NCBI RefSeq assembly: GCF_029761915.1
Contig: NZ_CP121695.1
Span: 6,539,501-6,603,500, forward strand
Source of the DNA: Bradyrhizobium sp. CB1650
GTDB lineage: Bacteria; Pseudomonadota; Alphaproteobacteria; Rhizobiales; Xanthobacteraceae
Length of the DNA stretch: 64,000 nt
Direction of reading: 5' to 3'
This document shows, piece by piece, positions 1 through 64,000 of the stretch. The position numbers were made by a program, and so were the translations under genes. A model generated the notes under the pieces. It made no database searches, was not told the origin of the DNA, and was given only the letters and a program-made list of their open reading frames with translations. Each line of letters starts with the position of its first letter. Position 1 is the first letter of the stretch.

Positions 1-242
1 ACGCGCATCGCGCCCGCGGCGAGAACGCCGATCGTGACAGCGGGATTCATATGCCCGCCCGATATTGAGCCGAAAGCGAAGGCGAAGGCCATGATGGCCA
101 GGCCGTGGGCGAAGGCAACTGCGGCGATACCGGGGAGTCCGACACCTTCGCCGACCACGGCCGCGGCGCCCGCGCCGATGAAGACGAACGCGAAGGTGCC
201 GATGAACTCTGCAAGGAGCTTGGGTGCAAGGTGGTTAGACAT
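1..242 (-). CDS. Aquaporin (MIP family), partial
   Basis: Translating the minus strand from the ATG at 242 gives about 80 residues of the N-terminal half of a major intrinsic protein channel for water or small neutral solutes in the inner membrane. The first transmembrane helix (AEFIGTFAFVFIGAGAAA) and the first asparagine signature in HMNPAVTIG are visible. The rest, including the second NPA box, lies beyond the window edge. The gene is downstream of and co-oriented with the catalase. AqpZ-type and GlpF-type channels cannot be separated from this part alone. Confidence 0.85.
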   Translation of the reverse strand, partial: MSNHLAPKLLAEFIGTFAFVFIGAGAAAVVGEGVGLPGIAAVAFAHGLAIMAFAFAFGSISGGHMNPAVTIGVLAAGAMR

Positions 243-361
243 CGTTGACTCCAAAGATGAGAAGAAGGGCTTGAGCGCGATCAGATAGCGCCACGAGACG
301 AAACGTTGGTCGGGGGCGGCCGACGGCGCTCGGGAACGCCGCCGGGCCGCTATGCGCAGAC

Positions 362-1826
362 CTACTCGGCGGCGACCACGTCGGGCTTGAAATCGATGCC
401 CAGTGCCTTGGCGACGCCGACGCCGTATGCGGGATCCGCTCGATAGAAGTGAACGAGCTGGCGCTGAATGATCTTGACGGGCACGCCGTCCATCGCTTCT
501 TTGATATTGTTGAACAGCTGCTGCTTCTGATCGGCCGTCATCAGGCGGAACAGCTCTCCCGGCTGCCGATAGTCATCGTTCTCGTCTCGATGGTCGTAGC
601 GGGCCGCATCTCCCGTGATTCTGAGCGGTGGCTCGCGGTAACCGTGGTCCTCAAGCGGGCCGTTGAACGAATTCGGCTCGTAGTAGGCGTCGGGGTATGG
701 CTTGCCCTCGAGCCGCATTGAACCGTCAGCGTGATAATCGTTCACCTCTGCCCGCGGCCGGTTTACTGGGAGTTGGTGCGCATCGACACCGACCCTGTAG
801 CGATGCGCGTCTGCATAGGAAAAAAATGCGAGCCTGCAACATCTTGTCCGGCGAATGGCCGATACCCGGTATGATGTTCGAGGGTGCCAGCGCCGCTTGC
901 TCGACCTCAGCAAAATAGTTCTTCGGATTGCGGTTGAGTTCGAGAACGCCGACTTCGATTGAGGGGTAGTCCTTGTGCGGCCACACCTTGGTCAAGTCGA
1001 ATGGATTGTACCAGTGCTTGTCCACATCGCTCTCCGGCATGATCTGCACGGAAAATTTCCATTTCGGGAAAACGCCCTTCTCGATCGACTCGAACAAGTC
1101 GCGCTGATGGGTCTCGCGATCGTATGCCACCTTCTGAGCGGCTTCGGCATTGGTCCAGTTCTTGATGCCTTGCATGGTCTTGAAATGAAACTTGGCCCAG
1201 TGCCGTTCATTCTTGGCGTTGATGAACGAATAGGTATGCGAGCCGAAGCCGTCGACATTTCGATAGCTTTGCGGCAGGCCGCGGTCGGACATCAGGATAG
1301 TCACCTGGTGCAGGCTTTCCGGCGACAGCGACCAGAAGTCCCACATCGCGGTCGGTGAGCGCATGTTGGTCATCGGGTGCCGCTTCTGGGTATGGATGAA
1401 GTCGGGGAACTTCAGCGGATCGCGCACGAAGAACACCGGCGTATTGTTACCAACGAGGTCCCAGTTGCCCTCCTCGGTGTAGAAGCGCAGCGCGAAGCCC
1501 CGCACATCGCGCTCGGCGTCGGCTGCGCCGCGCTCGCCCGCCACCGTCGAGAAGCGCAGGAATGCTTCGGTCCTCTTGCCCTTCTGTAACGCCTTGGCCT
1601 TTGTGTACTTGGTGATGTCGTGCGTGATGGTCAGCGTGCCATACGCCGCCGAGCCCTTGGCATGAACGGTCCGCTCCGGAATACGTTCGCGGTTCTGGTG
1701 CGCGAGTTTCTCCAGCAGATGGAAGTCCTGCATCAGAACCGGGCCGCGTGGGCCTGCTGCAATGCTGTTTTGATTGTCGGGCACCGGCATGCCGCTGGTA
1801 GTTGTGAGTGTAGGGCGTTTGGCCAC
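362..1826 (-). pseudogene. katA: Monofunctional haem catalase, frameshifted in an A7 run
   Basis: This encodes a small-subunit catalase (H2O2 to water and O2, cytoplasmic). Start is GTG at 1826 with GAGGAG just upstream, giving [20 protein letters not shown]. Catalase signatures follow: the active-site His region ([12 protein letters not shown]), [13 protein letters not shown] and the [11 protein letters not shown] segment. After KMLQARIF the frame breaks. The correct continuation [11 protein letters not shown], containing the proximal haem Tyr, is in the next frame and runs to the stop at 362. The break is at a run of seven A on the plus strand (820-826), where six would restore the frame. 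Apart from that indel the protein is full length, so this may be a sequencing error, a recent pseudogene or a phase-variable tract. Confidence 0.88.
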
Positions 1827-2213
1827 GGATTGCTCCTCTATTGCAAGACGATCGCCCCACAACCGACTGACTGCTCTGCGGCGGCTCGCAAACACCGTCG
1901 GTCGGCGTTTGCGGAATAAGGGACGCAGATGGAAATGTATCCGCCCACGTCGCAATTACTTTGGTTCGTTTGCTGCGAGTGCAGCGGCTTTGCGAGAAAG
2001 CTCGACAGGCTGGAAAGCATTCAGCGACGGCGGCCCGACGCATTCCGGCGACGGCGTCAAACACCTGGATGTTGCGCTCGAGAGCATCCAATCTGAGGCT
2101 GCCTCGTTCAGGGGGCCCGGAACCTCCAGTCCCTTGGGCCTTCGACTTATCACTTGGAAAAGCACCCATCCCCTCGACCGCAGACAGGGGGTCTCCTGGC
2201 TCGCACGCCGCGC
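1827..2213. other. Intergenic region between AraC gene and catalase
   Basis: There is no convincing gene in these 387 bases. The catalase ribosome site (GAGGAG) is at its left edge. The catalase promoter should lie here, but I could not pick out a reliable -35/-10 pair or an OxyR-like site by eye. Confidence 0.5.
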
Positions 2214-3197
2214 CTAGTCGATGTTGCGGCGATACTTGCTCGGGGTCTGGCCGGTCAATCTGTGAAACGCGGCAGTGAATGTGCTGGTTTCGCTGAAACC
2301 CACCTCAAACGCAATCGCGGTAACGGACAGGTCGCGATTCGCCAAGAGCTGCTTGGCTCGTTCGATCCGGCGCCGGGCATGATATTTGTGTGGCGGCACA
2401 CCGAAGGACTGCTTGAACGACCTGGAGAAATGCCAAGGGCTTAGCCGCGCCAGCTCGGCCAGGGTCGCAAGCGGGATATCATCCGCAACATGCTCCTCGA
2501 TATAGGCGGCCACGCGCTTGCGCTGCCAGGACGCCAAGCCGCCATGAGTGACTGTTTCGCAGAGTGTGGCGTCGCTGTTGATGCGGACGAGTTCGTGCGA
2601 CAGCAAAATTCCGAGCGCTTCGGCGTATTGCCGAAGCATCGCGCCCGAGCTTTCGACCTGCGACTTGAGCTTGAGGGCAGTCTGCCAGAGATCGTGATCG
2701 TAAAAGAACAGGCGCGGCCTGAATTCAAGTTCGCCAAACCGCAGCGCGGGATCGGCAAGAGGTCCGCGCGGATCGATGTAGAAATAAATCGTGCGGTTTA
2801 GCGTGCGCGGTTTCTGCGATCCATGAAAGTCATGACCCGCGGGAACGAAAGTCAGCTTTCCTGTGAAATTGCGCAGGGTCGACCGGGGCAGGCCTTCAAC
2901 AAAGGTCTCACCGTCGTAGCGCTCCGCGACCTCCGCGGCAATGAGCAGATGGCAGGGAGCCCGGAATCGATACTCAAACGGCTTTTGCCGCATGACCTCT
3001 ACCGTTTCCACGACCAAGCCCGACAAGGCTACGGAACGGCGCCTCACAAGCTCCGATGGCGAGTAGTCCACGATCAACCGATCTTCAAGATACGGGTGTA
3101 CCGATGTCGGCGGATGGTATTCGTTAGTCGGTGGAGCGGGAGCTCGAAAAAGCCGAGCGGGTAGATTGAAGGTAGTTTCGGCAGAACTGGCCATCAT
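2214..3197 (-). CDS. AraC family transcriptional regulator
   Basis: About 327 residues from the tandem ATG ATG at 3197/3194. An upstream in-frame extension to 3371 is possible but looks non-coding in character. The N-terminal two thirds is an AraC-type sensing region (PYLEDRLIVDYSPSELVRRR). The C-terminal 100 residues hold the two helix-turn-helix motifs of the family: IPLATLAELARLSPWHFSRSF and DLSVTAIAFEVGFSETSTF, followed by the conserved FHRLTGQTPSKYR end. It is a DNA-binding activator or repressor with unknown inducer. It is transcribed toward the catalase, with 387 bp between them, so catalase is a candidate target by position only. Confidence 0.88.
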   Translation of the reverse strand: MMASSAETTFNLPARLFRAPAPPTNEYHPPTSVHPYLEDRLIVDYSPSELVRRRSVALSGLVVETVEVMRQKPFEYRFRAPCHLLIAAEVAERYDGETFVEGLPRSTLRNFTGKLTFVPAGHDFHGSQKPRTLNRTIYFYIDPRGPLADPALRFGELEFRPRLFFYDHDLWQTALKLKSQVESSGAMLRQYAEALGILLSHELVRINSDATLCETVTHGGLASWQRKRVAAYIEEHVADDIPLATLAELARLSPWHFSRSFKQSFGVPPHKYHARRRIERAKQLLANRDLSVTAIAFEVGFSETSTFTAAFHRLTGQTPSKYRRNID

Positions 3198-3371
3198 TCG
3201 ATCTCGTTCGTTGTTATTTGTGCTCGCTTTCCGCCCGAACGTTTCTGCTTTGAGCCTGCGAACGTCTATGCGCTGGGCTAGACCGGGACATATGACTATC
3301 GGGACAAGGGACAAGACGCGCGGCCTGCCACTCTCACGCCGAGTTGACGCTCGATCGTCAGATGACTTCAA

Positions 3372-4030
3372 TCACAGATAAACGTGCTTAAAGCGGGCGG
3401 ATTGACTGCTCGTTTGGCTGTTTCGGCTATGAGGCCGCAACTCCGATCTCGCCGGCCCTGCCAGTTGAAGCCGCCACGCCATGCCTTTCGGTCGACCTGC
3501 CCAGCGGCAGTTCGCAAAATCCGGCCGCAAGCTATTTGCAATTCCACACTTACTTGAGTACGAGCGGCGCACTTCTTGCATTGCCTTTGACGCTGGCGAT
3601 AGGAAAGTTAGCGCGTCAAGAGGCCGCTCACGAGCCTCAATGAGCCTATCCCCTCGGAGTGTTGACGATCTGCCTGAAGGCAACCTCCCTTGTATCGGCG
3701 CAGTCGTTCTCGCAATTGCTTCTTCACAGCCCGAGATCGCTCCGTGACGGATGGTCGTCGGGGCGACGCCCAAGAGACCAGTGAAGGCGGCGCCGGTCGT
3801 CAGGTTGAGCGCGCCGGGCCCCAACGTCGACAGGCAAACACCAGCCTCGCCGGTCGGGCGCTCATGCGTGGCTGCCATGAAGGCCGCGGCTTGTTCATGG
3901 CGGGTCACCACCAACTTGATCGTCGAGCGGCGCAGCGCTACGACAACGTAGAGATTTTCTTCTCCGGGCACCCCAAAGATCTGCTTTACACCCTCCTCAA
4001 GTCCGCTACGAGCAGACTAGCTCCATTCAT
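3372..4030 (-). pseudogene. Acetolactate synthase large subunit, 5' remnant (copy 1)
   Basis: The ATG at 4030 opens MNGASLLVA, then a one-base loss shifts the frame before the segment GVPGEENLYVVVALRRS, TRHEQAAAFMAATHERPTG and CLSTLGPGALNLTTGAA. This is the N-terminal ThDP-binding segment of acetolactate synthase-like enzymes, including the cofactor-activating Glu in RHEQ. Homology is lost after about residue 90, and what follows to 3372 is unrelated sequence. Alignment with the second remnant (16488-16692) shows different indels in each, so the two decayed independently. Palindromic cassette copy 1 lies 60 bp upstream of this start. Confidence 0.8.
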
Positions 4031-4050
4031 GGATACGCTCCAAACCGCCT

Positions 4051-4175
4051 GACGTATCGATAGGCGTAAGGTCCGCGTGTGGAGCTCTTAATCCATATCA
4101 AATTATTGGATTTTAAACACACGAACTGATCAAATCGCAGGCTTGCTAATTGGCGACGCGGCCTCAAGGCACGTT
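4051..4175 (-). promoter_or_regulatory. LysR-type operator/promoter cassette, copy 1
   Basis: The palindrome is at 4090-4112 and has lost one base relative to the other copies. The left flank (TATCGATAGGCGTAAGG) and right flank (CGAACTGATCAAATCGCAG) match the other cassettes. It reads toward the ALS remnant on the minus strand, with 60 bp to its ATG. It is the most degenerate palindrome of the set, consistent with its target being dead. The LysR assignment is inference from copy 11. Confidence 0.7.
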
Positions 4176-4380
4176 CGAGCTTTTGATCAGATCGACGTTG
4201 AAGAACCGGCTACGCTGCGGGCGGTGACCGCCGGGAGTGCAATATGCGCGAGGTCGAGCACGTCACGGCATCGAACACGAAATCGTTTGCCTACATTTCG
4301 TCGAGGTCGGCCGTGACGATGCTGGCGGCCCAATATGCGAACGCTTTGAGCCCAATTGGGGTCAATTTACATCACTGCGT
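4176..4380. repeat. Long cassette flank repeated at 27455-27690
   Basis: The sequence from GATCAGATCGACGTTGAAGA to the stop codon of the NTF2-like gene recurs with scattered changes at 27455-27690. Part of it recurs again at 53600-53680. No continuous reading frame is conserved between copies. In the second copy the match ends exactly at the end of the NTF2-like gene's stop region, where a LysR fragment is joined instead. It is therefore a duplicated intergenic segment rather than a gene. Confidence 0.7.
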
Positions 4381-4854
4381 CTATTGGTCGACCGACTCCG
4401 GCACGCTCGGTTCGACAAGGCGCATGTGCCATCCATCGGCGTCGCGTCGATAAACCACGACGATGCTGCCGTGCTCCTCGCGAAGCTTGCCATTCGCTCC
4501 CGGCACAGTGACTCTGAATTGGGTAAAGCCATAGCCGCCGTTGCCCTGGACATGCGTTTCGACGACTTTGATGGCATGGCCCCGGGCACCGGAGGCGAAG
4601 CGGTTTGTATAATAGTTCGTGAGGGCCTGCCGGCCACGCACGATCGAGCCGGACGGTGCGACCAGTATGCCATCGGCGGCGTAAAGCGCGGCCAGGCCGC
4701 CGGGGTTCCTGGCGGCGTAATTGGCGTCATATTGCTGTGCCAGCGCGGTCGCGGCCTGCATCAATTCCGCTTCCGTGACATCCGTCGCCGAGGCTGGGGG
4801 GACACTAGCGCCGGCCAATAGGGCTAACAGGCCAAGGGTAAGCAATCTGTTCAT
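4381..4854 (-). CDS. Exported SnoaL/NTF2-like protein (DUF4440 type)
   Basis: 157 residues with a cleavable signal peptide (MNRLLTLGLLALLAGASVPPASA) and one alpha+beta-barrel domain of the SnoaL/SgcJ type. Family hallmarks are the helix ALAQQYDANYAARNPGGLAALYAADG, the strand APSGSIVRGRQAL and the closing VVVYRRDADGWHMRLVEPS. Function within this superfamily is not predictable; many members are small-molecule isomerases or ligand-binding proteins. It is the last gene behind the RND pump and adaptor on the same strand, 135 bp after the adaptor, and may be co-transcribed with them. Confidence 0.8.
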   Translation of the reverse strand: MNRLLTLGLLALLAGASVPPASATDVTEAELMQAATALAQQYDANYAARNPGGLAALYAADGILVAPSGSIVRGRQALTNYYTNRFASGARGHAIKVVETHVQGNGGYGFTQFRVTVPGANGKLREEHGSIVVVYRRDADGWHMRLVEPSVPESVDQ

Positions 4855-4989
4855 TCGAGTCTCCTCGAGCTAATAGGATAGATGGAGGGCAGAACGAGAT
4901 TGCGCAATCACGTTTGCGCAAGATACCTCGCCGGCGATTCAAATCGCGATTTAGATAGTTCGCTTCGAATAGAATCGCGGCGCGAGCGC

Positions 4990-6225
4990 TTAGGAATTCT
5001 CACGGACCACCTGCGGCTGAACCGCCGTTCTCGGTGGCGGCACGCCCTTGGCGCTTGCCACCACCCGTGTCTCCTCCGATAGGCCCGCGGTCACCTCGAT
5101 GCGACCGTTATCGATGAGACCAGTCTTAACGGCAAGGCGTGAGATCCGGTTGTCAGTGATGGTGTACACGAAGTTGCCGTCGTCATCCGAACCTACAGCC
5201 GCCGTGGGTACGGAAAGCGCATCGGGGCGCCGGTTCATTTCCAGGGAGACCTCTGCATACGTGCCCGGATAAAGTTGTTCATTGGGATTGGACAGATCGA
5301 TCTCGGTACGCATGTTGCGGGTCTCGGGATCGAGACGCAGTGAGAAGCGGGTTACCTTTCCGATGAACCGCTTACCGTCGAAGCCGGCCGGCTTGACGAT
5401 GGCCGGATCGCCGATGTGCACGTGAGGTACGTCGTTCTCCGGAACGTCGCAAAACACCCGAATCGTGTCGATCCGCTGCACCGTGAAAAGTGACCCTGCG
5501 GACGGCGTCGGCCGCGTGGCCGTGGGGGCCTGGACCAAATCGCCCCGGTTCACCAGGCGCCGCGCCACCACGCCGTCGAATGGCGCCACGATCCGCGTAT
5601 AGCCGAGCAGCGTCTTGATCTTCTCCACGGTCGCGGCGGCGACGTCGACCTGGTTGGCGGCGAGGCCGCGGTTCGCTTCCGCAACGCCGAGATCCGCCTT
5701 GGCGATCTCCGCGTTGGCGTGCACCTGATCGAGCGTCCGGTCGCTGATGAACTGCCGTCCCTCGCCCAGTTGCTCCCGATCTTTCGCCAAGGCGTTCTGA
5801 AGCGCCAGGTTCGCCTTGTTGTGGTCTATTTGGCGGCTGGCGCTCTCCAGCGAACTTTTCTTGGATTCGAGCTGGGCCTCGGCTTCGGCAAGCTCCTGCT
5901 TCATTTCGGGGACGTCGATCACCGCGAGCACTTGACCCGCCTTCACGTGATCGCCGATGTCGACGCGAACATCGGACAGGTATCCGGAGACGTTGGCGAA
6001 GACATCCGTTTCTTCAAAGGCTTCGAGGGTGGCGTTGGTCTGGAGACGTTGGGCCACGGTGACGCGGCGCGGACGCACCACCTCGACCCGCGGAGGACTA
6101 TCCGCCTTCGTTGAATTCACTGGCGATGGCGATGCCGCCAGGTGCCGCTCGGCCGCGATGCCAACCGCGCCGATGCCAAGCGCGACTACCAAGATCTTTA
6201 TGCCCGTTCGACTCGTGAAATTCAT
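4990..6225 (-). CDS. RND efflux periplasmic adaptor (HlyD/MFP family)
   Basis: 411 residues with an N-terminal membrane anchor (IKILVVALGIGAVGIAAERH), then the barrel-sandwich (lipoyl-like) halves around GYLSDVRVDIGDHVKAGQVLAVI and YTRIVAPFDGVVARRLVNRGDLV. A coiled-coil alpha-hairpin (residues ~110-200) and the beta-barrel/membrane-proximal domain complete it. It bridges an inner-membrane RND pump and an outer-membrane channel. It lies 36 bp downstream of the RND gene ending at 6262 and is surely its partner. No TolC-type gene is present, so the outer channel must come from elsewhere. Confidence 0.92.
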   Translation of the reverse strand: MNFTSRTGIKILVVALGIGAVGIAAERHLAASPSPVNSTKADSPPRVEVVRPRRVTVAQRLQTNATLEAFEETDVFANVSGYLSDVRVDIGDHVKAGQVLAVIDVPEMKQELAEAEAQLESKKSSLESASRQIDHNKANLALQNALAKDREQLGEGRQFISDRTLDQVHANAEIAKADLGVAEANRGLAANQVDVAAATVEKIKTLLGYTRIVAPFDGVVARRLVNRGDLVQAPTATRPTPSAGSLFTVQRIDTIRVFCDVPENDVPHVHIGDPAIVKPAGFDGKRFIGKVTRFSLRLDPETRNMRTEIDLSNPNEQLYPGTYAEVSLEMNRRPDALSVPTAAVGSDDDGNFVYTITDNRISRLAVKTGLIDNGRIEVTAGLSEETRVVASAKGVPPPRTAVQPQVVRENS

Positions 6226-6261
6226 TGTGTTCCGCCTTCAAAAACCGTTCTGGCCGTTCAG

Positions 6262-9200
6262 TTATTCCGCGGCACGAGCATGGTGTTCAGCGAGTCCGTC
6301 GCCACGATCCGACCCTGTCGCGAGCCGCGGCTCCGCCTCGAAGCAGCGGCTGTGCGGGTCGTCGGGATCGAGCGATGCGGAAATCCGGGCATGCCGCGAC
6401 TGCAGGGTGGCCAAGATCGCCGGCAGGATGACGAGGGTGGCGCACGTTGCGCCGAGCAGACCGCCGATCACCGCCCGCCCAAGCGGCGCGCTTTGCTCGC
6501 CGCCCTCGCCCAGGCCCAGCGCCATCGGCACCATCCCGGCCAGCATCGCGAAACTGGTCATCAGGATCGGACGCAGACGGCTCCGTGCGCCTTCGATCGC
6601 CGCCTCCCCTGGTTCGCGGCCATCGACCCGGCTGCGCTCAGCGAAAGTCACAAGCAGGATGGCGTTTGCCACGGCCACACCGATCGCCATGATCGCACCC
6701 ATGAAGGATTGAATGTTGAGTGTGGTCCGAGTGAACCAAAGCATCAGTACGACACCGGCGATGACGGCAGGAATTGTCAGCCCGACCGCCAGCGAAAGCC
6801 GGAACGACTGGAAATTGGCGGTCAGCAGCAGAAGAATGACACCCACCACCATCAGGAGTCCCAGACCCAGACCTCTGAACATCTCCGCCATCGGCTGGAC
6901 TTGCCCGCGCACCGTCACGTTCACGCGATCGGGCGGCTTTCCCGTATCGCTGATCGCCTGTCGCACGCGGGCTGCCGCGCGTCCCAGATCCTCGCCGTAG
7001 ATGTTCGCGCTGAGCGTCAGCATGCGCTGCATGTTGTAGCGGTCATATTCGCCGAGCGCCGTGCCGTCGGTAACGCCGGCCACATTGCGGAGGTCTATTT
7101 GTTGGCCCGGCCGGCGAGCGATAGGGAGGCTCTTCACCTCCTCGAGGGAATTCATCTGGTGCTCGGGGATCTCGACCTGCACCTGATAACCAATGCCGCT
7201 CTTCGGATCGGGCCAATAATTCGCGGAGGTGTAGCGACTGGATGACGTGCCCGCGACGACCGATTTCGCAACGTCATCCGCCGTCACTCCCAGAACGCCC
7301 GCTCGCTCGCGGTCCACGGCGACCTTTACGGTCGGGTAATCGAGTTCCTGCTCGAATCCCAGGTCTCGCAGTGTCGGCACCTGTGTCAATTTCGCTCGCA
7401 GTTTGTCGGCGTATTGGCGGCTATCGGCGAGGTTCGGCCCGCTCACTGCTACTTCGATCGGTGTCGGCGCGCCAAAGCTCATCACCCGGCTGACGATGTC
7501 GCTCGGCTCGAATGAGAAGCGTACACCCGGCAGTTCTTGGGGCAACTTTCGACGCAGCTGCTCCTTCAAATCCTCGATGCCGATCCCGGCGCCGCGCTTG
7601 AGCTGCACCTGCAGCACCGCTTCCTCGGGGCCGGAACTCCAGAGGTAGATCGTATTGATGGGATAATTGGGCGGCTGCGTGCCGACAAAACCGAGGCTGA
7701 TTGCCACATTATTCGGGCCGACCTCGCGCTTGATCGCGTCGAGCGTCTGCAGCGCGATCTGCTCGGTGCGCTCGATGCGCGTTCCCGCCGGAGCCCGCAG
7801 ATGTAATTGGAGTTGGCCGGTATCCACAATTGGAAAAATCTCGATGCCGAGCGAGCTGCCCACTAGGCCAATGATGGCGCCGCTGACGACAAGGTAGGAA
7901 AGCACAACGATGCGCCGACGTTTCATGACGGCACGCGCGAACCGATCGTACCTTGCCCGCAGCCGATCGAAAGGCGTCTCTTGCGCCTTGTGGTGCGTGC
8001 TCGGATTGCGCAGCATCCAGACCGACATTATCGGGACAAAGGTACTGGAAAGCAGATACGACCCTACCATCGAGAAGCCGACCGCCAAGGCCAGCGGTAC
8101 GAACAGGTTGTGCGCAGCGCCGGTCATGACGAAGGCGGGAATGAACACCGCCAGAATGCACAGCATAGCGACGAACCGGGGCAGCGTCGTCTCGGCCGTG
8201 GCCTCGCTCGCGGCGCGGGCAAGGCTGCGGCCATCGGCAAGGTGGGTGTGCATGTTCTCGATGGTGACCGTCGCCTCGTCGACCAGGATGCCGACTGCCA
8301 AGGCCAGCCCGCCCAAGGTCATGATGTTGATCGTCTGACCCGATACCCAGAGCGCCATCACCGACGCCAGAATCGCGAGCGGAATGTTCAAGACCACGAC
8401 GAGCGAACTGCGCCAATCTCGCAGAAACAGCAGCACCATGAGCCCTGTGAGCACTGCGCCGAGAGCGCCTTCGACGAACAGGCCCTGGATGGCGCGCGTC
8501 ACGTAGGGGGACTGGTCGAACTGGTAACTGACCTCAACATCGCCAGGCAGCACGGATTGGAAGCGTGGCAGGTTGGCCTTGACGGCCTGCACGACCGCGA
8601 GCGTCGAGGCATCCGCGCGTTTGGTTACGGGGATGTAGACCGTGCGGCGTCCATCCACCAGCGCGTAGCCGGTCTGGATGTCGGCGCCGTCTTCGACCGA
8701 TCCGACGTCGCGTATGAAAATCGTCTGTGTTCCCTGCGAGCGGATGGGAATGTTGTTCAGGCCCTTGAAATCCCCGACAACGGAGTTGACCGGCACCATC
8801 GGCAAGAGGTCGCCGATGCGGACGTTACCCGATGGGCTGACCGTGTTGCCGGCAGCCAACGCCCGCACCACCTCGTCCGGCGACATGTTGTAGGAGCGCA
8901 GCTTGCCGGCATCTATGCGGACGAGGATGGTGCGCTGGCTCGAGCCAAAGGGCGGCGGTGCCGATACGCCTGGCAAGGTCGCGAACAGTGGGCGCACCTT
9001 GAAGAGCGCCGCGTCCTGAAGCTCGGCGACTGTTTTCGTCTTACTGGAGAAGACGAGATCGCCGACCGGCACGCCGCCTGCATCGAACCTGACCACGAAC
9101 GGCGGAACGGTCCCGGTCGGCATGAAGGCGCGCGCGCGGTCCACGTAGCTGACGGTCTCGGCCAGCGCCTGGGCCATGTCGCTACCGGGATGGAATTGGA

Positions 9201-9477
9201 GCTTGATCAGCGCTACGCCCTGGATCGATTTGCTTTCGACATGCTCGATGCCGGTGATGTAGAGGAAATGGTATTCATAGTAGTTGGTGATGAACCCCTC
9301 CATCTGCGCCGGATCAAGGCCGCCATAAGGCTGCGCGACGTAGATGGTTGGCACACCGAGGTCGGGAAAGATGTCGCGGGCCATGCGGTCGAGCGCCAGA
9401 ACGCCCATCAGTGCAACGGCTACGACCATCGTCAAAAGCGAGATCGGGCGCCGCAATGCAAACGACACCAGATTCAC
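6262..9477 (-). CDS. RND efflux pump, inner-membrane permease
   Basis: 1071 residues, a typical size for a proton-driven RND transporter with 12 membrane segments and two large periplasmic loops. It starts [19 protein letters not shown], with the family RP pair after the first cytoplasmic helix. The TM4 proton-relay motif is [13 protein letters not shown], so the usual Asp-Asp pair is Asp-Glu here. The C-terminal half repeats the fold ([18 protein letters not shown]). The last ~30 residues are Arg/Asp/Glu-rich and variable. Order on the minus strand is pump, adaptor, NTF2-like protein. Substrate is unknown; the sequence resembles drug or solvent pumps more than metal pumps. Confidence 0.92.
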
Positions 9478-9918
9478 CGTGACGCCTCAGCCGGCTCTGC
9501 CGGGCCCAGACGACCAGGCGCGCCTCGACGGCACCAGTGGAAACTTGTGAGACAGTTTGGAGAAACGCGGCTCATCTTTCCGTCCAAATGCTCATCTCTC
9601 GAGTTCCAAGGACCTCGAGCACTGAGCAGAACTTGGACGACCAGCCGTCTTGGAATGACCGGGGGTCTGCAGGCCCCGACGACAGAGCACATAATTCAGC
9701 GATACCGATCGAGGAAGGGCTGAGGACTCATTGCACGAATTTGTGATACTCGTCCGGATCGGCTTGCTGACGACGCCAGACGCGAAGTGTGAGCCGGGGC
9801 CGCACATCAATGCGGCTCTGGCCAACCGGTCGCCGCGGTTTGCTGCCTGTTGGCTTGCTGTTGCCTTCATCATCAACACCTTTCGCTTCGCCCGTTGACG
9901 TCCTCGGCAGCGGGCGCT
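9478..9918. other. Gene-free spacer between two RND pumps with a captured leader repeat
   Basis: I recognise no protein gene here. About 100 bp at 9805-9910 match the leader at 46229-46340: GGCTCTGGCCAACCG, then GCCTTCATCATCA, then GACGTC. On the minus strand it begins with a near copy of the ATGATGATGAAG start found at the ALDC gene and its relatives. The palindrome itself is absent. The segment directly abuts the stop of the upstream pump at 9919, so it looks like a recombination scar. Confidence 0.55.
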
Positions 9919-12900
9919 TCACTCCGCAGGAAACGCGGTGGTATCGCCGTGAGCAGCACGCCCTTTCCCGCGCGTGGAAACCCAGATTCGCAGACGGTCG
10001 AGGTAGAGATAGACCACCGGCGTCGTGTACAGGGTCAGCAGCTGCGACACCAGCAGACCACCGACGATTGTGTATCCGAGCGGCTGACGAAGTTCCGCGC
10101 CAACGCCGGTTCCGATCATCAGGGGCACGGCGCCCAACAGTGCTGCCATCGTGGTCATGAGGATCGGGCGGAAGCGCAACACGCAGGCCTTGTAGATGGC
10201 GTCCTCCGGCGACAAGTGCTGATGGCGTTCGGCCTCGAGTGCGAAATCGATCAGCATGATCGCGTTCTTCTTGACGATGCCGATGAGCAGGATGATTCCG
10301 ATCAAGGCGATCACGCTCAGATCGAAGCGAAATGCCAGCAGGATCAGCAGCGCGCCGATGCCGGCGGACGGTAGCGTCGAAAGGATCGTGATGGGGTGAA
10401 CGATGCTCTCATACAGCACGCTCAGGATGATGTAGATGACGATGAGCGCCGCGGCGATCAGCATCGGCGTACTCGACAGCGATGACTGGAACGCCTGGGC
10501 GTTGCCCTGGAAGCTGGTGCTCAGGGAGAGAGGCTTGCCCAGTTGCTGTTCTGCCTGCAGAATGGCAGCCACCGCATTGCCGATCGACGTTCCGGGAAGC
10601 AAATTGAAAGAAATCGTGGTCGACGGGAATTGGCCCTGGTGGTTGACCACGATTGGCGCGACTTTCTCGACGGCCTTGACCAGGGTGTTCAGGGGCACCT
10701 GCTGTCCGCTCGACGAGGTAAGGTAGATATCGCTCAAGGCGCCGGGCCCGAACTGGAACTCCGGGGAAACTTCAAGCACCACGTGATACTGGTTCTGCTG
10801 GGTGAGTATGGTCGAGACAATGCGCTGACCGAACGCGTCGGAGAGCGTATTGTCGATGGTCGCGGGCAGGATTCCATGGCTCGAGGCAACATCGCGATTG
10901 ATGGTGATATCGAGCAGAGGGCCCGCATTCTGCTGGTCGCTTGCGACGTCGGCAATGCCGGGAATGCTCTTCAGCTTGTCGAGGAAGATCGACGACCAGT
11001 AATTGAGTTCGCCGGGGTCGGCGTCGACAAGCGTGTATTGATACTGCGTTCTCGAAAGCCGCCCGCCAATCGTGATGTCCTGGGCCGCCTGCATATAAAG
11101 CGTAACCCCCTGGATGTGAGTGAGCTTTGACCGCAGCCGATTGATGACGTCGTCGGCACTGGCGGTTCGCTCGCCCTTCGGCTTCAGCGTGATGAATATC
11201 CGGCCATTGTTCAGGGTAGCTGTCGGGCCGCCAGGCCCGATATACGAGCCGACCGAGGCGACCGCAGGATCCTGTAGCACCACATTGACCACCGCCTGCT
11301 GACGCTCGGACATCGCCGGGAACGAAATATCCTGGGAGGCCTCGGTAATGCCGAAGATGAATCCGGTGTCCTGTTGCGGGAAAAAGCCCTTCGGAATGAT
11401 GACGTAAAGGTAGCCCGTCAGGGCAATCGTCGCCAGCAGGGTCATCAGCGTGATGAACTGGTGACGCATCACAATCTTTAGTCCGCGCTCGTAAAGCGCG
11501 AGCAGCCCGTCGAATCCGCGTTCGAGTATCCGATAGAGGAGGCCGTGCTCACGGCTCTCGGGCTTGAGCAGGCGCGAACACATCATCGGCGTGAGCGTCA
11601 GTGAAATCACGAGCGACAGCACCAGCGACACGCTGACGGTGATCGCGAATTCCCGGAACAGCAGTCCGACATAGCCGCCCATCAGGAACAGCGGGATGAA
11701 AACGGCGATCAATGACAGCGTGATCGACACAATGGTGAAGCCGATCTCGGCTGCGCCAGTGAGGGCCGCCTGCATCGGCGAGAGGCCGTCCTCGAGGTGG
11801 CGGACGATATTCTCGATGACCACGACCGCGTCGTCCACCACGAAGCCCACAGCGATCGTCAACGCCATCAGCGACAAATTGTCGAGGCCATAGCCGAGTT
11901 CGTAGAGCACAGCGAATGTGCCGATCAGCGAGAGGGGTACCGTCACGGCTGGAATGATCGTGGCCCAGAAATTTCGCAGGAACACGAAGATCACCATGAC
12001 GACCAGCGCGACCGTCAACACCAGCGTAAATTGCACGTCGCTGATCGAGGCGCGAATGGTCTGGGTGCGATCTGACTGGATCGAAACCTTAATGTCGGAG
12101 GGGATCGACGCCTGCAGTTGGGGCAACATTGCCTTCACGCGATCGACGGTCGCGATGACATTGGCGCCTGGCTGGCGCTGAATGGCGAGTATGACAGCTG
12201 GCTGGCGGTTGTACCACCCAGCGAGCAGATCGTTCTCGGGCGCGCTGATTGCCTTGCCGATGTCGCTCACCCGCACCGCCGAGCCATTGCGATAGGCGAC
12301 GATCAGGGAGTTATAGGCATCCGGACTTGGTAGCTGATCGTTGGTGTTGAGCGTATAGGTCTTGCGCGGGCTGTTGAGGGTGCCCTTTGGCATATCGACA
12401 TTGGCCTGGCTAACAACGTTGCGCACGTCTTCAAGTCCGATCCCGCGCGCCGCGAGCGCCTGCGGATTGACCTGTATCCGTATCGCTGGCTTTTGCTGGC
12501 CGCCGATGCCGACGAGACCCACCCCGGAAATCTGGGAGATTTTCTGCAGCAGGATGTTCTCAGCGTAGGCATCGACCGTGGTCATCGGCAGCGTATTGGA
12601 CGTCAGGGCGAGCAGAAGGACTGGTGTGTCTGCTGGATTAACTTTGCGGATGGTTGGCGGAAAGATCATGGCGGGCGGCAACTGCCCGCTGGCGGCATTG
12701 ATGGCGGCCAACGCATCCGTCGCAGCTCCCTCGATGTCGCGATTGAGGTCGAACTGCAACGTGATCGCAGTGGTCCCAAGCGCGCTCGAGGAGGTCATCT
12801 GGATGAGGCCAGGAATTTGGCCGAACTGCTCCTCGAGCGGCGTTGCGACCGACGACGCAATGGTTTGGGGATCGGCGCCCGGCAGCTGGGCTGTTACCGA

Positions 12901-13035
12901 GAGGGTCGGATAATTCACATTCGGCAGCGCCGCGACCGGCAGCAGCGGGTAGGCTGCAAGGCCGAGCAGCAACAAGCCGACCATCAGCATTGAGGTCGCG
13001 ATCGGCCGCGTGATGAATGGCGCGGAAATGCTCAT
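9919..13035 (-). CDS. RND efflux pump, MdtB/MdtC-like
   Basis: 1038 residues, an intact HAE1-type RND transporter. It begins MSISAPFITRPIATSMLMVG, and the first periplasmic loop has the MdtB/C-like LPNVNYPTLSVTAQLPGA. The TM4 motif VGFVVDDAVVVIEN keeps both proton-relay Asp residues, and GFFPQQDTGFIFG starts the second loop. It overlaps the adaptor's stop by four bases (ATGA), indicating translational coupling. Only one pump gene is present, whereas enterobacterial mdtABC has two. It is followed by a gene-free scar rather than an outer-membrane factor. Likely role is multidrug or bile-acid-like efflux; substrate unknown. Confidence 0.93.
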   Translation of the reverse strand: MSISAPFITRPIATSMLMVGLLLLGLAAYPLLPVAALPNVNYPTLSVTAQLPGADPQTIASSVATPLEEQFGQIPGLIQMTSSSALGTTAITLQFDLNRDIEGAATDALAAINAASGQLPPAMIFPPTIRKVNPADTPVLLLALTSNTLPMTTVDAYAENILLQKISQISGVGLVGIGGQQKPAIRIQVNPQALAARGIGLEDVRNVVSQANVDMPKGTLNSPRKTYTLNTNDQLPSPDAYNSLIVAYRNGSAVRVSDIGKAISAPENDLLAGWYNRQPAVILAIQRQPGANVIATVDRVKAMLPQLQASIPSDIKVSIQSDRTQTIRASISDVQFTLVLTVALVVMVIFVFLRNFWATIIPAVTVPLSLIGTFAVLYELGYGLDNLSLMALTIAVGFVVDDAVVVIENIVRHLEDGLSPMQAALTGAAEIGFTIVSITLSLIAVFIPLFLMGGYVGLLFREFAITVSVSLVLSLVISLTLTPMMCSRLLKPESREHGLLYRILERGFDGLLALYERGLKIVMRHQFITLMTLLATIALTGYLYVIIPKGFFPQQDTGFIFGITEASQDISFPAMSERQQAVVNVVLQDPAVASVGSYIGPGGPTATLNNGRIFITLKPKGERTASADDVINRLRSKLTHIQGVTLYMQAAQDITIGGRLSRTQYQYTLVDADPGELNYWSSIFLDKLKSIPGIADVASDQQNAGPLLDITINRDVASSHGILPATIDNTLSDAFGQRIVSTILTQQNQYHVVLEVSPEFQFGPGALSDIYLTSSSGQQVPLNTLVKAVEKVAPIVVNHQGQFPSTTISFNLLPGTSIGNAVAAILQAEQQLGKPLSLSTSFQGNAQAFQSSLSSTPMLIAAALIVIYIILSVLYESIVHPITILSTLPSAGIGALLILLAFRFDLSVIALIGIILLIGIVKKNAIMLIDFALEAERHQHLSPEDAIYKACVLRFRPILMTTMAALLGAVPLMIGTGVGAELRQPLGYTIVGGLLVSQLLTLYTTPVVYLYLDRLRIWVSTRGKGRAAHGDTTAFPAE

Positions 13036-14201
13036 GGGATGGCAATCTGCTGGGCGCTCTGCGCCGCGGCCTCGGCTGCCGCCTTGCCGTGCAGGATGGT
13101 GACATGGCTTCCGGGTTGCAGCTTGTATTGGCCGTCGACGACAACCTGTTCGTTCGCGGCAAGTCCGCTATCGATCAGCGCCTGACCGTTGCTGGTTTGC
13201 GCAACCGTAATCGTTCGCGCTTCGACGGTGCTGTCGGGCTTGATCACGTAGGCATAGAAGCCCTGCTGGCCCTGCTGAACGGCTCCGGCCGGAACCGTCA
13301 ATCCATTCTGCCGCGTATCCAGCAGCAGCCGGGCATTGACCAGTTCCCCCGGCCACAGCCGATGCGCGGTGTTTGGAAATTCGGCCTTGAGCTGGACCGC
13401 GCCGGTCGTCTGCAGAATCTCGTTGTTGATCAGATCGACCTTGCCGACATCAAGCTGGACCTTGTCGTCCTGGCTGTAGGCAAGAACCTTAAGCGGAGTC
13501 TCTTTGGTCATCTGTTGCTGGATTTGCGGCAGATCAGTTTCCGGAAGCGTGAAGATCAGCGAGATCGGCTCGATCTGGGTCACGACAACCAGACCATTGG
13601 GATCGCTCGGGTGGATGATGTTGCCGACATCGACCTGCCGCACGCCGGTGATGCCCGAGATCGGTGACGTCAATCGGGTATATCCAAGCTGGACCTGCGC
13701 CTGTTCGATCAGTGCGTCGTCGGATTTGACGGCGTTTTGTAGCTGCGCCACCTGTGCTTTCTGGGTGTCGAGGAGCTGCGGTGTCGCGTATCCTTTGCCC
13801 TCCAGTTGCGTGTAACGACCGAGGTTGGCGAATGCGTTTGTCAGTTGCGCCTGATCGCGATCGCGCGTGGCGGTCACTTGGTCCAGCTGCGCCTGGAAGG
13901 GACGCGGATCGATCTGGGCCAACAGATCGCCCGCGTGAACCGCCTTGCCTTCGGTGAAAGCGATCTGCGTCAGCTGTCCCTGAATCTGGCTGCGCACGAT
14001 ATCGGTGTTGTAGGCGATGACGGTGCCGATACCGCGCAGGTAGATCGGCACGTCCTGGGTGCTGACGGTGCCGGCGACGACCGGCATCGAAGGCACCGGC
14101 GCTTGCTGCCGCCGCGGTGACGCTTTGTGCATGGCGGCAAACGCGCCGCCGCCTGCGATCACGATGACGCCAATGGCAACAACGGAGGTTCTTAAACGCA
14201 T
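13032..14201 (-). CDS. RND efflux periplasmic adaptor, MdtA-like
   Basis: 389 residues with an N-terminal signal/anchor (VVAIGVIVIAGGGAFAAM). The first lipoyl half is GQLTQIAFTEGKAVHAGDLLAQIDPRPFQAQLDQ, a coiled-coil region spans ~100-170, and the second lipoyl half is GYTRLTSPISGITGVRQVDVGNIIHPSD. The beta-barrel follows. The pattern closely follows MdtA, the adaptor for MdtBC pumps. Its stop overlaps the start of the pump gene by four bases, so the two form an operon. A low-complexity Ala/Gln tail ends the protein. Confidence 0.93.
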   Translation of the reverse strand: MRLRTSVVAIGVIVIAGGGAFAAMHKASPRRQQAPVPSMPVVAGTVSTQDVPIYLRGIGTVIAYNTDIVRSQIQGQLTQIAFTEGKAVHAGDLLAQIDPRPFQAQLDQVTATRDRDQAQLTNAFANLGRYTQLEGKGYATPQLLDTQKAQVAQLQNAVKSDDALIEQAQVQLGYTRLTSPISGITGVRQVDVGNIIHPSDPNGLVVVTQIEPISLIFTLPETDLPQIQQQMTKETPLKVLAYSQDDKVQLDVGKVDLINNEILQTTGAVQLKAEFPNTAHRLWPGELVNARLLLDTRQNGLTVPAGAVQQGQQGFYAYVIKPDSTVEARTITVAQTSNGQALIDSGLAANEQVVVDGQYKLQPGSHVTILHGKAAAEAAAQSAQQIAIP

Positions 14202-14226
14202 GGAGGTGGGTCCCGTGAACGTGGTG

Positions 14227-14919
14227 TCAGCAGCCGCCGGACGAATTCGGTGATCCTGCCGTCGTCGGCATTCCTGTAGTCGGACATGGCACAGTACCGG
14301 TCGGCACGACGGTCGACTGGTTCAGCGTAGGATCCGGCAATGGACTGAGGCCGCCCGTTCCGAGCTCGGTGGATCCCATCGGAATTCCGGCGCGGCCGAC
14401 GGTGGCACGCGAACCCATGGTTGGAGACGAAGCCGAAGAGGTTGGACTGGGCGATGCGGTCGTGGCGGTCGCGCACGTACCCGACGCGGTTCCAGCGATC
14501 CCAGTCCCATCGAACAGCGGGGTCGGCGCCGATGTTCCGGATATCGCGCCCGTCGCCGAAGACTCTCCCGGGAGCGAACCGCCGGTTCCGCTTGTCGAAT
14601 TGCCCATGCCGGAGGTTGCTGTCTGCATTGCTCCCGTGGTGCTGGAACACGCCGAGGGCGTCGTCATCGCGCTTGAGGCGGACGAACTTGACGTCATCGG
14701 ACTGACACCCGGCGTCGCAAGCTCGGTGGCCCCGAGTGGAACGCCGGTCACGCCGACCGGCGCCGCGGCACCGATTCCGAGCGGCGAAGTCACACCCAGC
14801 GGCGGGGTCACGGCGCTCATGCCGACCTGTGCGACTGCGGCGCTAACGTCGCACAATGACCAGATGGTCGCGGCGACCAAAATCCCCTTCGCAGCCCTTT
14901 GTGCATTACGGTTCTTCAT
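14227..14919 (-). CDS. Exported Ser/Thr/Pro/Gly-rich protein
   Basis: 230 residues with a signal peptide (GILVAATIWSLCDVSAAVAQ) followed entirely by low-complexity sequence rich in Gly, Ser, Thr, Pro and Ala. Short recurring units such as TPPLGVTSPLGIG, GVTGVPLGATELATPG and MTSSSSASSAMTTPS are present, with scattered Cys and a Cys terminus (SSGGC). I do not recognise a domain. The character suggests a surface or periplasmic structural protein. A truncated paralogue lies at 41829-42257. It sits 18 bp downstream of Ohr and upstream of the MdtA-like gene, all minus strand. Confidence 0.75.
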   Translation of the reverse strand: MKNRNAQRAAKGILVAATIWSLCDVSAAVAQVGMSAVTPPLGVTSPLGIGAAAPVGVTGVPLGATELATPGVSPMTSSSSASSAMTTPSACSSTTGAMQTATSGMGNSTSGTGGSLPGESSATGAISGTSAPTPLFDGTGIAGTASGTCATATTASPSPTSSASSPTMGSRATVGRAGIPMGSTELGTGGLSPLPDPTLNQSTVVPTGTVPCPTTGMPTTAGSPNSSGGC

Positions 14920-14937
14920 TTCTGATCTCTCTTATTC

Positions 14938-15363
14938 TCACCGGACCGAGACGGAGATGATGACATCGACATTGCCCCGGATCGCATTCGAACACGGGCA
15001 GATGGCATGAGCACCCTGGAAGAGCCGTTCAGCGGTCTGTTGGTCGATGCCAGCCATGATCACGGCAAGCGCGGCGGCCACCACGAAGCCTCCTGTGCCA
15101 TTTCGACTAAGGTCGATCCTCGCGACGACGTCGATATCGTCATCGGCAAAGCGGTGTCCGGCATCCCGGCTCACATGAAGGAGTGCATTCTCAAAGCAGG
15201 CTGCATACCCGCCGGCGAAGAGCTGTTCGGGATTGGTTGCATCGCCGCTTCCACCAAGGGCCCGGGGCAGTGCGAGCTTGAGGTCGAGCAGACCGTCTTC
15301 GCTGCGGATCGAACCATGACGGCCTCCGCTCGCCGTGACTCTTGTGGCATATAAACTGGCCAT
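14938..15363 (-). CDS. ohr: Organic hydroperoxide resistance protein (Ohr/OsmC family)
   Basis: About 141 residues from the ATG at 15363. A longer frame to 15492 exists but the family begins at MASLYATRVTASGGRHG. Ohr enzymes reduce organic hydroperoxides with two Cys. Both are present: GYAACFENALLHV and CPCSNAIRGNVDV. The second motif is usually CPYSNATRGN, so the extra Cys at the third position is a variation. The preceding EDGLLDLKLALPRALGGSGDATNPEQLFAGG is classic Ohr. It lies 103 bp downstream of the alpha/beta hydrolase. In the related block near 42.3 kb Ohr is missing. Confidence 0.9.
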   Translation of the reverse strand: MASLYATRVTASGGRHGSIRSEDGLLDLKLALPRALGGSGDATNPEQLFAGGYAACFENALLHVSRDAGHRFADDDIDVVARIDLSRNGTGGFVVAAALAVIMAGIDQQTAERLFQGAHAICPCSNAIRGNVDVIISVSVR

Positions 15364-15466
15364 AGCACATATGCCTTCTTCGCTCGGATTCGCTGATTTG
15401 GGACCGGTCGTCCGGACTGTCGCCGCGACATGTCGGCGAACACCCAGTGCAGACGACGCCCACTTG

Positions 15467-16276
15467 CTAAGCGGGGTGTCCGCCGGCGGCATCCAGGATC
15501 AACCGGGTGATCTCGTCGGGTTGGGATATCAGCGACAGGTGACTCGCCTTCACTTCGATGGTCTTGGCGCCCATGCGCTTGGCCATGTAGCGTTCGAGAT
15601 CGGGATTGATCGTCCGGTCTTCCGTCGAAACGGCATAGAAACTAGGCTTCGACCGCCAGGCCGCATGCGTCGTCTTGCCCGTGAGCAGAGCCTTGCGGAA
15701 CGGCTCCTGGACCGCGTAGAGGACCTTGGCCTTCGCTTCCGGCAGGTCGCCCGCGAAATCGCGCAAGAACGCAGCCTCGCTGAGACGCCCTTCATCGCCG
15801 TCGAAGACAATCCCGGCCGACGCCGGTGGCGCCGGAAATGTCTTGGCCAACGCCGTGTAATCCTCGCCCGCATCCGGCGCCCGCGCCGCCACATAGACGA
15901 GAGCCGACACGTTGGGATGCTGACCTGCCTCTGTCACGATCATTCCGGAGAAGGAATGCCCAACCAGCACCGTCGGACCATCCTGTCGCGCCAGCACACG
16001 CTCGGCCGAGGCCACCGCTTCAGGCAGCGTTGTCAGGGGGTTTTGCACGGCTGTGGCATTGAGCCCCGCCGCCTGCAATCGTGCGATCACCTCGGACCAG
16101 CTTGACCCGTCGGCGAACAGCCCGTGCACCAGGACGACGTTTCGCGCCTTCGACGCGGGCTGCGCAGCGGCGGCGGTGCCCTGCATAAGAGTGCTTGCCG
16201 CCCCCGCAGCCGCCATGCTCACGAATGTGCGTCGATTCATTGGATGCCTCGGCCGAAGATCGTCTTGGCTATTCAT
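15467..16276 (-). CDS. Tat-exported alpha/beta hydrolase (copy 1)
   Basis: 269 residues. The start MNSQDDLRPRHP is supported by the parallel start in the paralogue at 43148. A twin-arginine signal follows: MNRRTFVSMAAAGAASTL. The mature part is a single alpha/beta hydrolase domain: oxyanion HGLFADGSSWSEV, nucleophile elbow GHSFSGM (Ser), and a late catalytic His in KASHLSLISQPDEI. It resembles esterases of the salicylate-esterase/hydroxynitrile-lyase-like group. The natural substrate is unknown. A near-identical copy is at 42342-43148 and a broken third at 20040-20289. Confidence 0.9.
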   Translation of the reverse strand: MNSQDDLRPRHPMNRRTFVSMAAAGAASTLMQGTAAAAQPASKARNVVLVHGLFADGSSWSEVIARLQAAGLNATAVQNPLTTLPEAVASAERVLARQDGPTVLVGHSFSGMIVTEAGQHPNVSALVYVAARAPDAGEDYTALAKTFPAPPASAGIVFDGDEGRLSEAAFLRDFAGDLPEAKAKVLYAVQEPFRKALLTGKTTHAAWRSKPSFYAVSTEDRTINPDLERYMAKRMGAKTIEVKASHLSLISQPDEITRLILDAAGGHPA

Positions 16277-16369
16277 GGAAGTTTTCCTTCGTAATGTTGG
16301 GGGAGTTTGAGTTGGCTACTTGGAAAGTTTGAGTTCGTGAAATTCGATTGCAGACTCTTCTGTCACCCA

Positions 16370-16488
16370 TGAAGCAATGCGCTCCAAAGTGTCCTTCGGG
16401 CGAAATGCCGCTTTCGCAACTGGCTCGCGCGGCTGTGATCCGAATTCTGTGGCGAGACAATATTTGTGTCTGTAGGAGTGGAGAGCCG
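16370..16488. repeat. ~120-bp direct repeat, first copy (second at 17221-17355)
   Basis: The run CGATGCGCTCCAA..TCCTTCGGGCGAAATGCCGC, followed by a Cys/Arg-rich tail, recurs at 17221-17355 in the same orientation with many substitutions. Neither copy has a conserved reading frame. The two copies bracket the ALS remnant, cassette copy 2 and the small exported gene, so they may mark the ends of a duplicated or inserted block. Confidence 0.55.
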
Positions 16489-16692
16489 ACGGGCAAACGC
16501 CAGCCTCGCCGGTCAGCCGCCCATGCGTGGCTGCCATGAAGGCCGCGGTTTGTTCATGGCGGGTCACCACTAACTCAATCGTCGAGCGGCGCAGCGCTTC
16601 GACAATGTCGAGATTTTCTTCTCCGGGCACCCAATGATCTGCTTTACACCCTCGTTCTCAAGTGCCGCTACGAGCAGATTAGCTCCATTCAT
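16488..16692 (-). pseudogene. Acetolactate synthase large subunit, 5' remnant (copy 2)
   Basis: From the ATG at 16692 the frame gives MNGANLLVAALENEGVKQII, then a one-base loss before GEENLDIVEALRRSTIELVV, TRHEQTAAFMAATHGRLTGEAGVC. Homology to ThDP-dependent acetolactate synthases then stops abruptly at the edge of the 120-bp repeat. The catalytic Glu of RHEQ is retained, but the enzyme is less than an eighth of full length and cannot be active. Cassette copy 2 is 61 bp upstream. Confidence 0.8.
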
Positions 16693-16710
16693 CGGATACG
16701 CTCTAACCGT

Positions 16711-16852
16711 TTGATGTATCGATAGGCGTAAGGTCAGCGTGTGTAGCTCTTAAATCCAATATCGAATTGTTGGATTTTAATCACACGAACTGATCAAATC
16801 GCAGGCTTGGCTAATTAGCGATGCGGCCTCGCGGCACGGCTGTCCGCTTCGA
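16711..16852 (-). promoter_or_regulatory. LysR-type operator/promoter cassette, copy 2
   Basis: This is a full-length cassette. The palindrome at 16753-16776 has intact arms AATCCAAT and GTTGGATT. The left flank begins TTTGATGTATCGATAGG. The right flank runs through TGATCAAATCGCAGGCTTGG to CGGCTGTCCGCTTCGA, where similarity to other copies ends. It reads toward the ALS remnant, 61 bp from its ATG. Confidence 0.75.
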
Positions 16853-16990
16853 CCCGCGCGCGATCACGGGACAAATGAACCCAAGTCGTCCGGCTCAACC
16901 GGATTTTCTGTGCTGACGGGTGTCAGTCGTTTGATTTCGGTCCGCCATGGGATCGGTGGGCGTCGAGCTCGGTGATTTGCGCCGCATGAC

Positions 16991-17179
16991 CTAGCACCAA
17001 AGTATTCCCATCCTGCCAGTCGCGATAGCGACCTCATCGGTGTACGGATTACCCGGCGTTGCTCTGGCATCGGCATCCGTTGCGACGTGCAGCGCGTTCG
17101 GATGGTGCCGTGCCATGACAGGAGTTGTGAGCATGGCCGCAGCGATCAGCCCAGCCGGCAGAAGCTTAAGCTTAGTCAT
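16991..17179 (-). CDS. Small exported hypothetical protein
   Basis: 62 residues. A lysine-starting signal peptide (MTKLKLLPAGLIAAAMLTTPVMA) is followed by about 40 residues rich in His, Ala and Asp (RHHPNALHVATDADARATPGNPYTDE). It resembles the many short secreted proteins of Bradyrhizobium, but I cannot name a family. A purine-rich GGAGAAAC precedes the ATG. It ends in a Cys, which may mean the reading frame is truncated relative to relatives. Confidence 0.5.
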   Translation of the reverse strand: MTKLKLLPAGLIAAAMLTTPVMARHHPNALHVATDADARATPGNPYTDEVAIATGRMGILWC

Positions 17180-17399
17180 TTAGTTTCTCCGTAGGATTTG
17201 AAAAGCCAAGGAAGTGAACGATGCCGAAGCGATGCGCTCCAATTCATCCTTCGGGCGAAATGCCGCTTGCGCAACCTGCTCACGCAGCTGTGACTCCGAA
17301 TTTCGGAGGCGAGATCATATTTGCGGGAGTCTGTAAGAGTCGGGAAGCGAGAGCCGAACAGACGATCGTGGAAGAGCGCGAGCAGCGCTGGCAGAGGCC

Positions 17400-17960
17400 A
17401 TGCGCGCCGAGCGGCGCGGCGAAGTCCTCGCATATGAGCGCATGATGAAAGAAGTTGCGACTGCCCTGCGTCGGTCGCTTGCGCGGCGTCTCGTTCGCGT
17501 GGGACTCGGGGCGCACGAGGCTGAAGATGTGGTACAGGAGATACTCATCGGGTTGCACGGCAAGCGGGATACGTGGAATCCGGCACGCCCGTTCCTGCCC
17601 TGGTTGCACGCGATCACTCGCTACAAGCTCATCGACTTCATGCGCCACCGCCGACGTGACACGCGGCGGCGTGTCGATCTGCCTCTTGAGGATTGGCTTG
17701 ATATCGTCGAGTCGCCGGCCGACGAGGCCAATCGCTCAGCGTGGGAGGTGGACCGGCATCTTGCGGTATTGCCCGTCAGCCAACGCGCGATCGTTCGCGC
17801 GATCGCGGTCGAAGGCGCATCCGTCCGCAATGTCGCCCAGGGCCTTGCGACCAGCAAGGGCGCGGTCCGGGTGACGCTGCACCGCGCGATCAGGCGTCTT
17901 CTGGGCGCTGCAGAGACGATCGAACCGCCTCCGAGGAACGCTCATGACAAGCACCGATGA
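17400..17960 (+). CDS. ECF-type RNA polymerase sigma factor
   Basis: 186 residues. Region 2 is LVRVGLGAHEAEDVVQEILIGLHGKR with the core-binding RPFLPWLHAITRYKLIDFMRHRRRD. Region 4 is LPVSQRAIVRAIAVEGASVRNVAQGLATSKGAVRVTLHRAIRRL, a helix-turn-helix for the -35 element. Its 3' end overlaps the anti-sigma gene by 17 bp, a coupled pair. The ECF/NrsF pairing is known to regulate stress responses in alphaproteobacteria. The target promoters here are unknown. It is one of the few plus-strand genes. Start is ATG 17400; the internal ATG at 17442 is an alternative. Confidence 0.9.
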   Translation: MRAERRGEVLAYERMMKEVATALRRSLARRLVRVGLGAHEAEDVVQEILIGLHGKRDTWNPARPFLPWLHAITRYKLIDFMRHRRRDTRRRVDLPLEDWLDIVESPADEANRSAWEVDRHLAVLPVSQRAIVRAIAVEGASVRNVAQGLATSKGAVRVTLHRAIRRLLGAAETIEPPPRNAHDKHR

Positions 17961-18576
17961 TCTCATCCGCTCCCTTGCGAGCACGGCCGGCACGCGGCGG
18001 AGCGCCTCCCTCCAGGCCGCCCTCGCAGTGACCGGTGCCGCGTCGCTTGCCTGCGCGCTCCTTCTTGTCCTTTCGGTCATCGGTATCCGCCAAGACTTCG
18101 CCGATATGGCGGTCCGCATGCCGTTCGCGTTCAAGCTTGCCTACACGGGCGTCCTGGTGGTCGGGTCGTCAGTCGTGGCGCTCTACGCCACGACGCCCGG
18201 CGCATCGGCGACCGCGCTATACGCTTTATTGCCAACGGTCATTTTGCTGGTTTTGGGCGTCACATTCGATCCAGCCGCTTTTCCGATCATGGGGAGGACC
18301 AATACTGCCGTTGCCTTCTGCGTAGGCTCCATTCTTTTTCTTTCGCTGCCAGCCATGATCCTGACCTTCGTCGTCGTCATGCGGAAAGGCGCGCCGATGC
18401 AGCCCACCTTCGCGGGAGCGGTCATTGGAGTGCTTGCCGCGTCTGTCGGCGCCCTGGCCTATACGCTCGCCTGCAAGAATGACGGCACGGCTTTCGTCGC
18501 GATCTGGTACGGAGCGGCCTGCGCCATCATGGCGGCCATTGGCGCTGTCGCGGGGCACCGCGTCCTTCGCTGGTAA
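17944..18576 (+). CDS. NrsF-type anti-sigma factor (DUF1109)
   Basis: 210 residues with a short cytoplasmic N-terminus (MTSTDDLIRSLASTAG) and six predicted membrane helices, for example LAVTGAASLACALLLVLSVIG, FKLAYTGVLVVGSSVVALYA and FCVGSILFLSLPAMILTFVVV. This is the architecture of NrsF proteins that hold ECF sigma factors at the membrane. It starts inside the sigma gene and is translationally coupled. Its 3' half is overlapped on the other strand by the extended C-terminus of the LysR gene ending at 18226. Confidence 0.87.
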   Translation: MTSTDDLIRSLASTAGTRRSASLQAALAVTGAASLACALLLVLSVIGIRQDFADMAVRMPFAFKLAYTGVLVVGSSVVALYATTPGASATALYALLPTVILLVLGVTFDPAAFPIMGRTNTAVAFCVGSILFLSLPAMILTFVVVMRKGAPMQPTFAGAVIGVLAASVGALAYTLACKNDGTAFVAIWYGAACAIMAAIGAVAGHRVLRW

Positions 18577-19461
18577 GATGGGGGCGCAGAGTCGTCGCCT
18601 CAAAATCGTCGGGCGCGATGGACCTTGTGCAAGCGCCAGCAGAGCTGCGGCGAGCGTAGAGGCGGCTTTATCGGGCCGAGCCTTCTCGTAGATCGCGAAC
18701 TCAAGGTCGGGAAGGCGCGGGAGACCACTTTCAGCACCGAGGACGCGCAAGCCGGCGATGACCGCGCTCGCAGGGAGCGGCGTGACGGCGAGACCTGCGA
18801 GCGCCGCGGCACGTACCCCGGTCAGACTGGGGCTGGTATAGACGATCTCCCAGGCCAGTTCCTCATTGCGGAGCGCCGCCAGCGCAGCATCGCGTGAAAC
18901 GGGCCGCTCGCGATGCAGAGCCAGCGGTAGCGCCGCGCCCGGAACAAGATCGAACGTCTCGGCTGCGGCCCAGACCATGGGTTCGCGCCACACCAGACGC
19001 CCTCTCGACGTCCCGATGGGACGCTTGGCGAACACCAGGTCAAGCCGTCCCGAATCGAGTTGTTCGATCAATTCCGCGCTGACGCCGATCTGCACCTCGA
19101 GCTTCACGCCCGAATGGAGAGCGGCGAAGCGACCGAGTGCCGAAGGCAAAGAGCCGCCGGCGATCTCCTCGACCACGCCAAGACGCACCGTGCCAGACAA
19201 GCGCGGCGCCGCAAGGCGATGCCGGGCTGCCTCCTCAAGTTGCAGCAAACGACGGGCGTCGCCGAGCAGCATTTCACCGTCATCGGTCAGCGCAACGCTG
19301 CGCGTCGTGCGCCGGAACAATGGACGTTTGGTCTCGAACTCAAGGCGCTTGATCTGCTGGCTTATTGTCGACTGCGTCAGATTGAGCCGCTTCGCCGCGC
19401 GGTGGAAACCACCGCAATCAGCAACGGCAACAAAGGCGCGCAGCAGCTCGAAATCCAGCAT
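18226..19461 (-). CDS. LysR family regulator with unusual C-terminal extension
   Basis: 411 residues. The first ~295 form a complete LysR protein: helix-turn-helix MLDFELLRAFVAVADCGGFHRAAKRLNLTQSTISQQIKRLE, then the effector domain starting LSGTVRLGVVEEIAGGSLP. The remaining ~115 residues are Arg/Asp/Gly-rich (GRSVPDRDESRAVILAGERIGQG), have no family match and lie exactly antisense to the NrsF gene. The simplest reading is loss of the original stop codon with read-through into an antisense open frame. It is divergent from the DUF1275 remnant at 19516, a likely former target. Confidence 0.85.
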   Translation of the reverse strand: MLDFELLRAFVAVADCGGFHRAAKRLNLTQSTISQQIKRLEFETKRPLFRRTTRSVALTDDGEMLLGDARRLLQLEEAARHRLAAPRLSGTVRLGVVEEIAGGSLPSALGRFAALHSGVKLEVQIGVSAELIEQLDSGRLDLVFAKRPIGTSRGRLVWREPMVWAAAETFDLVPGAALPLALHRERPVSRDAALAALRNEELAWEIVYTSPSLTGVRAAALAGLAVTPLPASAVIAGLRVLGAESGLPRLPDLEFAIYEKARPDKAASTLAAALLALAQGPSRPTILRRRLCAPILPAKDAVPRDSANGRHDGAGRSVPDRDESRAVILAGERIGQGADRRGKHSNDRSREGGLHRRAFPHDDDEGQDHGWQRKKKNGAYAEGNGSIGPPHDRKSGWIECDAQNQQNDRWQ

Positions 19462-19515
19462 GCTGATGCTCCTATCTTTCGCTTCGAAGACAGCATCGAG
19501 CGAAGGGAGTTCAGC

Positions 19516-20035
19516 ATGTCAGGCACCTCACGACCGGGAGCCGATCGCGCCGCCCGGCTCGTTATCTACGACGTGCAGAAACGTGCCGATCTTGTCCGAT
19601 CATTCATCTCGACCGGTCTCTCGGCACGATGGGGCTGCCCTTTGTGCTGAGCATCATCGCGGGGGGTGTGGACACCATCGGCTTTCTAGCGTTGGACGGC
19701 CTTTTTACCGCGCACGTTACCGGCAATCTCGTGACTCTAGCCGCCAGGTTTGTCGCCGGCGAGGCAGCGCCGCTGTCACATCTGCTCGCCGTTCTTCTGT
19801 TTATGCTTGTGCTTGGCCTTACCCGGCTTTTGACGGCTGGCTCGAGCGGGCTCACATTCCTTCGCTGCCGTCTTTGCTTCTTATCGAACTGTTTTTGCTG
19901 TCCAGTTTTCTTGCCGTGGGGATCATCGCCGGTCCCCTTATCGATCCGAATGCGGCCAGCATGATTTGCGCAGGCATGTTGGGCGTTGCCGCCATGGCCG
20001 TGCAAAACGCGTTGGTACGTATTTCGCTGCCTGGC
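19516..20035 (+). pseudogene. DUF1275 (YoaK-like) membrane protein, broken
   Basis: A start at 19516 with AAGGGAG upstream opens MSGTSRPGADRAARLV. The frame breaks near 19620, continues as MGLPFVLSIIAGGVDTIGFLALDGLFTAHVTGNLVTLAARF, breaks again near 19845, and resumes with LIDPNAASMICAGMLGVAAMAVQNALVRISL. It then runs into the 3' side of a hydrolase remnant on the other strand. The intact relative at 36968-37759 shows what is missing. DUF1275 proteins are 6-7 helix membrane proteins of unknown function. Confidence 0.8.
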
Positions 20036-20039
20036 TCAC

Positions 20040-20289
20040 TTCTTCAGCAGCGTTGTCAGAGGATTTTTGCACGGAAGTGACATTGAGCCCCGCCTTCTGC
20101 AATCGCGCAATCACCTGATCCGTCGGCGAACGGTCCGTGCACAAAGACGACGTTGCGGGCCTTCGGCGCGGGCGCAGCAGTGGTAGCGCTGCCCTGGAAA
20201 AGAGTGCCCGCGGCCCCCGCAGCCACCATGGTCACGAAGGTGCGTCGATTCATCGGATGCCTCGGCCGAAGATCGTCTTCGCTACTCAT
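20040..20289 (-). pseudogene. Alpha/beta hydrolase remnant (copy 3)
   Basis: The start MSSEDDLRPRHPMNRRTF, the twin-arginine signal and KARNVVFVHGPFADGS match the two complete hydrolases. The frame then shifts into VIARLQKAGLNVTSVQKSS and ends at the junction with the DUF1275 remnant. The oxyanion HG is retained but the nucleophile and His are gone. The upstream 100 bp also match the region upstream of the copy at 43148, so promoter and gene start were duplicated together. Confidence 0.82.
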
Positions 20290-20453
20290 GGATGTTCTCC
20301 TTCGTAAAATTGGAGTTGGCGACCGGGAGAGTTTGAGTCGGTTACTTGGGAATTGCCGCAACCATGCCGGCAACAATGGTCAGAGTTCGCAACATCGTCA
20401 TCGATCTCGCTACTCCGTGATAGCTTTTCGCCAGAGAAGATGAGTGCTTCTAC

Positions 20454-20858
20454 TCACGGCTTCAGGGTCTTTAGATACGCTATGATGTTTTGGCGGTCCT
20501 GGGCGCTGGGAACGCTGATGGGCATCTTGGTGCCGTGAACGTCCGCCATGGGGTTTGCAAGGAACTTGTCGAGGGTCTGCTCGTCCCATGTGATGTTTGC
20601 GGCTTTGAGCGCCGACGAGAAGCTGTAGCCGGGAACCGCACCGCTCTTGCTGCCGACAATCCCGGCTAGTGAGGGACCGATCATGTTGACACCGGGCTGT
20701 GCTGAGTGGCAGGCGGCGCATGTGGTGGTGAAAATCTCTTTTCCGGCCGCGGCATCGCCGGCGGCAAGAGCGCGAGAAGTAGCCAGCGGCAGTGCTGCAG
20801 TAGCGCCGAACATGAGGGCCGCTCGCATGCGCATGGGGATCAGTTTTCGGTTTCGCAT
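20454..20858 (-). CDS. Class I cytochrome c
   Basis: 134 residues with a signal peptide (ALMFGATAALPLATSRALAAGD) and one haem site CAACH at about residue 46. The distal Met ligand lies in GTKMPISVPSAQDRQNIIAYLK near the end. The fold matches small c2/c550-type electron carriers of the periplasm. It is the last gene of the PQQ dehydrogenase operon, 76 bp after the other cytochrome. It probably carries electrons from the dehydrogenase toward terminal oxidase. Confidence 0.9.
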   Translation of the reverse strand: MRNRKLIPMRMRAALMFGATAALPLATSRALAAGDAAAGKEIFTTTCAACHSAQPGVNMIGPSLAGIVGSKSGAVPGYSFSSALKAANITWDEQTLDKFLANPMADVHGTKMPISVPSAQDRQNIIAYLKTLKP

Positions 20859-20934
20859 GAGTCTTGCCTTTCTCGTTGAGCCCGGCTGGAATTCAATTGG
20901 AACGGCCAGCGCTTCAATTGGTCTTCGCGCATGG

Positions 20935-21531
20935 TCAATGCATTGGTGGTGGCTTGCGCCCCTCGCCGAAGGGCTGGGTACGCGTCCATGGCGTTGCAGT
21001 CGTCACGAGCTCCGCGGGAACCTGCTGGATCCCGGGCGGAGGTGGGGACCGCGAAATGGTTTGGCCCCACCCGGTCTCCGGCGCGTTGCTGATGCTCCTG
21101 ATATAGGCCACGAGGTCCCAAGTCGCGTTGGCGGGCAGCATTTGACCCCAGGCCGGCATGCCGTTCGGGCGGCCCTGTTGAATGCTGAGATAGATGTTCG
21201 CCGGCTCGCGGCCGTAGATGAATTGGCGCTCGCTGAGCGCGGGGCCCATCCCCCCGCCGCCGTTCGGCGCGTGGCAGCCGGCGCAGTTCATGCTCACGAA
21301 GGCCTGCATGCCACGTTGGATCGCGGCGGAATCGCCGGCTTCGGGGTTCTTGATTGGCGGAGGGAAAGGGACGCCGCCCGGAAAGGTCGGGCCTACCGGC
21401 ACTTGCAACAGCTCCTCGGGGTTGGGTAGTGATGGAGTCGGCTGCGCGACGCCTTGGTCTAATGTGGTAATCGTCCCAAGGGTCAGCGCCAGGATGGCAA
21501 CAGTCACATGACGCAGAAACGGACAGAGCAT
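20935..21531 (-). CDS. Cytochrome c of PQQ dehydrogenase operon
   Basis: 198 residues with a signal peptide (VTVAILALTLGTITTLDQGVAQ). A Pro-rich linker follows, then a single haem domain with CAGCH and a Met ligand in GMPAWGQMLPANATWDLVAYIR. The Pro-rich C-terminus (SRSPPPPGIQQVPAELVTT) is characteristic of cytochromes that accompany quinoprotein alcohol dehydrogenases. Its start is 9 bp after the stop of the binding-protein gene. It is a plausible direct electron acceptor of the dehydrogenase encoded upstream. Confidence 0.88.
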   Translation of the reverse strand: MLCPFLRHVTVAILALTLGTITTLDQGVAQPTPSLPNPEELLQVPVGPTFPGGVPFPPPIKNPEAGDSAAIQRGMQAFVSMNCAGCHAPNGGGGMGPALSERQFIYGREPANIYLSIQQGRPNGMPAWGQMLPANATWDLVAYIRSISNAPETGWGQTISRSPPPPGIQQVPAELVTTATPWTRTQPFGEGRKPPPMH

Positions 21532-21540
21532 AGGTGCCTC

Positions 21541-22422
21541 CTACCTGATATCGGTTTCGGGAGCACACGCGCCCGTCTGGACCATCGGCACGCCGTAGTT
21601 TGCCAGGAGCGCACGAATGTCGGATTGCTTGTGCGCGATAATGTCGTCGAGACGGGCCCTGAGCGCATGGTCACCCTTGCGCACCCCCATGGCGATGTCG
21701 AACTGGAAGCGCAGGGGGGCGAAGTCCTCCGTGTCGGCGATCGGCGCGATGGTCAGCGGCACTGCCGAAGTTTTCGCCGCATAGCCGGCCAGAGGCCCCC
21801 AGACCGCGGCAATGTCGATATCTCCCTTCTCGACGGCTTCGATCAGCCGCGCGGGCGGATTGGGCTCGCGATAGTCACCGTAGATCATGTAGCCAACGAC
21901 GTTCTGCACGATGTTCCGCTGTCCGAGGGCCTGAGCCGGCGGCGTATTCGTGCCGTCGCTGCCGATCAGGTGAACGCCGATCTTGAGGTGCCGCAGGCGC
22001 AGATCCTTGATCGACTCGACATCGACCTTGCGGTCCGCGCGCGACACGAAAACGTAGCTCGAGCGATAATATGCACGCGTCGTTTCGACGAGTTCGTAGT
22101 CGATCGGCACTCCCATGACCACATCGCAGCTTCCTGCGTTGAGCGTGTTGCGAACGAACCCGCGCCGCTGCGCCCACCAGGTGTACATCACGTGCTTGCC
22201 GAGCTCGCCTGCCACCAGCTCCGCGAGCTGGTTTTCAAATCCAGCACCGACCGCGTTCGAGAACGGCAAGTTGTTCGGATCTGCGCACACCTTGAGGTCA
22301 TCGGTCTCCGCGGCGACGAGCGAAGCAGGTGCAGACAAGGCCAGGCCGATCGCCAGCGCGATGGCCGCCGATCTGAAATGGCGCGAACGCCAGCTTCCGC
22401 CAAGGCTATTGAGCACGCGCAT
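21541..22422 (-). CDS. Quinoprotein-associated periplasmic binding protein (MoxJ/XoxJ-like)
   Basis: 293 residues from the ATG at 22422, which overlaps the dehydrogenase stop by 17 bp. A longer frame to 22782 is antisense-like noise. A signal peptide (SAAIALAIGLALSAPASLVAA) precedes a type-2 periplasmic binding fold beginning LKVCADPNNLPFSNAVGAGFENQLAELVAGELG. CADPNNLPFSN is the hallmark of the family linked to PQQ dehydrogenases. MoxJ/XoxJ proteins are thought to help maturation or activation of the dehydrogenase rather than transport. Confidence 0.9.
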   Translation of the reverse strand: MRVLNSLGGSWRSRHFRSAAIALAIGLALSAPASLVAAETDDLKVCADPNNLPFSNAVGAGFENQLAELVAGELGKHVMYTWWAQRRGFVRNTLNAGSCDVVMGVPIDYELVETTRAYYRSSYVFVSRADRKVDVESIKDLRLRHLKIGVHLIGSDGTNTPPAQALGQRNIVQNVVGYMIYGDYREPNPPARLIEAVEKGDIDIAAVWGPLAGYAAKTSAVPLTIAPIADTEDFAPLRFQFDIAMGVRKGDHALRARLDDIIAHKQSDIRALLANYGVPMVQTGACAPETDIR

Positions 22423-24391
22423 TGCCCGTCTCCAGCTGCGCACCGTTGGCGTGCGAAGGATTGGCTGGTGAGGCACCCGACCCCGTGAGCTTGAATACGA
22501 GCAGTTCGCTGCCGCCGCTGGTATATGCGGGCAGGTCCTGCGTCGCACCGACGAAGCCGAGTGCCGCGTTACGGACGCGCGGGTCAATTTTGGCGGCTGC
22601 GACCGCAGCGGGCCATCCACCCGCGCCCGACAATATGGCGACGTATTGTGCCCCATCGGCGCCGTTATAGGTGACGGGCTGGCCGACAAAGCCGGAACCG
22701 GCACGAAATTGCCAGAGCAGAGCGCCGCTCCGCGCGTCAACCGCCTTGAACCAGCGATCGAGCGTGCCGTAGAAGGCGACATCGCCGGCGGTCACAAGCG
22801 TACCTGTCCATACCGGGAAGTTCTCGTGTATAGCCCAGATTTTTTCGCGCTCGGTGACATCCCAGGCCATGAATTCACCTCGATAACCGCCTGGTCCAGC
22901 ATACATGTCGACCTCCGCGCCTACGAATGGCGTGCCGGCGATATAGCCGACATTCGATGCTTTGAAATTCATGCACAGATGCTGGTGCGGGACGTAGAGC
23001 AATTTGGTTCGCGCCGACCATGCTGTCGGCTGCCAGTCCTTCACGCCAGGCGCTGCCGGGCACACGTCTTCGATGGTCTTGCCGACAACGGGAGTTTTAT
23101 CCTCGTTTTCGATTGGCCGACCGGTTTTGAGATCGATACTCTTCGTAGCGGTGATGTGATCGTAGGCGTCAGCAGACAGGATTTCGCCCGTGGCCCTATC
23201 GATGACGTACATGTAACCGTTACGCGCGGGGTGGACCAGAACCTTGCGCGGCTGGCCGTTGATCTCGAGGTCGAGCAGGACATTCTCGTTGACCTCATCA
23301 TGATCGAAGAGATCGTGAGGATTGAGCGGAAGCGCCCAGCGTGCCGCTCCGGTATCGACGTCCCGGGCGAATATTGTGGTGGTCCAGAGATTGTCGCCCG
23401 GCCGCTGGTTCGAGTTCCATGGCCCGGGATTGGCACTCCCATAATAGATGAGGTTGAGTGCAGGATCGTAGGAGATCCATCCCCACATCGAGCCACCGCC
23501 GGTCTTCCATGCGCCTGACGGCCAGCTCGTGACGCCGAGGTCCTTGCCCTTGAGCCAATCGTAAAATGGCTTGAAATCGCTGCCGATCAGAACGTCGGAA
23601 TCGGGCCCGGTCGAGTACGCGCGCCAGGCGATCTGTCCAGTGTTTTCGTCGAGTGCCGTCAACCAGCCGCGCACGCCCATCTCGCCGCCGCTGTTGCCGA
23701 TGAGAACCTTCCCCTTGACCACCAACGGCGCCATGGTGATCGTCTGACCCTCATTGAGGTCGCCTAGCTTCGTGTGCCAGAGCACTTTGCCGGTGTCGGC
23801 GTCGATGGCAACGCTATAATTGTCGAGGGTGTTGAGAAAAATCTTTCCCTGGTCATAGGCGAGGCCGCGTGTGACGACGTCACAGCATGCGACCCCCTGC
23901 GCTGCACTATCCGGTTTCGGTGCGTACGACCACTTCAGGTCGCCGGTGGTCGCATCGAGAGCAAAGACCTGATTGGGATGGGGACCGGCATAGGGTCCGA
24001 CAACGTACATCGTATTATTGACGATCAGCGGTGCCGCTTCTTGGCCGCGGTCGGCGCCGACCGAGAATGTCCATGCCAAATGCAGTTGCGCAGCGTTTCC
24101 CGCGTTGATCTGATCCAGGTTGCTGAAGCGCGTGTTGGCGTAGTCGTGAGGTGCCATCACCCATTGGTTCGGGTCGCGGCTCAAGATATCGAGATTCGTC
24201 GGGCTCGCATTGAGAGCAGCGGGACTCTGGGCGAATGCCGGCGCGCTGAGGGCTATGAGGCCGCTCAGAACGAGTATGCCGCTGCGGACATAATCCGTTA
24301 AAGCGTTGGTTGCTGTCGTCAGGCCGATCAGAACGGTCTCACGCCCATCGCGCTGGCTCAACGCGACGTTAGTCTTGGCGACTCGATACAT
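22406..24391 (-). CDS. PQQ-dependent alcohol dehydrogenase, lanthanide-type signature
   Basis: About 661 residues; ATG 24391 chosen, 24448 possible. A long signal region ends SGLIALSAPAFAQ, then an eight-bladed quinoprotein propeller. The adjacent-Cys ring is GVACCDVVTRGLAYD. W-docking repeats include LTALDENTGQIAWRAY and FKAVDARSGALLWQF. The catalytic region reads NPHDLFDHDEVNEN. In lanthanide enzymes (XoxF, ExaF/PedH) the catalytic Asp is followed two residues later by a second Asp. Calcium enzymes have Ala or Ser there. Here it is D-H-D, so lanthanide use is predicted. It oxidises methanol or another primary alcohol in the periplasm. Confidence 0.9.
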   Translation of the reverse strand: MYRVAKTNVALSQRDGRETVLIGLTTATNALTDYVRSGILVLSGLIALSAPAFAQSPAALNASPTNLDILSRDPNQWVMAPHDYANTRFSNLDQINAGNAAQLHLAWTFSVGADRGQEAAPLIVNNTMYVVGPYAGPHPNQVFALDATTGDLKWSYAPKPDSAAQGVACCDVVTRGLAYDQGKIFLNTLDNYSVAIDADTGKVLWHTKLGDLNEGQTITMAPLVVKGKVLIGNSGGEMGVRGWLTALDENTGQIAWRAYSTGPDSDVLIGSDFKPFYDWLKGKDLGVTSWPSGAWKTGGGSMWGWISYDPALNLIYYGSANPGPWNSNQRPGDNLWTTTIFARDVDTGAARWALPLNPHDLFDHDEVNENVLLDLEINGQPRKVLVHPARNGYMYVIDRATGEILSADAYDHITATKSIDLKTGRPIENEDKTPVVGKTIEDVCPAAPGVKDWQPTAWSARTKLLYVPHQHLCMNFKASNVGYIAGTPFVGAEVDMYAGPGGYRGEFMAWDVTEREKIWAIHENFPVWTGTLVTAGDVAFYGTLDRWFKAVDARSGALLWQFRAGSGFVGQPVTYNGADGAQYVAILSGAGGWPAAVAAAKIDPRVRNAALGFVGATQDLPAYTSGGSELLVFKLTGSGASPANPSHANGAQLETGNARAQ

Positions 24392-24497
24392 TCTTGTTTC
24401 CCGAATGGAGCTGAACTTTGATGCGCACGCGACGGACGGGCGAGACAATCAAATTGGCGATTTAATCGCGCGCCCATCCGCACTACCAACGGATGTC

Positions 24498-24911
24498 TCA
24501 AGTTTCGAAGGCCGCCGCGCCGGCGTCGGCGACAGCCTGGTCCTGACTGCCGTTGCCTCCGCTGACACCAATGGCGCCGATGACCGATCCGCCACGCTTC
24601 AACGGGACACCGCCGGCGAAGATCATGATGCGCCCGTGGTTCGAGGCATGAATGCCGAAGAACTGCTGTCCAGGTTGGCTGTTCTTGGCGAGCTCGGCCG
24701 TGGGGAGATCGAATGCGCGCGCCGTGAAGGCCTTGTTGATCGAAATATCGATACTGCCGAGCCACGCGCCGTCCATTCGGACATGGCTCACCAGATTTCC
24801 GCCGGCGTCAGCCACGGCGATGTTCATGGGTTGGCCGATCTCGTTCGCTTTGGCTTCCGCCGCTGCAATGATCTGCCGAGCGTCTTTCAGAGTTATCACG
24901 ACATTCTCCAT
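24498..24911 (-). CDS. GlcG/HbpS family protein (DUF336)
   Basis: 137 residues from the ATG at 24911, five bases after the formaldehyde dehydrogenase stop. One domain: ITLKDARQIIAAAEAKANEIG, MNIAVADAGGNLVSHVRMDGAWLGSIDISINKAFTARAF, and GGVPLKRGGSVIGAIGVSGG. GlcG-like proteins bind haem or corrinoid-type ligands in some studied cases. Family members are frequently found beside quinoprotein alcohol dehydrogenases, but no reaction is established. Here it is between the aldehyde and alcohol dehydrogenase genes of one operon. Confidence 0.88.
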   Translation of the reverse strand: MENVVITLKDARQIIAAAEAKANEIGQPMNIAVADAGGNLVSHVRMDGAWLGSIDISINKAFTARAFDLPTAELAKNSQPGQQFFGIHASNHGRIMIFAGGVPLKRGGSVIGAIGVSGGNGSQDQAVADAGAAAFET

Positions 24912-24915
24912 TTTT

Positions 24916-26130
24916 TCAGGCCGCCTTGGACAACTGTCCATGCGGATCGATGACGAACTTGCTCGCGGCACCCGCGTCGAAGTTCTTGTAGCCTTCGGGT
25001 GCCTGGTCGAGCGTGATCACCTTGACATTGACGATCTTCGCGATCGGCAGCCGGTCCCAAAGGATCGCCTGCATCAGCTGCCGGTTGTATTTGAGCACCG
25101 GTGTCTGTCCGGTGTGGAGGGAATGAGACTTTGCCCAACCGAGGCCCAGGCGCAGGCTGAGACTGCCGCGCTTGGCCGCGGCGTCCTTCGCGCCAGGGTC
25201 GTCGGTGACGTAGAGACCGGGAATGCCGATCGCGCCAGCCGGCCGGGTGATCTCCATCAAACCATTCAACACGATTGCTGGCGCTTCTACGACTTTGCCG
25301 TCCGCCGTTTCTGATTTTGCCTCGAAGCCGACGCAGTCGATGGCGCAATCGACTTCCGGCTTACCCAGGACTTCGGCAACCAGGTCGCCCAGGCGGTCGT
25401 GCGTGGTGAGGTCAATTGGCTCAAAACCAACGTTCTTGGCGTGGGCGAGTCGTTCTTTGTTCATGTCCCCGATCAGGACGGCCGCAGCGCCAAGGATGCG
25501 CGCCGCTGCTGCCGCCGCGAGCCCTACCGGTCCTGCACCGGCGATGTAGACCGTTGATCCGACACCGACCTTGGCGGTCACAGCTCCATGAAATCCCGTC
25601 GGCAAAATATCCGACAGGCAGGTCAGATCGCGGATTTTTTCCATCGCCTGCGCCTTGTCCGGAAACTTGAGCAGGTTGAAATCCGCATAGGGCACCATGA
25701 CGTACTCGGCTTGTCCACCGACCCATCCACCGAGATCAACATAACCATACGCGCCTCCAGCACGCTTGGAGTTGACGTGAAGGCAGACATCGGTGTGGCC
25801 CTCTCGACAGGTTCGACAGCGTCCGCATGCGACGTTGAAAGGAACGGATACGAGATCGCCTATCTCGAGATACTCGACGTCGCGGCCCTTCTCGATTACC
25901 TCGCCGGTGATCTCATGCCCCAGCACCATGCCGGCTGGTGCTGTGGTGCGGCCCCGCACCATGTGCTGATCGGAGCCGCAAATATTGGTCGACACGACTT
26001 TGAGAATGACGCCGTGATGGATTTCCTTGCCAGCAGGATTGCGGAAGACTGGAAAGTCGATTTTCTGAAGCTCGACTTTGCCGGGCTTTATGTAAACCAC
26101 GCCGCGATTGGGAGACATACTGGAAGACAT
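24916..26130 (-). CDS. fdhA: Glutathione-independent formaldehyde dehydrogenase
   Basis: 404 residues, start ATG 26130 with AAGGAG six bases upstream. It is a zinc-dependent medium-chain dehydrogenase: catalytic zinc Cys in NICGSDQHMVRGRT, GHEITGEV, structural zinc Cys cluster CGRCRTCREGHTDVC, and the Rossmann motif VYIAGAGPVGLAAAAAARILGA. The long insertion and the end YKNFDAGAASKFVIDPHG match Pseudomonas putida-type FdhA, which oxidises formaldehyde to formate with bound NAD. As first gene of the operon it would remove the aldehyde made by the PQQ enzyme. Confidence 0.93.
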   Translation of the reverse strand: MSSSMSPNRGVVYIKPGKVELQKIDFPVFRNPAGKEIHHGVILKVVSTNICGSDQHMVRGRTTAPAGMVLGHEITGEVIEKGRDVEYLEIGDLVSVPFNVACGRCRTCREGHTDVCLHVNSKRAGGAYGYVDLGGWVGGQAEYVMVPYADFNLLKFPDKAQAMEKIRDLTCLSDILPTGFHGAVTAKVGVGSTVYIAGAGPVGLAAAAAARILGAAAVLIGDMNKERLAHAKNVGFEPIDLTTHDRLGDLVAEVLGKPEVDCAIDCVGFEAKSETADGKVVEAPAIVLNGLMEITRPAGAIGIPGLYVTDDPGAKDAAAKRGSLSLRLGLGWAKSHSLHTGQTPVLKYNRQLMQAILWDRLPIAKIVNVKVITLDQAPEGYKNFDAGAASKFVIDPHGQLSKAA

Positions 26131-26208
26131 CCGGGACTCCTTATTTGCCTGCGGTCTCTTTGTTTTGTGACCATTTTTATTCTGAAGGAAGGTGACCATC
26201 GTTACGCG

Positions 26209-26355
26209 GCGTCACGGCGTTGTGTTTCCGCGAAGCTCTGAGTTCGGCGCCGAGATATGCTCGGCGGCCAGCAACGCATCGACGTCCGCAGACCGCATGA
26301 CTATTCCATCGTTCATAAAAGCCTCGTGGTTACTCTCGATCATTTCGATGTCGTC
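26209..26355 (-). pseudogene. Malonyl-CoA decarboxylase 3'-end remnant
   Basis: This segment repeats 43302-43450, which holds the last ~38 codons of the malonyl-CoA decarboxylase gene and its downstream bases (GTTACGCGG..CACGGCGTTGTG). The codons for IESNHEAF, a start-of-tail ASN-rich run and AAEHIS can be followed, with changes. It is an isolated gene tail with no body. It sits upstream of formaldehyde dehydrogenase, inside what may be that operon's promoter region. Confidence 0.7.
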
Positions 26356-26500
26356 ATGCAGCCCATGGCATAGACGCCGATCCAGTGCATGACGCGGATC
26401 GCGGCCGAATGTGTCGGTCGGCAGCCCGTTTCCCGTTGTTCCATAGCGGATGTTCCTTCTTGCGGTGGGAAGCCCCCGCGCCGGCGCCGCGGGAGTGGCG

Positions 26501-27196
26501 TCACATCGGCGGCTTCACGCCGTCGACGCCCACCGCGACCGTGTTCGCCACGAGACCCGAGCCGGTCTGCGTCGCTTTGATGAAAACATCGTTCCCCTTG
26601 GCCACGAGGGCCTTCGTGCTGGGCCGGAAGGTCACGATCGGAGCGGTCGGAGGCACCAGCACGTCCTGCTGGCCACCTTTGTAAGTGACGACAAGATGCG
26701 TGAGGCCACCCTGCGACTGCGACGCGGCGACGTCGCCATTGGTCATCGTACTGTTCACCGTCGCCGCCGAGGTCGAGACGGCAGAGACATTGCCGTTCGT
26801 CATGCTGCTGCTGGTCTGCGCGCCCCCGGAGAGCGTCGTGTCACGGATCTTATCCCAGGCGTAGTGGCCATCACCCGCGCCGCGCATCGAGGGCGGGAAG
26901 ATCACGACCTCCAGCGCGACCTGCGTGCCGCCGACATCCTTGGTTGCGGTGCCGATGTAGCTGCCTTTCTCAACCTTGTTGAGGTTCGATTTCTCCACTT
27001 TCAGGTATGAGGTGTCGCCCGTCAGAGCAACGGTGACCGGTTTGTCCGCATGGGTATCGACGGTCACCGAGTCCGCGGTGGCCGACGCTATGGTTCCGCG
27101 CACGCGCTCCGGCGTTCCCGTCGCAGCGAGCGCTGCGGATAAAGCAAGGGCGGTGGAAGCTGCAACCGCAAGGCCAAGGATTCGCTTGGGGCTCAT
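26501..27196 (-). CDS. Exported DUF5666-like protein
   Basis: 231 residues from the ATG at 27196 with AGGAGAAG upstream. Signal peptide MSPKRILGLAVAASTALALSAALA is followed by an OB-like DUF5666 segment: RVRGTIASATADSVTVDTHADKPVTVALT, then YLKVEKSNLNKVEKGSYIGTATKD. A Ser/Thr/Asn-rich middle contains two near repeats (SSSMTNGNVSAVST and NSTMTNGDVAASQ). It is a periplasmic or cell-surface protein of unknown function. Cassette copy 3 lies 160 bp upstream; a 14-codon frame starting at 27294 lies between them. Confidence 0.78.
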   Translation of the reverse strand: MSPKRILGLAVAASTALALSAALAATGTPERVRGTIASATADSVTVDTHADKPVTVALTGDTSYLKVEKSNLNKVEKGSYIGTATKDVGGTQVALEVVIFPPSMRGAGDGHYAWDKIRDTTLSGGAQTSSSMTNGNVSAVSTSAATVNSTMTNGDVAASQSQGGLTHLVVTYKGGQQDVLVPPTAPIVTFRPSTKALVAKGNDVFIKATQTGSGLVANTVAVGVDGVKPPM

Positions 27197-27315
27197 GTCT
27201 TCTCCTTTGGAGATTGTCGTACACTGATAGGACATCCTTCCGAGGCGGTTTATTCTGGTCGATCAAAACCGCTGATCACACCTACCATCGACATGAGGCG
27301 CCGCCGCCGGATCCG

Positions 27316-27454
27316 CTGGTATCGATAGGCGTAAGGTCTGCGTGTGGAGCTCTTAAATCCAATATCGAATCGTTGGATTTTAATCGCGCGAACTGATCAA
27401 ATCGCAGGCTCGCTAATTGCGATGCCGCCTCGCGGCACAGCTGTCCGCTTCGAG
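27316..27454 (-). promoter_or_regulatory. LysR-type operator/promoter cassette, copy 3
   Basis: The palindrome at 27356-27379 has intact outer arms (AATCCAAT, CGTTGGATT). The left flank TATCGATAGGCGTAAGG and right flank through GCACAGCTGTCCGCTTCGAG are typical. It reads toward the DUF5666 gene. The first ATG downstream on that strand, at 27294, is 62 bp away and opens only a 14-codon leader frame. Confidence 0.75.
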
Positions 27455-27690
27455 CTTGTTGATCAGATCGACGTTGAAGAACCGGCCGCGGTGACGCCGG
27501 GCGGGCGGTGACCGCCTGGGAGCGCCATATGTGCGAGGTCGAGCACGTCGCGGCATCGAAGACGAAACCGTTGCCTACGCTTCGTCGAGGTCGGCCGTGA
27601 CGATGCTGATGGTCCAATATGCGAACGCTTTGATCCCAATTGGGGTCAATTTACATCGCTGCCCTCTATTGGTTGACCGACTCCGGTCTG
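27455..27690. repeat. Long cassette flank (repeat of 4176-4380)
   Basis: Second copy of the segment that ends at the NTF2-like gene's stop region near 4 kb. Here the copy ends with the same bases (CTATTGGTTGACCGACTCCGG) and then joins a LysR fragment at 27691. It preserves a trace of the 3' end of an NTF2-like gene without its body, which fixes the break point of the duplication. Confidence 0.7.
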
Positions 27691-27860
27691 TGCAGCTTCG
27701 CCTGACGACGATGAAAACGCCGCGGCAGCTCGACGCGCTCGCCGAAGGTCGGCTGGATGCGGCCCTGATACGGCCTCGGCCCAGTTACGCGGCAGGGGTG
27801 GCGGCAGCGTCCGCGCCTTCATCGATGCAGGCATCACGTTCGGGAGGCGTCGAGAGCTTA
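27691..27860 (+). pseudogene. LysR regulator remnant with internal deletion
   Basis: The codons for QLRLTTMKTPRQLDALAEGRLDAALIRPRPSYAAGVA match the middle of the LysR gene at 61903-62846. They jump straight to its last ~25 codons (SVRAFIDAGI). The 5' half and most of the effector domain are missing. Unlike the copy at 62 kb, the frame through GRLDAALIRPR is correct here, which shows the C that was lost in the other copy. It is convergent with the large regulator, as in the 62-kb arrangement. Confidence 0.8.
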
Positions 27861-27884
27861 AAATGGGGACGCCCTTGACACCCG

Positions 27885-30767
27885 CTATTGGAGGGCGTCG
27901 ATGAGCGCTTTTGCGGCCTGCAGGTCGACGGCGTCGAAGCCCTCGGTGAACCGGTCGTAGACCGGCTGCAGGAGCGCCATCGCGTCGGCGGGACGGCCCT
28001 GATCGCGCAATAGCCGCGCGAAGCTCGTGGCAGCGCGTAGTTCCAAGGACAGAGCGCCTTGCCGGCGCGCCCAGTCGAGCGCTTGCCGGAAGTGACCCTC
28101 GGCCTCCATCGCAGCGTCTTGTGTGTCCTCCATCAGGAGGCGCTCGCCCTTGAGGCGCAGTAAATCGGCAATGAGCCAGCATTCTTCACCCTGCTCGGAT
28201 TGCTCGATTACCTCGTTGAGCTCGGCAAGCACCTCCGAGACCTTGCCGACGTGGCCCAAGGTTTCCGTTATCACCAGAGCAGTGAACCGCAAACCCGACC
28301 TGGAGTCTTCAAGTTTGGCAAGTTCGGCGAAGCCGGCGCGCAGTAGCCGTGATCCGGCGACGACTTCGCCGCGCTTGATGGCGAGCGCTCCCTCGAAACC
28401 GGAGCCAACAGCGCACCAGCGCGGCAGGGCATGTTTTGTCGAGTGATCGAGCAGCATTGCCACGTAGTGCTCGGCCGTGACCAGATCGCCCACCGCCAGG
28501 GCAATCGGGCACGCGCCCCGGGCAAGCGCGTAACAAAATGAGACGGCGTGATCGGCCGCCCGAGCATCCTCGATGCTGCTTTCGGCTGCGCGCATCGCCT
28601 GATCCGGAAACCCTTGCAGCCACAGAACCCGCGCAAGGACGGTGCGCGCCGACACCCGCAAGTCTATCGGAAAGCGAATCACGGACGACCGATGATCGAC
28701 AGCGGCATGATCCGCGAGCACGCGCTCGAGATGGCGCCGCGCCGCTGGTTGGTCGCCGAGATAATGCTGCGCCGCGCCCATCATTCGTTCGCCGACCAGT
28801 CGATCTCGCGGGTCGGACCGGCTTACAGCCAGAGCATGGAGCCTCTGAGCCAGTGCCAGACCAACGCGATACTGACCGCTGACAGTGTGAAAGACGCTCA
28901 GGCCCCAGAGCGAGCGCAATTGGTACTCGGTGTCATCGAGACTCTCGGCAAGTTCGAGCGCCTTGCTCCAGGCCGCTCCGGTCTCGGGGGCGGTCGTGCC
29001 TCTGTTATAGGCTACGGACGCGCCCAGGGCGGCGTGGAGTTTCATTTCCCGGCGCGCGTCCCGGTTCATGCCGGCGGCAAGACTGCTCAGCGCCTGTTCG
29101 ATCCGGCGGCGACATTCGTCGAGCAGCGACAGGTGTATCCACAGGGGCACTGCGGCGGCCGTCAGCGCCACGCCGATCGAGGCATCGCCGCCAGGGGAAA
29201 GAGCCCAGTCGAGTGCCGCGCGCACGTCGTCGATATGCGGCCCGTAATCGGCCGCCCATTCGGCTGTTGGCCGCGTCTCCCATTCGGCCTCCGCCCGCTC
29301 GAAGACGTCGCGGTAATATCCGGCGTGACAACGCGCGATCCGTTCGCGTTCGCCGCTCTCGCCGAGCTTTTCGATCGCGTAGGCCCGCGTTGTGTCGAGC
29401 AAGCGGTAGCGCGCGACGCGGCCGTCAACCTCCGCCGCAACAAGCGACTTCGCGACCAGATTGAAGAGACCCTCAACGACTTCCGAGTGTGGAAGCTCGG
29501 GGCTCGCCACAACCGCACGGGCCGCCTCAAGCCTGAAGGCACCGGCGAAGATCGCCAGGCGGCGCAGGATCATGCGTTCGGGCTCGGATAACAGTTCGTA
29601 GCTCCAGTCGAGAGTCGCCCGCATCGTCTGGTGCCGCGGCAATGCCATCCGCCGTCCGCCGGTCAGCAGCCGGAAGCGATCGTCGAGGCCGGCGGCGAGC
29701 GCTTCGATGCCGAACGCGCCGCCGCGCGCCGCTGCCAGCTCGATCGCCAGCGGGATGCCGTCGAGCCGCCGGCAAATCGTCGCGATCAACGCGGCGACAT
29801 GCCGATCCTCGGAAACATGGGCCCCGCTCGCACGTGATCGGAGGACGAACAGCCGGGCCGCGCCGTATTGCCAAAGGTCATCGCTCTCGACGGCGGGCAC
29901 GGCGAGCGGCGGCACCGGATAGATCCACTCCCCTTCTGCCTTTAGCGGCTCCCGGCTCGTTGCGATGACATGCGCCGCCGGGCTGGCGTGCAACAATGCC
30001 TCGGCCATTCTAGCGGCAGCGCCAATCACGTGCTCGCAGGTGTCGAGCACCAGCAACAGCGGCCGGTTGGCGAGCGCCTGCGCCACGCGTTGTGCCGAAA
30101 CCTCACCGCCACTAAGTTCCAGCCCGATAGCAGCAGCAACCGTAGCGGGCACCAAGCCAGGATCGGAGAGCGGCGAGAACTCGGCCAGCCACACGCCGCC
30201 GGCAAAGTTCGGCAGCAGCTGGCGCGCGGCCGCGAGCGCGAGCTGCGTTTTGCCGATGCCGCCGGCCCCGGTCAGCGAGACCAACCGATGAGAGCCGATG
30301 AGGCTTAGGACTTCCGCGACGTCGGCATCACGGCCGATCAGCTCGGAAACAGGTGCCGGCAAGTTCGTCGGTGGCAGCGTCTCCGCGGGCTGCACAGCCA
30401 TGCCAACGGCGGCGCGCTCGACCGGGCTTTCCGACGACACGCGGACCTCGCCGGTAAACTGATAGCCTCGTCCGGACACCGTGCGAATCAAATCCCGCTC
30501 GGCGCCGAAAGCGGTGCGCAACGCCGCGATCTGCGATTGCAGATTATTCTCATCAACCACCCGGTCGGGCCACACGCGCGCCATCAGCGCGCGCTTGCCG
30601 ACGACCTCGCCGCGCGCCTCGATCAGCGCCATCAGCACGTCGAAGGCGCGCCCGCCGAGCTTGACCGGCTGGCCGTCAGCGAGCAGTTCACGGCGGTGCG
30701 GCGAGACCTGAAAACGCCCGAACGCGACGCCCGCCGTGGTTTCGGAGGCGGGTTCCATCGCTCGCAT
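27885..30767 (-). CDS. Winged-helix / NB-ARC-like ATPase / TPR transcriptional regulator
   Basis: About 960 residues; ATG 30767 or 30758. Residues ~15-110 form an OmpR-type winged helix (LGGRAFDVLMALIEARGEVVGKRALMARVWPDR..VVDENNLQSQIAALR, ending TVSGRGYQFTGEV). Residues ~160-450 form a STAND/NB-ARC ATPase: Walker A TGAGGIGKT, Walker B LLLVLDTCEHV, ATSREPL sensor, GIPLAIELAA. The rest is TPR-like helical repeats. Such proteins act as ATP-switch one-component regulators. No sensor for phosphorylation is present. The ligand is unknown. A partial paralogue starts at 62827. Confidence 0.9.
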   Translation of the reverse strand: MRAMEPASETTAGVAFGRFQVSPHRRELLADGQPVKLGGRAFDVLMALIEARGEVVGKRALMARVWPDRVVDENNLQSQIAALRTAFGAERDLIRTVSGRGYQFTGEVRVSSESPVERAAVGMAVQPAETLPPTNLPAPVSELIGRDADVAEVLSLIGSHRLVSLTGAGGIGKTQLALAAARQLLPNFAGGVWLAEFSPLSDPGLVPATVAAAIGLELSGGEVSAQRVAQALANRPLLLVLDTCEHVIGAAARMAEALLHASPAAHVIATSREPLKAEGEWIYPVPPLAVPAVESDDLWQYGAARLFVLRSRASGAHVSEDRHVAALIATICRRLDGIPLAIELAAARGGAFGIEALAAGLDDRFRLLTGGRRMALPRHQTMRATLDWSYELLSEPERMILRRLAIFAGAFRLEAARAVVASPELPHSEVVEGLFNLVAKSLVAAEVDGRVARYRLLDTTRAYAIEKLGESGERERIARCHAGYYRDVFERAEAEWETRPTAEWAADYGPHIDDVRAALDWALSPGGDASIGVALTAAAVPLWIHLSLLDECRRRIEQALSSLAAGMNRDARREMKLHAALGASVAYNRGTTAPETGAAWSKALELAESLDDTEYQLRSLWGLSVFHTVSGQYRVGLALAQRLHALAVSRSDPRDRLVGERMMGAAQHYLGDQPAARRHLERVLADHAAVDHRSSVIRFPIDLRVSARTVLARVLWLQGFPDQAMRAAESSIEDARAADHAVSFCYALARGACPIALAVGDLVTAEHYVAMLLDHSTKHALPRWCAVGSGFEGALAIKRGEVVAGSRLLRAGFAELAKLEDSRSGLRFTALVITETLGHVGKVSEVLAELNEVIEQSEQGEECWLIADLLRLKGERLLMEDTQDAAMEAEGHFRQALDWARRQGALSLELRAATSFARLLRDQGRPADAMALLQPVYDRFTEGFDAVDLQAAKALIDALQ

Positions 30768-31216
30768 TATAGCGGCCGGCACGCCACCCCACAGCAAATT
30801 TCAGGATTTTCCAGGAAAGTGCAGCGCACGCGCGCCAGCCTGCTTGCGCATAAGTCTTTCCACGTCTTTCCAGAGGGCCCCCGGGGACTTTCCAGTTTTT
30901 GCCTCTTAGCTTTGTGGCCGTCCCGTCATGGACGATGAAGTAGCAGGAGGAAGTGCGATGGTCGACATAGATCTTCGGAATGACAACCTGGCTCGCAAGC
31001 TGGCCGAGGAGGACATACAACACGCGGTGATTGCCCGACAAAGTAATTTGCTCAGCGGTCGGAGCTCGCTTCATCTTCGGCGCATGCGTTCAATTGAGCC
31101 GCTGATCGCGATCGTCTTAGGCTGCATGCGTTAGAAAAGCGCACAGGGTCATGAAGTGCGACGGTTAAAAAAGGACGATCGACGAACAGCGAGGATAGTA
31201 CGGAGAGGAGACTCCA
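30768..31216. other. Intergenic region, no gene recognised
   Basis: About 450 bp between divergent units. Short frames occur on both strands but none has a recognisable domain or ribosome site. The right end holds the strong GGAGAGGAG ribosome site of the small Cys-rich gene at 31217. Promoters for both flanking genes should be here. Confidence 0.5.
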
Positions 31217-31432
31217 ATGCCCGACCGTTCCGAAAGTCTTAGATCTGGCAGTGCCGCGCGATGCGCAGTTTGTGATGGCAAGTTTGGTCTCGTCCGGCAC
31301 TACTCGTGGCGAACCCCGCTTTGTTCCAAGAAGTGCGTGGATCGCTTCAGAACTCGCAGGGAAAGTGACCGCAATTGGCTGGGTCGGCTTCAAATCGCCT
31401 TCGGCCAGCTGCCCGAGAACCGCGCCAGATGA
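31217..31432 (+). CDS. Small Cys-rich (zinc-ribbon-like) protein
   Basis: 71 residues with a strong ribosome site (GGAGAGGAG, 8 bases before ATG). The core CAVCDGKFGLVRHYSW then LCSKKCVDRFRTRRESD has two CxxC/CxxxC pairs that could bind one zinc. This short protein type recurs in Bradyrhizobium genomes without assigned function. It is immediately followed, in another frame, by a truncated PrpF gene, so transcripts from its promoter probably run into prpB. Confidence 0.7.
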   Translation: MPDRSESLRSGSAARCAVCDGKFGLVRHYSWRTPLCSKKCVDRFRTRRESDRNWLGRLQIAFGQLPENRAR

Positions 31433-31784
31433 CGACGTTGTCGGTCGGGGGCTCGAGCCTTCGGACATGTCGCTGGGCATCCGGATGATTTCGATCGGTC
31501 AGCCACATCGGGCGGTCCCGATCACCGGCGCGACCTGCCTTGCAATCGCGGTACGCATCAAGGGCTCGCTCCCGAACCAGATGGCCCGCGCTGGCGACGG
31601 CCCGATCACCATCGCCCACCCCTCCGGCACGACCGTGGTCGATGCAGCCGTAGAACATGCCGACGATCCCGCGAAGGCGCGCGCCATTCATGGCGCTGTG
31701 TATCGCACCGCCAGACGGCTGTTCGAGGGGAGCGTGTTCTACCGACCTGCCAAATCCACTGCGCAAGCACGGCGCAGCGCGTAA
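31433..31784 (+). pseudogene. PrpF-like 2-methylaconitate isomerase, C-terminal remnant
   Basis: The reading frame through RMISIGQPHRAVPITGATCLAIAVRIKGSLPNQ, GPITIAHPSGTTVVDAAVE and YRTARRLFEGSVFYRP is the last third of the DUF453/PrpF family, which isomerises 2-methylaconitate or related tricarboxylates. The N-terminal ~270 residues are missing, replaced by the small Cys-rich gene. An in-frame extension back to 31251 exists but is the shadow of that gene. It lies 20 bp before prpB, as in methylcitrate clusters. Confidence 0.8.
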
Positions 31785-31804
31785 CGGTACTGGAGCTCTG
31801 GACG

Positions 31805-32728
31805 ATGACTTATCTCGTTGCCGCCGATCTTCCCCGCGAATCCGCTGGCCGGCGCTTTCGCGACCTGTTGAAGCGGCCCGGCATCCTGCAACTACCCGGC
31901 GCTCACAACGGCATGGCGGCGCTGCAGGCCAAAGCGGCCGGGTTCGACGCGCTTTATCTTTCGGGCGCAGCCATGACGGCATCGATGGGCCTACCCGATC
32001 TCGGCATCATCACCGTGGACGAGGTCGCCTTCTTGGTCCGCCAGATCGTCCGCGCGGCGGGACTGCCTCTCCTCGTCGACGCCGACACGGGCTACGGCGA
32101 GGCGCTGAACGTGATGCACGCGACCCGCGTCTTCGAAGACGCCGGCGCAGGCGCACTTCACCTCGAAGATCAGATCCTGCCAAAGAAGTGCGGTCATCTG
32201 AACGACAAGAAGATCGCCGATGCGCATGACATGGCGGCCAAGGTCGCGGCGGCATCAAAAGCCCGACGCGATCTCGTGATCATCGCGCGGACCGACGCCG
32301 CCGCAAGCGAGGGCCTCGACGGCGCGGTCGCTCGCGCAAAGCTCTACATGGAAGCAGGTGCCGACGCGATCTTTCCGGAAGCGCTCAACACCGCCGAGAT
32401 GTTCCGCGCCTTTGCCGAGCGCATGCCGGGCGTGCCCTTGCTCGCCAACATGACGGAGTTTGGCAAGACGCCGTTCTTCACCGCCGCCGAATTCGAGGCC
32501 ATGGGCTACGCGATGGTGATCTGGCCGGTTTCTTCACTGCGAATGGCAAACAAGGCTCAGGCCGAGCTCTACGCTGCAATTTCGCGTGACGGCGGCACAC
32601 ACAAGGTCGTCGAGCGGATGCAGACGCGCGCGGAGCTCTATGCAACAATCGGACTGCACGATTACGAAGCCCTCGATTCGTCGATCGTCCAAACGATCGT
32701 TCCGGCTGGCATGCCTCAAAGCGGGTGA
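31805..32728 (+). CDS. prpB: Methylisocitrate lyase / PEP mutase superfamily enzyme
   Basis: 307 residues, a complete isocitrate lyase-superfamily TIM barrel. Key features: LYLSGAAMTASMGLPDLG, the metal-binding VDADTGYGE, EDQILPKKCGHLNDKK with the catalytic Cys in KKCGH, then IIARTDAAASEGLDGAVARAKLYMEAGADAIFPEAL. The sequence fits methylisocitrate lyase (2-methylisocitrate to pyruvate plus succinate, propionate catabolism). Other lyases of the superfamily cannot be excluded because prpC and prpD are not in the window. It is preceded by a PrpF remnant. Confidence 0.85.
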   Translation: MTYLVAADLPRESAGRRFRDLLKRPGILQLPGAHNGMAALQAKAAGFDALYLSGAAMTASMGLPDLGIITVDEVAFLVRQIVRAAGLPLLVDADTGYGEALNVMHATRVFEDAGAGALHLEDQILPKKCGHLNDKKIADAHDMAAKVAAASKARRDLVIIARTDAAASEGLDGAVARAKLYMEAGADAIFPEALNTAEMFRAFAERMPGVPLLANMTEFGKTPFFTAAEFEAMGYAMVIWPVSSLRMANKAQAELYAAISRDGGTHKVVERMQTRAELYATIGLHDYEALDSSIVQTIVPAGMPQSG

Positions 32729-33151
32729 ACGTTCCGAGGTGGCTGTCCCCTCTCGTGCAGATAATCGACGCCAGACCATCATAATGGACTCGCAGACGGC
32801 CACGTGGACGCGCTCGGCGCAGGGAATTGTTACCGCGGCCCGCTGACTTTACGTTAATGACGTGATCGCGCGCGGACGGGCCAACTGGCGTGCTGTCAAA
32901 GCGACCTATTGCGTCCATTCGACACAACAAACGAACCAAGCGGGCGTAATCGCATGAAATCGTAGGTTGGCGTGCAAAATCGCGCAGATGGCGGAGAGAG
33001 TGTCAGTCAACTCCCATTGAAAGATACAGCATTTTTGACTTTCTTAGGCCAAAACTCATCATTAGAGCTACGGCCCAAACGGCGTTTCGCCCACGCTGCT
33101 TTGTCGCCTCTTGTGGTCGATCGCGAACAGGCGACCTTCAATTTGGCTTGC
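32729..33151. other. Convergent intergenic region, no gene recognised
   Basis: About 420 bp between the stop of prpB (plus) and the stop of the DUF6894 gene (minus). I see no domain-bearing frame and no clear terminator hairpin with a T tract. Confidence 0.5.
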
Positions 33152-33370
33152 CTAGCACGAAAGCAAAGGGGAGACGAATAGCTCATCGCCGAGATCGTCG
33201 TTGACGTGCAGGATCCAGCTGCGCCAATCTTCCAGGCTGCGCGCCGCGATCAGCGACCGCACGACACAGGCGGCGTGATCACGCGCCTCGGCGAGGTCGT
33301 CTACCACGGCGCCGCAGCGATCGACCAAAACCTCGTTCCTGTTGGAGCAGTGGAAATACACGTGGGTCAT
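33152..33370 (-). CDS. DUF6894 family small protein
   Basis: 72 residues from the ATG at 33370. MTHVYFHCSNRNEVLVDRCG, then DLAEARDHAACVVRSLI, SLEDWRSWILHVNDDLGDELF is the compact strand-helix-strand layout of DUF6894, very common in Bradyrhizobium and unassigned in function. It lies downstream of the AaeAXB-like cluster on the same strand, 120 bp after the adaptor's stop. Confidence 0.78.
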   Translation of the reverse strand: MTHVYFHCSNRNEVLVDRCGAVVDDLAEARDHAACVVRSLIAARSLEDWRSWILHVNDDLGDELFVSPLLSC

Positions 33371-33489
33371 GTTCAGCCTCCTTACAACAACGCCTCGCCT
33401 TCGGCATCGGCGGCCACGCGAGCCAGGCTTTGGCTGCACAACTTGCGAAGCTTTCTCCGCTCGCCGCTGGAAGTCGTCGACAAGGCTGG

Positions 33490-34476
33490 TCAATGTGACG
33501 GCCGCCCAGCTCGCGTATCGACCTGGACCGTCGCCGTCATGCCGGCCACCAGGCGAACGCCATCAGGTACCTGATCAATCCCGATGTGCACCGGCACACG
33601 TTGAGCAAGGCGTACCCAAGTGAAGATCGGATTCACCGTCGCAAGCCCTTGGGTGTCGGATTGCGCGTTCGAGACTTTGATGCCGCGCGCGACGCCGCCG
33701 ACTTCGCCTCGCACGATCTGGCTGTAGCCCATCAACTTGATCTTGGCGGGATCACCCTCGTGCATAGAGGCAAGTTGCGTTTCCTCGAAATACGCATCCA
33801 CCCAGAAGGAATCGGCATCAACGACCGAGATGGCGTTTTTTCCTATCGCGGCGTAGTCGCCGACCCGTGCGTAGAGGTTGGTCACCCATCCATTCACCGG
33901 AGAACGGATCTGGGTGCGCTCCAGGTTGACTTTGGCCTGATCGCGGTTGGCGACCGCCTGCTGATATTGCGCCTGGGCCGCGACGGCGTTCGCGTCGAAG
34001 ATCTGCTTCTGCTCCGCCGAAACCGAAAGGTCGTCGAGTTTGCGCCGGCGTTCCGCCTCGCGCTGTGCATTCTCGGCCATGGCCTGAGCCTGATCGACCG
34101 CTGCATCGGCCAACTGGAGGGCGATCGTGTAGTTGGTCGGGTCGATCACCAGCAGCAAATCGCCCTTGTGCACGAACTGATTGTCGACCACTGGTAACTC
34201 AACGATACGTCCCGCAATTTCCGGCGCCATGGTGACGACATAGGTGCGCACGGTGCCGTCGCGTGTCCACGGCGCTTCCATATACGCGTCCCACATCGCC
34301 CAACCGATAACCACGGCAACCACCGTCGTGGCGAGCGTTATCAAAAGCGGAACAGCTCGGAACGGCGCCTTGTGCATTTTCTGGACTGCTGACTGTGCAG
34401 ATCGGATGACGTGAATTTTCGCATTCTTCTCCGGTTTGGCTTCAGCATCAGACATTTTGGGTTCAGGATCGGACAT
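33490..34476 (-). CDS. HlyD-family adaptor of FUSC efflux system (AaeA/EmrA-like)
   Basis: 328 residues with one N-terminal membrane helix (LLITLATTVVAVVIGWAMWDAY), then TRDGTVRTYVVTMAPEIAGRIVELPVVDNQFVHKGDLLLVIDP. A coiled coil covers ~115-185, and the second lipoyl half is RTQIRSPVNGWVTNLYARVGDYA. Layout fits AaeA-type adaptors of aromatic acid efflux pumps. It follows the DUF1656 gene by 7 bp, completing a three-gene operon with the FUSC permease. Confidence 0.9.
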   Translation of the reverse strand: MSDPEPKMSDAEAKPEKNAKIHVIRSAQSAVQKMHKAPFRAVPLLITLATTVVAVVIGWAMWDAYMEAPWTRDGTVRTYVVTMAPEIAGRIVELPVVDNQFVHKGDLLLVIDPTNYTIALQLADAAVDQAQAMAENAQREAERRRKLDDLSVSAEQKQIFDANAVAAQAQYQQAVANRDQAKVNLERTQIRSPVNGWVTNLYARVGDYAAIGKNAISVVDADSFWVDAYFEETQLASMHEGDPAKIKLMGYSQIVRGEVGGVARGIKVSNAQSDTQGLATVNPIFTWVRLAQRVPVHIGIDQVPDGVRLVAGMTATVQVDTRAGRPSH

Positions 34477-34483
34477 AGCGAGC

Positions 34484-34687
34484 TCAGCGTGCGGTGACGA
34501 GTACGATTGACGACAGCACGATGATGTACACCGCGAACACGAACAGCGCCGGATGCCAGACGTAACCCAGCAAACCAGAGCGGCCCGCCACCCTGCGCAA
34601 GATCATGGTAACGAACCATGCCGCCACCAGCATCACTGAGATCGGCGCAACGTAGACGCCGAGCAGATCGACCTCGACGAACTTCAA
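34484..34687 (-). CDS. DUF1656 small membrane protein (AaeX-like)
   Basis: 67 residues: KFVEVDLLGVYVAPISVMLVAAWFVTMILRRV, then HPALFVFAVYIIVLSSIVLVTAR, two membrane helices in the standard DUF1656 layout. These proteins always accompany FUSC permeases and HlyD adaptors in AaeXAB-type systems. Start overlaps the stop of the FUSC gene by four bases and its stop is 7 bp before the adaptor, so expression is tightly coupled. Confidence 0.9.
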   Translation of the reverse strand: MKFVEVDLLGVYVAPISVMLVAAWFVTMILRRVAGRSGLLGYVWHPALFVFAVYIIVLSSIVLVTAR

Positions 34688-36885
34688 ACTGATGCTCCCA
34701 CGTCAAAATAAGAGTGGTGCCGAACCAAAGCGTCGCAGATCGAGAGAACTCGGGCGCGTTCTCGCTGCACAGGCGACGTTTCCTCGTCGCCCTGCCCGAG
34801 CAAGGCAAGCCGTTGATCGAGCGCGGTCAGCCTTGCGGTTGCAGCAAGGCTGTTCCCTTGCGCAAGGGCCTCGAGCGCGGAATCCAGCACCGAGACCAGG
34901 CCCAGTTGAGGTGCGATGCGACGAAGACGGACAATCTCGGCCCCGACTGACAGCGCCGCCAAAAGCTGCGCCCGCTGCACCGGCTCGGCTCGGTTCGGCA
35001 ACGCCGCGAGCCGACTATACATAAGGCCTTCCCAATCGTCTCGTGGCCGCTGAACGGTAGCTATCGCGAGCCGGCGTAGGTCGCGCAAGGTCAGCGCCAG
35101 CAGCCGCTCGCTCTGCTTGGCCGGCGACAATGGCGGCAGCAAGCGAAACGACAGAGCCGCGGCGCCGCAGCCCAGAACGATCGCCAGCGCGGCGTTGTAG
35201 AATTGCACGGTGTCGTAGCTCATCTGGTTGGCCGGCGCGAGCAGCAGCACGAAATTGCCGGCCAGGGCGGCAAACATCGAAGCCTGCCACGGTTGAGCCA
35301 TGAGGGCACCCGCCGGAATCAGAAAGAGTCCCATCACGATGCTGAAGCCAGCGAAGGTCTCTACATTCGGCAGGCCCGCAAATGCGACGATTGCGGCGCA
35401 AACCGCGGCAAGACCGGTGCCCACCATGAAGTTGGCAGCCTGCACGTAGGTCGCGTCGGCTCTCGGCGAAAGAAGGACCGAAATGGCGGTCCAGGTGATG
35501 GCTAACGCGCCGTCTGGCCATGCGGTCGCGATCCAGAAGACCTCGACCGCTCCGATGGTCACGAATGCGCGTCCGGCACTGAGGACTGCCGGCAGCCAAT
35601 CTGGCACGTGGAGTCTTGTACGGCGGCGACGTCGCGGACGAGGGCGATCGGCGACCAGCAACGCCAGTCCGTCGAGAACATCGGACAAGCCAGCCAGTAC
35701 CCGCGCGGTCTGCTCGACGAGCAGTTGCAATGACGGCGTCGCGGCCGGCGAAGCTGTGAGGCTCCGCACCGCCGTGTCACACAGGCGACGTATCGTAGTC
35801 GGGTCGCTCACCCAGGGTGTCGTATCCCCCAACGAGAGCGCGGACCGCAGCTCTCGTGGCACGCGGTCCAGCACGGCATCGGCTTGCTGCCGAGCCGCGT
35901 CATCCGGCAAGCGCGCGAGCCGCCTCACCACGGCCGACCAACCGGCCAGCGCTTCAAACAGGCCATCGATGGCCGCCTGCAGCACCCGCGAATGAGAATG
36001 AAGTCTCGAGGATTCCCCGATCGCCTCGTCGATTACGGGGTCGAGCGCGATGACTTGTCGGACGAGTTCGCGTCGAACCGGTTGCATGTCCGACAGCGCC
36101 AATCCGGCCAGTGTCAATGCGGCGTCGAACTTGCTCGCGATTTCGGCTGACAAGGTCGCGAGCAGCGCGGCAAGCCGCCGTGGAGCCGCGCCGAAACCAG
36201 TCCCGGCGAGGACAACGCCGGCGCACACGATGCCGATCCAGATCTCGCTGACGCGGGTGATGGCGATTGTAAAAGCTTGACCGTTCGTGCCGCCGATCGC
36301 GCCAAGTTCATCGCTGGCAATGATCGCGGCCGTGAAGCCGGCCAGCGCTGCTGCGTAGCTCGCAAAATTGCGCAGCAGCGTCGCGACAAGTGCGCAGGCT
36401 CCGCCCCAGAGCGCCAGACCAACGAGAAAACCGGCGCTGTCTTGCGGGAAACACGCCGTCAGTGCCACGATCGCGGCCGCGCCTACCAAGGTGCCGATCA
36501 TGCGAAACCATCCCTTGCGCAGCGACGCGCCGAGAAGCGGCTGGCACACGAGCGCCGCGGACGTGCCGGCCCAAGATGCGTCGTCGAGCTGAAGCCAGAA
36601 GGCGACGTAGAGAGCGAGACAGACCGAGACCCACAGCCGCAGGCCGAACAATAGCGGTGGTCCGGCGGTTCGCGCAGCATTCACCAAAGCCGCCTTCCAG
36701 CCGCCAGCCGCGTTCAAGTCCGACGCAAGTCCGCGCAGGTTGGGCAAGCTCAGCTCGATCAGCCCTTTTCGCAAGCTTGGTCTCCTGCTTTGCCGGATTC
36801 CGCCGCGTGGATGAAAGCCCTTGATGCCTCGTCGGGGCCGGGCGATGCTGAAATGCTCCGGTGAGCGTTGCGTGTGCGCCTCCAC
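34684..36885 (-). CDS. FUSC family efflux permease (AaeB-like)
   Basis: About 733 residues. Start is uncertain: GTG 36885 is the longest, and the first ~60 residues are unlike the family. Two membrane-helix blocks, FGLRLWVSVCLALYVAFWLQLDDASWAGTSAALVCQP and the C-terminal FVTIGAVEVFWIATAWPDGALAITW, flank a large cytoplasmic domain. The Arg-rich tract RPRPRRRRRTR before the second block is typical. FUSC permeases with DUF1656 and HlyD partners export aromatic carboxylates or other weak acids. Substrate here is unknown. Confidence 0.88.
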   Translation of the reverse strand: MEAHTQRSPEHFSIARPRRGIKGFHPRGGIRQSRRPSLRKGLIELSLPNLRGLASDLNAAGGWKAALVNAARTAGPPLLFGLRLWVSVCLALYVAFWLQLDDASWAGTSAALVCQPLLGASLRKGWFRMIGTLVGAAAIVALTACFPQDSAGFLVGLALWGGACALVATLLRNFASYAAALAGFTAAIIASDELGAIGGTNGQAFTIAITRVSEIWIGIVCAGVVLAGTGFGAAPRRLAALLATLSAEIASKFDAALTLAGLALSDMQPVRRELVRQVIALDPVIDEAIGESSRLHSHSRVLQAAIDGLFEALAGWSAVVRRLARLPDDAARQQADAVLDRVPRELRSALSLGDTTPWVSDPTTIRRLCDTAVRSLTASPAATPSLQLLVEQTARVLAGLSDVLDGLALLVADRPRPRRRRRTRLHVPDWLPAVLSAGRAFVTIGAVEVFWIATAWPDGALAITWTAISVLLSPRADATYVQAANFMVGTGLAAVCAAIVAFAGLPNVETFAGFSIVMGLFLIPAGALMAQPWQASMFAALAGNFVLLLAPANQMSYDTVQFYNAALAIVLGCGAAALSFRLLPPLSPAKQSERLLALTLRDLRRLAIATVQRPRDDWEGLMYSRLAALPNRAEPVQRAQLLAALSVGAEIVRLRRIAPQLGLVSVLDSALEALAQGNSLAATARLTALDQRLALLGQGDEETSPVQRERARVLSICDALVRHHSYFDVGASV

Positions 36886-36967
36886 AACTTGTCGGCCGGA
36901 ATCTCAACTTGGCCCCTGCTGTCAGATTCAGCCCTTACGCTCGTCATATCGTTCTCCGTTCGATGAG

Positions 36968-37759
36968 TTAGTCGAACCCAGCATCTTGCAGCGCTGTGAA
37001 TAGGCCGAAGGCTATTGCAAAAAGAGCAAGGATAGCCGGCAACTCGAGGGACCGCAGGCCGAGCGCGGCCTCGCACGCCGCGCCGAGGATGCAGCCGAGA
37101 AAGAAGCCAGCGATCGCGGGCCAAGTGTTGCCGGCGCGGTGGCGCGCCCCGGCAACGCCGCTCGCATCGCCCCGGAGCAGCATTCTTACGACGTCCATAG
37201 TGAAGAGGGTGATGTTGGTCGTCATCACCGCGGTAGATGGCGCTCCCTTCAGCGAGACTCGCACGAGCGCGTTCTGCACGGCCATTGCGGAAACGCCCAG
37301 CATTCCGGCAAAGATCATGCGTGGCGAGTTGGGATCAATACTCCGACCGGCATCGAAGCAAATGTCGAAGAAGCCCAAGAGCAAAACGAACTGCAGTAGC
37401 AGCAATGGCATCAGGGAACTGATCCGGATCCGCTCCAGCCCAGTGGCCAGTAGTCGGCTCAGTGCAAGCGCCGCCACGAACAGCGGCACCGCAATCAAAT
37501 GTGCCAAGGACGCTTGGTCGCCGGCGACCAGCCTGGCGGCGAGAACCACGATATTGCCCGTGATATGGGCGACGAACAGGCCACCCAGCCCGAGAAAGCC
37601 GATGATGTCCACGCTCCCTGCGATGACACTCAGCACAAAAACCAGCAGTTTCGCGGCAAGCGAGCCATCGACCGACGGCACCAGCACCCCATCATCCGGA
37701 AAATCCTTGCGTAAGGTGGGATGAGCGCCGTCGTTCATTGATGAGCACCCGTTGACCAT
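36968..37759 (-). CDS. DUF1275 (YoaK-like) membrane protein
   Basis: 263 residues; ATG 37759 or the in-frame ATG at 37738. Family signature segments LSVIAGSVDIIGFLGLGGLFVAHITGNIVVLAARLVAG, GMLGVSAMAVQNALVRVSLKGAPSTAVMTTNITLFTMDVVRMLL, and a closing GCILGAACEAALGL. Six to seven membrane helices. Function of the family is unknown. It lies between cyoD and the FUSC operon. A broken relative is at 19516. Confidence 0.88.
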   Translation of the reverse strand: MVNGCSSMNDGAHPTLRKDFPDDGVLVPSVDGSLAAKLLVFVLSVIAGSVDIIGFLGLGGLFVAHITGNIVVLAARLVAGDQASLAHLIAVPLFVAALALSRLLATGLERIRISSLMPLLLLQFVLLLGFFDICFDAGRSIDPNSPRMIFAGMLGVSAMAVQNALVRVSLKGAPSTAVMTTNITLFTMDVVRMLLRGDASGVAGARHRAGNTWPAIAGFFLGCILGAACEAALGLRSLELPAILALFAIAFGLFTALQDAGFD

Positions 37760-37875
37760 TGCGTTAAACCCTGTGGCATCAATGCAACTTCACCGGCGGC
37801 CCAGTGCGACACGCTAATGCGCGGGCAACCGGGTCGAACGTGCAGATCGCTCATTTGCAAGCTCCCTTGTTCGCT

Positions 37876-38283
37876 CTAACGATGGTTCGCCATCGTTGCG
37901 GGCAAATTCGTCAGCTCGGACGACGGCATCATGTTCTCGTTCAAATTCGTCATGATCCAGAGCGAGCCGGCAATCACGAGGGCTACGATGAGCACGCCGA
38001 ACGCAAGCGCTAGGACGTTGTTCGTGCTGTCCGGTCCCGAGGTGATGTGCAGGAAGAACACCAGATGAATTCCCATCTGGGTGATCGCGAGAGCAGCGAG
38101 TCCCAGCGGCACGCCGGGTGGCCAGAGCAGCGACGTGTTGGCAGCCCAGAACGATATTGTCGTGAGGATTGCCGCCAGAAACAGTCCGATCGTGTACACA
38201 AGTACGCCGGACGAAGCTTCACTTGGCAACTCGGCAGGTCTGGATCTGTCTCCAGGCGCGCGATCGTAGTGTGTTGCGGTCAT
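37876..38283 (-). CDS. cyoD: Cytochrome bo3 ubiquinol oxidase subunit IV
   Basis: 135 residues from the ATG at 38283, overlapping the cyoC stop by four bases. Three membrane helices: LVYTIGLFLAAILTTISFWA, ITQMGIHLVFFLHITSGPDS, FGVLIVALVIAGSLWIMTNLN. The central HLVFFLHI motif is diagnostic for CyoD, a small accessory subunit that aids assembly of the CuB centre in subunit I. It is the last gene of cyoABCD. Confidence 0.9.
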   Translation of the reverse strand: MTATHYDRAPGDRSRPAELPSEASSGVLVYTIGLFLAAILTTISFWAANTSLLWPPGVPLGLAALAITQMGIHLVFFLHITSGPDSTNNVLALAFGVLIVALVIAGSLWIMTNLNENMMPSSELTNLPATMANHR

Positions 38284-38912
38284 GAGTTCACTCCCATTAG
38301 ATAAACCACCGTGAACAGGCCGACCCAAATGATGTCGAGCGCGTGCCAGAACAGGGAAAAACAAAGCAGGCGCCGCTCGACGATTGGGCGAAAACCCTGA
38401 ATTGCGAGCTGGGCCATCATTATTGTCAGCCAAATCAGACCAATGCCGACGTGCAGCCCGTGGCAGCCGACGAGCGTGAAGAAGGCGGACAGAAAAGCGC
38501 TGCGCTCCGGAGTCGCACCGAGAGCGACCATACTGGCGAACTCGCGGATCTCGAGGGCGAGGAACGCGGCCCCGAGCGCGAAGGTGAAGATGGCTCCCAG
38601 GTAGGCGGCGTGACGGCGGTGCGAATTGATTGCCAACGACATCAGCCCGCACGTGTAGCTCGATGCGAGAAGACAAGCGGTTTCGATCGCGACGCTCACC
38701 TGATTAAACAGTTCGGCACCGCTCGGACCGCCCGCAGTGGCATGCATCAACACGGCGTATCCCGCGAACAGGGCCGAGAACATCACAATGTCGCTCAACA
38801 GGAAGATCCAGAAGCCGTAGGCAACCACGACGCGCTTGGGAGCAGGACCAGCTTCACTTTCGCTGGGCAGAGACTCAGCGTCAAAATGATCAGTGGTGAC
38901 AGCGATGTTCAT
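38280..38912 (-). CDS. cyoC: Cytochrome bo3 ubiquinol oxidase subunit III
   Basis: 210 residues, five membrane helices. It begins with [30 protein letters not shown], the conserved start of haem-copper oxidase subunit III of the quinol type. Near the end are [19 protein letters not shown] and [24 protein letters not shown]. It overlaps both neighbours by four bases. It is a structural subunit without redox centres. Confidence 0.92.
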
Positions 38913-40888
38913 ACGGCGACCTCCGTGTGAGCGCGATCAAACTGCGCAAGCTGCTCAGCCGAAATTTCGACTTCCTCCTGCTGGCGAAAGGTGAAGAAAA
39001 GGATCGTCACGAACGCGCCGAATACTCCAAGGGCCGCCATCCACCAGATGTGCCAGATCAGGGCGAAACCGGTGACCACCGCAAAGAATGCGTTGATGAA
39101 GCCGGTGGGGCTGTTTCTCGGCATTTCGATGGGCTCGTATTTCCGCGGTGTCGCCGGCGGGTTTGCTTTCGCGGATCGCTTCCGGCTCCAATAGCTGTCT
39201 CTCTCAGTGACATGCGGCAGGACCGCGAAGTTCCAGGCCGGGGGTGGCGACGCTGTGGACCATTCAAGCGTGCGGCCGTTCCATGGATCCCCCGTCACAT
39301 CGCGATGTTTCTCGCGGGTGCGGATCGACACGACCAGTTGCACGATCTGACAGACGATTCCCGCAAGGATGACGAGCGCACCGACCGCGGCCGCCACAAG
39401 CCATGGTTGCCAACTCAAATTGTCGTAGTGCTGCATGCGCCGGGTCATGCCCATCAGGCCCAGCACGTACAGCGGCATGAATGCGAGATAGAAGCCGATC
39501 AGCCAGCACCAGAACGAAGCTCTACCCCAGCGCTGATCAAGCCTGAAACCAAAGGCTTTCGGGAACCAATAGTTGTAACCTGCCATCGCGCCGAACACGA
39601 CGCCGCCAATGATGACGTTGTGGAAGTGGGCAACCAGGAACAGGCTGTTGTGTACCTGGAAATCGGCGGGAGGAACGGCCATGAGCACCCCGGTCATGCC
39701 GCCGATCACGAAGGTCACCATGAAGCCGAGCGACCACAGGACCGGCACGGTGAAACGGACGCGCCCGCCGTACATCGTGAACAGCCAATTGAAGATCTTT
39801 ACGCCGGTCGGCACCGCGATGATCATGGTCATGACCCCGAAGAAGCCATTGACGTCAGCGCTGGCGCCCATGGTGAAGAAGTGGTGGAGCCAAACAAGGA
39901 AGGAAAGAATGCAGATTGCCATGGTAGCCGCCACCATCGAGCGATAGCCAAACAGCGCCTTGCCGGAGAAAGTCGAGATGACCTCCGAAAATATGCCGAA
40001 CGCCGGCAAGACCAGGATGTAGACCTCTGGGTGACCCCACACCCAGAACAGATTTACATACATCATCTGGTTGCCCTGCCCCGCGAGCGTGAAGAAGTGA
40101 AAGCCGAGATAGCGATCGAGCAGCAGCATCGCGAATGTTGCGGTAAGAACAGGGAAGGCCGCGACAATGAGGAGGTTGGTGGCGAGCGCCGTCCAGCAGA
40201 AGACTGGCATGCGCATGTAGCCCATACCGGGCGCCCGCATTTTTAGAATCGTCGCGACGAAGTTTATTCCGGTCATCAATGTGCCGATGCCGGAGATCTG
40301 CAGGGCCCAAAGGTAGTAGTCCACACCGACGCCGGGTGAGAATTGCAGCTCGCTAAGCGGGGGATACGCGACCCAACCAGTTTTCGCGAACTCGCCGACG
40401 ACCAGCGAGATGTTCACTAACAGTATCCCGGACGCGGTCAGCCATAGACTCACCGAGTTTAAGGTGGGAAAGGCGACGTCGCGAACGCCAAGTTGCAGCG
40501 GGACCGCAAAGTTCATCAGCCCGATCATGAAAGGCATCGCCATGAAGAAGATCATGATGGTGCCATGCGCGGAGAAAATCTGATCAAAATGCTCCGGTGG
40601 CAGATATCCGTGCGCGCCGCCAGCTGCGACGGCCTGCTGAGCGCGCATCATGATCGCGTCAGCGAAGCCGCGAAGCATCATGACCAGCGCCAGCACGCAA
40701 TACATGACGCCGATCCGTTTATGGTCGACCGACGTGAGCCACTCGCGCCACAGATAAGGCCAATAGCCCTTGAATGTGATTAACGCCAGAACGAGCACTA
40801 CGGCCAGGATCATGAATCCCGACGCGCCCATAATGATCGGTTGATTGAATGGGATCGCGCTCCAGTCAAGCTTGCCAAGCAGATTCAT
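38909..40888 (-). CDS. cyoB: Cytochrome bo3 ubiquinol oxidase subunit I
   Basis: 659 residues, the catalytic haem-copper subunit. A low-spin haem His in [16 protein letters not shown], CuB-His/Tyr cross-link region [16 protein letters not shown], two further CuB His in [12 protein letters not shown], and binuclear haem ligands in [12 protein letters not shown] are all visible. The HPEVYI Tyr and the helix-VI Glu (LPAFGIFSE) needed for proton pumping are of the A-type. It reduces O2 to water with ubiquinol and pumps protons at the inner membrane. It overlaps cyoA and cyoC by four bases each. Confidence 0.95.
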
Positions 40889-41763
40889 TTTTCCGCCCTC
40901 TGTGACTGCGAACAGGTTGACTGAGACGTCTCGTCCGGCGTCGTCCCGGACATCACGATCCGGTTGAACAGATCGGAAGCAACGGCCCGATAGGTGAAGG
41001 GCGAAACGCTTTCGCTCGGCTTGGCCAAATCGGCATAAGTTCCTGCGTCGAGTGTCGGACCCGTGCTGCGAGTTGCGGTCACCCAGCCTGCAAACTCGTC
41101 GGCCGGCACCGCATCGACGCTAAAGCGCATGTCGGCAAAACCGTCGCCGCTGAACTGGGCCGACAGCCCCGGATACGTTCCGGGATGATCGGCCTGCAGC
41201 TGGACGTGCGTTACCATTCCCGACATGGTGTAGATCTGACTTCCGAGCTGCGGTACGAAGAAGCTGTTCATGACCCCGGAAGAGGTCAGCTCAAAGCTGA
41301 TTGGCGTCCCAACCGGAACGGTCAGGCGATTGACGCTCGCGGTGCCCTGGTCGGGGTAGATGAACAGCCATTTCCAATCGAGCGAGACGACCTGAACGGT
41401 GACGGGCTTCACCGCGGAAGTGATTGCCTTGCGCGGATCGAGGTCGTGTGCGCCGACCCAGGCGACGCCGCCGACCAAGAGCACGGTCATCGCAGGAATC
41501 GACCAAACGATCAGCTCGAGACGTCCGGAATAAGTGAAATCCGGCATGTAGACGGCGCGCCTGTTGGAGGAGCGAAACCAAATAGCGACGCTAATGGTAG
41601 CGAGGATCGTAGGGATCACGATCGCCAGCATGATTCCGAGTGAATTGAACAGGATTTGCCGTTCGGCGAGAGCGATAGGTCCTTGTGGATTGAGGACGCC
41701 TTCCGAGCAGCCGCCCAGCGTCGCGGCGCTGGTCAAAGCAAGAGCTGGTGCGATGTATCGCAT
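40885..41763 (-). CDS. cyoA: Cytochrome bo3 ubiquinol oxidase subunit II (lipoprotein)
   Basis: 292 residues from ATG 41763. A frame extending to 41991 is a repeat-derived artefact. The lipoprotein signal [22 protein letters not shown] has the lipobox LGGC. Two membrane helices follow, then a cupredoxin domain [49 protein letters not shown]. It lacks the CuA Cys pair, as expected for quinol oxidases. First gene of cyoABCD. Its upstream region is the truncated Ser/Thr-rich gene at 41829, so the native promoter may have been altered. Confidence 0.93.
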
Positions 41764-41828
41764 ATTAAGCCTCGTCCGTGCTGACGATGAAAGAACTGCG
41801 GGCGATTGCGAAGGAACGTGTTCGGGAT

Positions 41829-42257
41829 TCAGCCCGCGTCGGTCCGTCGCCGACCGGCGCGGTCGTGTGGCCGGAGCCCGGATATCGCCCCCGTCGCCGA
41901 AGATTCTCCCGGGAGCGAACCGGCGGTTCCGCCTGTCGAATTGCTCATGCCGGAGGTTGCCGTCTGCATTGCTCCCATGGTGCTGGAACACGCCGAGGGC
42001 GTCGTCATCGCGCTCGAGGCGGAAGAACCTGACGTCATCGGACTGACGCCCGGCGTCGCAAGCTCGGTGGTCCCGAGTGGAACGCCGGTCACGCCGACCG
42101 GCGCCGCGGCTCCGATACCGAGCGGCGAAGTCATACCCAGCGGCGGAGTAATGCCGCCCATACCGATCTGTGCGAATGCGGCGCCAACGTTACAGAACGA
42201 CCAGACGGTCGCGGCGACCAAAAGCCCCTTCGCAGTTTGTGCATTAAGGATTTTCAT
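41829..42257 (-). pseudogene. Ser/Thr/Pro/Gly-rich exported protein, truncated paralogue
   Basis: Starts MKILNAQTAKGLLVAATVW with a signal peptide ending GAAFAQ. It tracks the protein at 14227-14919 through TPPLGMTSPLGIGAAAPVGV, PSACSSTMGAMQTATS and GESSATGAISG. The match stops at about 41883 and the frame ends in unrelated LRPHDRAGRRRTDAG. It therefore lacks the C-terminal ~100 residues. It lies 84 bp downstream of hydrolase copy 2, the same partner as at 15 kb, but Ohr is absent between them. Confidence 0.75.
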
Positions 42258-42341
42258 TGCTGATCTCTCCTTTTTTCTGGTGGCTTTCTTTGAACTTCGC
42301 TGCAACTCATCAGCGAATAGCCCCATGCACGAGAACGCCGG

Positions 42342-43148
42342 CTAGTCGGACTGTCCGGCGGCCTCCAGGATCAATCGGGTGATCTCGTCGGGTTGTGATA
42401 TCAGCGACAGGTGACTCGCCTTCACCTCGATGGTCTTGGCGCCCATCCGTTTGGCCATGAAGCGTTCGAGGTCGGGATTGATGGTCCGGTCTTCCGTCGA
42501 GACGGCGTAGAAACTCGGCTTTGACCGCCAGGCCGCATGCGTCGTCTTGCCCGCGAGCAGCGCCTTGTGGAACGGCTCCTGGACCGCATAGAGAACCTTC
42601 GCCTTTGCTTCCGGCAGGTCGCCTGCGAAATCGCGCAGGAACGCAGCCTCTGTGAGACGTCCTTCATCGCCGTTAAAGACAATCCCGGCCGACGCCGGTG
42701 GCGCTGGAAATGTCTTAGCCAACGACGTGTAATCCTCGCCCGCATCCGGCGCCCGCGCCGCCACATGGACGAGAGCCGACACGTTCGGATGCTGACCTGC
42801 CTCTGTCACGATCATTCCGGAGAAGGAATGCCCAACCAGCACCGTCGGACCATCCTGGCGCGCCAGGACGCGCTCGGCCGAGGCCACCGCTTCGGGCAGC
42901 GTTGTCAGCGGGTTTTGCACGGCTGTGGCATTGAGCCCCGCCGCCTGCAATCGTGCGATCACCTCGGACCAGGATGACCCGTCGGCGAACAGCCCGTGCA
43001 CCAGGACAACGTTTCGGGCCTTCGGCGCGGGCTGCGCAGCGGCGGCGTTGCCCCGGAAAAGAGTGCTTGCCGCCCCCGCAGCCACCATGCTCACGAACGT
43101 GCGTCGATTTATTGGACGCCCCGGCCGAAGATCGTCCTCGTCATTCAT
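42342..43148 (-). CDS. Tat-exported alpha/beta hydrolase (copy 2)
   Basis: 268 residues from ATG 43148, with AAGGAG upstream. Same architecture as the protein at 15467: MNDEDDLRPGRPINRRTFVSM twin-arginine signal, HGLFADGSSWSEV oxyanion region, GHSFSGM nucleophile Ser, and late KASHLSLISQPDEI catalytic His. The two proteins differ at only scattered positions outside the signal region. This copy lies between the malonyl-CoA decarboxylase frame and the truncated Ser/Thr-rich gene. Substrate unknown. Confidence 0.9.
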   Translation of the reverse strand: MNDEDDLRPGRPINRRTFVSMVAAGAASTLFRGNAAAAQPAPKARNVVLVHGLFADGSSWSEVIARLQAAGLNATAVQNPLTTLPEAVASAERVLARQDGPTVLVGHSFSGMIVTEAGQHPNVSALVHVAARAPDAGEDYTSLAKTFPAPPASAGIVFNGDEGRLTEAAFLRDFAGDLPEAKAKVLYAVQEPFHKALLAGKTTHAAWRSKPSFYAVSTEDRTINPDLERFMAKRMGAKTIEVKASHLSLISQPDEITRLILEAAGQSD

Positions 43149-43337
43149 TGAAATTCTCCTTTGCGTAAAGTTGCTTTTGAATTGCCGCAGGAATGCCGGC
43201 AACAATGATGCGTGTTCGCAACGTGGTCATCGATCGCTACTCCGTGATAGGTTTTCGCCCGAGCTTTTCTCGCATCTATTTCCGACGGAAGAGGTCTACT
43301 GTTACGCGGGGTCACGGCGTTGTGCTTCAGCGCGTTT

Positions 43338-46166
43338 TCAGTTCGGCACCGAGATATGCTCGGCGGCCAACAACGTATCGACGTCCGCAGAACGCATGAC
43401 TGTTCCATCGTTCACAAAGGCCTCGTGGTTACTCTCGATCGTTTCGATGTCGTAGAGGTAGTTCACCATGATGCCGAACGATTCCTGGATGCCGCGCGGC
43501 GCAGTGTTTCCGAGCCAGTTGATTCGCTCCAGACGTGCGCCATTTCCCAAATGAAAACGCGCGACGGGATCCGCTCGATCCTCAGCCGATACGCGGCGCG
43601 TCAAATAGGTTGCACAAGCGCGCATGATCCTCCGCTCCAGGGAATGATCGCTTGTTGCGGTATCGAGCCACCCGACCCCGGTCTCTGTCCGGGCCAGCAA
43701 CGCGATCGCGGGATCATCCGTTGCAGCGGCGCGCTTCGTCAGCCATCGTCGGAATCCCGGCACCGGTGACAACGTCGAGAATCGGGTCAGATGCGGAAGT
43801 TCGTTCTTCAATTCTTCAACCACCTGCTTGATCAGAAAATTTCCGAAAGAAATTCCGCGCAGGCCATCCTGACAGTTCGAGATCGAATAGAAGATTGCGG
43901 TGTCCGCACGTGAGGCCCGGTTGCGAGCGGCATCGTCATCGCTGTCCTGAACCAGCAGCGGCTGAACGGCTCCGGCTAATCCTTCAACGAGCGCCACTTC
44001 TACGAAGATCACCGGGTCGCCTGGGAGGGCCGGATGAAAAAATGCGAAGCAGCGACGGTCCGGTGCGAGTCGCCGCCTCAGATCGTCCCACCCGTGGATC
44101 TCATGCACCGCTTCATAAGCGATTAGTTTCTCGAGAACGGCAGCCGGAGACTGCCAGTCGATACGCCGCAGTTCGAGAAAACCCCGGTTGAACCATGACG
44201 CGAACAGGTGCATCAGATCGCTGTCGAGCAGCCTCAGCACCGGCTCGTCGCGCAAACGACTAGCGACTTCCTTGCGCATGGCAACCAATGCGTTCGTGCC
44301 GCCAGGCGCCGTGTTCATGCGTCGCAACAGCTCTTGCCGGGGCGGATCAGTCGCTTGCGCAAGCAACGCGGCAGCTTCGGCCGAGGGAGCGGATAGATAA
44401 GTCTCCGCCGCGGAGCGAACCACGGTTGCGTCCGGCGCAAAATCGGTCGCCAGAAATTGCTGAAAATTGCGGCGATCGTCCACAGCAAGTCTGCGGAGAA
44501 CGCCGTGCAGTTCGCGGGCGATAGCCGCGCCGGATGCTTCACCGCGTTGCGAGAGCAGTGACTTCGCAAGCGTCTTGGCGCGGCTGAGTTGATCGACCGC
44601 AGCGGCTGGAATTTCGACAACATTCGTCGTCATTTCAATCTCCTGTTGGCTCAACTGACCTTGCCAGGCTTGCGACCGCGACCGCATGTGCACGGAATTT
44701 GCTGGTGAGGCGTACAGGTCGCCAGAGCAGATCACGAGATCGTCGATCGTCTGCGCCGCGAGCAGTTCGCGCGTGGCATCCTTGACGTCGATCCCGAGAT
44801 CGGATGGCCGCATCACGATGCCGCGTGCGCGCGGATCGCTGGTCATGTCCGGCGATTGAGCTTTGCCAAAATCGGTGTCTCCGGCGATGGCGCACAGCGC
44901 ACCCTCCCGTTCCGCAGCGGAACGGCAGAGCAGGAGATTTGCGACGCCTTGTTCGGTGATGACGTGAGTGACGTCGTCGCCGCAGCTCATCACCGGCGGC
45001 AATGCGAATCCTGCTGACGCCGCGAGATCGACCGCGTCGAGCCGCTCCACGAAGCTCGGCGTCCCGTCCGGCTGGCGGGTGTCGACCGTCTGCACGACGA
45101 GCTCGCGGCCCCTAGTGCGGTCGCCGGCCTGCTGGCCCGCGCGCAGCCAGGCCGGACTGGCATGCCGGCGGCCTCGCGTATCCGCGCCCATGTTGGGCGC
45201 GCCGCCGAAACCGGCAATCCGCCCCTTGGTTGCCGTCGAACTGTTGCCTTGCGCGTCGATCTGAAGGGTCGCGCCGACGAAGAGATCGCAAGCATATTGG
45301 CCGGCCACTTGCGCCCACGCGCGGTTCGATCGCAGATGACCGTCTGGCCCGATCGGAAATATGTCGGCGCGTTCCGAAATACAGCGCTCCATCCCGAGCT
45401 CGTATCCGAAACAATAGACGCCTTCGACAAAGCCGGCCTCAATCGCGGGAATCAGCGTCGGGTGCGGATCGAGAACGAAGTGGGTGGCCTTCAATCCGCG
45501 CGCGGCGCCGAAGGTCGGCAGAATCAATTCGATCCCAGCGGTCGCGTAGCAGATGCCGCGATTCAGCCGGCGAATTTCATAGGGCTCATAGACTGCCGCG
45601 ATGGCCATCATTGCCATCAATATTTTGTCTTCCCGAATCTCGGCAGGATCGCGGGTGAATAGCGGTTCGATCGCACAATGCGCCGAGCTCTGCACGACGA
45701 CATCCACCCAATCCCCGGGAATGTCGACCCACGGCAGATGGTCAACGATCTCATTGATCTGCGCCACGACGACACCGCCGGTGAAAGCGGCGGCCTCTAC
45801 AATAGTCGGCGTGTCTTCGGTGTTCGGGCCGGTGTAAAGGTTGCCGTGCCGGTCGGCTTTGTCTGCGACGACGAGCGCGACGCGCGGCGTCAGATCCGCC
45901 AGCATTCGGGCATAAAGTTCAAGACAGGTGTGGGTCGCACCAATCTTCAGGGAGCCGGACGCTACCAGCTCCGCCAGCCTCCGGCTTTGCGGCCTGGCAA
46001 AGACAGAATCGAGTCGGTTCGCAATGCCCCGCGCAAAGGCGGCGAGATGGTCGGGGAGCGCGAGAACCGACTGCACCATATGCAGATGATGCAAGCGCGC
46101 AGGGTCGGCTTTCGCGAGCGCCGCCGCCAGGAAATCGGCTTGCTTTTGGTTGTTACCCTTCATCAC
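43338..46166 (-). CDS. Malonate CoA-transferase (MdcA) fused in frame to malonyl-CoA decarboxylase
   Basis: 942 codons. Residues 1-~500 are MdcA, which makes a malonyl thioester by transferase action: KGNNQKQADFLAAALAKADP, NLYTGPNTEDTPTIVEAAAF, GNSSTATKGRIAGFGGAPNMG, YGDD-like SCGDDVTHVITEQGVANLLLC. From Met ~510 (ATG at about 44637, preceded by AGGAG) to the end is malonyl-CoA decarboxylase: FYSISNCQDGLRGISFGNFLIKQVVEELK and HLGNGARLERINWLGNT. In the next frame the MdcA end reads SKFRAHAVAVASLARS and stops just before that ATG, so an indel near 44700 probably fused two adjacent genes. The MdcA N-terminus lacks ~40 residues. Confidence 0.85.
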   Translation of the reverse strand: MMKGNNQKQADFLAAALAKADPARLHHLHMVQSVLALPDHLAAFARGIANRLDSVFARPQSRRLAELVASGSLKIGATHTCLELYARMLADLTPRVALVVADKADRHGNLYTGPNTEDTPTIVEAAAFTGGVVVAQINEIVDHLPWVDIPGDWVDVVVQSSAHCAIEPLFTRDPAEIREDKILMAMMAIAAVYEPYEIRRLNRGICYATAGIELILPTFGAARGLKATHFVLDPHPTLIPAIEAGFVEGVYCFGYELGMERCISERADIFPIGPDGHLRSNRAWAQVAGQYACDLFVGATLQIDAQGNSSTATKGRIAGFGGAPNMGADTRGRRHASPAWLRAGQQAGDRTRGRELVVQTVDTRQPDGTPSFVERLDAVDLAASAGFALPPVMSCGDDVTHVITEQGVANLLLCRSAAEREGALCAIAGDTDFGKAQSPDMTSDPRARGIVMRPSDLGIDVKDATRELLAAQTIDDLVICSGDLYASPANSVHMRSRSQAWQGQLSQQEIEMTTNVVEIPAAAVDQLSRAKTLAKSLLSQRGEASGAAIARELHGVLRRLAVDDRRNFQQFLATDFAPDATVVRSAAETYLSAPSAEAAALLAQATDPPRQELLRRMNTAPGGTNALVAMRKEVASRLRDEPVLRLLDSDLMHLFASWFNRGFLELRRIDWQSPAAVLEKLIAYEAVHEIHGWDDLRRRLAPDRRCFAFFHPALPGDPVIFVEVALVEGLAGAVQPLLVQDSDDDAARNRASRADTAIFYSISNCQDGLRGISFGNFLIKQVVEELKNELPHLTRFSTLSPVPGFRRWLTKRAAATDDPAIALLARTETGVGWLDTATSDHSLERRIMRACATYLTRRVSAEDRADPVARFHLGNGARLERINWLGNTAPRGIQESFGIMVNYLYDIETIESNHEAFVNDGTVMRSADVDTLLAAEHISVPN

Positions 46167-46228
46167 GACCCGGTCGCCAGGCTTGATGATCGCATCGAGC
46201 AGATGGACAGATTTTTGAGCCGGTGCGG

Positions 46229-46340
46229 CACACTGAGGCGGCTCTGGCCAACCGATCGCCTCGGTTTGCGGTCCGCTGGTTGGATCTTGGCTTCATCATC
46301 ATGGCCCTTGCTTCGCCGTTTGACGTCTCGTCACCCGAAA
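46229..46340 (-). repeat. Captured ALDC-type leader with ATGATGATGAAG start
   Basis: On the minus strand an ATG triplet at 46302 opens MMMKPRSNQRTANRGDRLARAASV. The start and the bases upstream of it match those of ALDC (52009) and its remnant (53413). The NRGDRLARAA part matches 9805-9910. This leader is out of frame with mdcA, which needs the next frame (QKSVHLLDAIIKPGDRVVMKG). So cassette, leader and a 5'-truncated mdcA are joined here, and translation of mdcA must restart at GTG/ATG 46166/46163. Confidence 0.65.
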
Positions 46341-46350
46341 AATAAGCGTC

Positions 46351-46480
46351 GATGTATCGATCGGCGTAAGGTCAGCGTGTGGAGCTCTTAAATCCAATAT
46401 CGAATTATTGGATTTTAATCACACTGACTGATCAAATCGCAGGCTTGGCTAATTGGCGATGCGGCCTCGCGGCACGGCTG
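46351..46480 (-). promoter_or_regulatory. LysR-type operator/promoter cassette, copy 4
   Basis: The palindrome at 46391-46414 (AATCCAAT, ATTGGATT) is a perfect 8+8 inverted repeat. It lies 89 bp from the ATG at 46302 and upstream of the malonate genes. The right flank enters the 3' end of a response-regulator fragment, whose frame terminates within the cassette at AAGCCTGCGATTTGA. Confidence 0.78.
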
Positions 46481-46830
46481 CCATTCACGATGGCTGATGG
46501 GGACGCACATCGATGGAAAGGAGCCGCATCCAGAACGAAGCCAACGCTGCGGACGGTGCGGATCATGGGTGCCTCGTTTGCCCCGTCGACTTTGCGACGT
46601 AGCAGGCCCATCTGAACATCGACAAGGTTCGTTTTAGGAACGAATTTATAGTGCCATACCTCTTTCAAAAGGGCCGCCCGCCTCAGCAATTTGTCGCTCC
46701 GTTGCATCATGTACTTGAGCAACTGAAATTCGCGCGGCTGCAGATGGATGTGACGGTCGCCACGCTTGGCAGACCTATCGATGAAATCGAGCTCCAGCGG
46801 CCCCACGCGCAGCACCATTTCATTCAGCAC
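46432..46830 (-). pseudogene. OmpR-type response regulator, DNA-binding domain remnant
   Basis: The frame encodes VLRVGPLELDFIDRSAKRGDRHIHLQPREFQLLKYMMQRSDKLLRRAALLKEVWHYKFVPKTNLVDVQMGLLRRKVDGANEAPMIRTVRSVGFVLDA, a complete winged-helix output domain. The receiver domain that should precede it is missing. The tail (HRQLAKPAI then stop) is supplied by the cassette. It could still bind DNA but would be unregulated; loss of function is more likely. Confidence 0.75.
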
Positions 46831-47196
46831 GGCGAGAGACCGGGCAAAGGTTCTCTGCTCGATTCTAATTGAACCATCGCGAGCGGCTCGTCACGTCGTA
46901 GGGACGGTCCGCGCATCCGATCAATCATCTTCTCGAGTTTGCTCGACACCAGCGAAAGAACGATATCGGCGGGGGCTCCGCCATTTCATTCTGCAAGGTC
47001 GGTGGTATTCGTTTGCCCGAAACAAAGCTCCGATGCTGCTCAGGTCTGGTTGATGAATTTGGCAAGCGCATTCCTGGATCGGTATCGGCGTGCGATCGAG
47101 TGCGTCGTGCTGCTATGGGGTTCTCATCGCAATCTCCTTTCCACCGACCGCGTGACATTGTCTTCATGGCGGCAGGTAGTTCATCAGCCGGATGTG
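46831..47196. other. Spacer with no recognisable gene
   Basis: About 365 bp between the response-regulator fragment and the UbiC-like gene. Frames are short and frequently interrupted. It should have held the receiver domain of the response regulator, but no Asp-phosphorylation motif is recognisable. Confidence 0.45.
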
Positions 47197-47844
47197 CTAG
47201 GGCCGTGGCGGCTCTGGGAAGGCAAGCACCTCGCGAGTGTAGGTTTCGACCACCTCGCTGAATGGCGTGCCGTCCGGCAGGGAAAGCACAGCGCGATGCT
47301 GCAGCACCGCTGGGGGGATTGTGAGCGTCGCCCCTGTCCGCTCGGGCAGCGGGGCGCCCATTTCCCAGTCCTGCGGCAGAGGCGACCAGAGTAGCTTCGC
47401 CGACAGCGTGCGGCGCCGGAAATTAAGCGGTTGTACGACTCGGCCGAAGGCGATGTCGGTCGTGTCGAGCAGCCTGTTCATCTCCAGTGTCAGCCGGGCG
47501 GGTACGTACCAGTTATCCGCTTCCGAGAGAGCGTGGTCGCCGCAGATGAGGCGCACCTTGCGGTAGCGGACAAGCTCCGTCGCGCTGACGCGCAGAAGCT
47601 GACGCTGCTCGTCCGTCGGCGGTTGGTCCGCGCCCGCGGCGCGATCAGCCACGATACGAGCCGGCGAGGCCAACCGGTGGGCGGCGCACCAGCGGTCCAG
47701 GGTCAGCGTAGCGCTGTGGTGGCTTAGAAGCTCTGCGTTCAATGTCTGCAGGAGGGCGAGCGCTTCGAGACGTGAGGTGAAGCTCTCCTGCCACGGCAGC
47801 ACGCCGATACCCTCGACGTCAGCGTTGTGTGTAAGCAGCATCAT
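47197..47844 (-). CDS. Chorismate lyase (UbiC)-like protein
   Basis: 215 residues; ATG pair at 47844. The second half has the layout of the UbiC-like fold: LVRYRKVRLICGDHALSEADNWYVPARLT, MNRLLDTTDIAFGRVVQPLNFRRRTL, LPDGTPFSEVVETYTREVLAF. The Arg and Glu positions expected for binding chorismate (R in VRYRKV, E in FSEVVETY) are consistent but not proven. I am unsure of the enzymatic role. Cassette copy 5 lies 61 bp upstream, so the gene appears to be driven by it. Confidence 0.5.
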   Translation of the reverse strand: MMLLTHNADVEGIGVLPWQESFTSRLEALALLQTLNAELLSHHSATLTLDRWCAAHRLASPARIVADRAAGADQPPTDEQRQLLRVSATELVRYRKVRLICGDHALSEADNWYVPARLTLEMNRLLDTTDIAFGRVVQPLNFRRRTLSAKLLWSPLPQDWEMGAPLPERTGATLTIPPAVLQHRAVLSLPDGTPFSEVVETYTREVLAFPEPPRP

Positions 47845-47860
47845 GAGAGCACGCTATCGT

Positions 47861-47973
47861 TTGATGTATCGATAGGCGTAAGGGTAGAATGTGTGGGGCT
47901 CTCAAATCCAATATCGAATAATTGGATTTTAATCACACGAAGGGATCAAATCGCAGGCTTGCTAATTAGCGAT
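47861..47973 (-). promoter_or_regulatory. LysR-type operator/promoter cassette, copy 5
   Basis: The palindrome at 47905-47928 has arms AATCCAAT and ATTGGATT, 61 bp from the ATG at 47844. The left flank TTTGATGTATCGATAGGCGTAAGG matches copy 2 most closely. The right flank ends early, at GCTAATTAGCGATAAGG, where an acyl-CoA dehydrogenase fragment starts. Confidence 0.78.
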
Positions 47974-48164
47974 AAGGAACGCATGAGCTTCGCGACGATG
48001 GCCGCGCCCACGATGCCGCGCTCAGTTCCGAGAGAGCCGGTCAGCACTTCCCAACCACCGTTGAGCTTGCCTACCAGACTCTCCGCGGGCACGCGGACAT
48101 TGTCCAGGAACGTGTTAATAAACTCCGTCGTACATCGCCGGTTGTCCACCTTCTGATGAACCAT
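47946..48164 (-). pseudogene. Acyl-CoA dehydrogenase, internal fragment
   Basis: The codons for FLDNVRVPAESLVGKLNGGWEVLTGSLGTERGIVGAAIVAKL are the conserved middle segment of acyl-CoA dehydrogenases (FxDVRVP..N..G). Flanking N- and C-terminal domains are absent. The 3' end runs into the cassette and stops at the same KPAI-stop as the fragment at 46432. The fragment is nonfunctional. Confidence 0.78.
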
Positions 48165-48231
48165 TCACTGCTATCTGCGTCGCGAGATCACCGCATACCG
48201 ACAATGCGCTCGCCGACAATTTGCCCCGCGT

Positions 48232-50004
48232 CTATGCCAAACTATTGCCCCGCCAGCGTAGCCTCTTCGACGTATGCCCGATCCCGGGATTGAGGCAGTT
48301 GCACGGATCGAGAGACCTGTAATGGCTCACTAGGGCGGGCTTCGCGTCATAGAGATGGCCCACGTTATGTTCCGCCGGATATTCGGCGCCTCGTCCGTCG
48401 AGAATTACCCGCATCGCTTGCTCGATCGTCCTTGAGTCGAAGCCCTTCTTGACGATGTAATCCTGATGGAAAACCTGACAGAAGAAGTGCCCGTAATACA
48501 GCCTGTGCTCCAGTTGGCCGGTCAAATTGATGGGAAGGTGTTCGACCCAATCCGTCCCATTTCTTGGAAGTGCGATATCGAGCGCAACTATGTCGTCCAC
48601 CTGCTTTCTATGGACGGTCCGATAGCGTACGGCGGCTCCGGCGGCCGCAAAACGATGCAGAAACGCCTTCTCTCCCTCCTTGGACGTGCACTCAAAATAG
48701 GCGCCGAAAGCCGAAGGAAAGATCGAAGACAGATATTGCTTGGCTTCTTCGACGCCGTCGTCGGCCATTCGCAGCATAAGATGGTGCTCGAAGCGCTTGT
48801 GGTAGTCGTAAAGTCTCTTTGGCAAATGCCTCGGGAAAACAGACGAGGCGAGTTGCATGATACGATCGGAAAGATCGTGCGGCACGAAACTAAAGCGAGA
48901 GCAAAGAGCATCGAAGCGCCCCTTGAGGGCAAAAAGGAGCGGAAGGCGCGCGGTGCCAAGATACTGGATCGCGAGGAAGGTATCCTTTCCGTACTTCTCG
49001 GCGATCTTGAAAGCGTCGCGATGCAGATACTCCCCTTGTACGGGAAGTGAGTTGAAGCTGGAAAGAATGTGGCGACGTACTTTCGTCAGTTCGTCTGGAT
49101 TGTTCGTCCCGATATAGAAGTCCGTTATACCCTTCTCTTTCGGGAAGGTGTCGAGACGAACGGCCAACAACATTACCCTGCCCGCGCTTCCGGCCGCCTC
49201 AAAAAGGCGACTCGGATCGGCGTTGAAGCGCGACGGCGTCGATGCGTTGATGTCGCGCACGTGCTGCTGGTAATCGTGATCCGAACACCGCCGATTCGGA
49301 TCGTCCATAATGCTGCCGGGCTTGAATTCGCCTGCCTCGACCTGACGAAGTATTTCCTCGGGGTCGTCGGCCAGCTGTACTCCGAGATGATTAACCAGGC
49401 GGACCCGACCATCGTCTCCAATTTGCGCATAAAGCGTCATTTGGGTGAAAGCCGGCCCGCGATGGATGAGGGCGCCCCCGGAGTTGTTGCAGATGCCCCC
49501 AAAAACAGATGCCCCAATGCATGAAGAGCCGATAACCGAATGCGGCACTCGACCAATGGGAAGAAGCTCTTTTTCAAGTTGAAAAAGTGTGGCGCCGGGA
49601 AGACAGATCACCTGTTCTCCGCCCTTTATCAGGTGGATTTTGGCAAGCCGCATGGTGCTGATGATTACGATCTCGCGGTCATAAGTGTCGTCGTCCGGTG
49701 TCGATCCTCCGGTCAGGCCCGTGTTAGCCGCCTGTACGATCATTATCTTATTCGCACTGTGACACGCTCCGAGAATCCGCCACATCTCGATGAGAGTTCC
49801 GGGACGCACGACCGCAAGTGCTGGCCCGTTGCCGAACCTGAAGCCCTTGCGATAGCGCCACGTCGCAGCGTCACCAGTCAGAACGTAACGGCGCCCAACG
49901 ATCTTCCGAAGGTCCGTAAGCAGTTCGTGGTTGCTTTTGCTGTTGGTAACAACTAATTCCGCACCAATCTGCTTTGCTTTCGTCGATTTCGCGTCCATCT
50001 GCAT
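48232..50004 (-). CDS. dld: Quinone-dependent D-lactate dehydrogenase (FAD)
   Basis: 590 residues, size and domain order of Dld. FAD_binding_4 domain: LAVVRPGTLIEMWRILGACHSANKIMIVQAANTGLTGGSTPDDD, GSSCIGASVFGGICNNSGGALIHRGPAF. A membrane-binding/cap domain follows, ending with HNVGHLYDAKPALVSHYRSLDPCNCLNPGIGHTS. It oxidises D-lactate to pyruvate, feeding electrons to ubiquinone. Pyruvate is also the substrate of acetolactate synthase, whose remnants lie in the same window. Start is ATG 50004 or 49998. Confidence 0.92.
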   Translation of the reverse strand: MQMDAKSTKAKQIGAELVVTNSKSNHELLTDLRKIVGRRYVLTGDAATWRYRKGFRFGNGPALAVVRPGTLIEMWRILGACHSANKIMIVQAANTGLTGGSTPDDDTYDREIVIISTMRLAKIHLIKGGEQVICLPGATLFQLEKELLPIGRVPHSVIGSSCIGASVFGGICNNSGGALIHRGPAFTQMTLYAQIGDDGRVRLVNHLGVQLADDPEEILRQVEAGEFKPGSIMDDPNRRCSDHDYQQHVRDINASTPSRFNADPSRLFEAAGSAGRVMLLAVRLDTFPKEKGITDFYIGTNNPDELTKVRRHILSSFNSLPVQGEYLHRDAFKIAEKYGKDTFLAIQYLGTARLPLLFALKGRFDALCSRFSFVPHDLSDRIMQLASSVFPRHLPKRLYDYHKRFEHHLMLRMADDGVEEAKQYLSSIFPSAFGAYFECTSKEGEKAFLHRFAAAGAAVRYRTVHRKQVDDIVALDIALPRNGTDWVEHLPINLTGQLEHRLYYGHFFCQVFHQDYIVKKGFDSRTIEQAMRVILDGRGAEYPAEHNVGHLYDAKPALVSHYRSLDPCNCLNPGIGHTSKRLRWRGNSLA

Positions 50005-50033
50005 GGTTTTATCTCGCTATTTGGCAGAAAGCC

Positions 50034-50812
50034 TCAGTAGTAGGTTCCCTGACGATAATCCCGGCTAGGATAGATCGTTGATAGCAGCACCAAGATCCGC
50101 TCACGATCGAGACCCTTGCGAATGACAACGGGCCCCGGTTTAACCGAGCGCTCGCCTCTTTGCTCCGGAATCAGCCTGCCGTCGGCACCGACCATTGACG
50201 CCATGACCCCTTGTTCGTAGCGGTCTTCACATTCGCACTTGGTTGAATTCCGCGAACATAATCATCTGCGGCGATCACAAGGTCAGCCTCGTCGTTGATG
50301 CGCTCTCCGATGCCGTCGACGCGACCGGAGTTGCCTTTCCCGGAGGGATTGGCAGAGCTGGCAAACGCCAGCGCCCCATGATCCTCCCAAAGCGCATGCG
50401 TGATGAGCTCGGATGGTGCTCCGAACTTGATGACGAAGCAGCTGGTGGAGCGCTGATCCATCATCAAGGGCTCTGAACCATCATGGGGATGTGTTCCTTG
50501 GCGTCTGCTTTCCAGGGTAAAATGCAGCCCAGCAGAATGTCGTTGTCCCAGGCGGGCTGATAGAACGCGTCGATTTCGGCGTTCAGGACCGGGAGCTGCC
50601 GAAGCTGCTCCATCGACCGGCACAGCACGACGCCGGGCTTGTTGAGAGCTCGCTTCTTCGAAAGAAAACATCCGGGTTAATCCACCGATGTCGGTGGTCA
50701 TGATGATATCGCCGACCTTCGTCGGACTAACGATCATGCGCCCGCCTTCCAAAAGCAGATCAACGGCCATCTGCTCTCTTCCGCCGCTCCAATCCACACA
50801 TTTTCTGTGCAT
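50034..50812 (-). pseudogene. YrdC/Sua5-like protein with three frameshifts
   Basis: It starts MHRKCVDWSGGREQMAVDLLLEGGRMIVSPTKVGDIIMTTDIGGL in one frame. The middle (RSMEQLRQLPVLNAEIDAF, LLGCILPWKADAKEH) is in a second frame, then STSCFVIKFGAPSELITHALWEDHGALAFASSANPSGKGN in the first again. The tail RYEQGVMASMVGADGRL to a stop at 50034 is in another. Shifts fall near 50662, 50490 and 50225. Sua5/YrdC proteins make threonylcarbamoyl-AMP for tRNA; this is likely a paralogue. The homology is strong throughout, so either read errors or very recent decay. Confidence 0.78.
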
Positions 50813-50944
50813 TGTTGTCTTCCTGTTTTCGATAAACCGATGTTCGAACGGAGCCCTATAGGCCCTTAGGGAAAGCGACACCGGCAACGTTTCCGGCAAT
50901 GGCGAACACTTTTTGCTAAGAACGTCCTGTAGGACGCCCTATGC

Positions 50945-51145
50945 CTATCCAATGTGGTCAGGGAAGTGCGACCGATTGCGCTTGTGGGGGATTCCTCTCG
51001 GGAACTTGGCAAAGGCTATCGTGACGAGCACTGTGCCAGCGGCGACTGCTGCAAGCGTCTTGAGCATGGTCATCACTCTATTAGGACAGCCCGCGCGGCA
51101 CCTCTGGGCGTGCGCGGCGGAAACATTGCGTGTGACGACTGCCAT
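50945..51145 (-). CDS. Small hypothetical protein with one membrane helix
   Basis: 66 residues. A good GGGAGA ribosome site precedes the ATG at 51145. After a polar N-terminus (MAVVTRNVSAAHAQRCRAGC) comes a single helix TMLKTLAAVAAGTVLVTIAFAKF and a basic tail. It starts 15 bp after the ALDC stop and so may be the second gene of that operon. I do not recognise a family. Confidence 0.4.
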   Translation of the reverse strand: MAVVTRNVSAAHAQRCRAGCPNRVMTMLKTLAAVAAGTVLVTIAFAKFPRGIPHKRNRSHFPDHIG

Positions 51146-51160
51146 AGTGCTCTCCCATTG

Positions 51161-52009
51161 CTAGTGGGATTTCTCTGCGTAAAGAAGCTCGCCTGCGGAG
51201 CTGTTGCTCAGATCCGCCTTGAGGAAGGCCTCGGTTTCTGGAAGTGCGAGATGGAAGTCGTTCAACGCGTCCATCCTGATGCGCAGGCGCTTCGCCGTGC
51301 ATTCGAGTACGTGGCCGCCGTGGCGCCGCTCTTCCGTCAAGAAGTGGAAATGATATCCGGGCACGCTGAACGCGCTCGAAAACCCGGGCGACCAGATGCC
51401 GATGAGCGTGCCGGAGACGTCCATCAGGTCGAACTCGCGCTGATCGCGGGCCGCATCGACGAGGCGGCCACCGGGGCTCTGAGGGTTCACCGCCCTGGTG
51501 CGGACGCGATCAAACCGTCCGTCCAGGCGGATCGCGAAGAATATGTTATTGGAGGTGCGCAGCCGGTCGCAGCCCGCCTCCAGCTCGTGCAGATTGGAGA
51601 TGGCACCGATCTGCTCATCCGTCCCGGGCGCGAAGCGGGTAATGACGGCAAACGGCGTCAGCGCTGACGCCGCGGCTTGCGAGACTTCTCCGCTGCCCCG
51701 CACCCGGTAGACGGCTCCGTCGAGGACCACCATCTCGCCGTCTAGGCCTTCGAAAGTGCCGAGACCGAAATCGCCGTGGGCGAGGAGCTGGCGCACAGTG
51801 ATTGCTCCCGAATAGACGCCGGTGACGAGGGCGCCCGAGGTCGAGATCTGGAACAGGGTATGCAGTGACACACCGAGACGCAGCGCGAGCGCCGTGCACA
51901 CCACCGCGGACGGCGTGGTTGATGCCCGTCGCGCCTCGTCCTCAAGCGACTGGCGCAGTGAGATTGGAATATCGATCGTGAGCTCTGCAGATCTTGCCTT
52001 CATCATCAT
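51161..52009 (-). CDS. Acetolactate decarboxylase with N-terminal ribbon-helix-helix-like segment
   Basis: 282 residues from the ATG triplet at 52009 (MMMKARS). Residues ~7-45, SAELTIDIPISLRQSLEDEA then RRASTTPSAVVCTALALRLG, have the strand-helix-helix pattern of Arc/CopG DNA-binding domains. Residues ~50-280 are ALDC: LFQISTSGALVTGVYSGAITVRQLLAHGDFGLGTFEGLDGEMVVLDG, the zinc His cluster YHFHFLTEERRHGGHVLE, and the closing LALPETEAFLKADL. It converts 2-acetolactate to acetoin. No signal peptide, so probably cytoplasmic. Cassette copy 6 lies 87 bp upstream. Confidence 0.87.
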   Translation of the reverse strand: MMMKARSAELTIDIPISLRQSLEDEARRASTTPSAVVCTALALRLGVSLHTLFQISTSGALVTGVYSGAITVRQLLAHGDFGLGTFEGLDGEMVVLDGAVYRVRGSGEVSQAAASALTPFAVITRFAPGTDEQIGAISNLHELEAGCDRLRTSNNIFFAIRLDGRFDRVRTRAVNPQSPGGRLVDAARDQREFDLMDVSGTLIGIWSPGFSSAFSVPGYHFHFLTEERRHGGHVLECTAKRLRIRMDALNDFHLALPETEAFLKADLSNSSAGELLYAEKSH

Positions 52010-52050
52010 TGCCCTTGCCTTCGTTTGACGTCTCGTCACCCGACAAACAA

Positions 52051-52192
52051 GCGTCGATGTACCGATAGACGTATGGTCAGCGTGTGGAGCTCTTAAATCC
52101 AATATCGAATGATTGGATTTTAATCGCACGAACTGATCAAATCGCAGGCTTGGCTAACTGGCGATGCGGCCCTGCGGCACGGTTATCCGCTT
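52051..52192 (-). promoter_or_regulatory. LysR-type operator/promoter cassette, copy 6
   Basis: The palindrome at 52096-52119 (AATCCAAT, ATTGGATT), 87 bp from the ALDC ATG. The left flank carries CGTCGATGTACCGATAGACGTATGG, a variant shared only with copy 7. The right flank extends to GGTTATCCGCTTCCGTG. Confidence 0.8.
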
Positions 52193-52782
52193 CCGTGTGA
52201 GGGCGCTTTTATTCGATCCGCCAGGCAGCGGGTCGATGCCCGCTACGACGGCCGTGGAGAGGGGCTGTTTTGCAAGACCAGCGAACCCGACCATTGCGCA
52301 GATTTGGTATTCACAGTCATCAGTAAGAGACCATGCGGGTGCGGCTCGCCGGCTTCGCGAGATCCGCGCCCCGGCAGTCCATTTAGAGTGAACCGATGGC
52401 GAATGAGCCGGCCGCGTGATTCGGAGAAGCAACAGAAGCTAGGCCTGGTGGCTTGAACCGTCCTACAGAGCGAGCTATTCACCGTTTGACGGACCTTCCA
52501 AGTCGGCCGGATTACCAAACGTAGGCATACATCCTTCTGCACCTGAGATGGAATCGCCGTTGGCCTACAATGCGATAGATCACCACTCGGCATTGCAACT
52601 TGTCTCTTGGTTTCTCTCGACTTTCCGTCACGACAATCCTTTAGGAAAGCCTTTAGGAACTATTTTCAATGCCTTGGAGCGCGGCGTCCAAGTTCGTCCA
52701 ATGCGCAATGATTACTCAGAGAGCAACACCATGATGTGATGAGTCAATTCAACTTCTAAGCGCCGCTTTAGCAATCGTTGCA
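52193..52782. other. Gene-free stretch between cassette 6 and DUF3551 gene
   Basis: About 590 bp. Frames of 60-115 codons exist on both strands but none shows a domain, signal peptide or ribosome site. AT content rises after 52550 (TTTAGGAAAGCCTTTAGG). I see no promoter or hairpin worth naming. Confidence 0.5.
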
Positions 52783-53160
52783 CTAGCATATCATCGGGTT
52801 ATCGCCATGATCGCAAACACCGCCGGGTCCGTTCACGGGCGATGTGGCAGGTGCGTAGATGCGTGGCGGTGAAGTGCGGACATGGCCACCAGGATGATGG
52901 GTGGGAGCGAAGCCGTGATTGCCGGAGCTCAGCAGATAACTCGCGCTTGAGCCGAAAGAATTTGATACACAGGAATCCAGTCCACCTGAAGCGGCCATAC
53001 GGCATCGTTGCATGTCGAAATAGCCGCAGGGAAGCGAGTTGCCAAATCCGCGATTGAGGCACACTTGCTGCGCATGTCCGGGTGTCGCGCTGTCAAAAAC
53101 GGTCCAAAGTGTCAACAGGATTGCTGAAGAAGACAATCCACGCCGAATGATATCCTTCAT
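52783..53160 (-). CDS. Exported Cys-containing protein (DUF3551 family)
   Basis: 125 residues from ATG 53160. Signal peptide (SSAILLTLWTVFDSATPGHAQ) followed by VCLNRGFGNSLPCGYFDMQRCRMAASGGLDSCVSNSF, the DUF3551 pattern of four Cys with RG and CGY. The tail is rich in Gly, Pro and His (SGNHGFAPTHHPGGHVRTSPPRIYAP), then a Cys end. The family is common and uncharacterised in Bradyrhizobium. A longer frame back to 53349 merges with the ALDC remnant and is not the gene. Confidence 0.75.
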   Translation of the reverse strand: MKDIIRRGLSSSAILLTLWTVFDSATPGHAQQVCLNRGFGNSLPCGYFDMQRCRMAASGGLDSCVSNSFGSSASYLLSSGNHGFAPTHHPGGHVRTSPPRIYAPATSPVNGPGGVCDHGDNPMIC

Positions 53161-53276
53161 TTCTGCATTTTCCTTTTGTTTTCCGCAGTCATTTGCAAAC
53201 CTGCAGCTGACTGATTGTTTGCGGATCGATCGACTAGATCCGTCGTATCGTCGGACGAGCTTCATCTCCTGCGTGC

Positions 53277-53413
53277 CCGAGACGCAGCGCGAGCGCCGTG
53301 CACACCACCGCGGACGGCGTGGTTGATGCCCGTCGCGCCTCGTCCTCAAGCGACTGGCGCAGTGAGATTGGAATATCGATCGTGAGCTCTGCGGATCTTG
53401 CCTTCATCATCAT
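53277..53413 (-). pseudogene. ALDC 5' remnant: RHH-like segment only
   Basis: The first ~45 codons (MMMKARSAELTIDIPISLRQ, then STTPSAVVCTALALRLG) are almost identical to those of ALDC at 52009. At the end of the RHH-like segment the sequence switches abruptly to unrelated bases upstream of the DUF3551 gene. The cut is exactly between the RHH-like segment and the enzyme domain. Translation would give a free RHH-like peptide with a 13-residue tail. Confidence 0.82.
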
Positions 53414-53440
53414 TGCCTTTGCCTTCGTTTGACGTCTCGT

Positions 53441-53680
53441 CACCCGACAAATAAGCGTCAATGTACCGATAGGCGTATGGTCAGCGTGTGGAGCTCTTAA
53501 ATCCAATATCGAATGATTGGATTTTAATCGCACGAACTGATCAAATCGCAGACTTGGCCAATTGCGATGCTGCCTCGAGGCACGGCTGTGCGGTTCGAGC
53601 TTGTTGATCAGATCGATGTTGAACAATCGGCCTCGGCTACGCCGCGGTCGGTGACCGCCTGGAAGCGTCATACGCGGGGC
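53441..53680 (-). promoter_or_regulatory. LysR-type operator/promoter cassette, copy 7 with long flank
   Basis: The palindrome at 53500-53523, 87 bp from the ATG at 53413, reading toward the ALDC remnant. The left flank is nearly identical to copy 6. The right flank continues into the GATCAGATCGATGTTGAA stretch shared with copies 1 and 3, then diverges near 53680. Confidence 0.78.
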
Positions 53681-54006
53681 GAGCCCAATCGACTATGACG
53701 CGATCCAGATCATCGATCGCGTCCGAGCTACGGTTGCCGGATGAAGTCTTAGCGGCGTGTCCTCACGCGGTGAGAGCCAGACGTAGAGCAGCCCTTGCGG
53801 AAGACGCTTCGTGAACATCAGCTGTGCGGCAGTTTGACGACGCACCGACCCGGTAGGTTGCAATAAGCGTTAGCCGCAGCTCGCACGTGATTCCGAGAAG
53901 GGCGAATAGAGGACCGGACTGTTTGGTTCTCTCCGGCAGCGTTCGACTTTCATCAAAGATCACTATAACGGTGTGGGCGTGTCTCTTCGCGCTGCTAGGT
54001 GCTCCG
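53681..54006. other. Spacer with no recognisable gene
   Basis: 326 bp between cassette copy 7 and the stop of the EamA transporter. Only short frames without similarity are present. I see no hairpin-plus-T-run that would mark a terminator for the transporter. Confidence 0.45.
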
Positions 54007-54921
54007 TCATCTACGTCCGTACAACTCCAGTGCCACCCCTCCAAGTGTCAGCATGAACGCGCAGATTTCCCGGAAACCTAGCGCTTCACCGAGAATCGCA
54101 GCGGCAGACAGCGCGCCGACAATCGGGACCAGTAGAAGCCCGGTCGATGCCGTCGCCGCGGGAATACGCTCAAGGGCAGCGAACCACGAGAGATAGCAGA
54201 GAGCCATGGGACACACCGCCATGTAGGCGAGCGCGCCTGCTCCAGCGAAGCGCAGCGGCCCGATTTCCGACCCGTTGAGGGTCAAGTCAACAACGATCAT
54301 TGCCGCCGAACCGAGGCCGATCTGCCACGCGGTTGATACTATTGGCGGCAGCGGAATAGGCGCTCGGGAGGTGACTGCACCCAGGGCGAACAGGATGGCC
54401 GCGGCAAGGGCGAGCGCCACGCCCGGAAACATTTCGATCCGGCCTCCCAAATTTGCCCCCATAAGGAGGACCAACCCGGCCACGCCGAGGCACAGGGCGA
54501 TCACAGTGCGCAACCTGGGGCGCTCCCCAAGGATCGGCCAGGCGAGCAACGTCGCCCAGATCGGCATGGAGAAAGTCAGCAGCGCAGCTTGTGCCACCGT
54601 AAGCCACAGCAGCGCCAGGGCTGTGAGGCCCATCGGGGCGAACACATTAGTCGCTGCCCCGAGGGCGAGCCGCGTCGTCAGGTTGCGCGAGGGTAAGACG
54701 TTCTGTCCTCGCACCAGCGCGATGATGGCGAGGCCGAGCGCGGCAGCCAGCCCGGCGCAACCGCGGGCGAACAGCGGCGGCCAATCGTTCATGGCGATCT
54801 TCATCATGGGCCAGCCGAGGCCCCAACCAACGGCGGTCGCGACTAAAAGCAGCCGGCCCCAAGCGGGCGACCTGGAGATGACTCCGGGCCGACCATTCGC
54901 AAAAGGGGTATCGGGCGTCAT
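54007..54921 (-). CDS. EamA/DMT family transporter
   Basis: 304 residues with ten membrane helices arranged as two EamA repeats: LLLVATAVGWGLGWPMMKIAMNDWPP opens the first, VVAGLVLLMG-like and FALGAVTSRAPIP mark the second, ending IVGALSAAAILGEALGFREICAFMLTLGGVALELYGRR. Drug/metabolite exporters of this fold are poorly predictable in substrate. It overlaps the upstream GNAT gene by four bases, so the two form a unit and the exported compound may be what the acetyltransferase modifies. Confidence 0.9.
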   Translation of the reverse strand: MTPDTPFANGRPGVISRSPAWGRLLLVATAVGWGLGWPMMKIAMNDWPPLFARGCAGLAAALGLAIIALVRGQNVLPSRNLTTRLALGAATNVFAPMGLTALALLWLTVAQAALLTFSMPIWATLLAWPILGERPRLRTVIALCLGVAGLVLLMGANLGGRIEMFPGVALALAAAILFALGAVTSRAPIPLPPIVSTAWQIGLGSAAMIVVDLTLNGSEIGPLRFAGAGALAYMAVCPMALCYLSWFAALERIPAATASTGLLLVPIVGALSAAAILGEALGFREICAFMLTLGGVALELYGRR

Positions 54922-55481
54922 TTCGGTCTCTGCTGCGGCGGAGCCAGTCGCTTTTCAAGCTGCATTACGCCCGGCGCGCCGAGACTCGCAGAAATCTTGA
55001 AGCCAGCTTTTGCTGCCTCCGCCAGCATTTTCTTATTACTAGCAAATGTCTGAGCCGTTATCTGACGAACGCCGGCCTCTGACGCGAAGCGTTCAAGTCT
55101 GCCCAAGAGCAGTTTTGCGAGGCCGTTACCCTGCCAGGAGTCGGCCACCGATACCGCAAATTCTGCTGACGAGGCGTCGGCCGCCCGCGCATAGCGCGCC
55201 TCTCCAATCACGACTTCGCAGCCATCAACGAAGACTTCCGCAACGAGCGCCACATGATTGGCATAGTCCACCTGCGTGAATTGCCGCAACAGTTCGGAAG
55301 ACAGTTCACTGACAGGATGCATGAACCGACTGCACCGCGCGTCAGCGGAGAGACCATGGAAGAACGCGTTCAGGAGTTCCCGATCCTGCGGCAAGACAGG
55401 CCGGATAACGACACGTTCGCCAGCAGTCAGACATACGACGTCGATCAATTCGGCAGGATAACGCTGGATTTGGTAAGCCAT
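54918..55481 (-). CDS. GNAT family N-acetyltransferase
   Basis: 187 residues. GERVVIRPVLPQDRELLNAFFHGLSADARCSRFM at the start and the acetyl-CoA pyrophosphate loop region AVSVADSWQGNGLAKLLLGRLERFA (Q-x-x-G-x-A type) define a GNAT domain close to protein- or small-molecule acetyltransferases. Starts 3 bp after a 49-codon frame and overlaps the EamA gene. Substrate unknown. Confidence 0.88.
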   Translation of the reverse strand: MAYQIQRYPAELIDVVCLTAGERVVIRPVLPQDRELLNAFFHGLSADARCSRFMHPVSELSSELLRQFTQVDYANHVALVAEVFVDGCEVVIGEARYARAADASSAEFAVSVADSWQGNGLAKLLLGRLERFASEAGVRQITAQTFASNKKMLAEAAKAGFKISASLGAPGVMQLEKRLAPPQQRPK

Positions 55482-55484
55482 ACC

Positions 55485-55634
55485 TCAATCGCTCGGCGCC
55501 CAAAAAATGAGACACGTGGTCGTGCTGTGGGCGAGCAAGTGTCCTTTGCTGTCGGTGAACCGTTCTTCTGCCTTGGCGAGCGCCTCAGCATCGTTCGCAT
55601 CGAAGGTGTGTCGGGTAACGCCGGTGTGATCCAT
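55485..55634 (-). CDS. 49-residue protein preceding GNAT gene
   Basis: A frame from ATG 55634 to TGA 55485 encodes MDHTGVTRHTFDANDAEALA, KAEERFTDSKGHLLAHSTTT and a short end. It stops three bases before the GNAT start, its last codons carry that gene's GAGG-like ribosome site, and it lies 59 bp from cassette copy 8. That is the same spacing as at ALS and the UbiC-like gene. It may be a cut-down gene captured behind the cassette; I do not recognise a family with certainty. Confidence 0.45.
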   Translation of the reverse strand: MDHTGVTRHTFDANDAEALAKAEERFTDSKGHLLAHSTTTCLIFWAPSD

Positions 55635-55655
55635 TACAATCTGCGTAGGTCCAGC

Positions 55656-55745
55656 TTATCGATATGCGTAAGGTCTCAGTGCGGGGCTCTCAAATCCAAT
55701 ATAGAATCATTGGATTTTAATCACACGAACTGATCAATCGCAGAA
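55656..55745 (-). promoter_or_regulatory. LysR-type operator/promoter cassette, copy 8
   Basis: The palindrome at 55693-55716 (AATCCAAT, CATTGGATT), 59 bp from the first ATG (55634) of a 49-codon/GNAT/EamA unit. The left flank is shorter (TTATCGATATGCGTAAGG) and the right flank ends at TGATCAATCGCAGAATTG. Confidence 0.75.
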
Positions 55746-56068
55746 TTGACTAGACCGTGAAGCCATAAATCGCGAGCAAATCCAAAGGTAAGACATGGAA
55801 GTTGATTGCAATTGCGCCATCTTGTTTCTCAAGCGCGGAGGTCGGTTTGTTTTCAACAGGAGAGCCAGCAAGTTCGCCAAAAGTGCTCGCCGGTGATATG
55901 TGCCTCGCCTTCCGACAGGTTACTGGCATCTCGCTCCTGGTAACCGGGCAGGCCGACACGCTTAGGGAGCATGGTAATCTGCTCGCAGAGCCTTTCGCCT
56001 CGCTGCCTGGATCCGAATGGGATGTTCGCTGCCATCATTCCGGAGCACGCGAACGCTGATCTCATTCA
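55746..56068. other. Spacer with no recognisable gene
   Basis: 323 bp between cassette copy 8 and the 3' end of the broken peroxidase gene. No conserved frame or signal seen. Confidence 0.45.
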
Positions 56069-57492
56069 TCAGACTTTGTCAAACCAAGCAAGTGAGATGC
56101 CCGGGATTCCCAAGCAGGGAGGATCTGCCGTGAGGTGGCCTTTGATGTTGTTTCTTGCATTTATTCCGTCACCGGCCGTCGCGGTCAAAATGGAGCGCGA
56201 AGGCTTCGGGCCGAAGGCGCGCGAGGTATCGCGTTGCGTGCGGCTTACTTTAGACAATGCGAGTTGCCGAGCATACTCCTTGTCGCCGAATTCTCTGTAT
56301 TGCGGCTCGTCAGCGATGCGAGAAACGCCACCAGGTCGTCGATCTCGGGCTCCGTCAGCGCCAGCGGCTGGATATCCTCGTCGAGCCATGAGTCGGTCAC
56401 CCCACCCTTGTTGTAGTGGTCCACGATATCCCAGAGCGTTTGCATCGACCCGTCATGGAAGTAAGGACCGGTGACCAGGATGTTTCGTATGTCCTGAGTT
56501 TTGAACGACGCGATATCCTTCTGCGTTTTCGTGATAAGGAAGCGCCCGAGGACTGAGGTCCCGCTCGTGATCGCCGCCGCGTCGATCGCCTGCAGATCGC
56601 CCCGCGCCAGTTCGCGCTCCGTCTGCTACGCCAAGGGCACGATGGCGGATGATTCCGATGCCGATGTTGTGAAAATCATTATCGGTGAAGACCGTTACAT
56701 CCTGCTGCTTATCCGTCACAGCATGGCACAGGTTGCAGCGGGCTTTGGTGTTGAACAGTTTCCAGCCGCGCTTGGCGGCGGCATTGATCGCGTTACTGTC
56801 TCCCGCGATGAAATGATCGAACGGAGAATCGAACGAACTAAGGGTCCGCTCATAGGTTGCAATGGCGCGCAACGTGTCCTGCTCGCTTACGCCGCGGCCG
56901 AACGCCAGCAGGAATTGATTTTGGTAGTCCGTATCGCCGGCAATTTTGCCGACAGCTTGGCCGATACTCGTCGAACCCATCTCGAATGGGTTCGTGATCG
57001 GGGGAGCCGCCTGTTGCTCGAGGGTATTGACGCGGCTGTCCCAAAACTGCGTCTTGTTATAGAGTGCGTTTAAGACGGTTGGCGCGTTACGCTGACCGAC
57101 GCGACCGTGAATGCCGACCGACACGGGTCTGCTGTCGGTGAAGGCGCGTGCCGGATCGTGGCAGGTCGCACAGGCGACTGTGTCGTCACGTGAGAGCCGT
57201 CTGTCGAAGAATAGCTTCTCGCCTAATGCAACCGCGGCCGGCGTGAGCGGATTGGCCGTCGGGATGACTGATGCGGTCACCGCCGCAGGCAAGCCGACCT
57301 GATTTTGTGAACGCGGCTGCGCCTATGCGCCTGCTTTAGACAGTGGCGGCGCCTGCCCTGCTGACAGCGCGGGCTGCGGACCAGGTCAGTCTCTTTACTT
57401 TCAACTGGCGCAGGCGATACGGCGCTAGAGCGCACAAAGAGAGACGCTGCTATGGCAATCAAGCATGCCGCTATCCACGGGTTGGTAGACAT
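56069..57492 (-). pseudogene. Di-haem cytochrome c peroxidase (CcpA/MauG family), multiply broken
   Basis: Start MSTNPWIAACLIAIAASLFV (signal peptide) at 57492. After a frame break near 57300 comes ALGEKLFFDRRLSRDDTVACATCHDPARAFTD with the first haem site CATCH. The second, CNLCHAV, follows after SFDSPFDHFIAGD. The frame breaks again near 56645 next to an in-frame TAG, resumes with DIASFKTQDIRNILVTGPYFHDGSMQTLWDIVDHYNKGG, and once more near 56300 before EYARQLALSK. It would reduce H2O2 in the periplasm. At least three lesions argue for a pseudogene. Confidence 0.83.
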
Positions 57493-57891
57493 TGCGCTGT
57501 CCTGTGAGATTAGGCGAACCACACTCCATCACATGGTTGGGAGCTGGGCTGTGCATCACAAAAAAGCTTTTGGGCCATTCGCGACCGATTCGAACCGGCA
57601 AGGAGCATGTCGAACATTCCGTCGAAACGAAAAGACCCGATCTGCTTCAGGCGGTATCTTTATCGCGCGCAACTTGATCGAGCCGTTCTTCAACAAGACC
57701 AAGCGATGTCGGCGTGTCCCGACCGGATACGACAAACATGTGGCCAACTACCTGGCCGCTTCTCATGATGCCGTCATCCGCCTTCCCGAACCGACCGGCC
57801 AAAGCAGGACCAAGCAGATTAAGAGCGTTCTTCGCAGGGCCCCATCTTTGGCTCCTCGGTACGCTGACCGCGTTGGGCTGGGCGACGATAT
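57493..57891. other. Spacer with no recognisable gene
   Basis: About 400 bp between the peroxidase start and the ALDC-2 stop. A plus-strand frame encodes a hydrophobic stretch (LWLLGTLTALGWATIFSVAA) near 57860, possibly a membrane-protein scrap. There is no ribosome site or family support. Confidence 0.4.
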
Positions 57892-58686
57892 TCAGCGTGG
57901 CTGCTCCACCGCCTTGACGGCTTCCGCGCTGGCGCTCGAGCTAGGGGCCTCCGCCGGGAAACGGATGCGCAGGTCGGAAATTTCCTGGACCAAGGCCCGA
58001 CCCGCGCCGGTGGTGAGCGCCAAGACGTGACCGCCCCGCGCCTTGTCGGAGCTCAAAAAATGGAAATGCCAGCCGGCCACGTTGACGGAGCTTGCCGCTA
58101 CCGGAAACCGGAAGCCGATCAGGGTGCCGTTGACTTCGGCGAGTGTATTGACGACCTGCTCTTCCTTGATCACCTCTGTCAGCGGACGATAGGGCTTCAC
58201 TTGTTTCGGCTCGCTGCGCACCTGAATGGATTGGAATCGACCGTCGATGCGAACCGCAAGGACTCGCGAAGCGCTGCAAGGCAGCGCATCAAGTGCAGCT
58301 TGCAGTTGCTGCAGCGATTGTCTGGCGGCAATCGGCATAGATGCTTGCGGGTGAAAATCAACCACGACGGCAAATGGGGTCGGCTCCGACCGCGCCACCA
58401 AATGGGCGCGACCGTCGGTCGTCCCGCGATAGACCCGACCATCGAGCACCATCATCTCGCCGTCCACCCCGTTGAAGGTGCCCAATCCAAAGTCGCCATG
58501 GCGCAGCATCTCATCGACGGTCGTGTCACCGTCATAGGCGCCGGCGAGTAGGCTGGAGACGGTGGCGACCTGGTATGCTTCTCCGGCGCGCGCGGGCGCC
58601 GCACCGGCGGCGAGCACGAGGAGAGTCAGCGTGCGCGAAAGGATTATCGGTAAGCTCAGCTTTATTGACGTGACCATGTCCATCAT
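57892..58686 (-). CDS. Exported acetolactate decarboxylase (second ALDC)
   Basis: 264 residues from ATG 58686, with AGGAG eight bases upstream. A signal peptide SLPIILSRTLTLLVLAAGAAPARA precedes the ALDC domain: QVATVSSLLAGAYDGDTTVDEMLRHGDFGLGTFNGVDGEMMVLDGRVYRG, ending with the zinc His set WHFHFLSSDKARGGHVLA. Unlike ALDC-1 it lacks the RHH-like segment and appears periplasmic. It lies 115 bp downstream of a cupin gene on the same strand, with cassette copy 9 upstream of both. Confidence 0.88.
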   Translation of the reverse strand: MMDMVTSIKLSLPIILSRTLTLLVLAAGAAPARAGEAYQVATVSSLLAGAYDGDTTVDEMLRHGDFGLGTFNGVDGEMMVLDGRVYRGTTDGRAHLVARSEPTPFAVVVDFHPQASMPIAARQSLQQLQAALDALPCSASRVLAVRIDGRFQSIQVRSEPKQVKPYRPLTEVIKEEQVVNTLAEVNGTLIGFRFPVAASSVNVAGWHFHFLSSDKARGGHVLALTTGAGRALVQEISDLRIRFPAEAPSSSASAEAVKAVEQPR

Positions 58687-58801
58687 ACTGTCTGCTCCTA
58701 TCGTCTCGTTTGCGCAAACATTCATCCGATGCTCCTCTCAGTGGCTCCGAACTGCCGAGACGAAACTGGGTCGTGCTAGTCCGCAAGCGTGGGTCATCGG
58801 C

Positions 58802-59275
58802 CTATCCGATATGGACGGGCGGTATATCGGGAGCGAGCCAATCGGGCCGGCTTTCGAGTTCAGGCAGCAAACGAACACTCTCCTGCTCGTTGGGATCGGT
58901 GCGCGCGACGACAGCCACGCAGCTTTCTGTGTTACTCAGATTGTAGGGCAGATGCGGCATACTGGCGGGGATGTAGAGAAAGTCGCCGGCGCGGGCGACG
59001 AGATGATGTTGAAGTTCGTCGCCATACCAACAGCCGGATTCGCCGCTCAGGATATAGATGGCTGATTCGTGGTTTTCATGCTTGTGCGCTTTGGACCGAA
59101 CGCCAGGCGGAATCCTGACAATCTGCAGATGAATTCGCTGTGCGCCGGCGGATTGCGCAGAGATGCCGGGCGCGAGCAGATGTCCCTGCTTGCCGACAAT
59201 TTCCGCCCCTGCGCGAACGAGACGGCAGGTCGGCTTTGCCTTGTCAGTTCTCATGTCGGATGTGCCGTCACTCAT
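58802..59275 (-). CDS. Cupin domain protein
   Basis: 157 residues from ATG 59275 with AGGAG upstream. One cupin barrel: GVRSKAHKHENHESAIYILSGESGCWYGDELQ gives the first motif with three His, and AGDFLYIPASMPHLPYN the second with Pro and His, enough to bind one metal. Function is not predictable: some relatives are isomerases or dioxygenases, others sensors. It is upstream of ALDC-2 and downstream of cassette copy 9 (107 bp), so it probably leads a two-gene operon. Confidence 0.85.
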   Translation of the reverse strand: MSDGTSDMRTDKAKPTCRLVRAGAEIVGKQGHLLAPGISAQSAGAQRIHLQIVRIPPGVRSKAHKHENHESAIYILSGESGCWYGDELQHHLVARAGDFLYIPASMPHLPYNLSNTESCVAVVARTDPNEQESVRLLPELESRPDWLAPDIPPVHIG

Positions 59276-59354
59276 GCCTGGTTCTCCTATCCAAGCTTCG
59301 CGCACCGTTATGGTGAAATCGCTGTGCAACGTTTGGTGCAGTGCTCATTGCCAA

Positions 59355-59485
59355 CTCTATTTGGGGCTTTCATCGACCGAAAATCCAACATCGAATTGTT
59401 GGATTTTAGTCAGGCGTACTGATTAAATCGCTGACGCTTGACGGTCGCCAGGTCTCGATCGCCAGTTTGAGGCGCAGCAGCGAAG
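59355..59485 (-). promoter_or_regulatory. LysR-type operator cassette, copy 9 (lysR-flank class)
   Basis: The palindrome at 59382-59405 (AATCCAAC, GTTGGATT), 107 bp from the cupin ATG. The TATCGATAGG left flank is absent. Thirty-two bases beyond the palindrome the other side reads CTTGACGGTCGCCAG, close to the CTTGACGCTCGCCAG that begins the lysR gene behind copy 11 at nearly the same distance. This suggests a lost divergent lysR. Confidence 0.72.
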
Positions 59486-59697
59486 CCGCGGAGGATAATA
59501 TGGTGACCCTCTATCATTCCGCATTCGCGGCATCGGTTTGACTACGCTGGTCAAGTGGCGTGGGGGAATTCTCCCCTTTGTGACGAAAGCCTGCTTTCGT
59601 CGACTAAGACCTGAATGGTGCGGGCGCAGCGGCCCCATTCCGCCGCTCAGCCGAGCGACCCAGAATGTCATAGCAGCCTTTCATCGGCCTCTGGCGA
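59486..59697. repeat. Gene-free segment with two tandem hairpins
   Basis: GGGGA-ATTC-TCCCC at 59563-59576 is followed 5 bases later by GACGAAAG-CCTG-CTTTCGTC at 59582-59601, a perfect 8-bp stem with a 4-base loop. They lie ~100 bp beyond the OsmC stop. No long T run follows on either strand, so a rho-independent terminator is possible but not clear. Confidence 0.5.
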
Positions 59698-60269
59698 TCA
59701 CTCGACAATCAAGGCCGGTGTGAGGCCCACGGGCCGGGACAAATTGTAGAAATTGGGCGAGGTCGCGATTACCGCCTTGTTGACCTCGGCGAACTGTTCT
59801 TTTGTGCCGTTACCCTTGATGCGGGCGGTGTAGCTGAGGTTCTTGTAGCCCTGCGGCACGCCAGGATCGATTCCAAAGAAGCCGCGGAGATCGATCTCGC
59901 CATCGGTCTCGATCGCTTGGCTTTCGAGGGTGATTCCGCGCACCGCCCACTGCGCCACGTATCCGACGGTCAAGCAGGCGTTGAGCGCCGCGAGCAGATG
60001 CTCCCGCGGATTGGCGAAGGTGTTCGATCCGCCGAGTTCGCGGGGCTCGTCGATGTCGATCGAGAACCGGCGCGGCACCGTTTCTCCGCCGATCTCATGC
60101 TCTCGATTTCTGCGCGGCTCCGCGTCTGGCCCTGCCAAGTCGTGGTGACGCGCCAGCTTGTCTTGCCTTTTGCCGGTTCGCGAATGACGCGGTCGCTCAG
60201 CGCAAGTAAGTCGTCGACATTGATGCCGTTGACGACGGTGGGTTCGGCAGTCTTCGTTTGTGTAGTCAT
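59698..60269 (-). pseudogene. OsmC family peroxidase-like protein, frameshifted
   Basis: It starts MTTQTKTAEPTVVNGINVDD at 60269 and runs to TSWRVTTTWQGQTRSRAEIE, then shifts frame near 60110 into HEIGGETVPRRFSIDIDEPRELGGSNTFANPREHLLAALNACLTVGYVAQWAV. It ends in FYNLSRPVGLTPALIVE. One OsmC Cys is seen in LNACLTVGY. The usual second Cys position reads SPNFYNLSRP (Cys absent), so this belongs to the OsmC-like group without a full catalytic pair. One indel only, otherwise intact. Confidence 0.78.
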
Positions 60270-60315
60270 GATGGGTCTCGTTTTGTTCGGGGTTGGAGTG
60301 GATTTCACATTTGGG

Positions 60316-61250
60316 TTATTGCAGCCTCGCGAGCGCCTGCTGGATGCGCTGGCCCTGTTTTTCGGTTATCAGGCTGGACAGCACCTTGCGGAATTGCGGA
60401 TGCTGGACGCCTGAGTGGATGTCGGCAGCGGTAGGCTTTGAGGAATGCGGTCTCGATTGCGCGCGCCTCCGCGTTGTCGACCGGACGGCCGCACGTTGTC
60501 GTGAAGTAGCCTCCATCGGCTTTGGTCTGGGCCTGCAGGATGCCGTCCAGCGCCGCGACCAACTCGATGAGTTCGCCGACCGCGGAATCGCGCTCCTCCG
60601 CCTTCCAGTCCGGGGTCGTGGCGCACCCACTCGAGTTCGTCGAGGATCGCGTGCTGGTTTTCCTCTCTCCAGTGAAAAAGGAACACGTCCTTGAACAACT
60701 CGGAGAGCTCGGGATCGGCGTCGATGCTCTGACGATAATGGAGCTGGGTGAACAGCTCGATATCGAGCGTCAGTGCCAATACCGCCCAGGTACTCTTGCC
60801 AAGGACGGCATGGCCGACGGCGTTGTGATCGACATCGAAGCGATAACCGGCGGGCAGAACATCGCCGGCCATCGCGTCGACAAGAGGGAATAGCGCCTGG
60901 TGTTTCAGCTCCTCGTCGCTGAACCGTACCAACGCCTCAAGCGCAACCTGGTCCCCGAACCAGTGACCCTCACTCAGTTCCAGAACCTTGGCATTGATGA
61001 AACGTTCGACCAGACCAAACATATTGGCGTAGGTGCGGCCCTGTATCTGACTGACGGACCGCTTTTCATCCGCCGACAGGGTCGTGAACGCATCCGCCAT
61101 AGAAAGTCCGTCTGGAAGAAACTTGTGGGCGGTATCGAAGCTGCGCGCGCGGATCACATCCTGTTCGATATCCCAACGAACCCGCTTGGACCTTTGAATG
61201 CAGCGTGCGTACCGTTCGCTGCTGTCGGAGCTAGTGCTGATCACGTTCAT
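60316..61250 (-). pseudogene. Ferritin-like di-iron protein, frameshifted near 3' end
   Basis: From ATG 61250 (AAGGAG upstream). The ligand pattern of a four-helix di-iron carboxylate protein is present: IQGRTYANMFGLVERFINAK (Glu), RFSDEELKHQALFPLVDA (E-x-x-H), LALTLDIELFTQLHYRQS (Glu) and FLFHWREENQHAILDELEW (E-x-x-H). After HDPGLEG the frame shifts (near 60605) to LVAALDGILQAQTKADGGYF and again near 60420 to HPQFRKVLSSLITEKQGQRI. Function unknown. Cassette copy 10 is 215 bp upstream. Confidence 0.72.
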
Positions 61251-61442
61251 ATCGGTCTCCTTCCGCCGAATGGTGCGCTGATGCAGCGGCAAGCTGATCG
61301 GCTGATGCAGCGATCTTTAGGTCGCCCGGCGGGAGGGTCTATGACCGGTGCACCTTCAGACCTGACCCAAAGACTGGGATCCGATAAAGAGAGGTCAGTA
61401 TGGATGCATTATCCGACCTCGAATGCCAGTTGTTGACGGCCT

Positions 61443-61560
61443 CTATCTGGGCCTGTCGACCGCAAATCCAACATCGAATTGTTGGATTTTAATCAAGCAT
61501 CTGATCAAATCGCCTGCGCTTGACGGTCGCCGTCTCGATCGCCAGTTTGAGGCGCTGCAG
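61443..61560 (-). promoter_or_regulatory. LysR-type operator cassette, copy 10 (lysR-flank class)
   Basis: The palindrome at 61465-61488 (AATCCAAC, GTTGGATT), 215 bp from the ferritin-like gene's ATG. As in copy 9 there is no TATCGATAGG flank, and CTTGACGGTCGCC begins 31 bases beyond the palindrome, followed by GTCTCGATCGCCAGTTTGAGG shared with copy 9. Confidence 0.72.
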
Positions 61561-61600
61561 CCGAGCCGGAATTGGGTCCCATTTCACCTGTCTCTGGACG

Positions 61601-61725
61601 GCCGAGGGCTGGCTCCATGTTGCTGCCGTCGACTTCTTTCTCGTCGCGTTATCGGTTGGTCGATGAGCGCCACGATGACACCGCAGTTCGTCGCCGATGC
61701 GCTGATCATGGCGATGCCCGCGAAG
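61601..61725 (+). mobile_element. IS3-family transposase fragment
   Basis: The plus strand encodes, across two frames, EGWLHVAAVDFF and SRRVIGWSMSATMTPQFVADALIMAM. These are the integrase-core block of IS3-type OrfB, downstream of the first catalytic Asp. Only ~120 bp remain; no terminal repeats recognised. It lies between cassette copies 10 and 11. Confidence 0.65.
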
Positions 61726-61844
61726 TGGAGGAGCCTTTGCACGTTGTCGCTTCTCGAAAAAAGAGGCTCACGCACCGCTATTGCCGCTGCCCGGGGTTTT
61801 CCTCGGCTTTGGCAAACGCCATTATCACCGGCAATAACTTGCGG

Positions 61845-61902
61845 TTATCTGCAGATCCAATATGGAATTGTTGGATTGTATTCACGGAGGCTGACTTGGC
61901 AC
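61845..61902 (+). promoter_or_regulatory. LysR-type operator, copy 11, at lysR gene
   Basis: The palindrome at 61854-61877 (GATCCAAT, GTTGGATT) ends 26 bp before the ATG of the lysR gene. GGAGG (61886-61890) is its ribosome site. LysR regulators usually bind such interrupted palindromes just upstream of their own gene. This is the reason for assigning the whole palindrome family to a LysR protein. Confidence 0.72.
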
Positions 61903-62846
61903 ATGCTTGACGCTCGCCAGCTTCGCTATTTCATAGCCGTCGCCGAAGAGCTCAGCTTCGCGGGCGCCGCCGACCGGCTGAACGTGGCGCAGTCCGCGGT
62001 CAGCCAGCAGATCAAAGGGCTGGAGGAGGCGTTCGGCGCTCGTCTCCTGAACCGTCGCAAGCGGGCCGCCGTGTCGCTCACGGAGGCGGGTCGGCTGTTC
62101 CTGTCCGAAGCCGTGGCTGCCATCCGTCAGCTGGAGAGAGCCGAGCAGGTCGGGTACCTCGCCGCGCGCGGCGAGCTCGGCCAGATCGAGGTTGGGCATG
62201 TGACGTCGGTGGCCGTGAATCGGATCCTGCCAAGCCTGCTGCGGGAGTACCGTCGAAGCCACCCCGCAGTGCAGCTTCGCCTAACGGCGATGGAGACGCC
62301 GCGGCAGCTTGAAGCGCTCGCCGAAGGGCGGTGGATGCGGCTCTGATACGGCCTCGGCCCAGTTACGCGGCAGGGGTGGCGGCCCGTGTGATTTATCGCG
62401 AAGCCCTTTGCGTGGCGCTCGCTGCCGACCATCCGCTTGTGCGCAGCCATACCCTGCAGGCGGCAGAGGTGCGCAACGAGGCTTTCATCGTCCCTGACGT
62501 CGCGAGCTTCGGAAGCCGCCTGGAGCGGCTGGCGGTCGCTGGCAGGTTCCCGATCAAGATCGTCCATGACGTTGGCGATTTCGTAACGGCGCTCAGCATG
62601 GCCGCCGCCGGCTACGGCGTGGTGCTGGGGCCTGCATCCATGCGCGAATTGGGCGTCCCGGAGGTCGTATTCCGGCCGCTCGCGGATTTTGCTGAGAAGG
62701 CGGAGCTCGCCGTCGCGTTTCGCGCAGCCGAGCCCTCTGCGAGCGTCCGCGCCTTCATTGATGCAGCCATCGCAGTCGGAAGGCGTCGAGAGCTTGACGT
62801 TTCCATGGAGACGTCCTCGACACCCGCTATTGGAGAGCGTCGATGA
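61903..62846 (+). pseudogene. LysR family regulator, one-base frameshift
   Basis: It starts MLDARQLRYFIAVAEELSFAGAADRLNVAQSAVSQQIKGLEEAFGARLLNR, a complete LysR helix-turn-helix, then QVGYLAARGELGQIEVGHVTS into the effector domain. At ~62333 a C is missing in GGGCGG(C)TGGATG, and the frame should continue LDAALIRPRPSYAAGVAARVIYREALCVALAADHPL to 62846. The partial copy at 27691 has the intact reading, confirming the lesion. With one base restored it is a normal ~314-residue protein and the best candidate for binding the dispersed palindromes. Confidence 0.85.
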
Positions 62847-64000
62847 GTGCTTTTGCGGCCCGCAGGTCGACGGTGTCGAAGCCCTCCGTAAACCGGTCGT
62901 AGACCGGCTGGAGGAGCGCCATCGCGTCGGCGGGACGCCCCTGATCGCGCAGCAGCTGAGCAAGGCTCGTGGCCGCGCGCAGTTCCCAGGACAGCGCGCC
63001 TTGCTGGCGCGCCCAATCGAGCCCTCGCCGGAAGTGATCCTCGGCCGTCGCCGCAGCGCTGGAGCCTCCTTGCAACAGTAGAAGCTCGCCCTTCACGCGC
63101 AGTAACTCGGCAAATAGCCAGCGTTCTTCGATGCGTTCGCAGTGGTCAATCGCCGCATCGACCATAATGAGCCCATCACCGATCTGCCCAGTGCGGCCGA
63201 GGGCCTCTCCCGTCACCGTGCAGAACGTAATCGTCTCCCAGGCGACCCTGCCCTCACCGACTCCGTAGTCGCCGGCGCGCAGCAGCCGTAGTCCGGTATC
63301 GAGGTCGCCGCGTTTGATCAGCAGCACTCCCCGATTTCTGCGGCCCAAGGCAGCCCAGAATGGCAACGGATGCCGTGCCGACTGGTCGACGAGCATTCCC
63401 AGGTAGGATTCCGCTGCGGCCAGATCGCCGACCCACAGCGCGATCGTGCATGCATGAGCCAGGGCGTAACACAGCGAGAGCACATGATTGGCCCCGCGAG
63501 CTTCCTCAACGCTGTTGTCGGCGACGCGCATCGCCTGATCGGGAAACCCTTGCAACCACAGAATCCAGGCAAGAAGAACGCGCGCCTGCACGTGCGGGCG
63601 GAACTGAAAGCGAAGGACAGGCGATGTGTAATTAGCGGTGACATACTCATCGAGCGCCCGTTCGAGATGACGCCGCGCGCCCAGTAGATCGCCTAGATAG
63701 TGCAGCGAGATAGCCGTCATGTGATCGCCGACCAGCCGGTAATTTGGGTCGGGGCGGTTTGCCGCCAGGGCGCAGAATCTCTCCGCTAGTTCCAGCGCCA
63801 TGCGATGCTCGCTGCGTGCGACGTGAAAGAGCCACAAACCCCAAAGCGAAGTCAGCCGGTACTCGGCATCGTCAAGACTCTCAGCAATCTCGAAGGCCTT
63901 TGTCCAGGCTGCGCCAGCCCCAGGAACGGCATCCTTGAGATCATAAGCATACATCAGCAATCCGCCGAGGGCGGCATGGAGCTTCATCTCACCGCGCGCA
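62827..64000 (-). CDS. Winged-helix/NB-ARC/TPR regulator, C-terminal part (paralogue)
   Basis: The visible ~390 codons are the TPR-like C-terminal half of a protein closely related to the regulator at 27885: SLDDAEYRLTSLWGLWLFHVARSEHRMAL, YLGDLLGARRHLERALDEY, ILWLQGFPDQAMRVADNS, GALSWELRAATSLAQLLRDQGRPADAMALLQPVYDRFTEGFDTVDL. The N-terminal DNA-binding and ATPase domains lie beyond the window. Its stop is 20 bp inside the lysR 3' end on the other strand, exactly as in the 27.8-kb block. Confidence 0.85.
   Translation of the reverse strand, partial: ARGEMKLHAALGGLLMYAYDLKDAVPGAGAAWTKAFEIAESLDDAEYRLTSLWGLWLFHVARSEHRMALELAERFCALAANRPDPNYRLVGDHMTAISLHYLGDLLGARRHLERALDEYVTANYTSPVLRFQFRPHVQARVLLAWILWLQGFPDQAMRVADNSVEEARGANHVLSLCYALAHACTIALWVGDLAAAESYLGMLVDQSARHPLPFWAALGRRNRGVLLIKRGDLDTGLRLLRAGDYGVGEGRVAWETITFCTVTGEALGRTGQIGDGLIMVDAAIDHCERIEERWLFAELLRVKGELLLLQGGSSAAATAEDHFRRGLDWARQQGALSWELRAATSLAQLLRDQGRPADAMALLQPVYDRFTEGFDTVDLRAAKALIDALQ

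Follow-up and report, generated by a model that had tools for sequence, protein, structure and literature searches.

A set of repeated palindromes in Bradyrhizobium sp. CB1650 would best be explained as the operators of a new AlsR-like LysR regulon, built in part by promoter copying, and we put the probability of this reading at roughly 0.8. All of the sites described first lie in one stretch of 64,000 nucleotides, hereafter the window. The proposal would assign a likely regulator and a class of signal to an organic-acid cluster of patchy distribution in Bradyrhizobium, a genus of soil bacteria that fix nitrogen, and a literature search (title and abstract start) found no paper treating this regulon.

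Composite sites in the window and their target genes

The first-pass annotation listed eleven copies of a 24-bp palindrome, AATCCAAY-N8-RTTGGATT. A pattern search of the window recovered ten of the eleven at 0-1 mismatch (nine with none, site 61854 with one), while chance predicts 0.32 matches at up to 3 mismatches and 100 shuffles gave a maximum of 2. The copy at 4090 is also real, but it has lost one base and measures 23 bp; it was recovered in repeat family D3 (11 copies) and by a profile scan. The flanks said to be common to eight copies exist as well, as repeat families D2 and D8. What had been noticed, however, was only half of the unit. A second palindrome, TTTRATC-N9-GAYTAAA, adjoins the first, and the combined element spans 46-48 bp.

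An alignment of 29 sites, together with identity profiles, resolves this element into a T-N11-A recognition box and an activation box, the latter on the side of the target gene; the conservation line of the alignment omits six sites (the truncated copy, 4090, 61465 and three lysR-proximal sites). As far as sequence can tell, the arrangement matches that of a LysR-type operator, for which RBS and ABS boxes and the T-N11-A motif are terms in use (passages of PMC11739112). Between promoter classes, identity reaches 0.69-0.89 over columns 1-48, against 0.18-0.41 in the flanking 12-bp bins; the comparison took in six class-a sites out of eight, three class-b sites out of four and five class-d sites, and left out 4090, 53500 and 61465. 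The operator is unusually well defined: its natural copies number 28 across five species, a few being degenerate, its footprint is sharp at about 48 bp, and a candidate regulator gene accompanies it. The identity profiles of the main promoter class show no strong -10 hexamer, and any -10 position would be a prediction. Once transcribed, the 8-bp inverted repeat could base-pair with itself, and the 24-bp palindrome might then be a terminator or leader hairpin rather than a DNA site. We regard this as extremely improbable, given that conservation extends to most of the centre and to the second palindrome upstream, that no long U-run follows the palindrome and that Rfam at its gathering threshold reports nothing there.

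All eleven composite sites are on the minus strand. Site 1 (4087..4134, one base lost) precedes a 5' fragment of an acetolactate synthase gene, and site 2 (16751..16798) a second such fragment, followed by an abhydrolase. Site 3 (27354..27401) stands before an ORF without Pfam domains (26501-27235, 244 aa) and an alcohol dehydrogenase, and site 5 (47903..47950) before another ORF without Pfam domains (47197-47844, 215 aa). Site 4 (46389..46436) precedes a fusion of malonate decarboxylase alpha (MdcA) and malonyl-CoA decarboxylase (43338..46166, minus strand), with a short leader scar that resembles the leader of acetolactate decarboxylase 1 and is out of frame with the fusion; the fusion behind this leader, at palindrome 46391, is a possible example of promoter capture. 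Site 6 (52094..52141) precedes acetolactate decarboxylase 1 itself (51161..52129, minus strand), whose ORF overruns the site upstream and likely starts near 52009. Site 7 (53498..53545) precedes a 5' remnant of the same gene, comprising only the first part of the ORF (86 ORF residues, about 46 of them downstream of the likely start) and no enzyme domain. Site 8 (55691..55738) precedes a GNAT acetyltransferase and EamA transporter pair (54007..55481, minus strand). Two sites belong to a second promoter class: site 9 (59380..59427), before a cupin protein and acetolactate decarboxylase 2 (57892..59329, minus strand), and site 10 (61463..61510), whose recognition box is shorter by one base, before an ORF without Pfam domains (60369-61292). 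At site 11 (61852..61899), a degenerate recognition half abuts the start of a lysR gene. Other genes of the window (RND pumps, an oxidase, FUSC) have no site immediately upstream.

Thus the copies do point toward genes, as the first-pass annotation held, although several of these "genes" are remnants, and the copy placed directly ahead of lysR does touch its start while the element points the other way. That annotation had named two outcomes as counting against a repeated operator-promoter, namely that the motif would fall mostly inside genes or would not be conserved in relatives, and we saw neither. No site lies within a recognised domain. Two mechanically called ORFs, acetolactate decarboxylase 1 and the acetoacetate decarboxylase of B. 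altum, overrun a site, and their domains start at least 86 residues in. In relatives, sites are retained ahead of the same targets: upstream of the GNAT-EamA pair and the 215-aa ORF in B. sp. ARR65 and B. cenepequi, with acetolactate decarboxylase 1 in B. sp. ARR65 (intact) and B. cenepequi (a remnant), and with acetolactate synthase in B. sp. ARR65, as an intact gene plus a 5' fragment. Targets in relatives also include acetoacetate decarboxylase, a CoA-transferase and FUSC efflux. An operator-promoter repeated over one region is thereby supported, at the level of sequence comparison.

A LysR protein as the candidate regulator

The first-pass annotation proposed the neighbouring LysR as binder. 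The AlsR-like lysR gene (61903..62846, plus strand) is present, but its frame is broken and it is spread over two pieces (61903-62346 and 62331-62846). An uninterrupted homologue lies 2.1 kb beyond the window, at genome positions 6605596-6606477, and since the gene in the window is broken, the acting regulator is probably this outside copy. The 5' piece carries HTH_1 (1.2e-22) and the 3' piece LysR_substrate (5.1e-23), the domains of a LysR-type regulator, and most full-length homologues among the matches listed have both. Against six homologues, the 5' piece is 90-94% identical and the 3' piece 71-83%.

Co-occurrence and a box before distant lysR genes point to this family as the putative binder. 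Of 265 Bradyrhizobium genomes, four encode a LysR with 83% or greater identity to the B. sp. ARR65 homologue, and these are precisely the four with multiple sites; joint transfer of one linked cluster may account for part of this overlap. In B. uaiense (G256), a single site is present and no LysR exceeds 35%. The recognition box (at most 2 mismatches) stands 4-17 nt ahead of the lysR start in all three homologues of 46-49% identity and in B. altum, is the sole such match in each of three distant loci of 14-19 kb, and occurs within 80 nt of the start in 0/12 control LysR genes. A clean box ahead of lysR is absent in 6/10 tested family members (4-6 mismatches): G108 C71 and G020 b have a degenerate box, correctly placed, and G020 a, G108 C73, the uninterrupted own copy and a 40% homologue (G789) have none. 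LysR searches were positive for 1/397 order-wide at 1e-60 (the host itself), for 2/385 class-wide at 1e-52 (one new, at 40% and lacking the box) and for 3/398 phylum-wide at 1e-62 (two new). Another LysR of the window (18226-19461) was rejected as binder, being merely 31-39% identical to the site-linked LysR and having no closer homologue in eight related loci.

A regulator of OmpR type with Trans_reg_C, NTPase and TPR parts (27885-30797 and paralogues) could bind the palindrome instead. It adjoins lysR in B. sp. ARR65, B. cenepequi and the host genome, where it has three copies of 74-100% identity. The 3' part of one copy (62827..63987, minus strand) is convergent with lysR, and its homology runs beyond the window end (genome 6602330-6605215); a second, at 27885-30797, adjoins a lysR remnant (27690..27752, plus strand) similar to lysR 62269-62331 (repeat D20). 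We nevertheless find this regulator an unlikely binder because B. altum has four sites and the LysR, yet its best TPR homologue is at 39%, in the range of ordinary paralogues; moreover, the distant box goes with lysR.

Confinement to one cluster and proposed promoter copying

The remaining genome (9.43 Mb) holds no further palindrome match at 0-1 mismatch, and its five 2-mismatch matches have unrelated centres. A search with the 141-bp cassette found 12 places, all within 64 kb of the 9.43-Mb genome: eleven belong to the window, and the twelfth, a partial copy, lies 3.6 kb beyond the window end. TTTRATC-N9-GAYTAAAA, at up to 1 mismatch across the 9.43 Mb, gave 10 matches, every one on the minus strand: nine are sites of the window and the other is the truncated twelfth copy. 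A reversed control gave 0. Across the genus, the palindrome occurs at up to 1 mismatch in 25/265 genomes, and the full composite in 5 of these 25 (scores of 76-84, with three of these sites taken from the training set). The other 20 were taken as chance, with a 48-bp profile score of at most 16.7. Scoring covered one 3-kb locus per genome, in genomes with a near-exact palindrome only, so diverged sites could be missed. A match in Kangiellaceae, in which the upstream recognition box is absent, was likewise taken as chance.

Eight copies share a promoter cassette that stands ahead of six kinds of gene and has rather sharp ends. A repeated cassette of this kind before unrelated genes could be a MITE- or REP-like element that spreads for itself, its palindromy serving transposition. 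We hold this to be very unlikely because the copies are confined to one cluster, with none elsewhere in the 9.43 Mb and hence none of the genome-wide dispersal of such elements; in addition, it is the 48-bp operator and not the cassette ends that survives between promoter classes, and the same genes keep their sites in other species. Equally improbable is that the sites are by-products of gene-cluster duplication, alike through recent descent and devoid of a regulatory role. The region is rich in duplications, and several copies were indeed duplicated along with gene 5' ends, as the acetolactate synthase and acetolactate decarboxylase 1 fragments attest. Between classes and species, however, similarity is retained over some 48 bp only and drops to near-random levels in both flanks, and recent descent alone is insufficient because the part that is spared is exactly a LysR-type operator.

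Part of the proposed LysR regulon would have grown by local promoter copying, in some cases with a gene 5' end carried along. Promoter propagation, or horizontal regulatory transfer, is the concept of one promoter standing before unrelated genes. Here, too, one promoter stands ahead of unrelated genes, but the copies found stay with the regulator in one cluster and some bear gene-start remnants. Behind two B. altum sites, CoA-transferase 5' ends remain; at one remnant-bearing site the first recognised gene is 0.9 kb distant, which weakens it as an example of capture. Tentatively, and at somewhat less than even odds, we suggest that the regulon grows in place: unrelated genes would capture copies of the operator and core promoter, sometimes with a gene 5' end, that were made inside the cluster, and leader scars would mark these events. 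The outcome would be an acid-responsive gene set, rich in decarboxylases and acid export, for which the order of growth could be traced. This would be a possible route of regulon assembly, in which a promoter is copied to new genes and remnants may reveal the order of events.

A putative mechanism and its known counterparts

In the mechanism we envisage, one dimer of a LysR tetramer would hold the recognition box TTTRATC-N9-GAYTAAA (T-N11-A) and the other dimer the activation box AATCCAAY-N8-RTTGGATT. The far arm of the latter would lie near -35, and an effector-driven shift could therefore recruit RNA polymerase to the gene lying in that direction. In the case of lysR, the recognition box abutting the start codon would be consistent with autorepression. 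The regulon would cover organic-acid turnover (acetolactate synthase, decarboxylases, malonyl-CoA decarboxylase), and given such targets a weak-acid or low-pH signal would be the likeliest effector.

The nearest NCBIfam model to this LysR is that of AlsR, the acetoin operon regulator of Bacillus, Vibrio and Acetobacter. The B. subtilis AlsR box is TAAT-N11-ATTA, and the recognition box here fits it; our literature search did not find an AlsR operator sequence. Acetolactate synthase and decarboxylase, the enzymes paired with AlsR, are likewise encoded in the cluster, and both stand behind the operator: the synthase and decarboxylase of B. sp. ARR65, and acetolactate decarboxylase 1 and the cupin-acetolactate decarboxylase 2 pair in the window. 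The differences are that the best model scores 200.8 bits while its curated cut-off is 430, that lysR is not divergent from alsSD (in B. sp. ARR65 an alpha/beta hydrolase lies opposite lysR, the decarboxylase and synthase about 6 and 9 kb off), and that many unrelated targets each have an operator copy of their own. AlsR is described as acetate- and low-pH-induced in passages of PMC10466699.

WatR of Methylomonas sp. DH-1 is a LysR linked to weak-acid efflux and tolerance that has many operators in one genome, with T-N11-A palindromes; it differs in its motif (ATTGTT-N11-AACAA) and in having its sites at functionally diverse genes (PMC10355033), and the passages of that paper used here make no mention of promoter-cassette copying. 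Both halves of the element described here contain ATC-N9-GAT, and for that reason the nod box was considered. The nod box is the rhizobial operator of the LysR protein NodD, with ATC-N9-GAT boxes. We rejected it, as the box spacing departs from that consensus and the nearest model is AlsR; NodD is absent among the best 25 of 54 NCBIfam models, and nodA lies about 1 Mb from the cluster.

A probable double operator within the shared promoter

We read this stretch as encoding an AlsR-like LysR regulon that, judged from sequence, is real and new, with a well-defined double operator, and that was probably assembled in part through promoter copying. The regulon falls within a known kind, and LysR binding and activation are predicted. 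The first-pass annotation had reported eleven dispersed copies of a 24-bp palindrome, AATCCAAY-N8-RTTGGATT. Pattern search recovers ten of these in the window (nine without mismatch, and 61854 with one), where chance would give 0.32 at up to three mismatches; the eleventh, 4090, is one base short and was recovered through its repeat family and a profile scan. Across the host genome, a single contig of 9,430,299 bp, there is no further match with zero or one mismatch, and the only five two-mismatch matches have unrelated centres. A search with the 141-bp cassette finds 12 places, namely the eleven in the window and a partial one at 6607061-6607124. The truncated twelfth site there, just beyond the window (L033:4047-4094), still has its recognition half but, of the second palindrome, only the first arm.

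The palindrome is real, but it is the second half of a larger element of 46-48 bp, as seen in an alignment of 29 sites (11 in the window, the partial one just beyond it, and 17 from relatives). Read towards the gene, the element is TTTRATC-N9-GAYTAAAATCCAAY-N8-RTTGGATT, and the centres of its halves lie 22.5 bp apart, counted on the alignment. The first half, or recognition box, is also palindromic, with T-N11-A inside (TTTAATCAG-N5-CTGATTAAA in Bradyrhizobium sp. ARR65). At up to one mismatch it has ten matches in the host genome, all on the minus strand: nine are sites in the window and one is the truncated copy beyond it; a reversed control pattern has none, and 61465 and 61854 are not matched at this threshold.

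We distinguished promoter class a (the eight window copies with shared flanks), class b (59382, 61465, and one copy each from ARR65 and B. cenepequi) and class d (the B. altum and B. uaiense sites). In 12-bp bins over 6 of 8 a, 3 of 4 b and 5 of 5 d sites, mean between-class identity is 0.69-0.89 within columns 1-48 versus 0.18-0.41 outside, and conservation between classes is limited to the element. In classes b and d, inspection by eye points to a -10-like stretch at about columns 65-71 (CAGATA, CAAATA, AGAAT), whereas class a shows no strong -10 hexamer. If transcription is assumed to start near column 78, the centres of the first and second boxes would fall at about -66 and -43, which would correspond to the usual layout of LysR operators. 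PMC11739112 describes part of this layout.

Targets and probable promoter copying

In the window, sites 4090 and 16753 each precede a 5' fragment of an acetolactate synthase (ALS) gene, 27356 a 244-aa ORF, 46391 an MdcA/malonyl-CoA decarboxylase fusion, 47905 an unknown 215-aa protein, 52096 the acetolactate decarboxylase (ALD) gene ALD1, 53500 an ALD1 remnant, 55693 GNAT-EamA, 59382 cupin-ALD2, 61465 an unknown gene and 61854 lysR. Targets in ARR65 are a three-domain ALS, ALD, a hydrolase, GNAT-EamA and the 215-aa unknown, and one further site is followed by an ALS fragment and then malate:quinone oxidoreductase. Those in B. altum are a CoA-transferase with acyl-CoA dehydrogenase and CoA-transferase remnants; its lysR is divergent from acetoacetate decarboxylase-FUSC-HlyD, with a site there. 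Small-acid decarboxylases recur among the targets. AlsR is the closest model for the LysR (200.8 bits, under the cut-off of 430), and PMC10466699 gives acetate and low pH as AlsR inducers. We infer that the effector is a weak-acid signal.

Where class a window copies precede unrelated genes, their homology ends between about +79 and +93, counted from where the element begins. It is longer among copies with related genes, extending to +269 for 52096 and 53500 and to about +310 for 16753 and 4090. Between 46391 and the ALD promoter it runs to +155, about seven codons beyond the likely ALD start codon, and the fusion downstream is in a different frame from the ALD leader. In B. altum, site 9294 is next to a CoA-transferase 5' fragment, and site 12617 matches the promoter of the CoA-transferase (16379) as far as +150, beyond the CoA-transferase start; the first Pfam-recognised gene downstream of 12617 is a zinc dehydrogenase 0.9 kb away. 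Partial duplication of a promoter and gene start, followed by capture, is the simplest reading, and 46391 is a clearer example of capture than B. altum 12617. Precedents exist for the spread of promoters.

The fusion ORF (43338-46166, minus) combines MdcA (malonate decarboxylase alpha) with the N and C domains of malonyl-CoA decarboxylase, and a remnant of its C-terminus lies at 26242-26352. ALD1 (likely start about 52009, minus) is extended at its N-terminus by some 50 aa (MMMKARSAELTIDIP...), a putative ribbon-helix-helix domain by appearance. Alpha/beta hydrolase near-duplicates at 15467-16276 and 42342-43205 (minus) share a 300-nt block at 92% identity and both correspond to a single ARR65 gene. 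A chrB-b candidate cis-regulatory RNA (9626-9679, minus; Rfam RF03086, 51.7 bits against a gathering threshold of 36.5) lies upstream of an RND pump gene (6262-9477).

The regulator and its distribution

The window lysR (61903-62846, plus; pieces 61903-62346 and 62331-62846) has a broken reading frame and a degenerate box. Six LysR homologues are 90-94% identical to its 5' piece, which covers the DNA-binding domain and the beginning of the effector domain, and 71-83% identical to its 3' piece. More distant homologues (46-49%) in three genomes, G068, G936 and G717, have differing surroundings (FUSC; acyl-CoA dehydrogenase; CsiD with FMN dehydrogenase, respectively). At each of these loci TTAATC-N9-GATTAA has a single match at up to two mismatches, immediately upstream of lysR and ending 4-17 nt before the start codon. 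The box precedes lysR in 4 of 10 family members, B. altum included, and in none of 12 less related control LysR genes over the 80 nt searched (best 4-6 mismatches). ARR65 copy C71 and B. cenepequi copy b have a degenerate box at the expected place; none was found before lysR in B. cenepequi copy a, ARR65 copy C73, the uninterrupted own copy (genome 6605596-6606477) or the 40% homologue in G789. These six members speak against a simple rule that the box precedes lysR.

An exact scan with the degenerate pattern covered an 84,980-species collection, from which the host itself is possibly absent, and nine of ten matching stretches are in B. altum, B. cenepequi, ARR65 and B. uaiense. The tenth, in Kangiellaceae, lacks the recognition box and was set aside as a chance match. 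Among 265 genus genomes, the composite site is detected in five (10 copies in the host, 4 in B. altum, 4 in B. cenepequi, 7 in ARR65 and 1 in B. uaiense). Four of the 265, namely the host, B. altum, B. cenepequi and ARR65, carry a LysR with at least 83% identity to that of ARR65, which in turn shares 94% and 81-83% identity with the two window pieces; the G068 homologue has 48% identity. The B. uaiense site may be a leftover, since the best LysR there reaches just 35% and the target CoA-transferase matches only part of its family. By our own counting the four-genome coincidence of site and LysR has a chance probability of about 5e-9, although the cluster was possibly transferred as a single block, so that the coincidence does not count as independent evidence.

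The Trans_reg_C-NTPase-TPR regulator encoded beside lysR is an unlikely binder: its gene is not common to the site-bearing genomes, and the best B. altum homologue has 39% identity. LysR remains the predicted binder. The TPR regulator is present as three close paralogues (74-100%), at 27885-30797, at 62827-63987 and beyond, and at L033:4419-7310, every one near a lysR copy or remnant. Bordering the sites in B. altum are an AAA_13 and a SIR2_2 gene (4319-8508 of its locus L030), a pairing reminiscent of defence systems.
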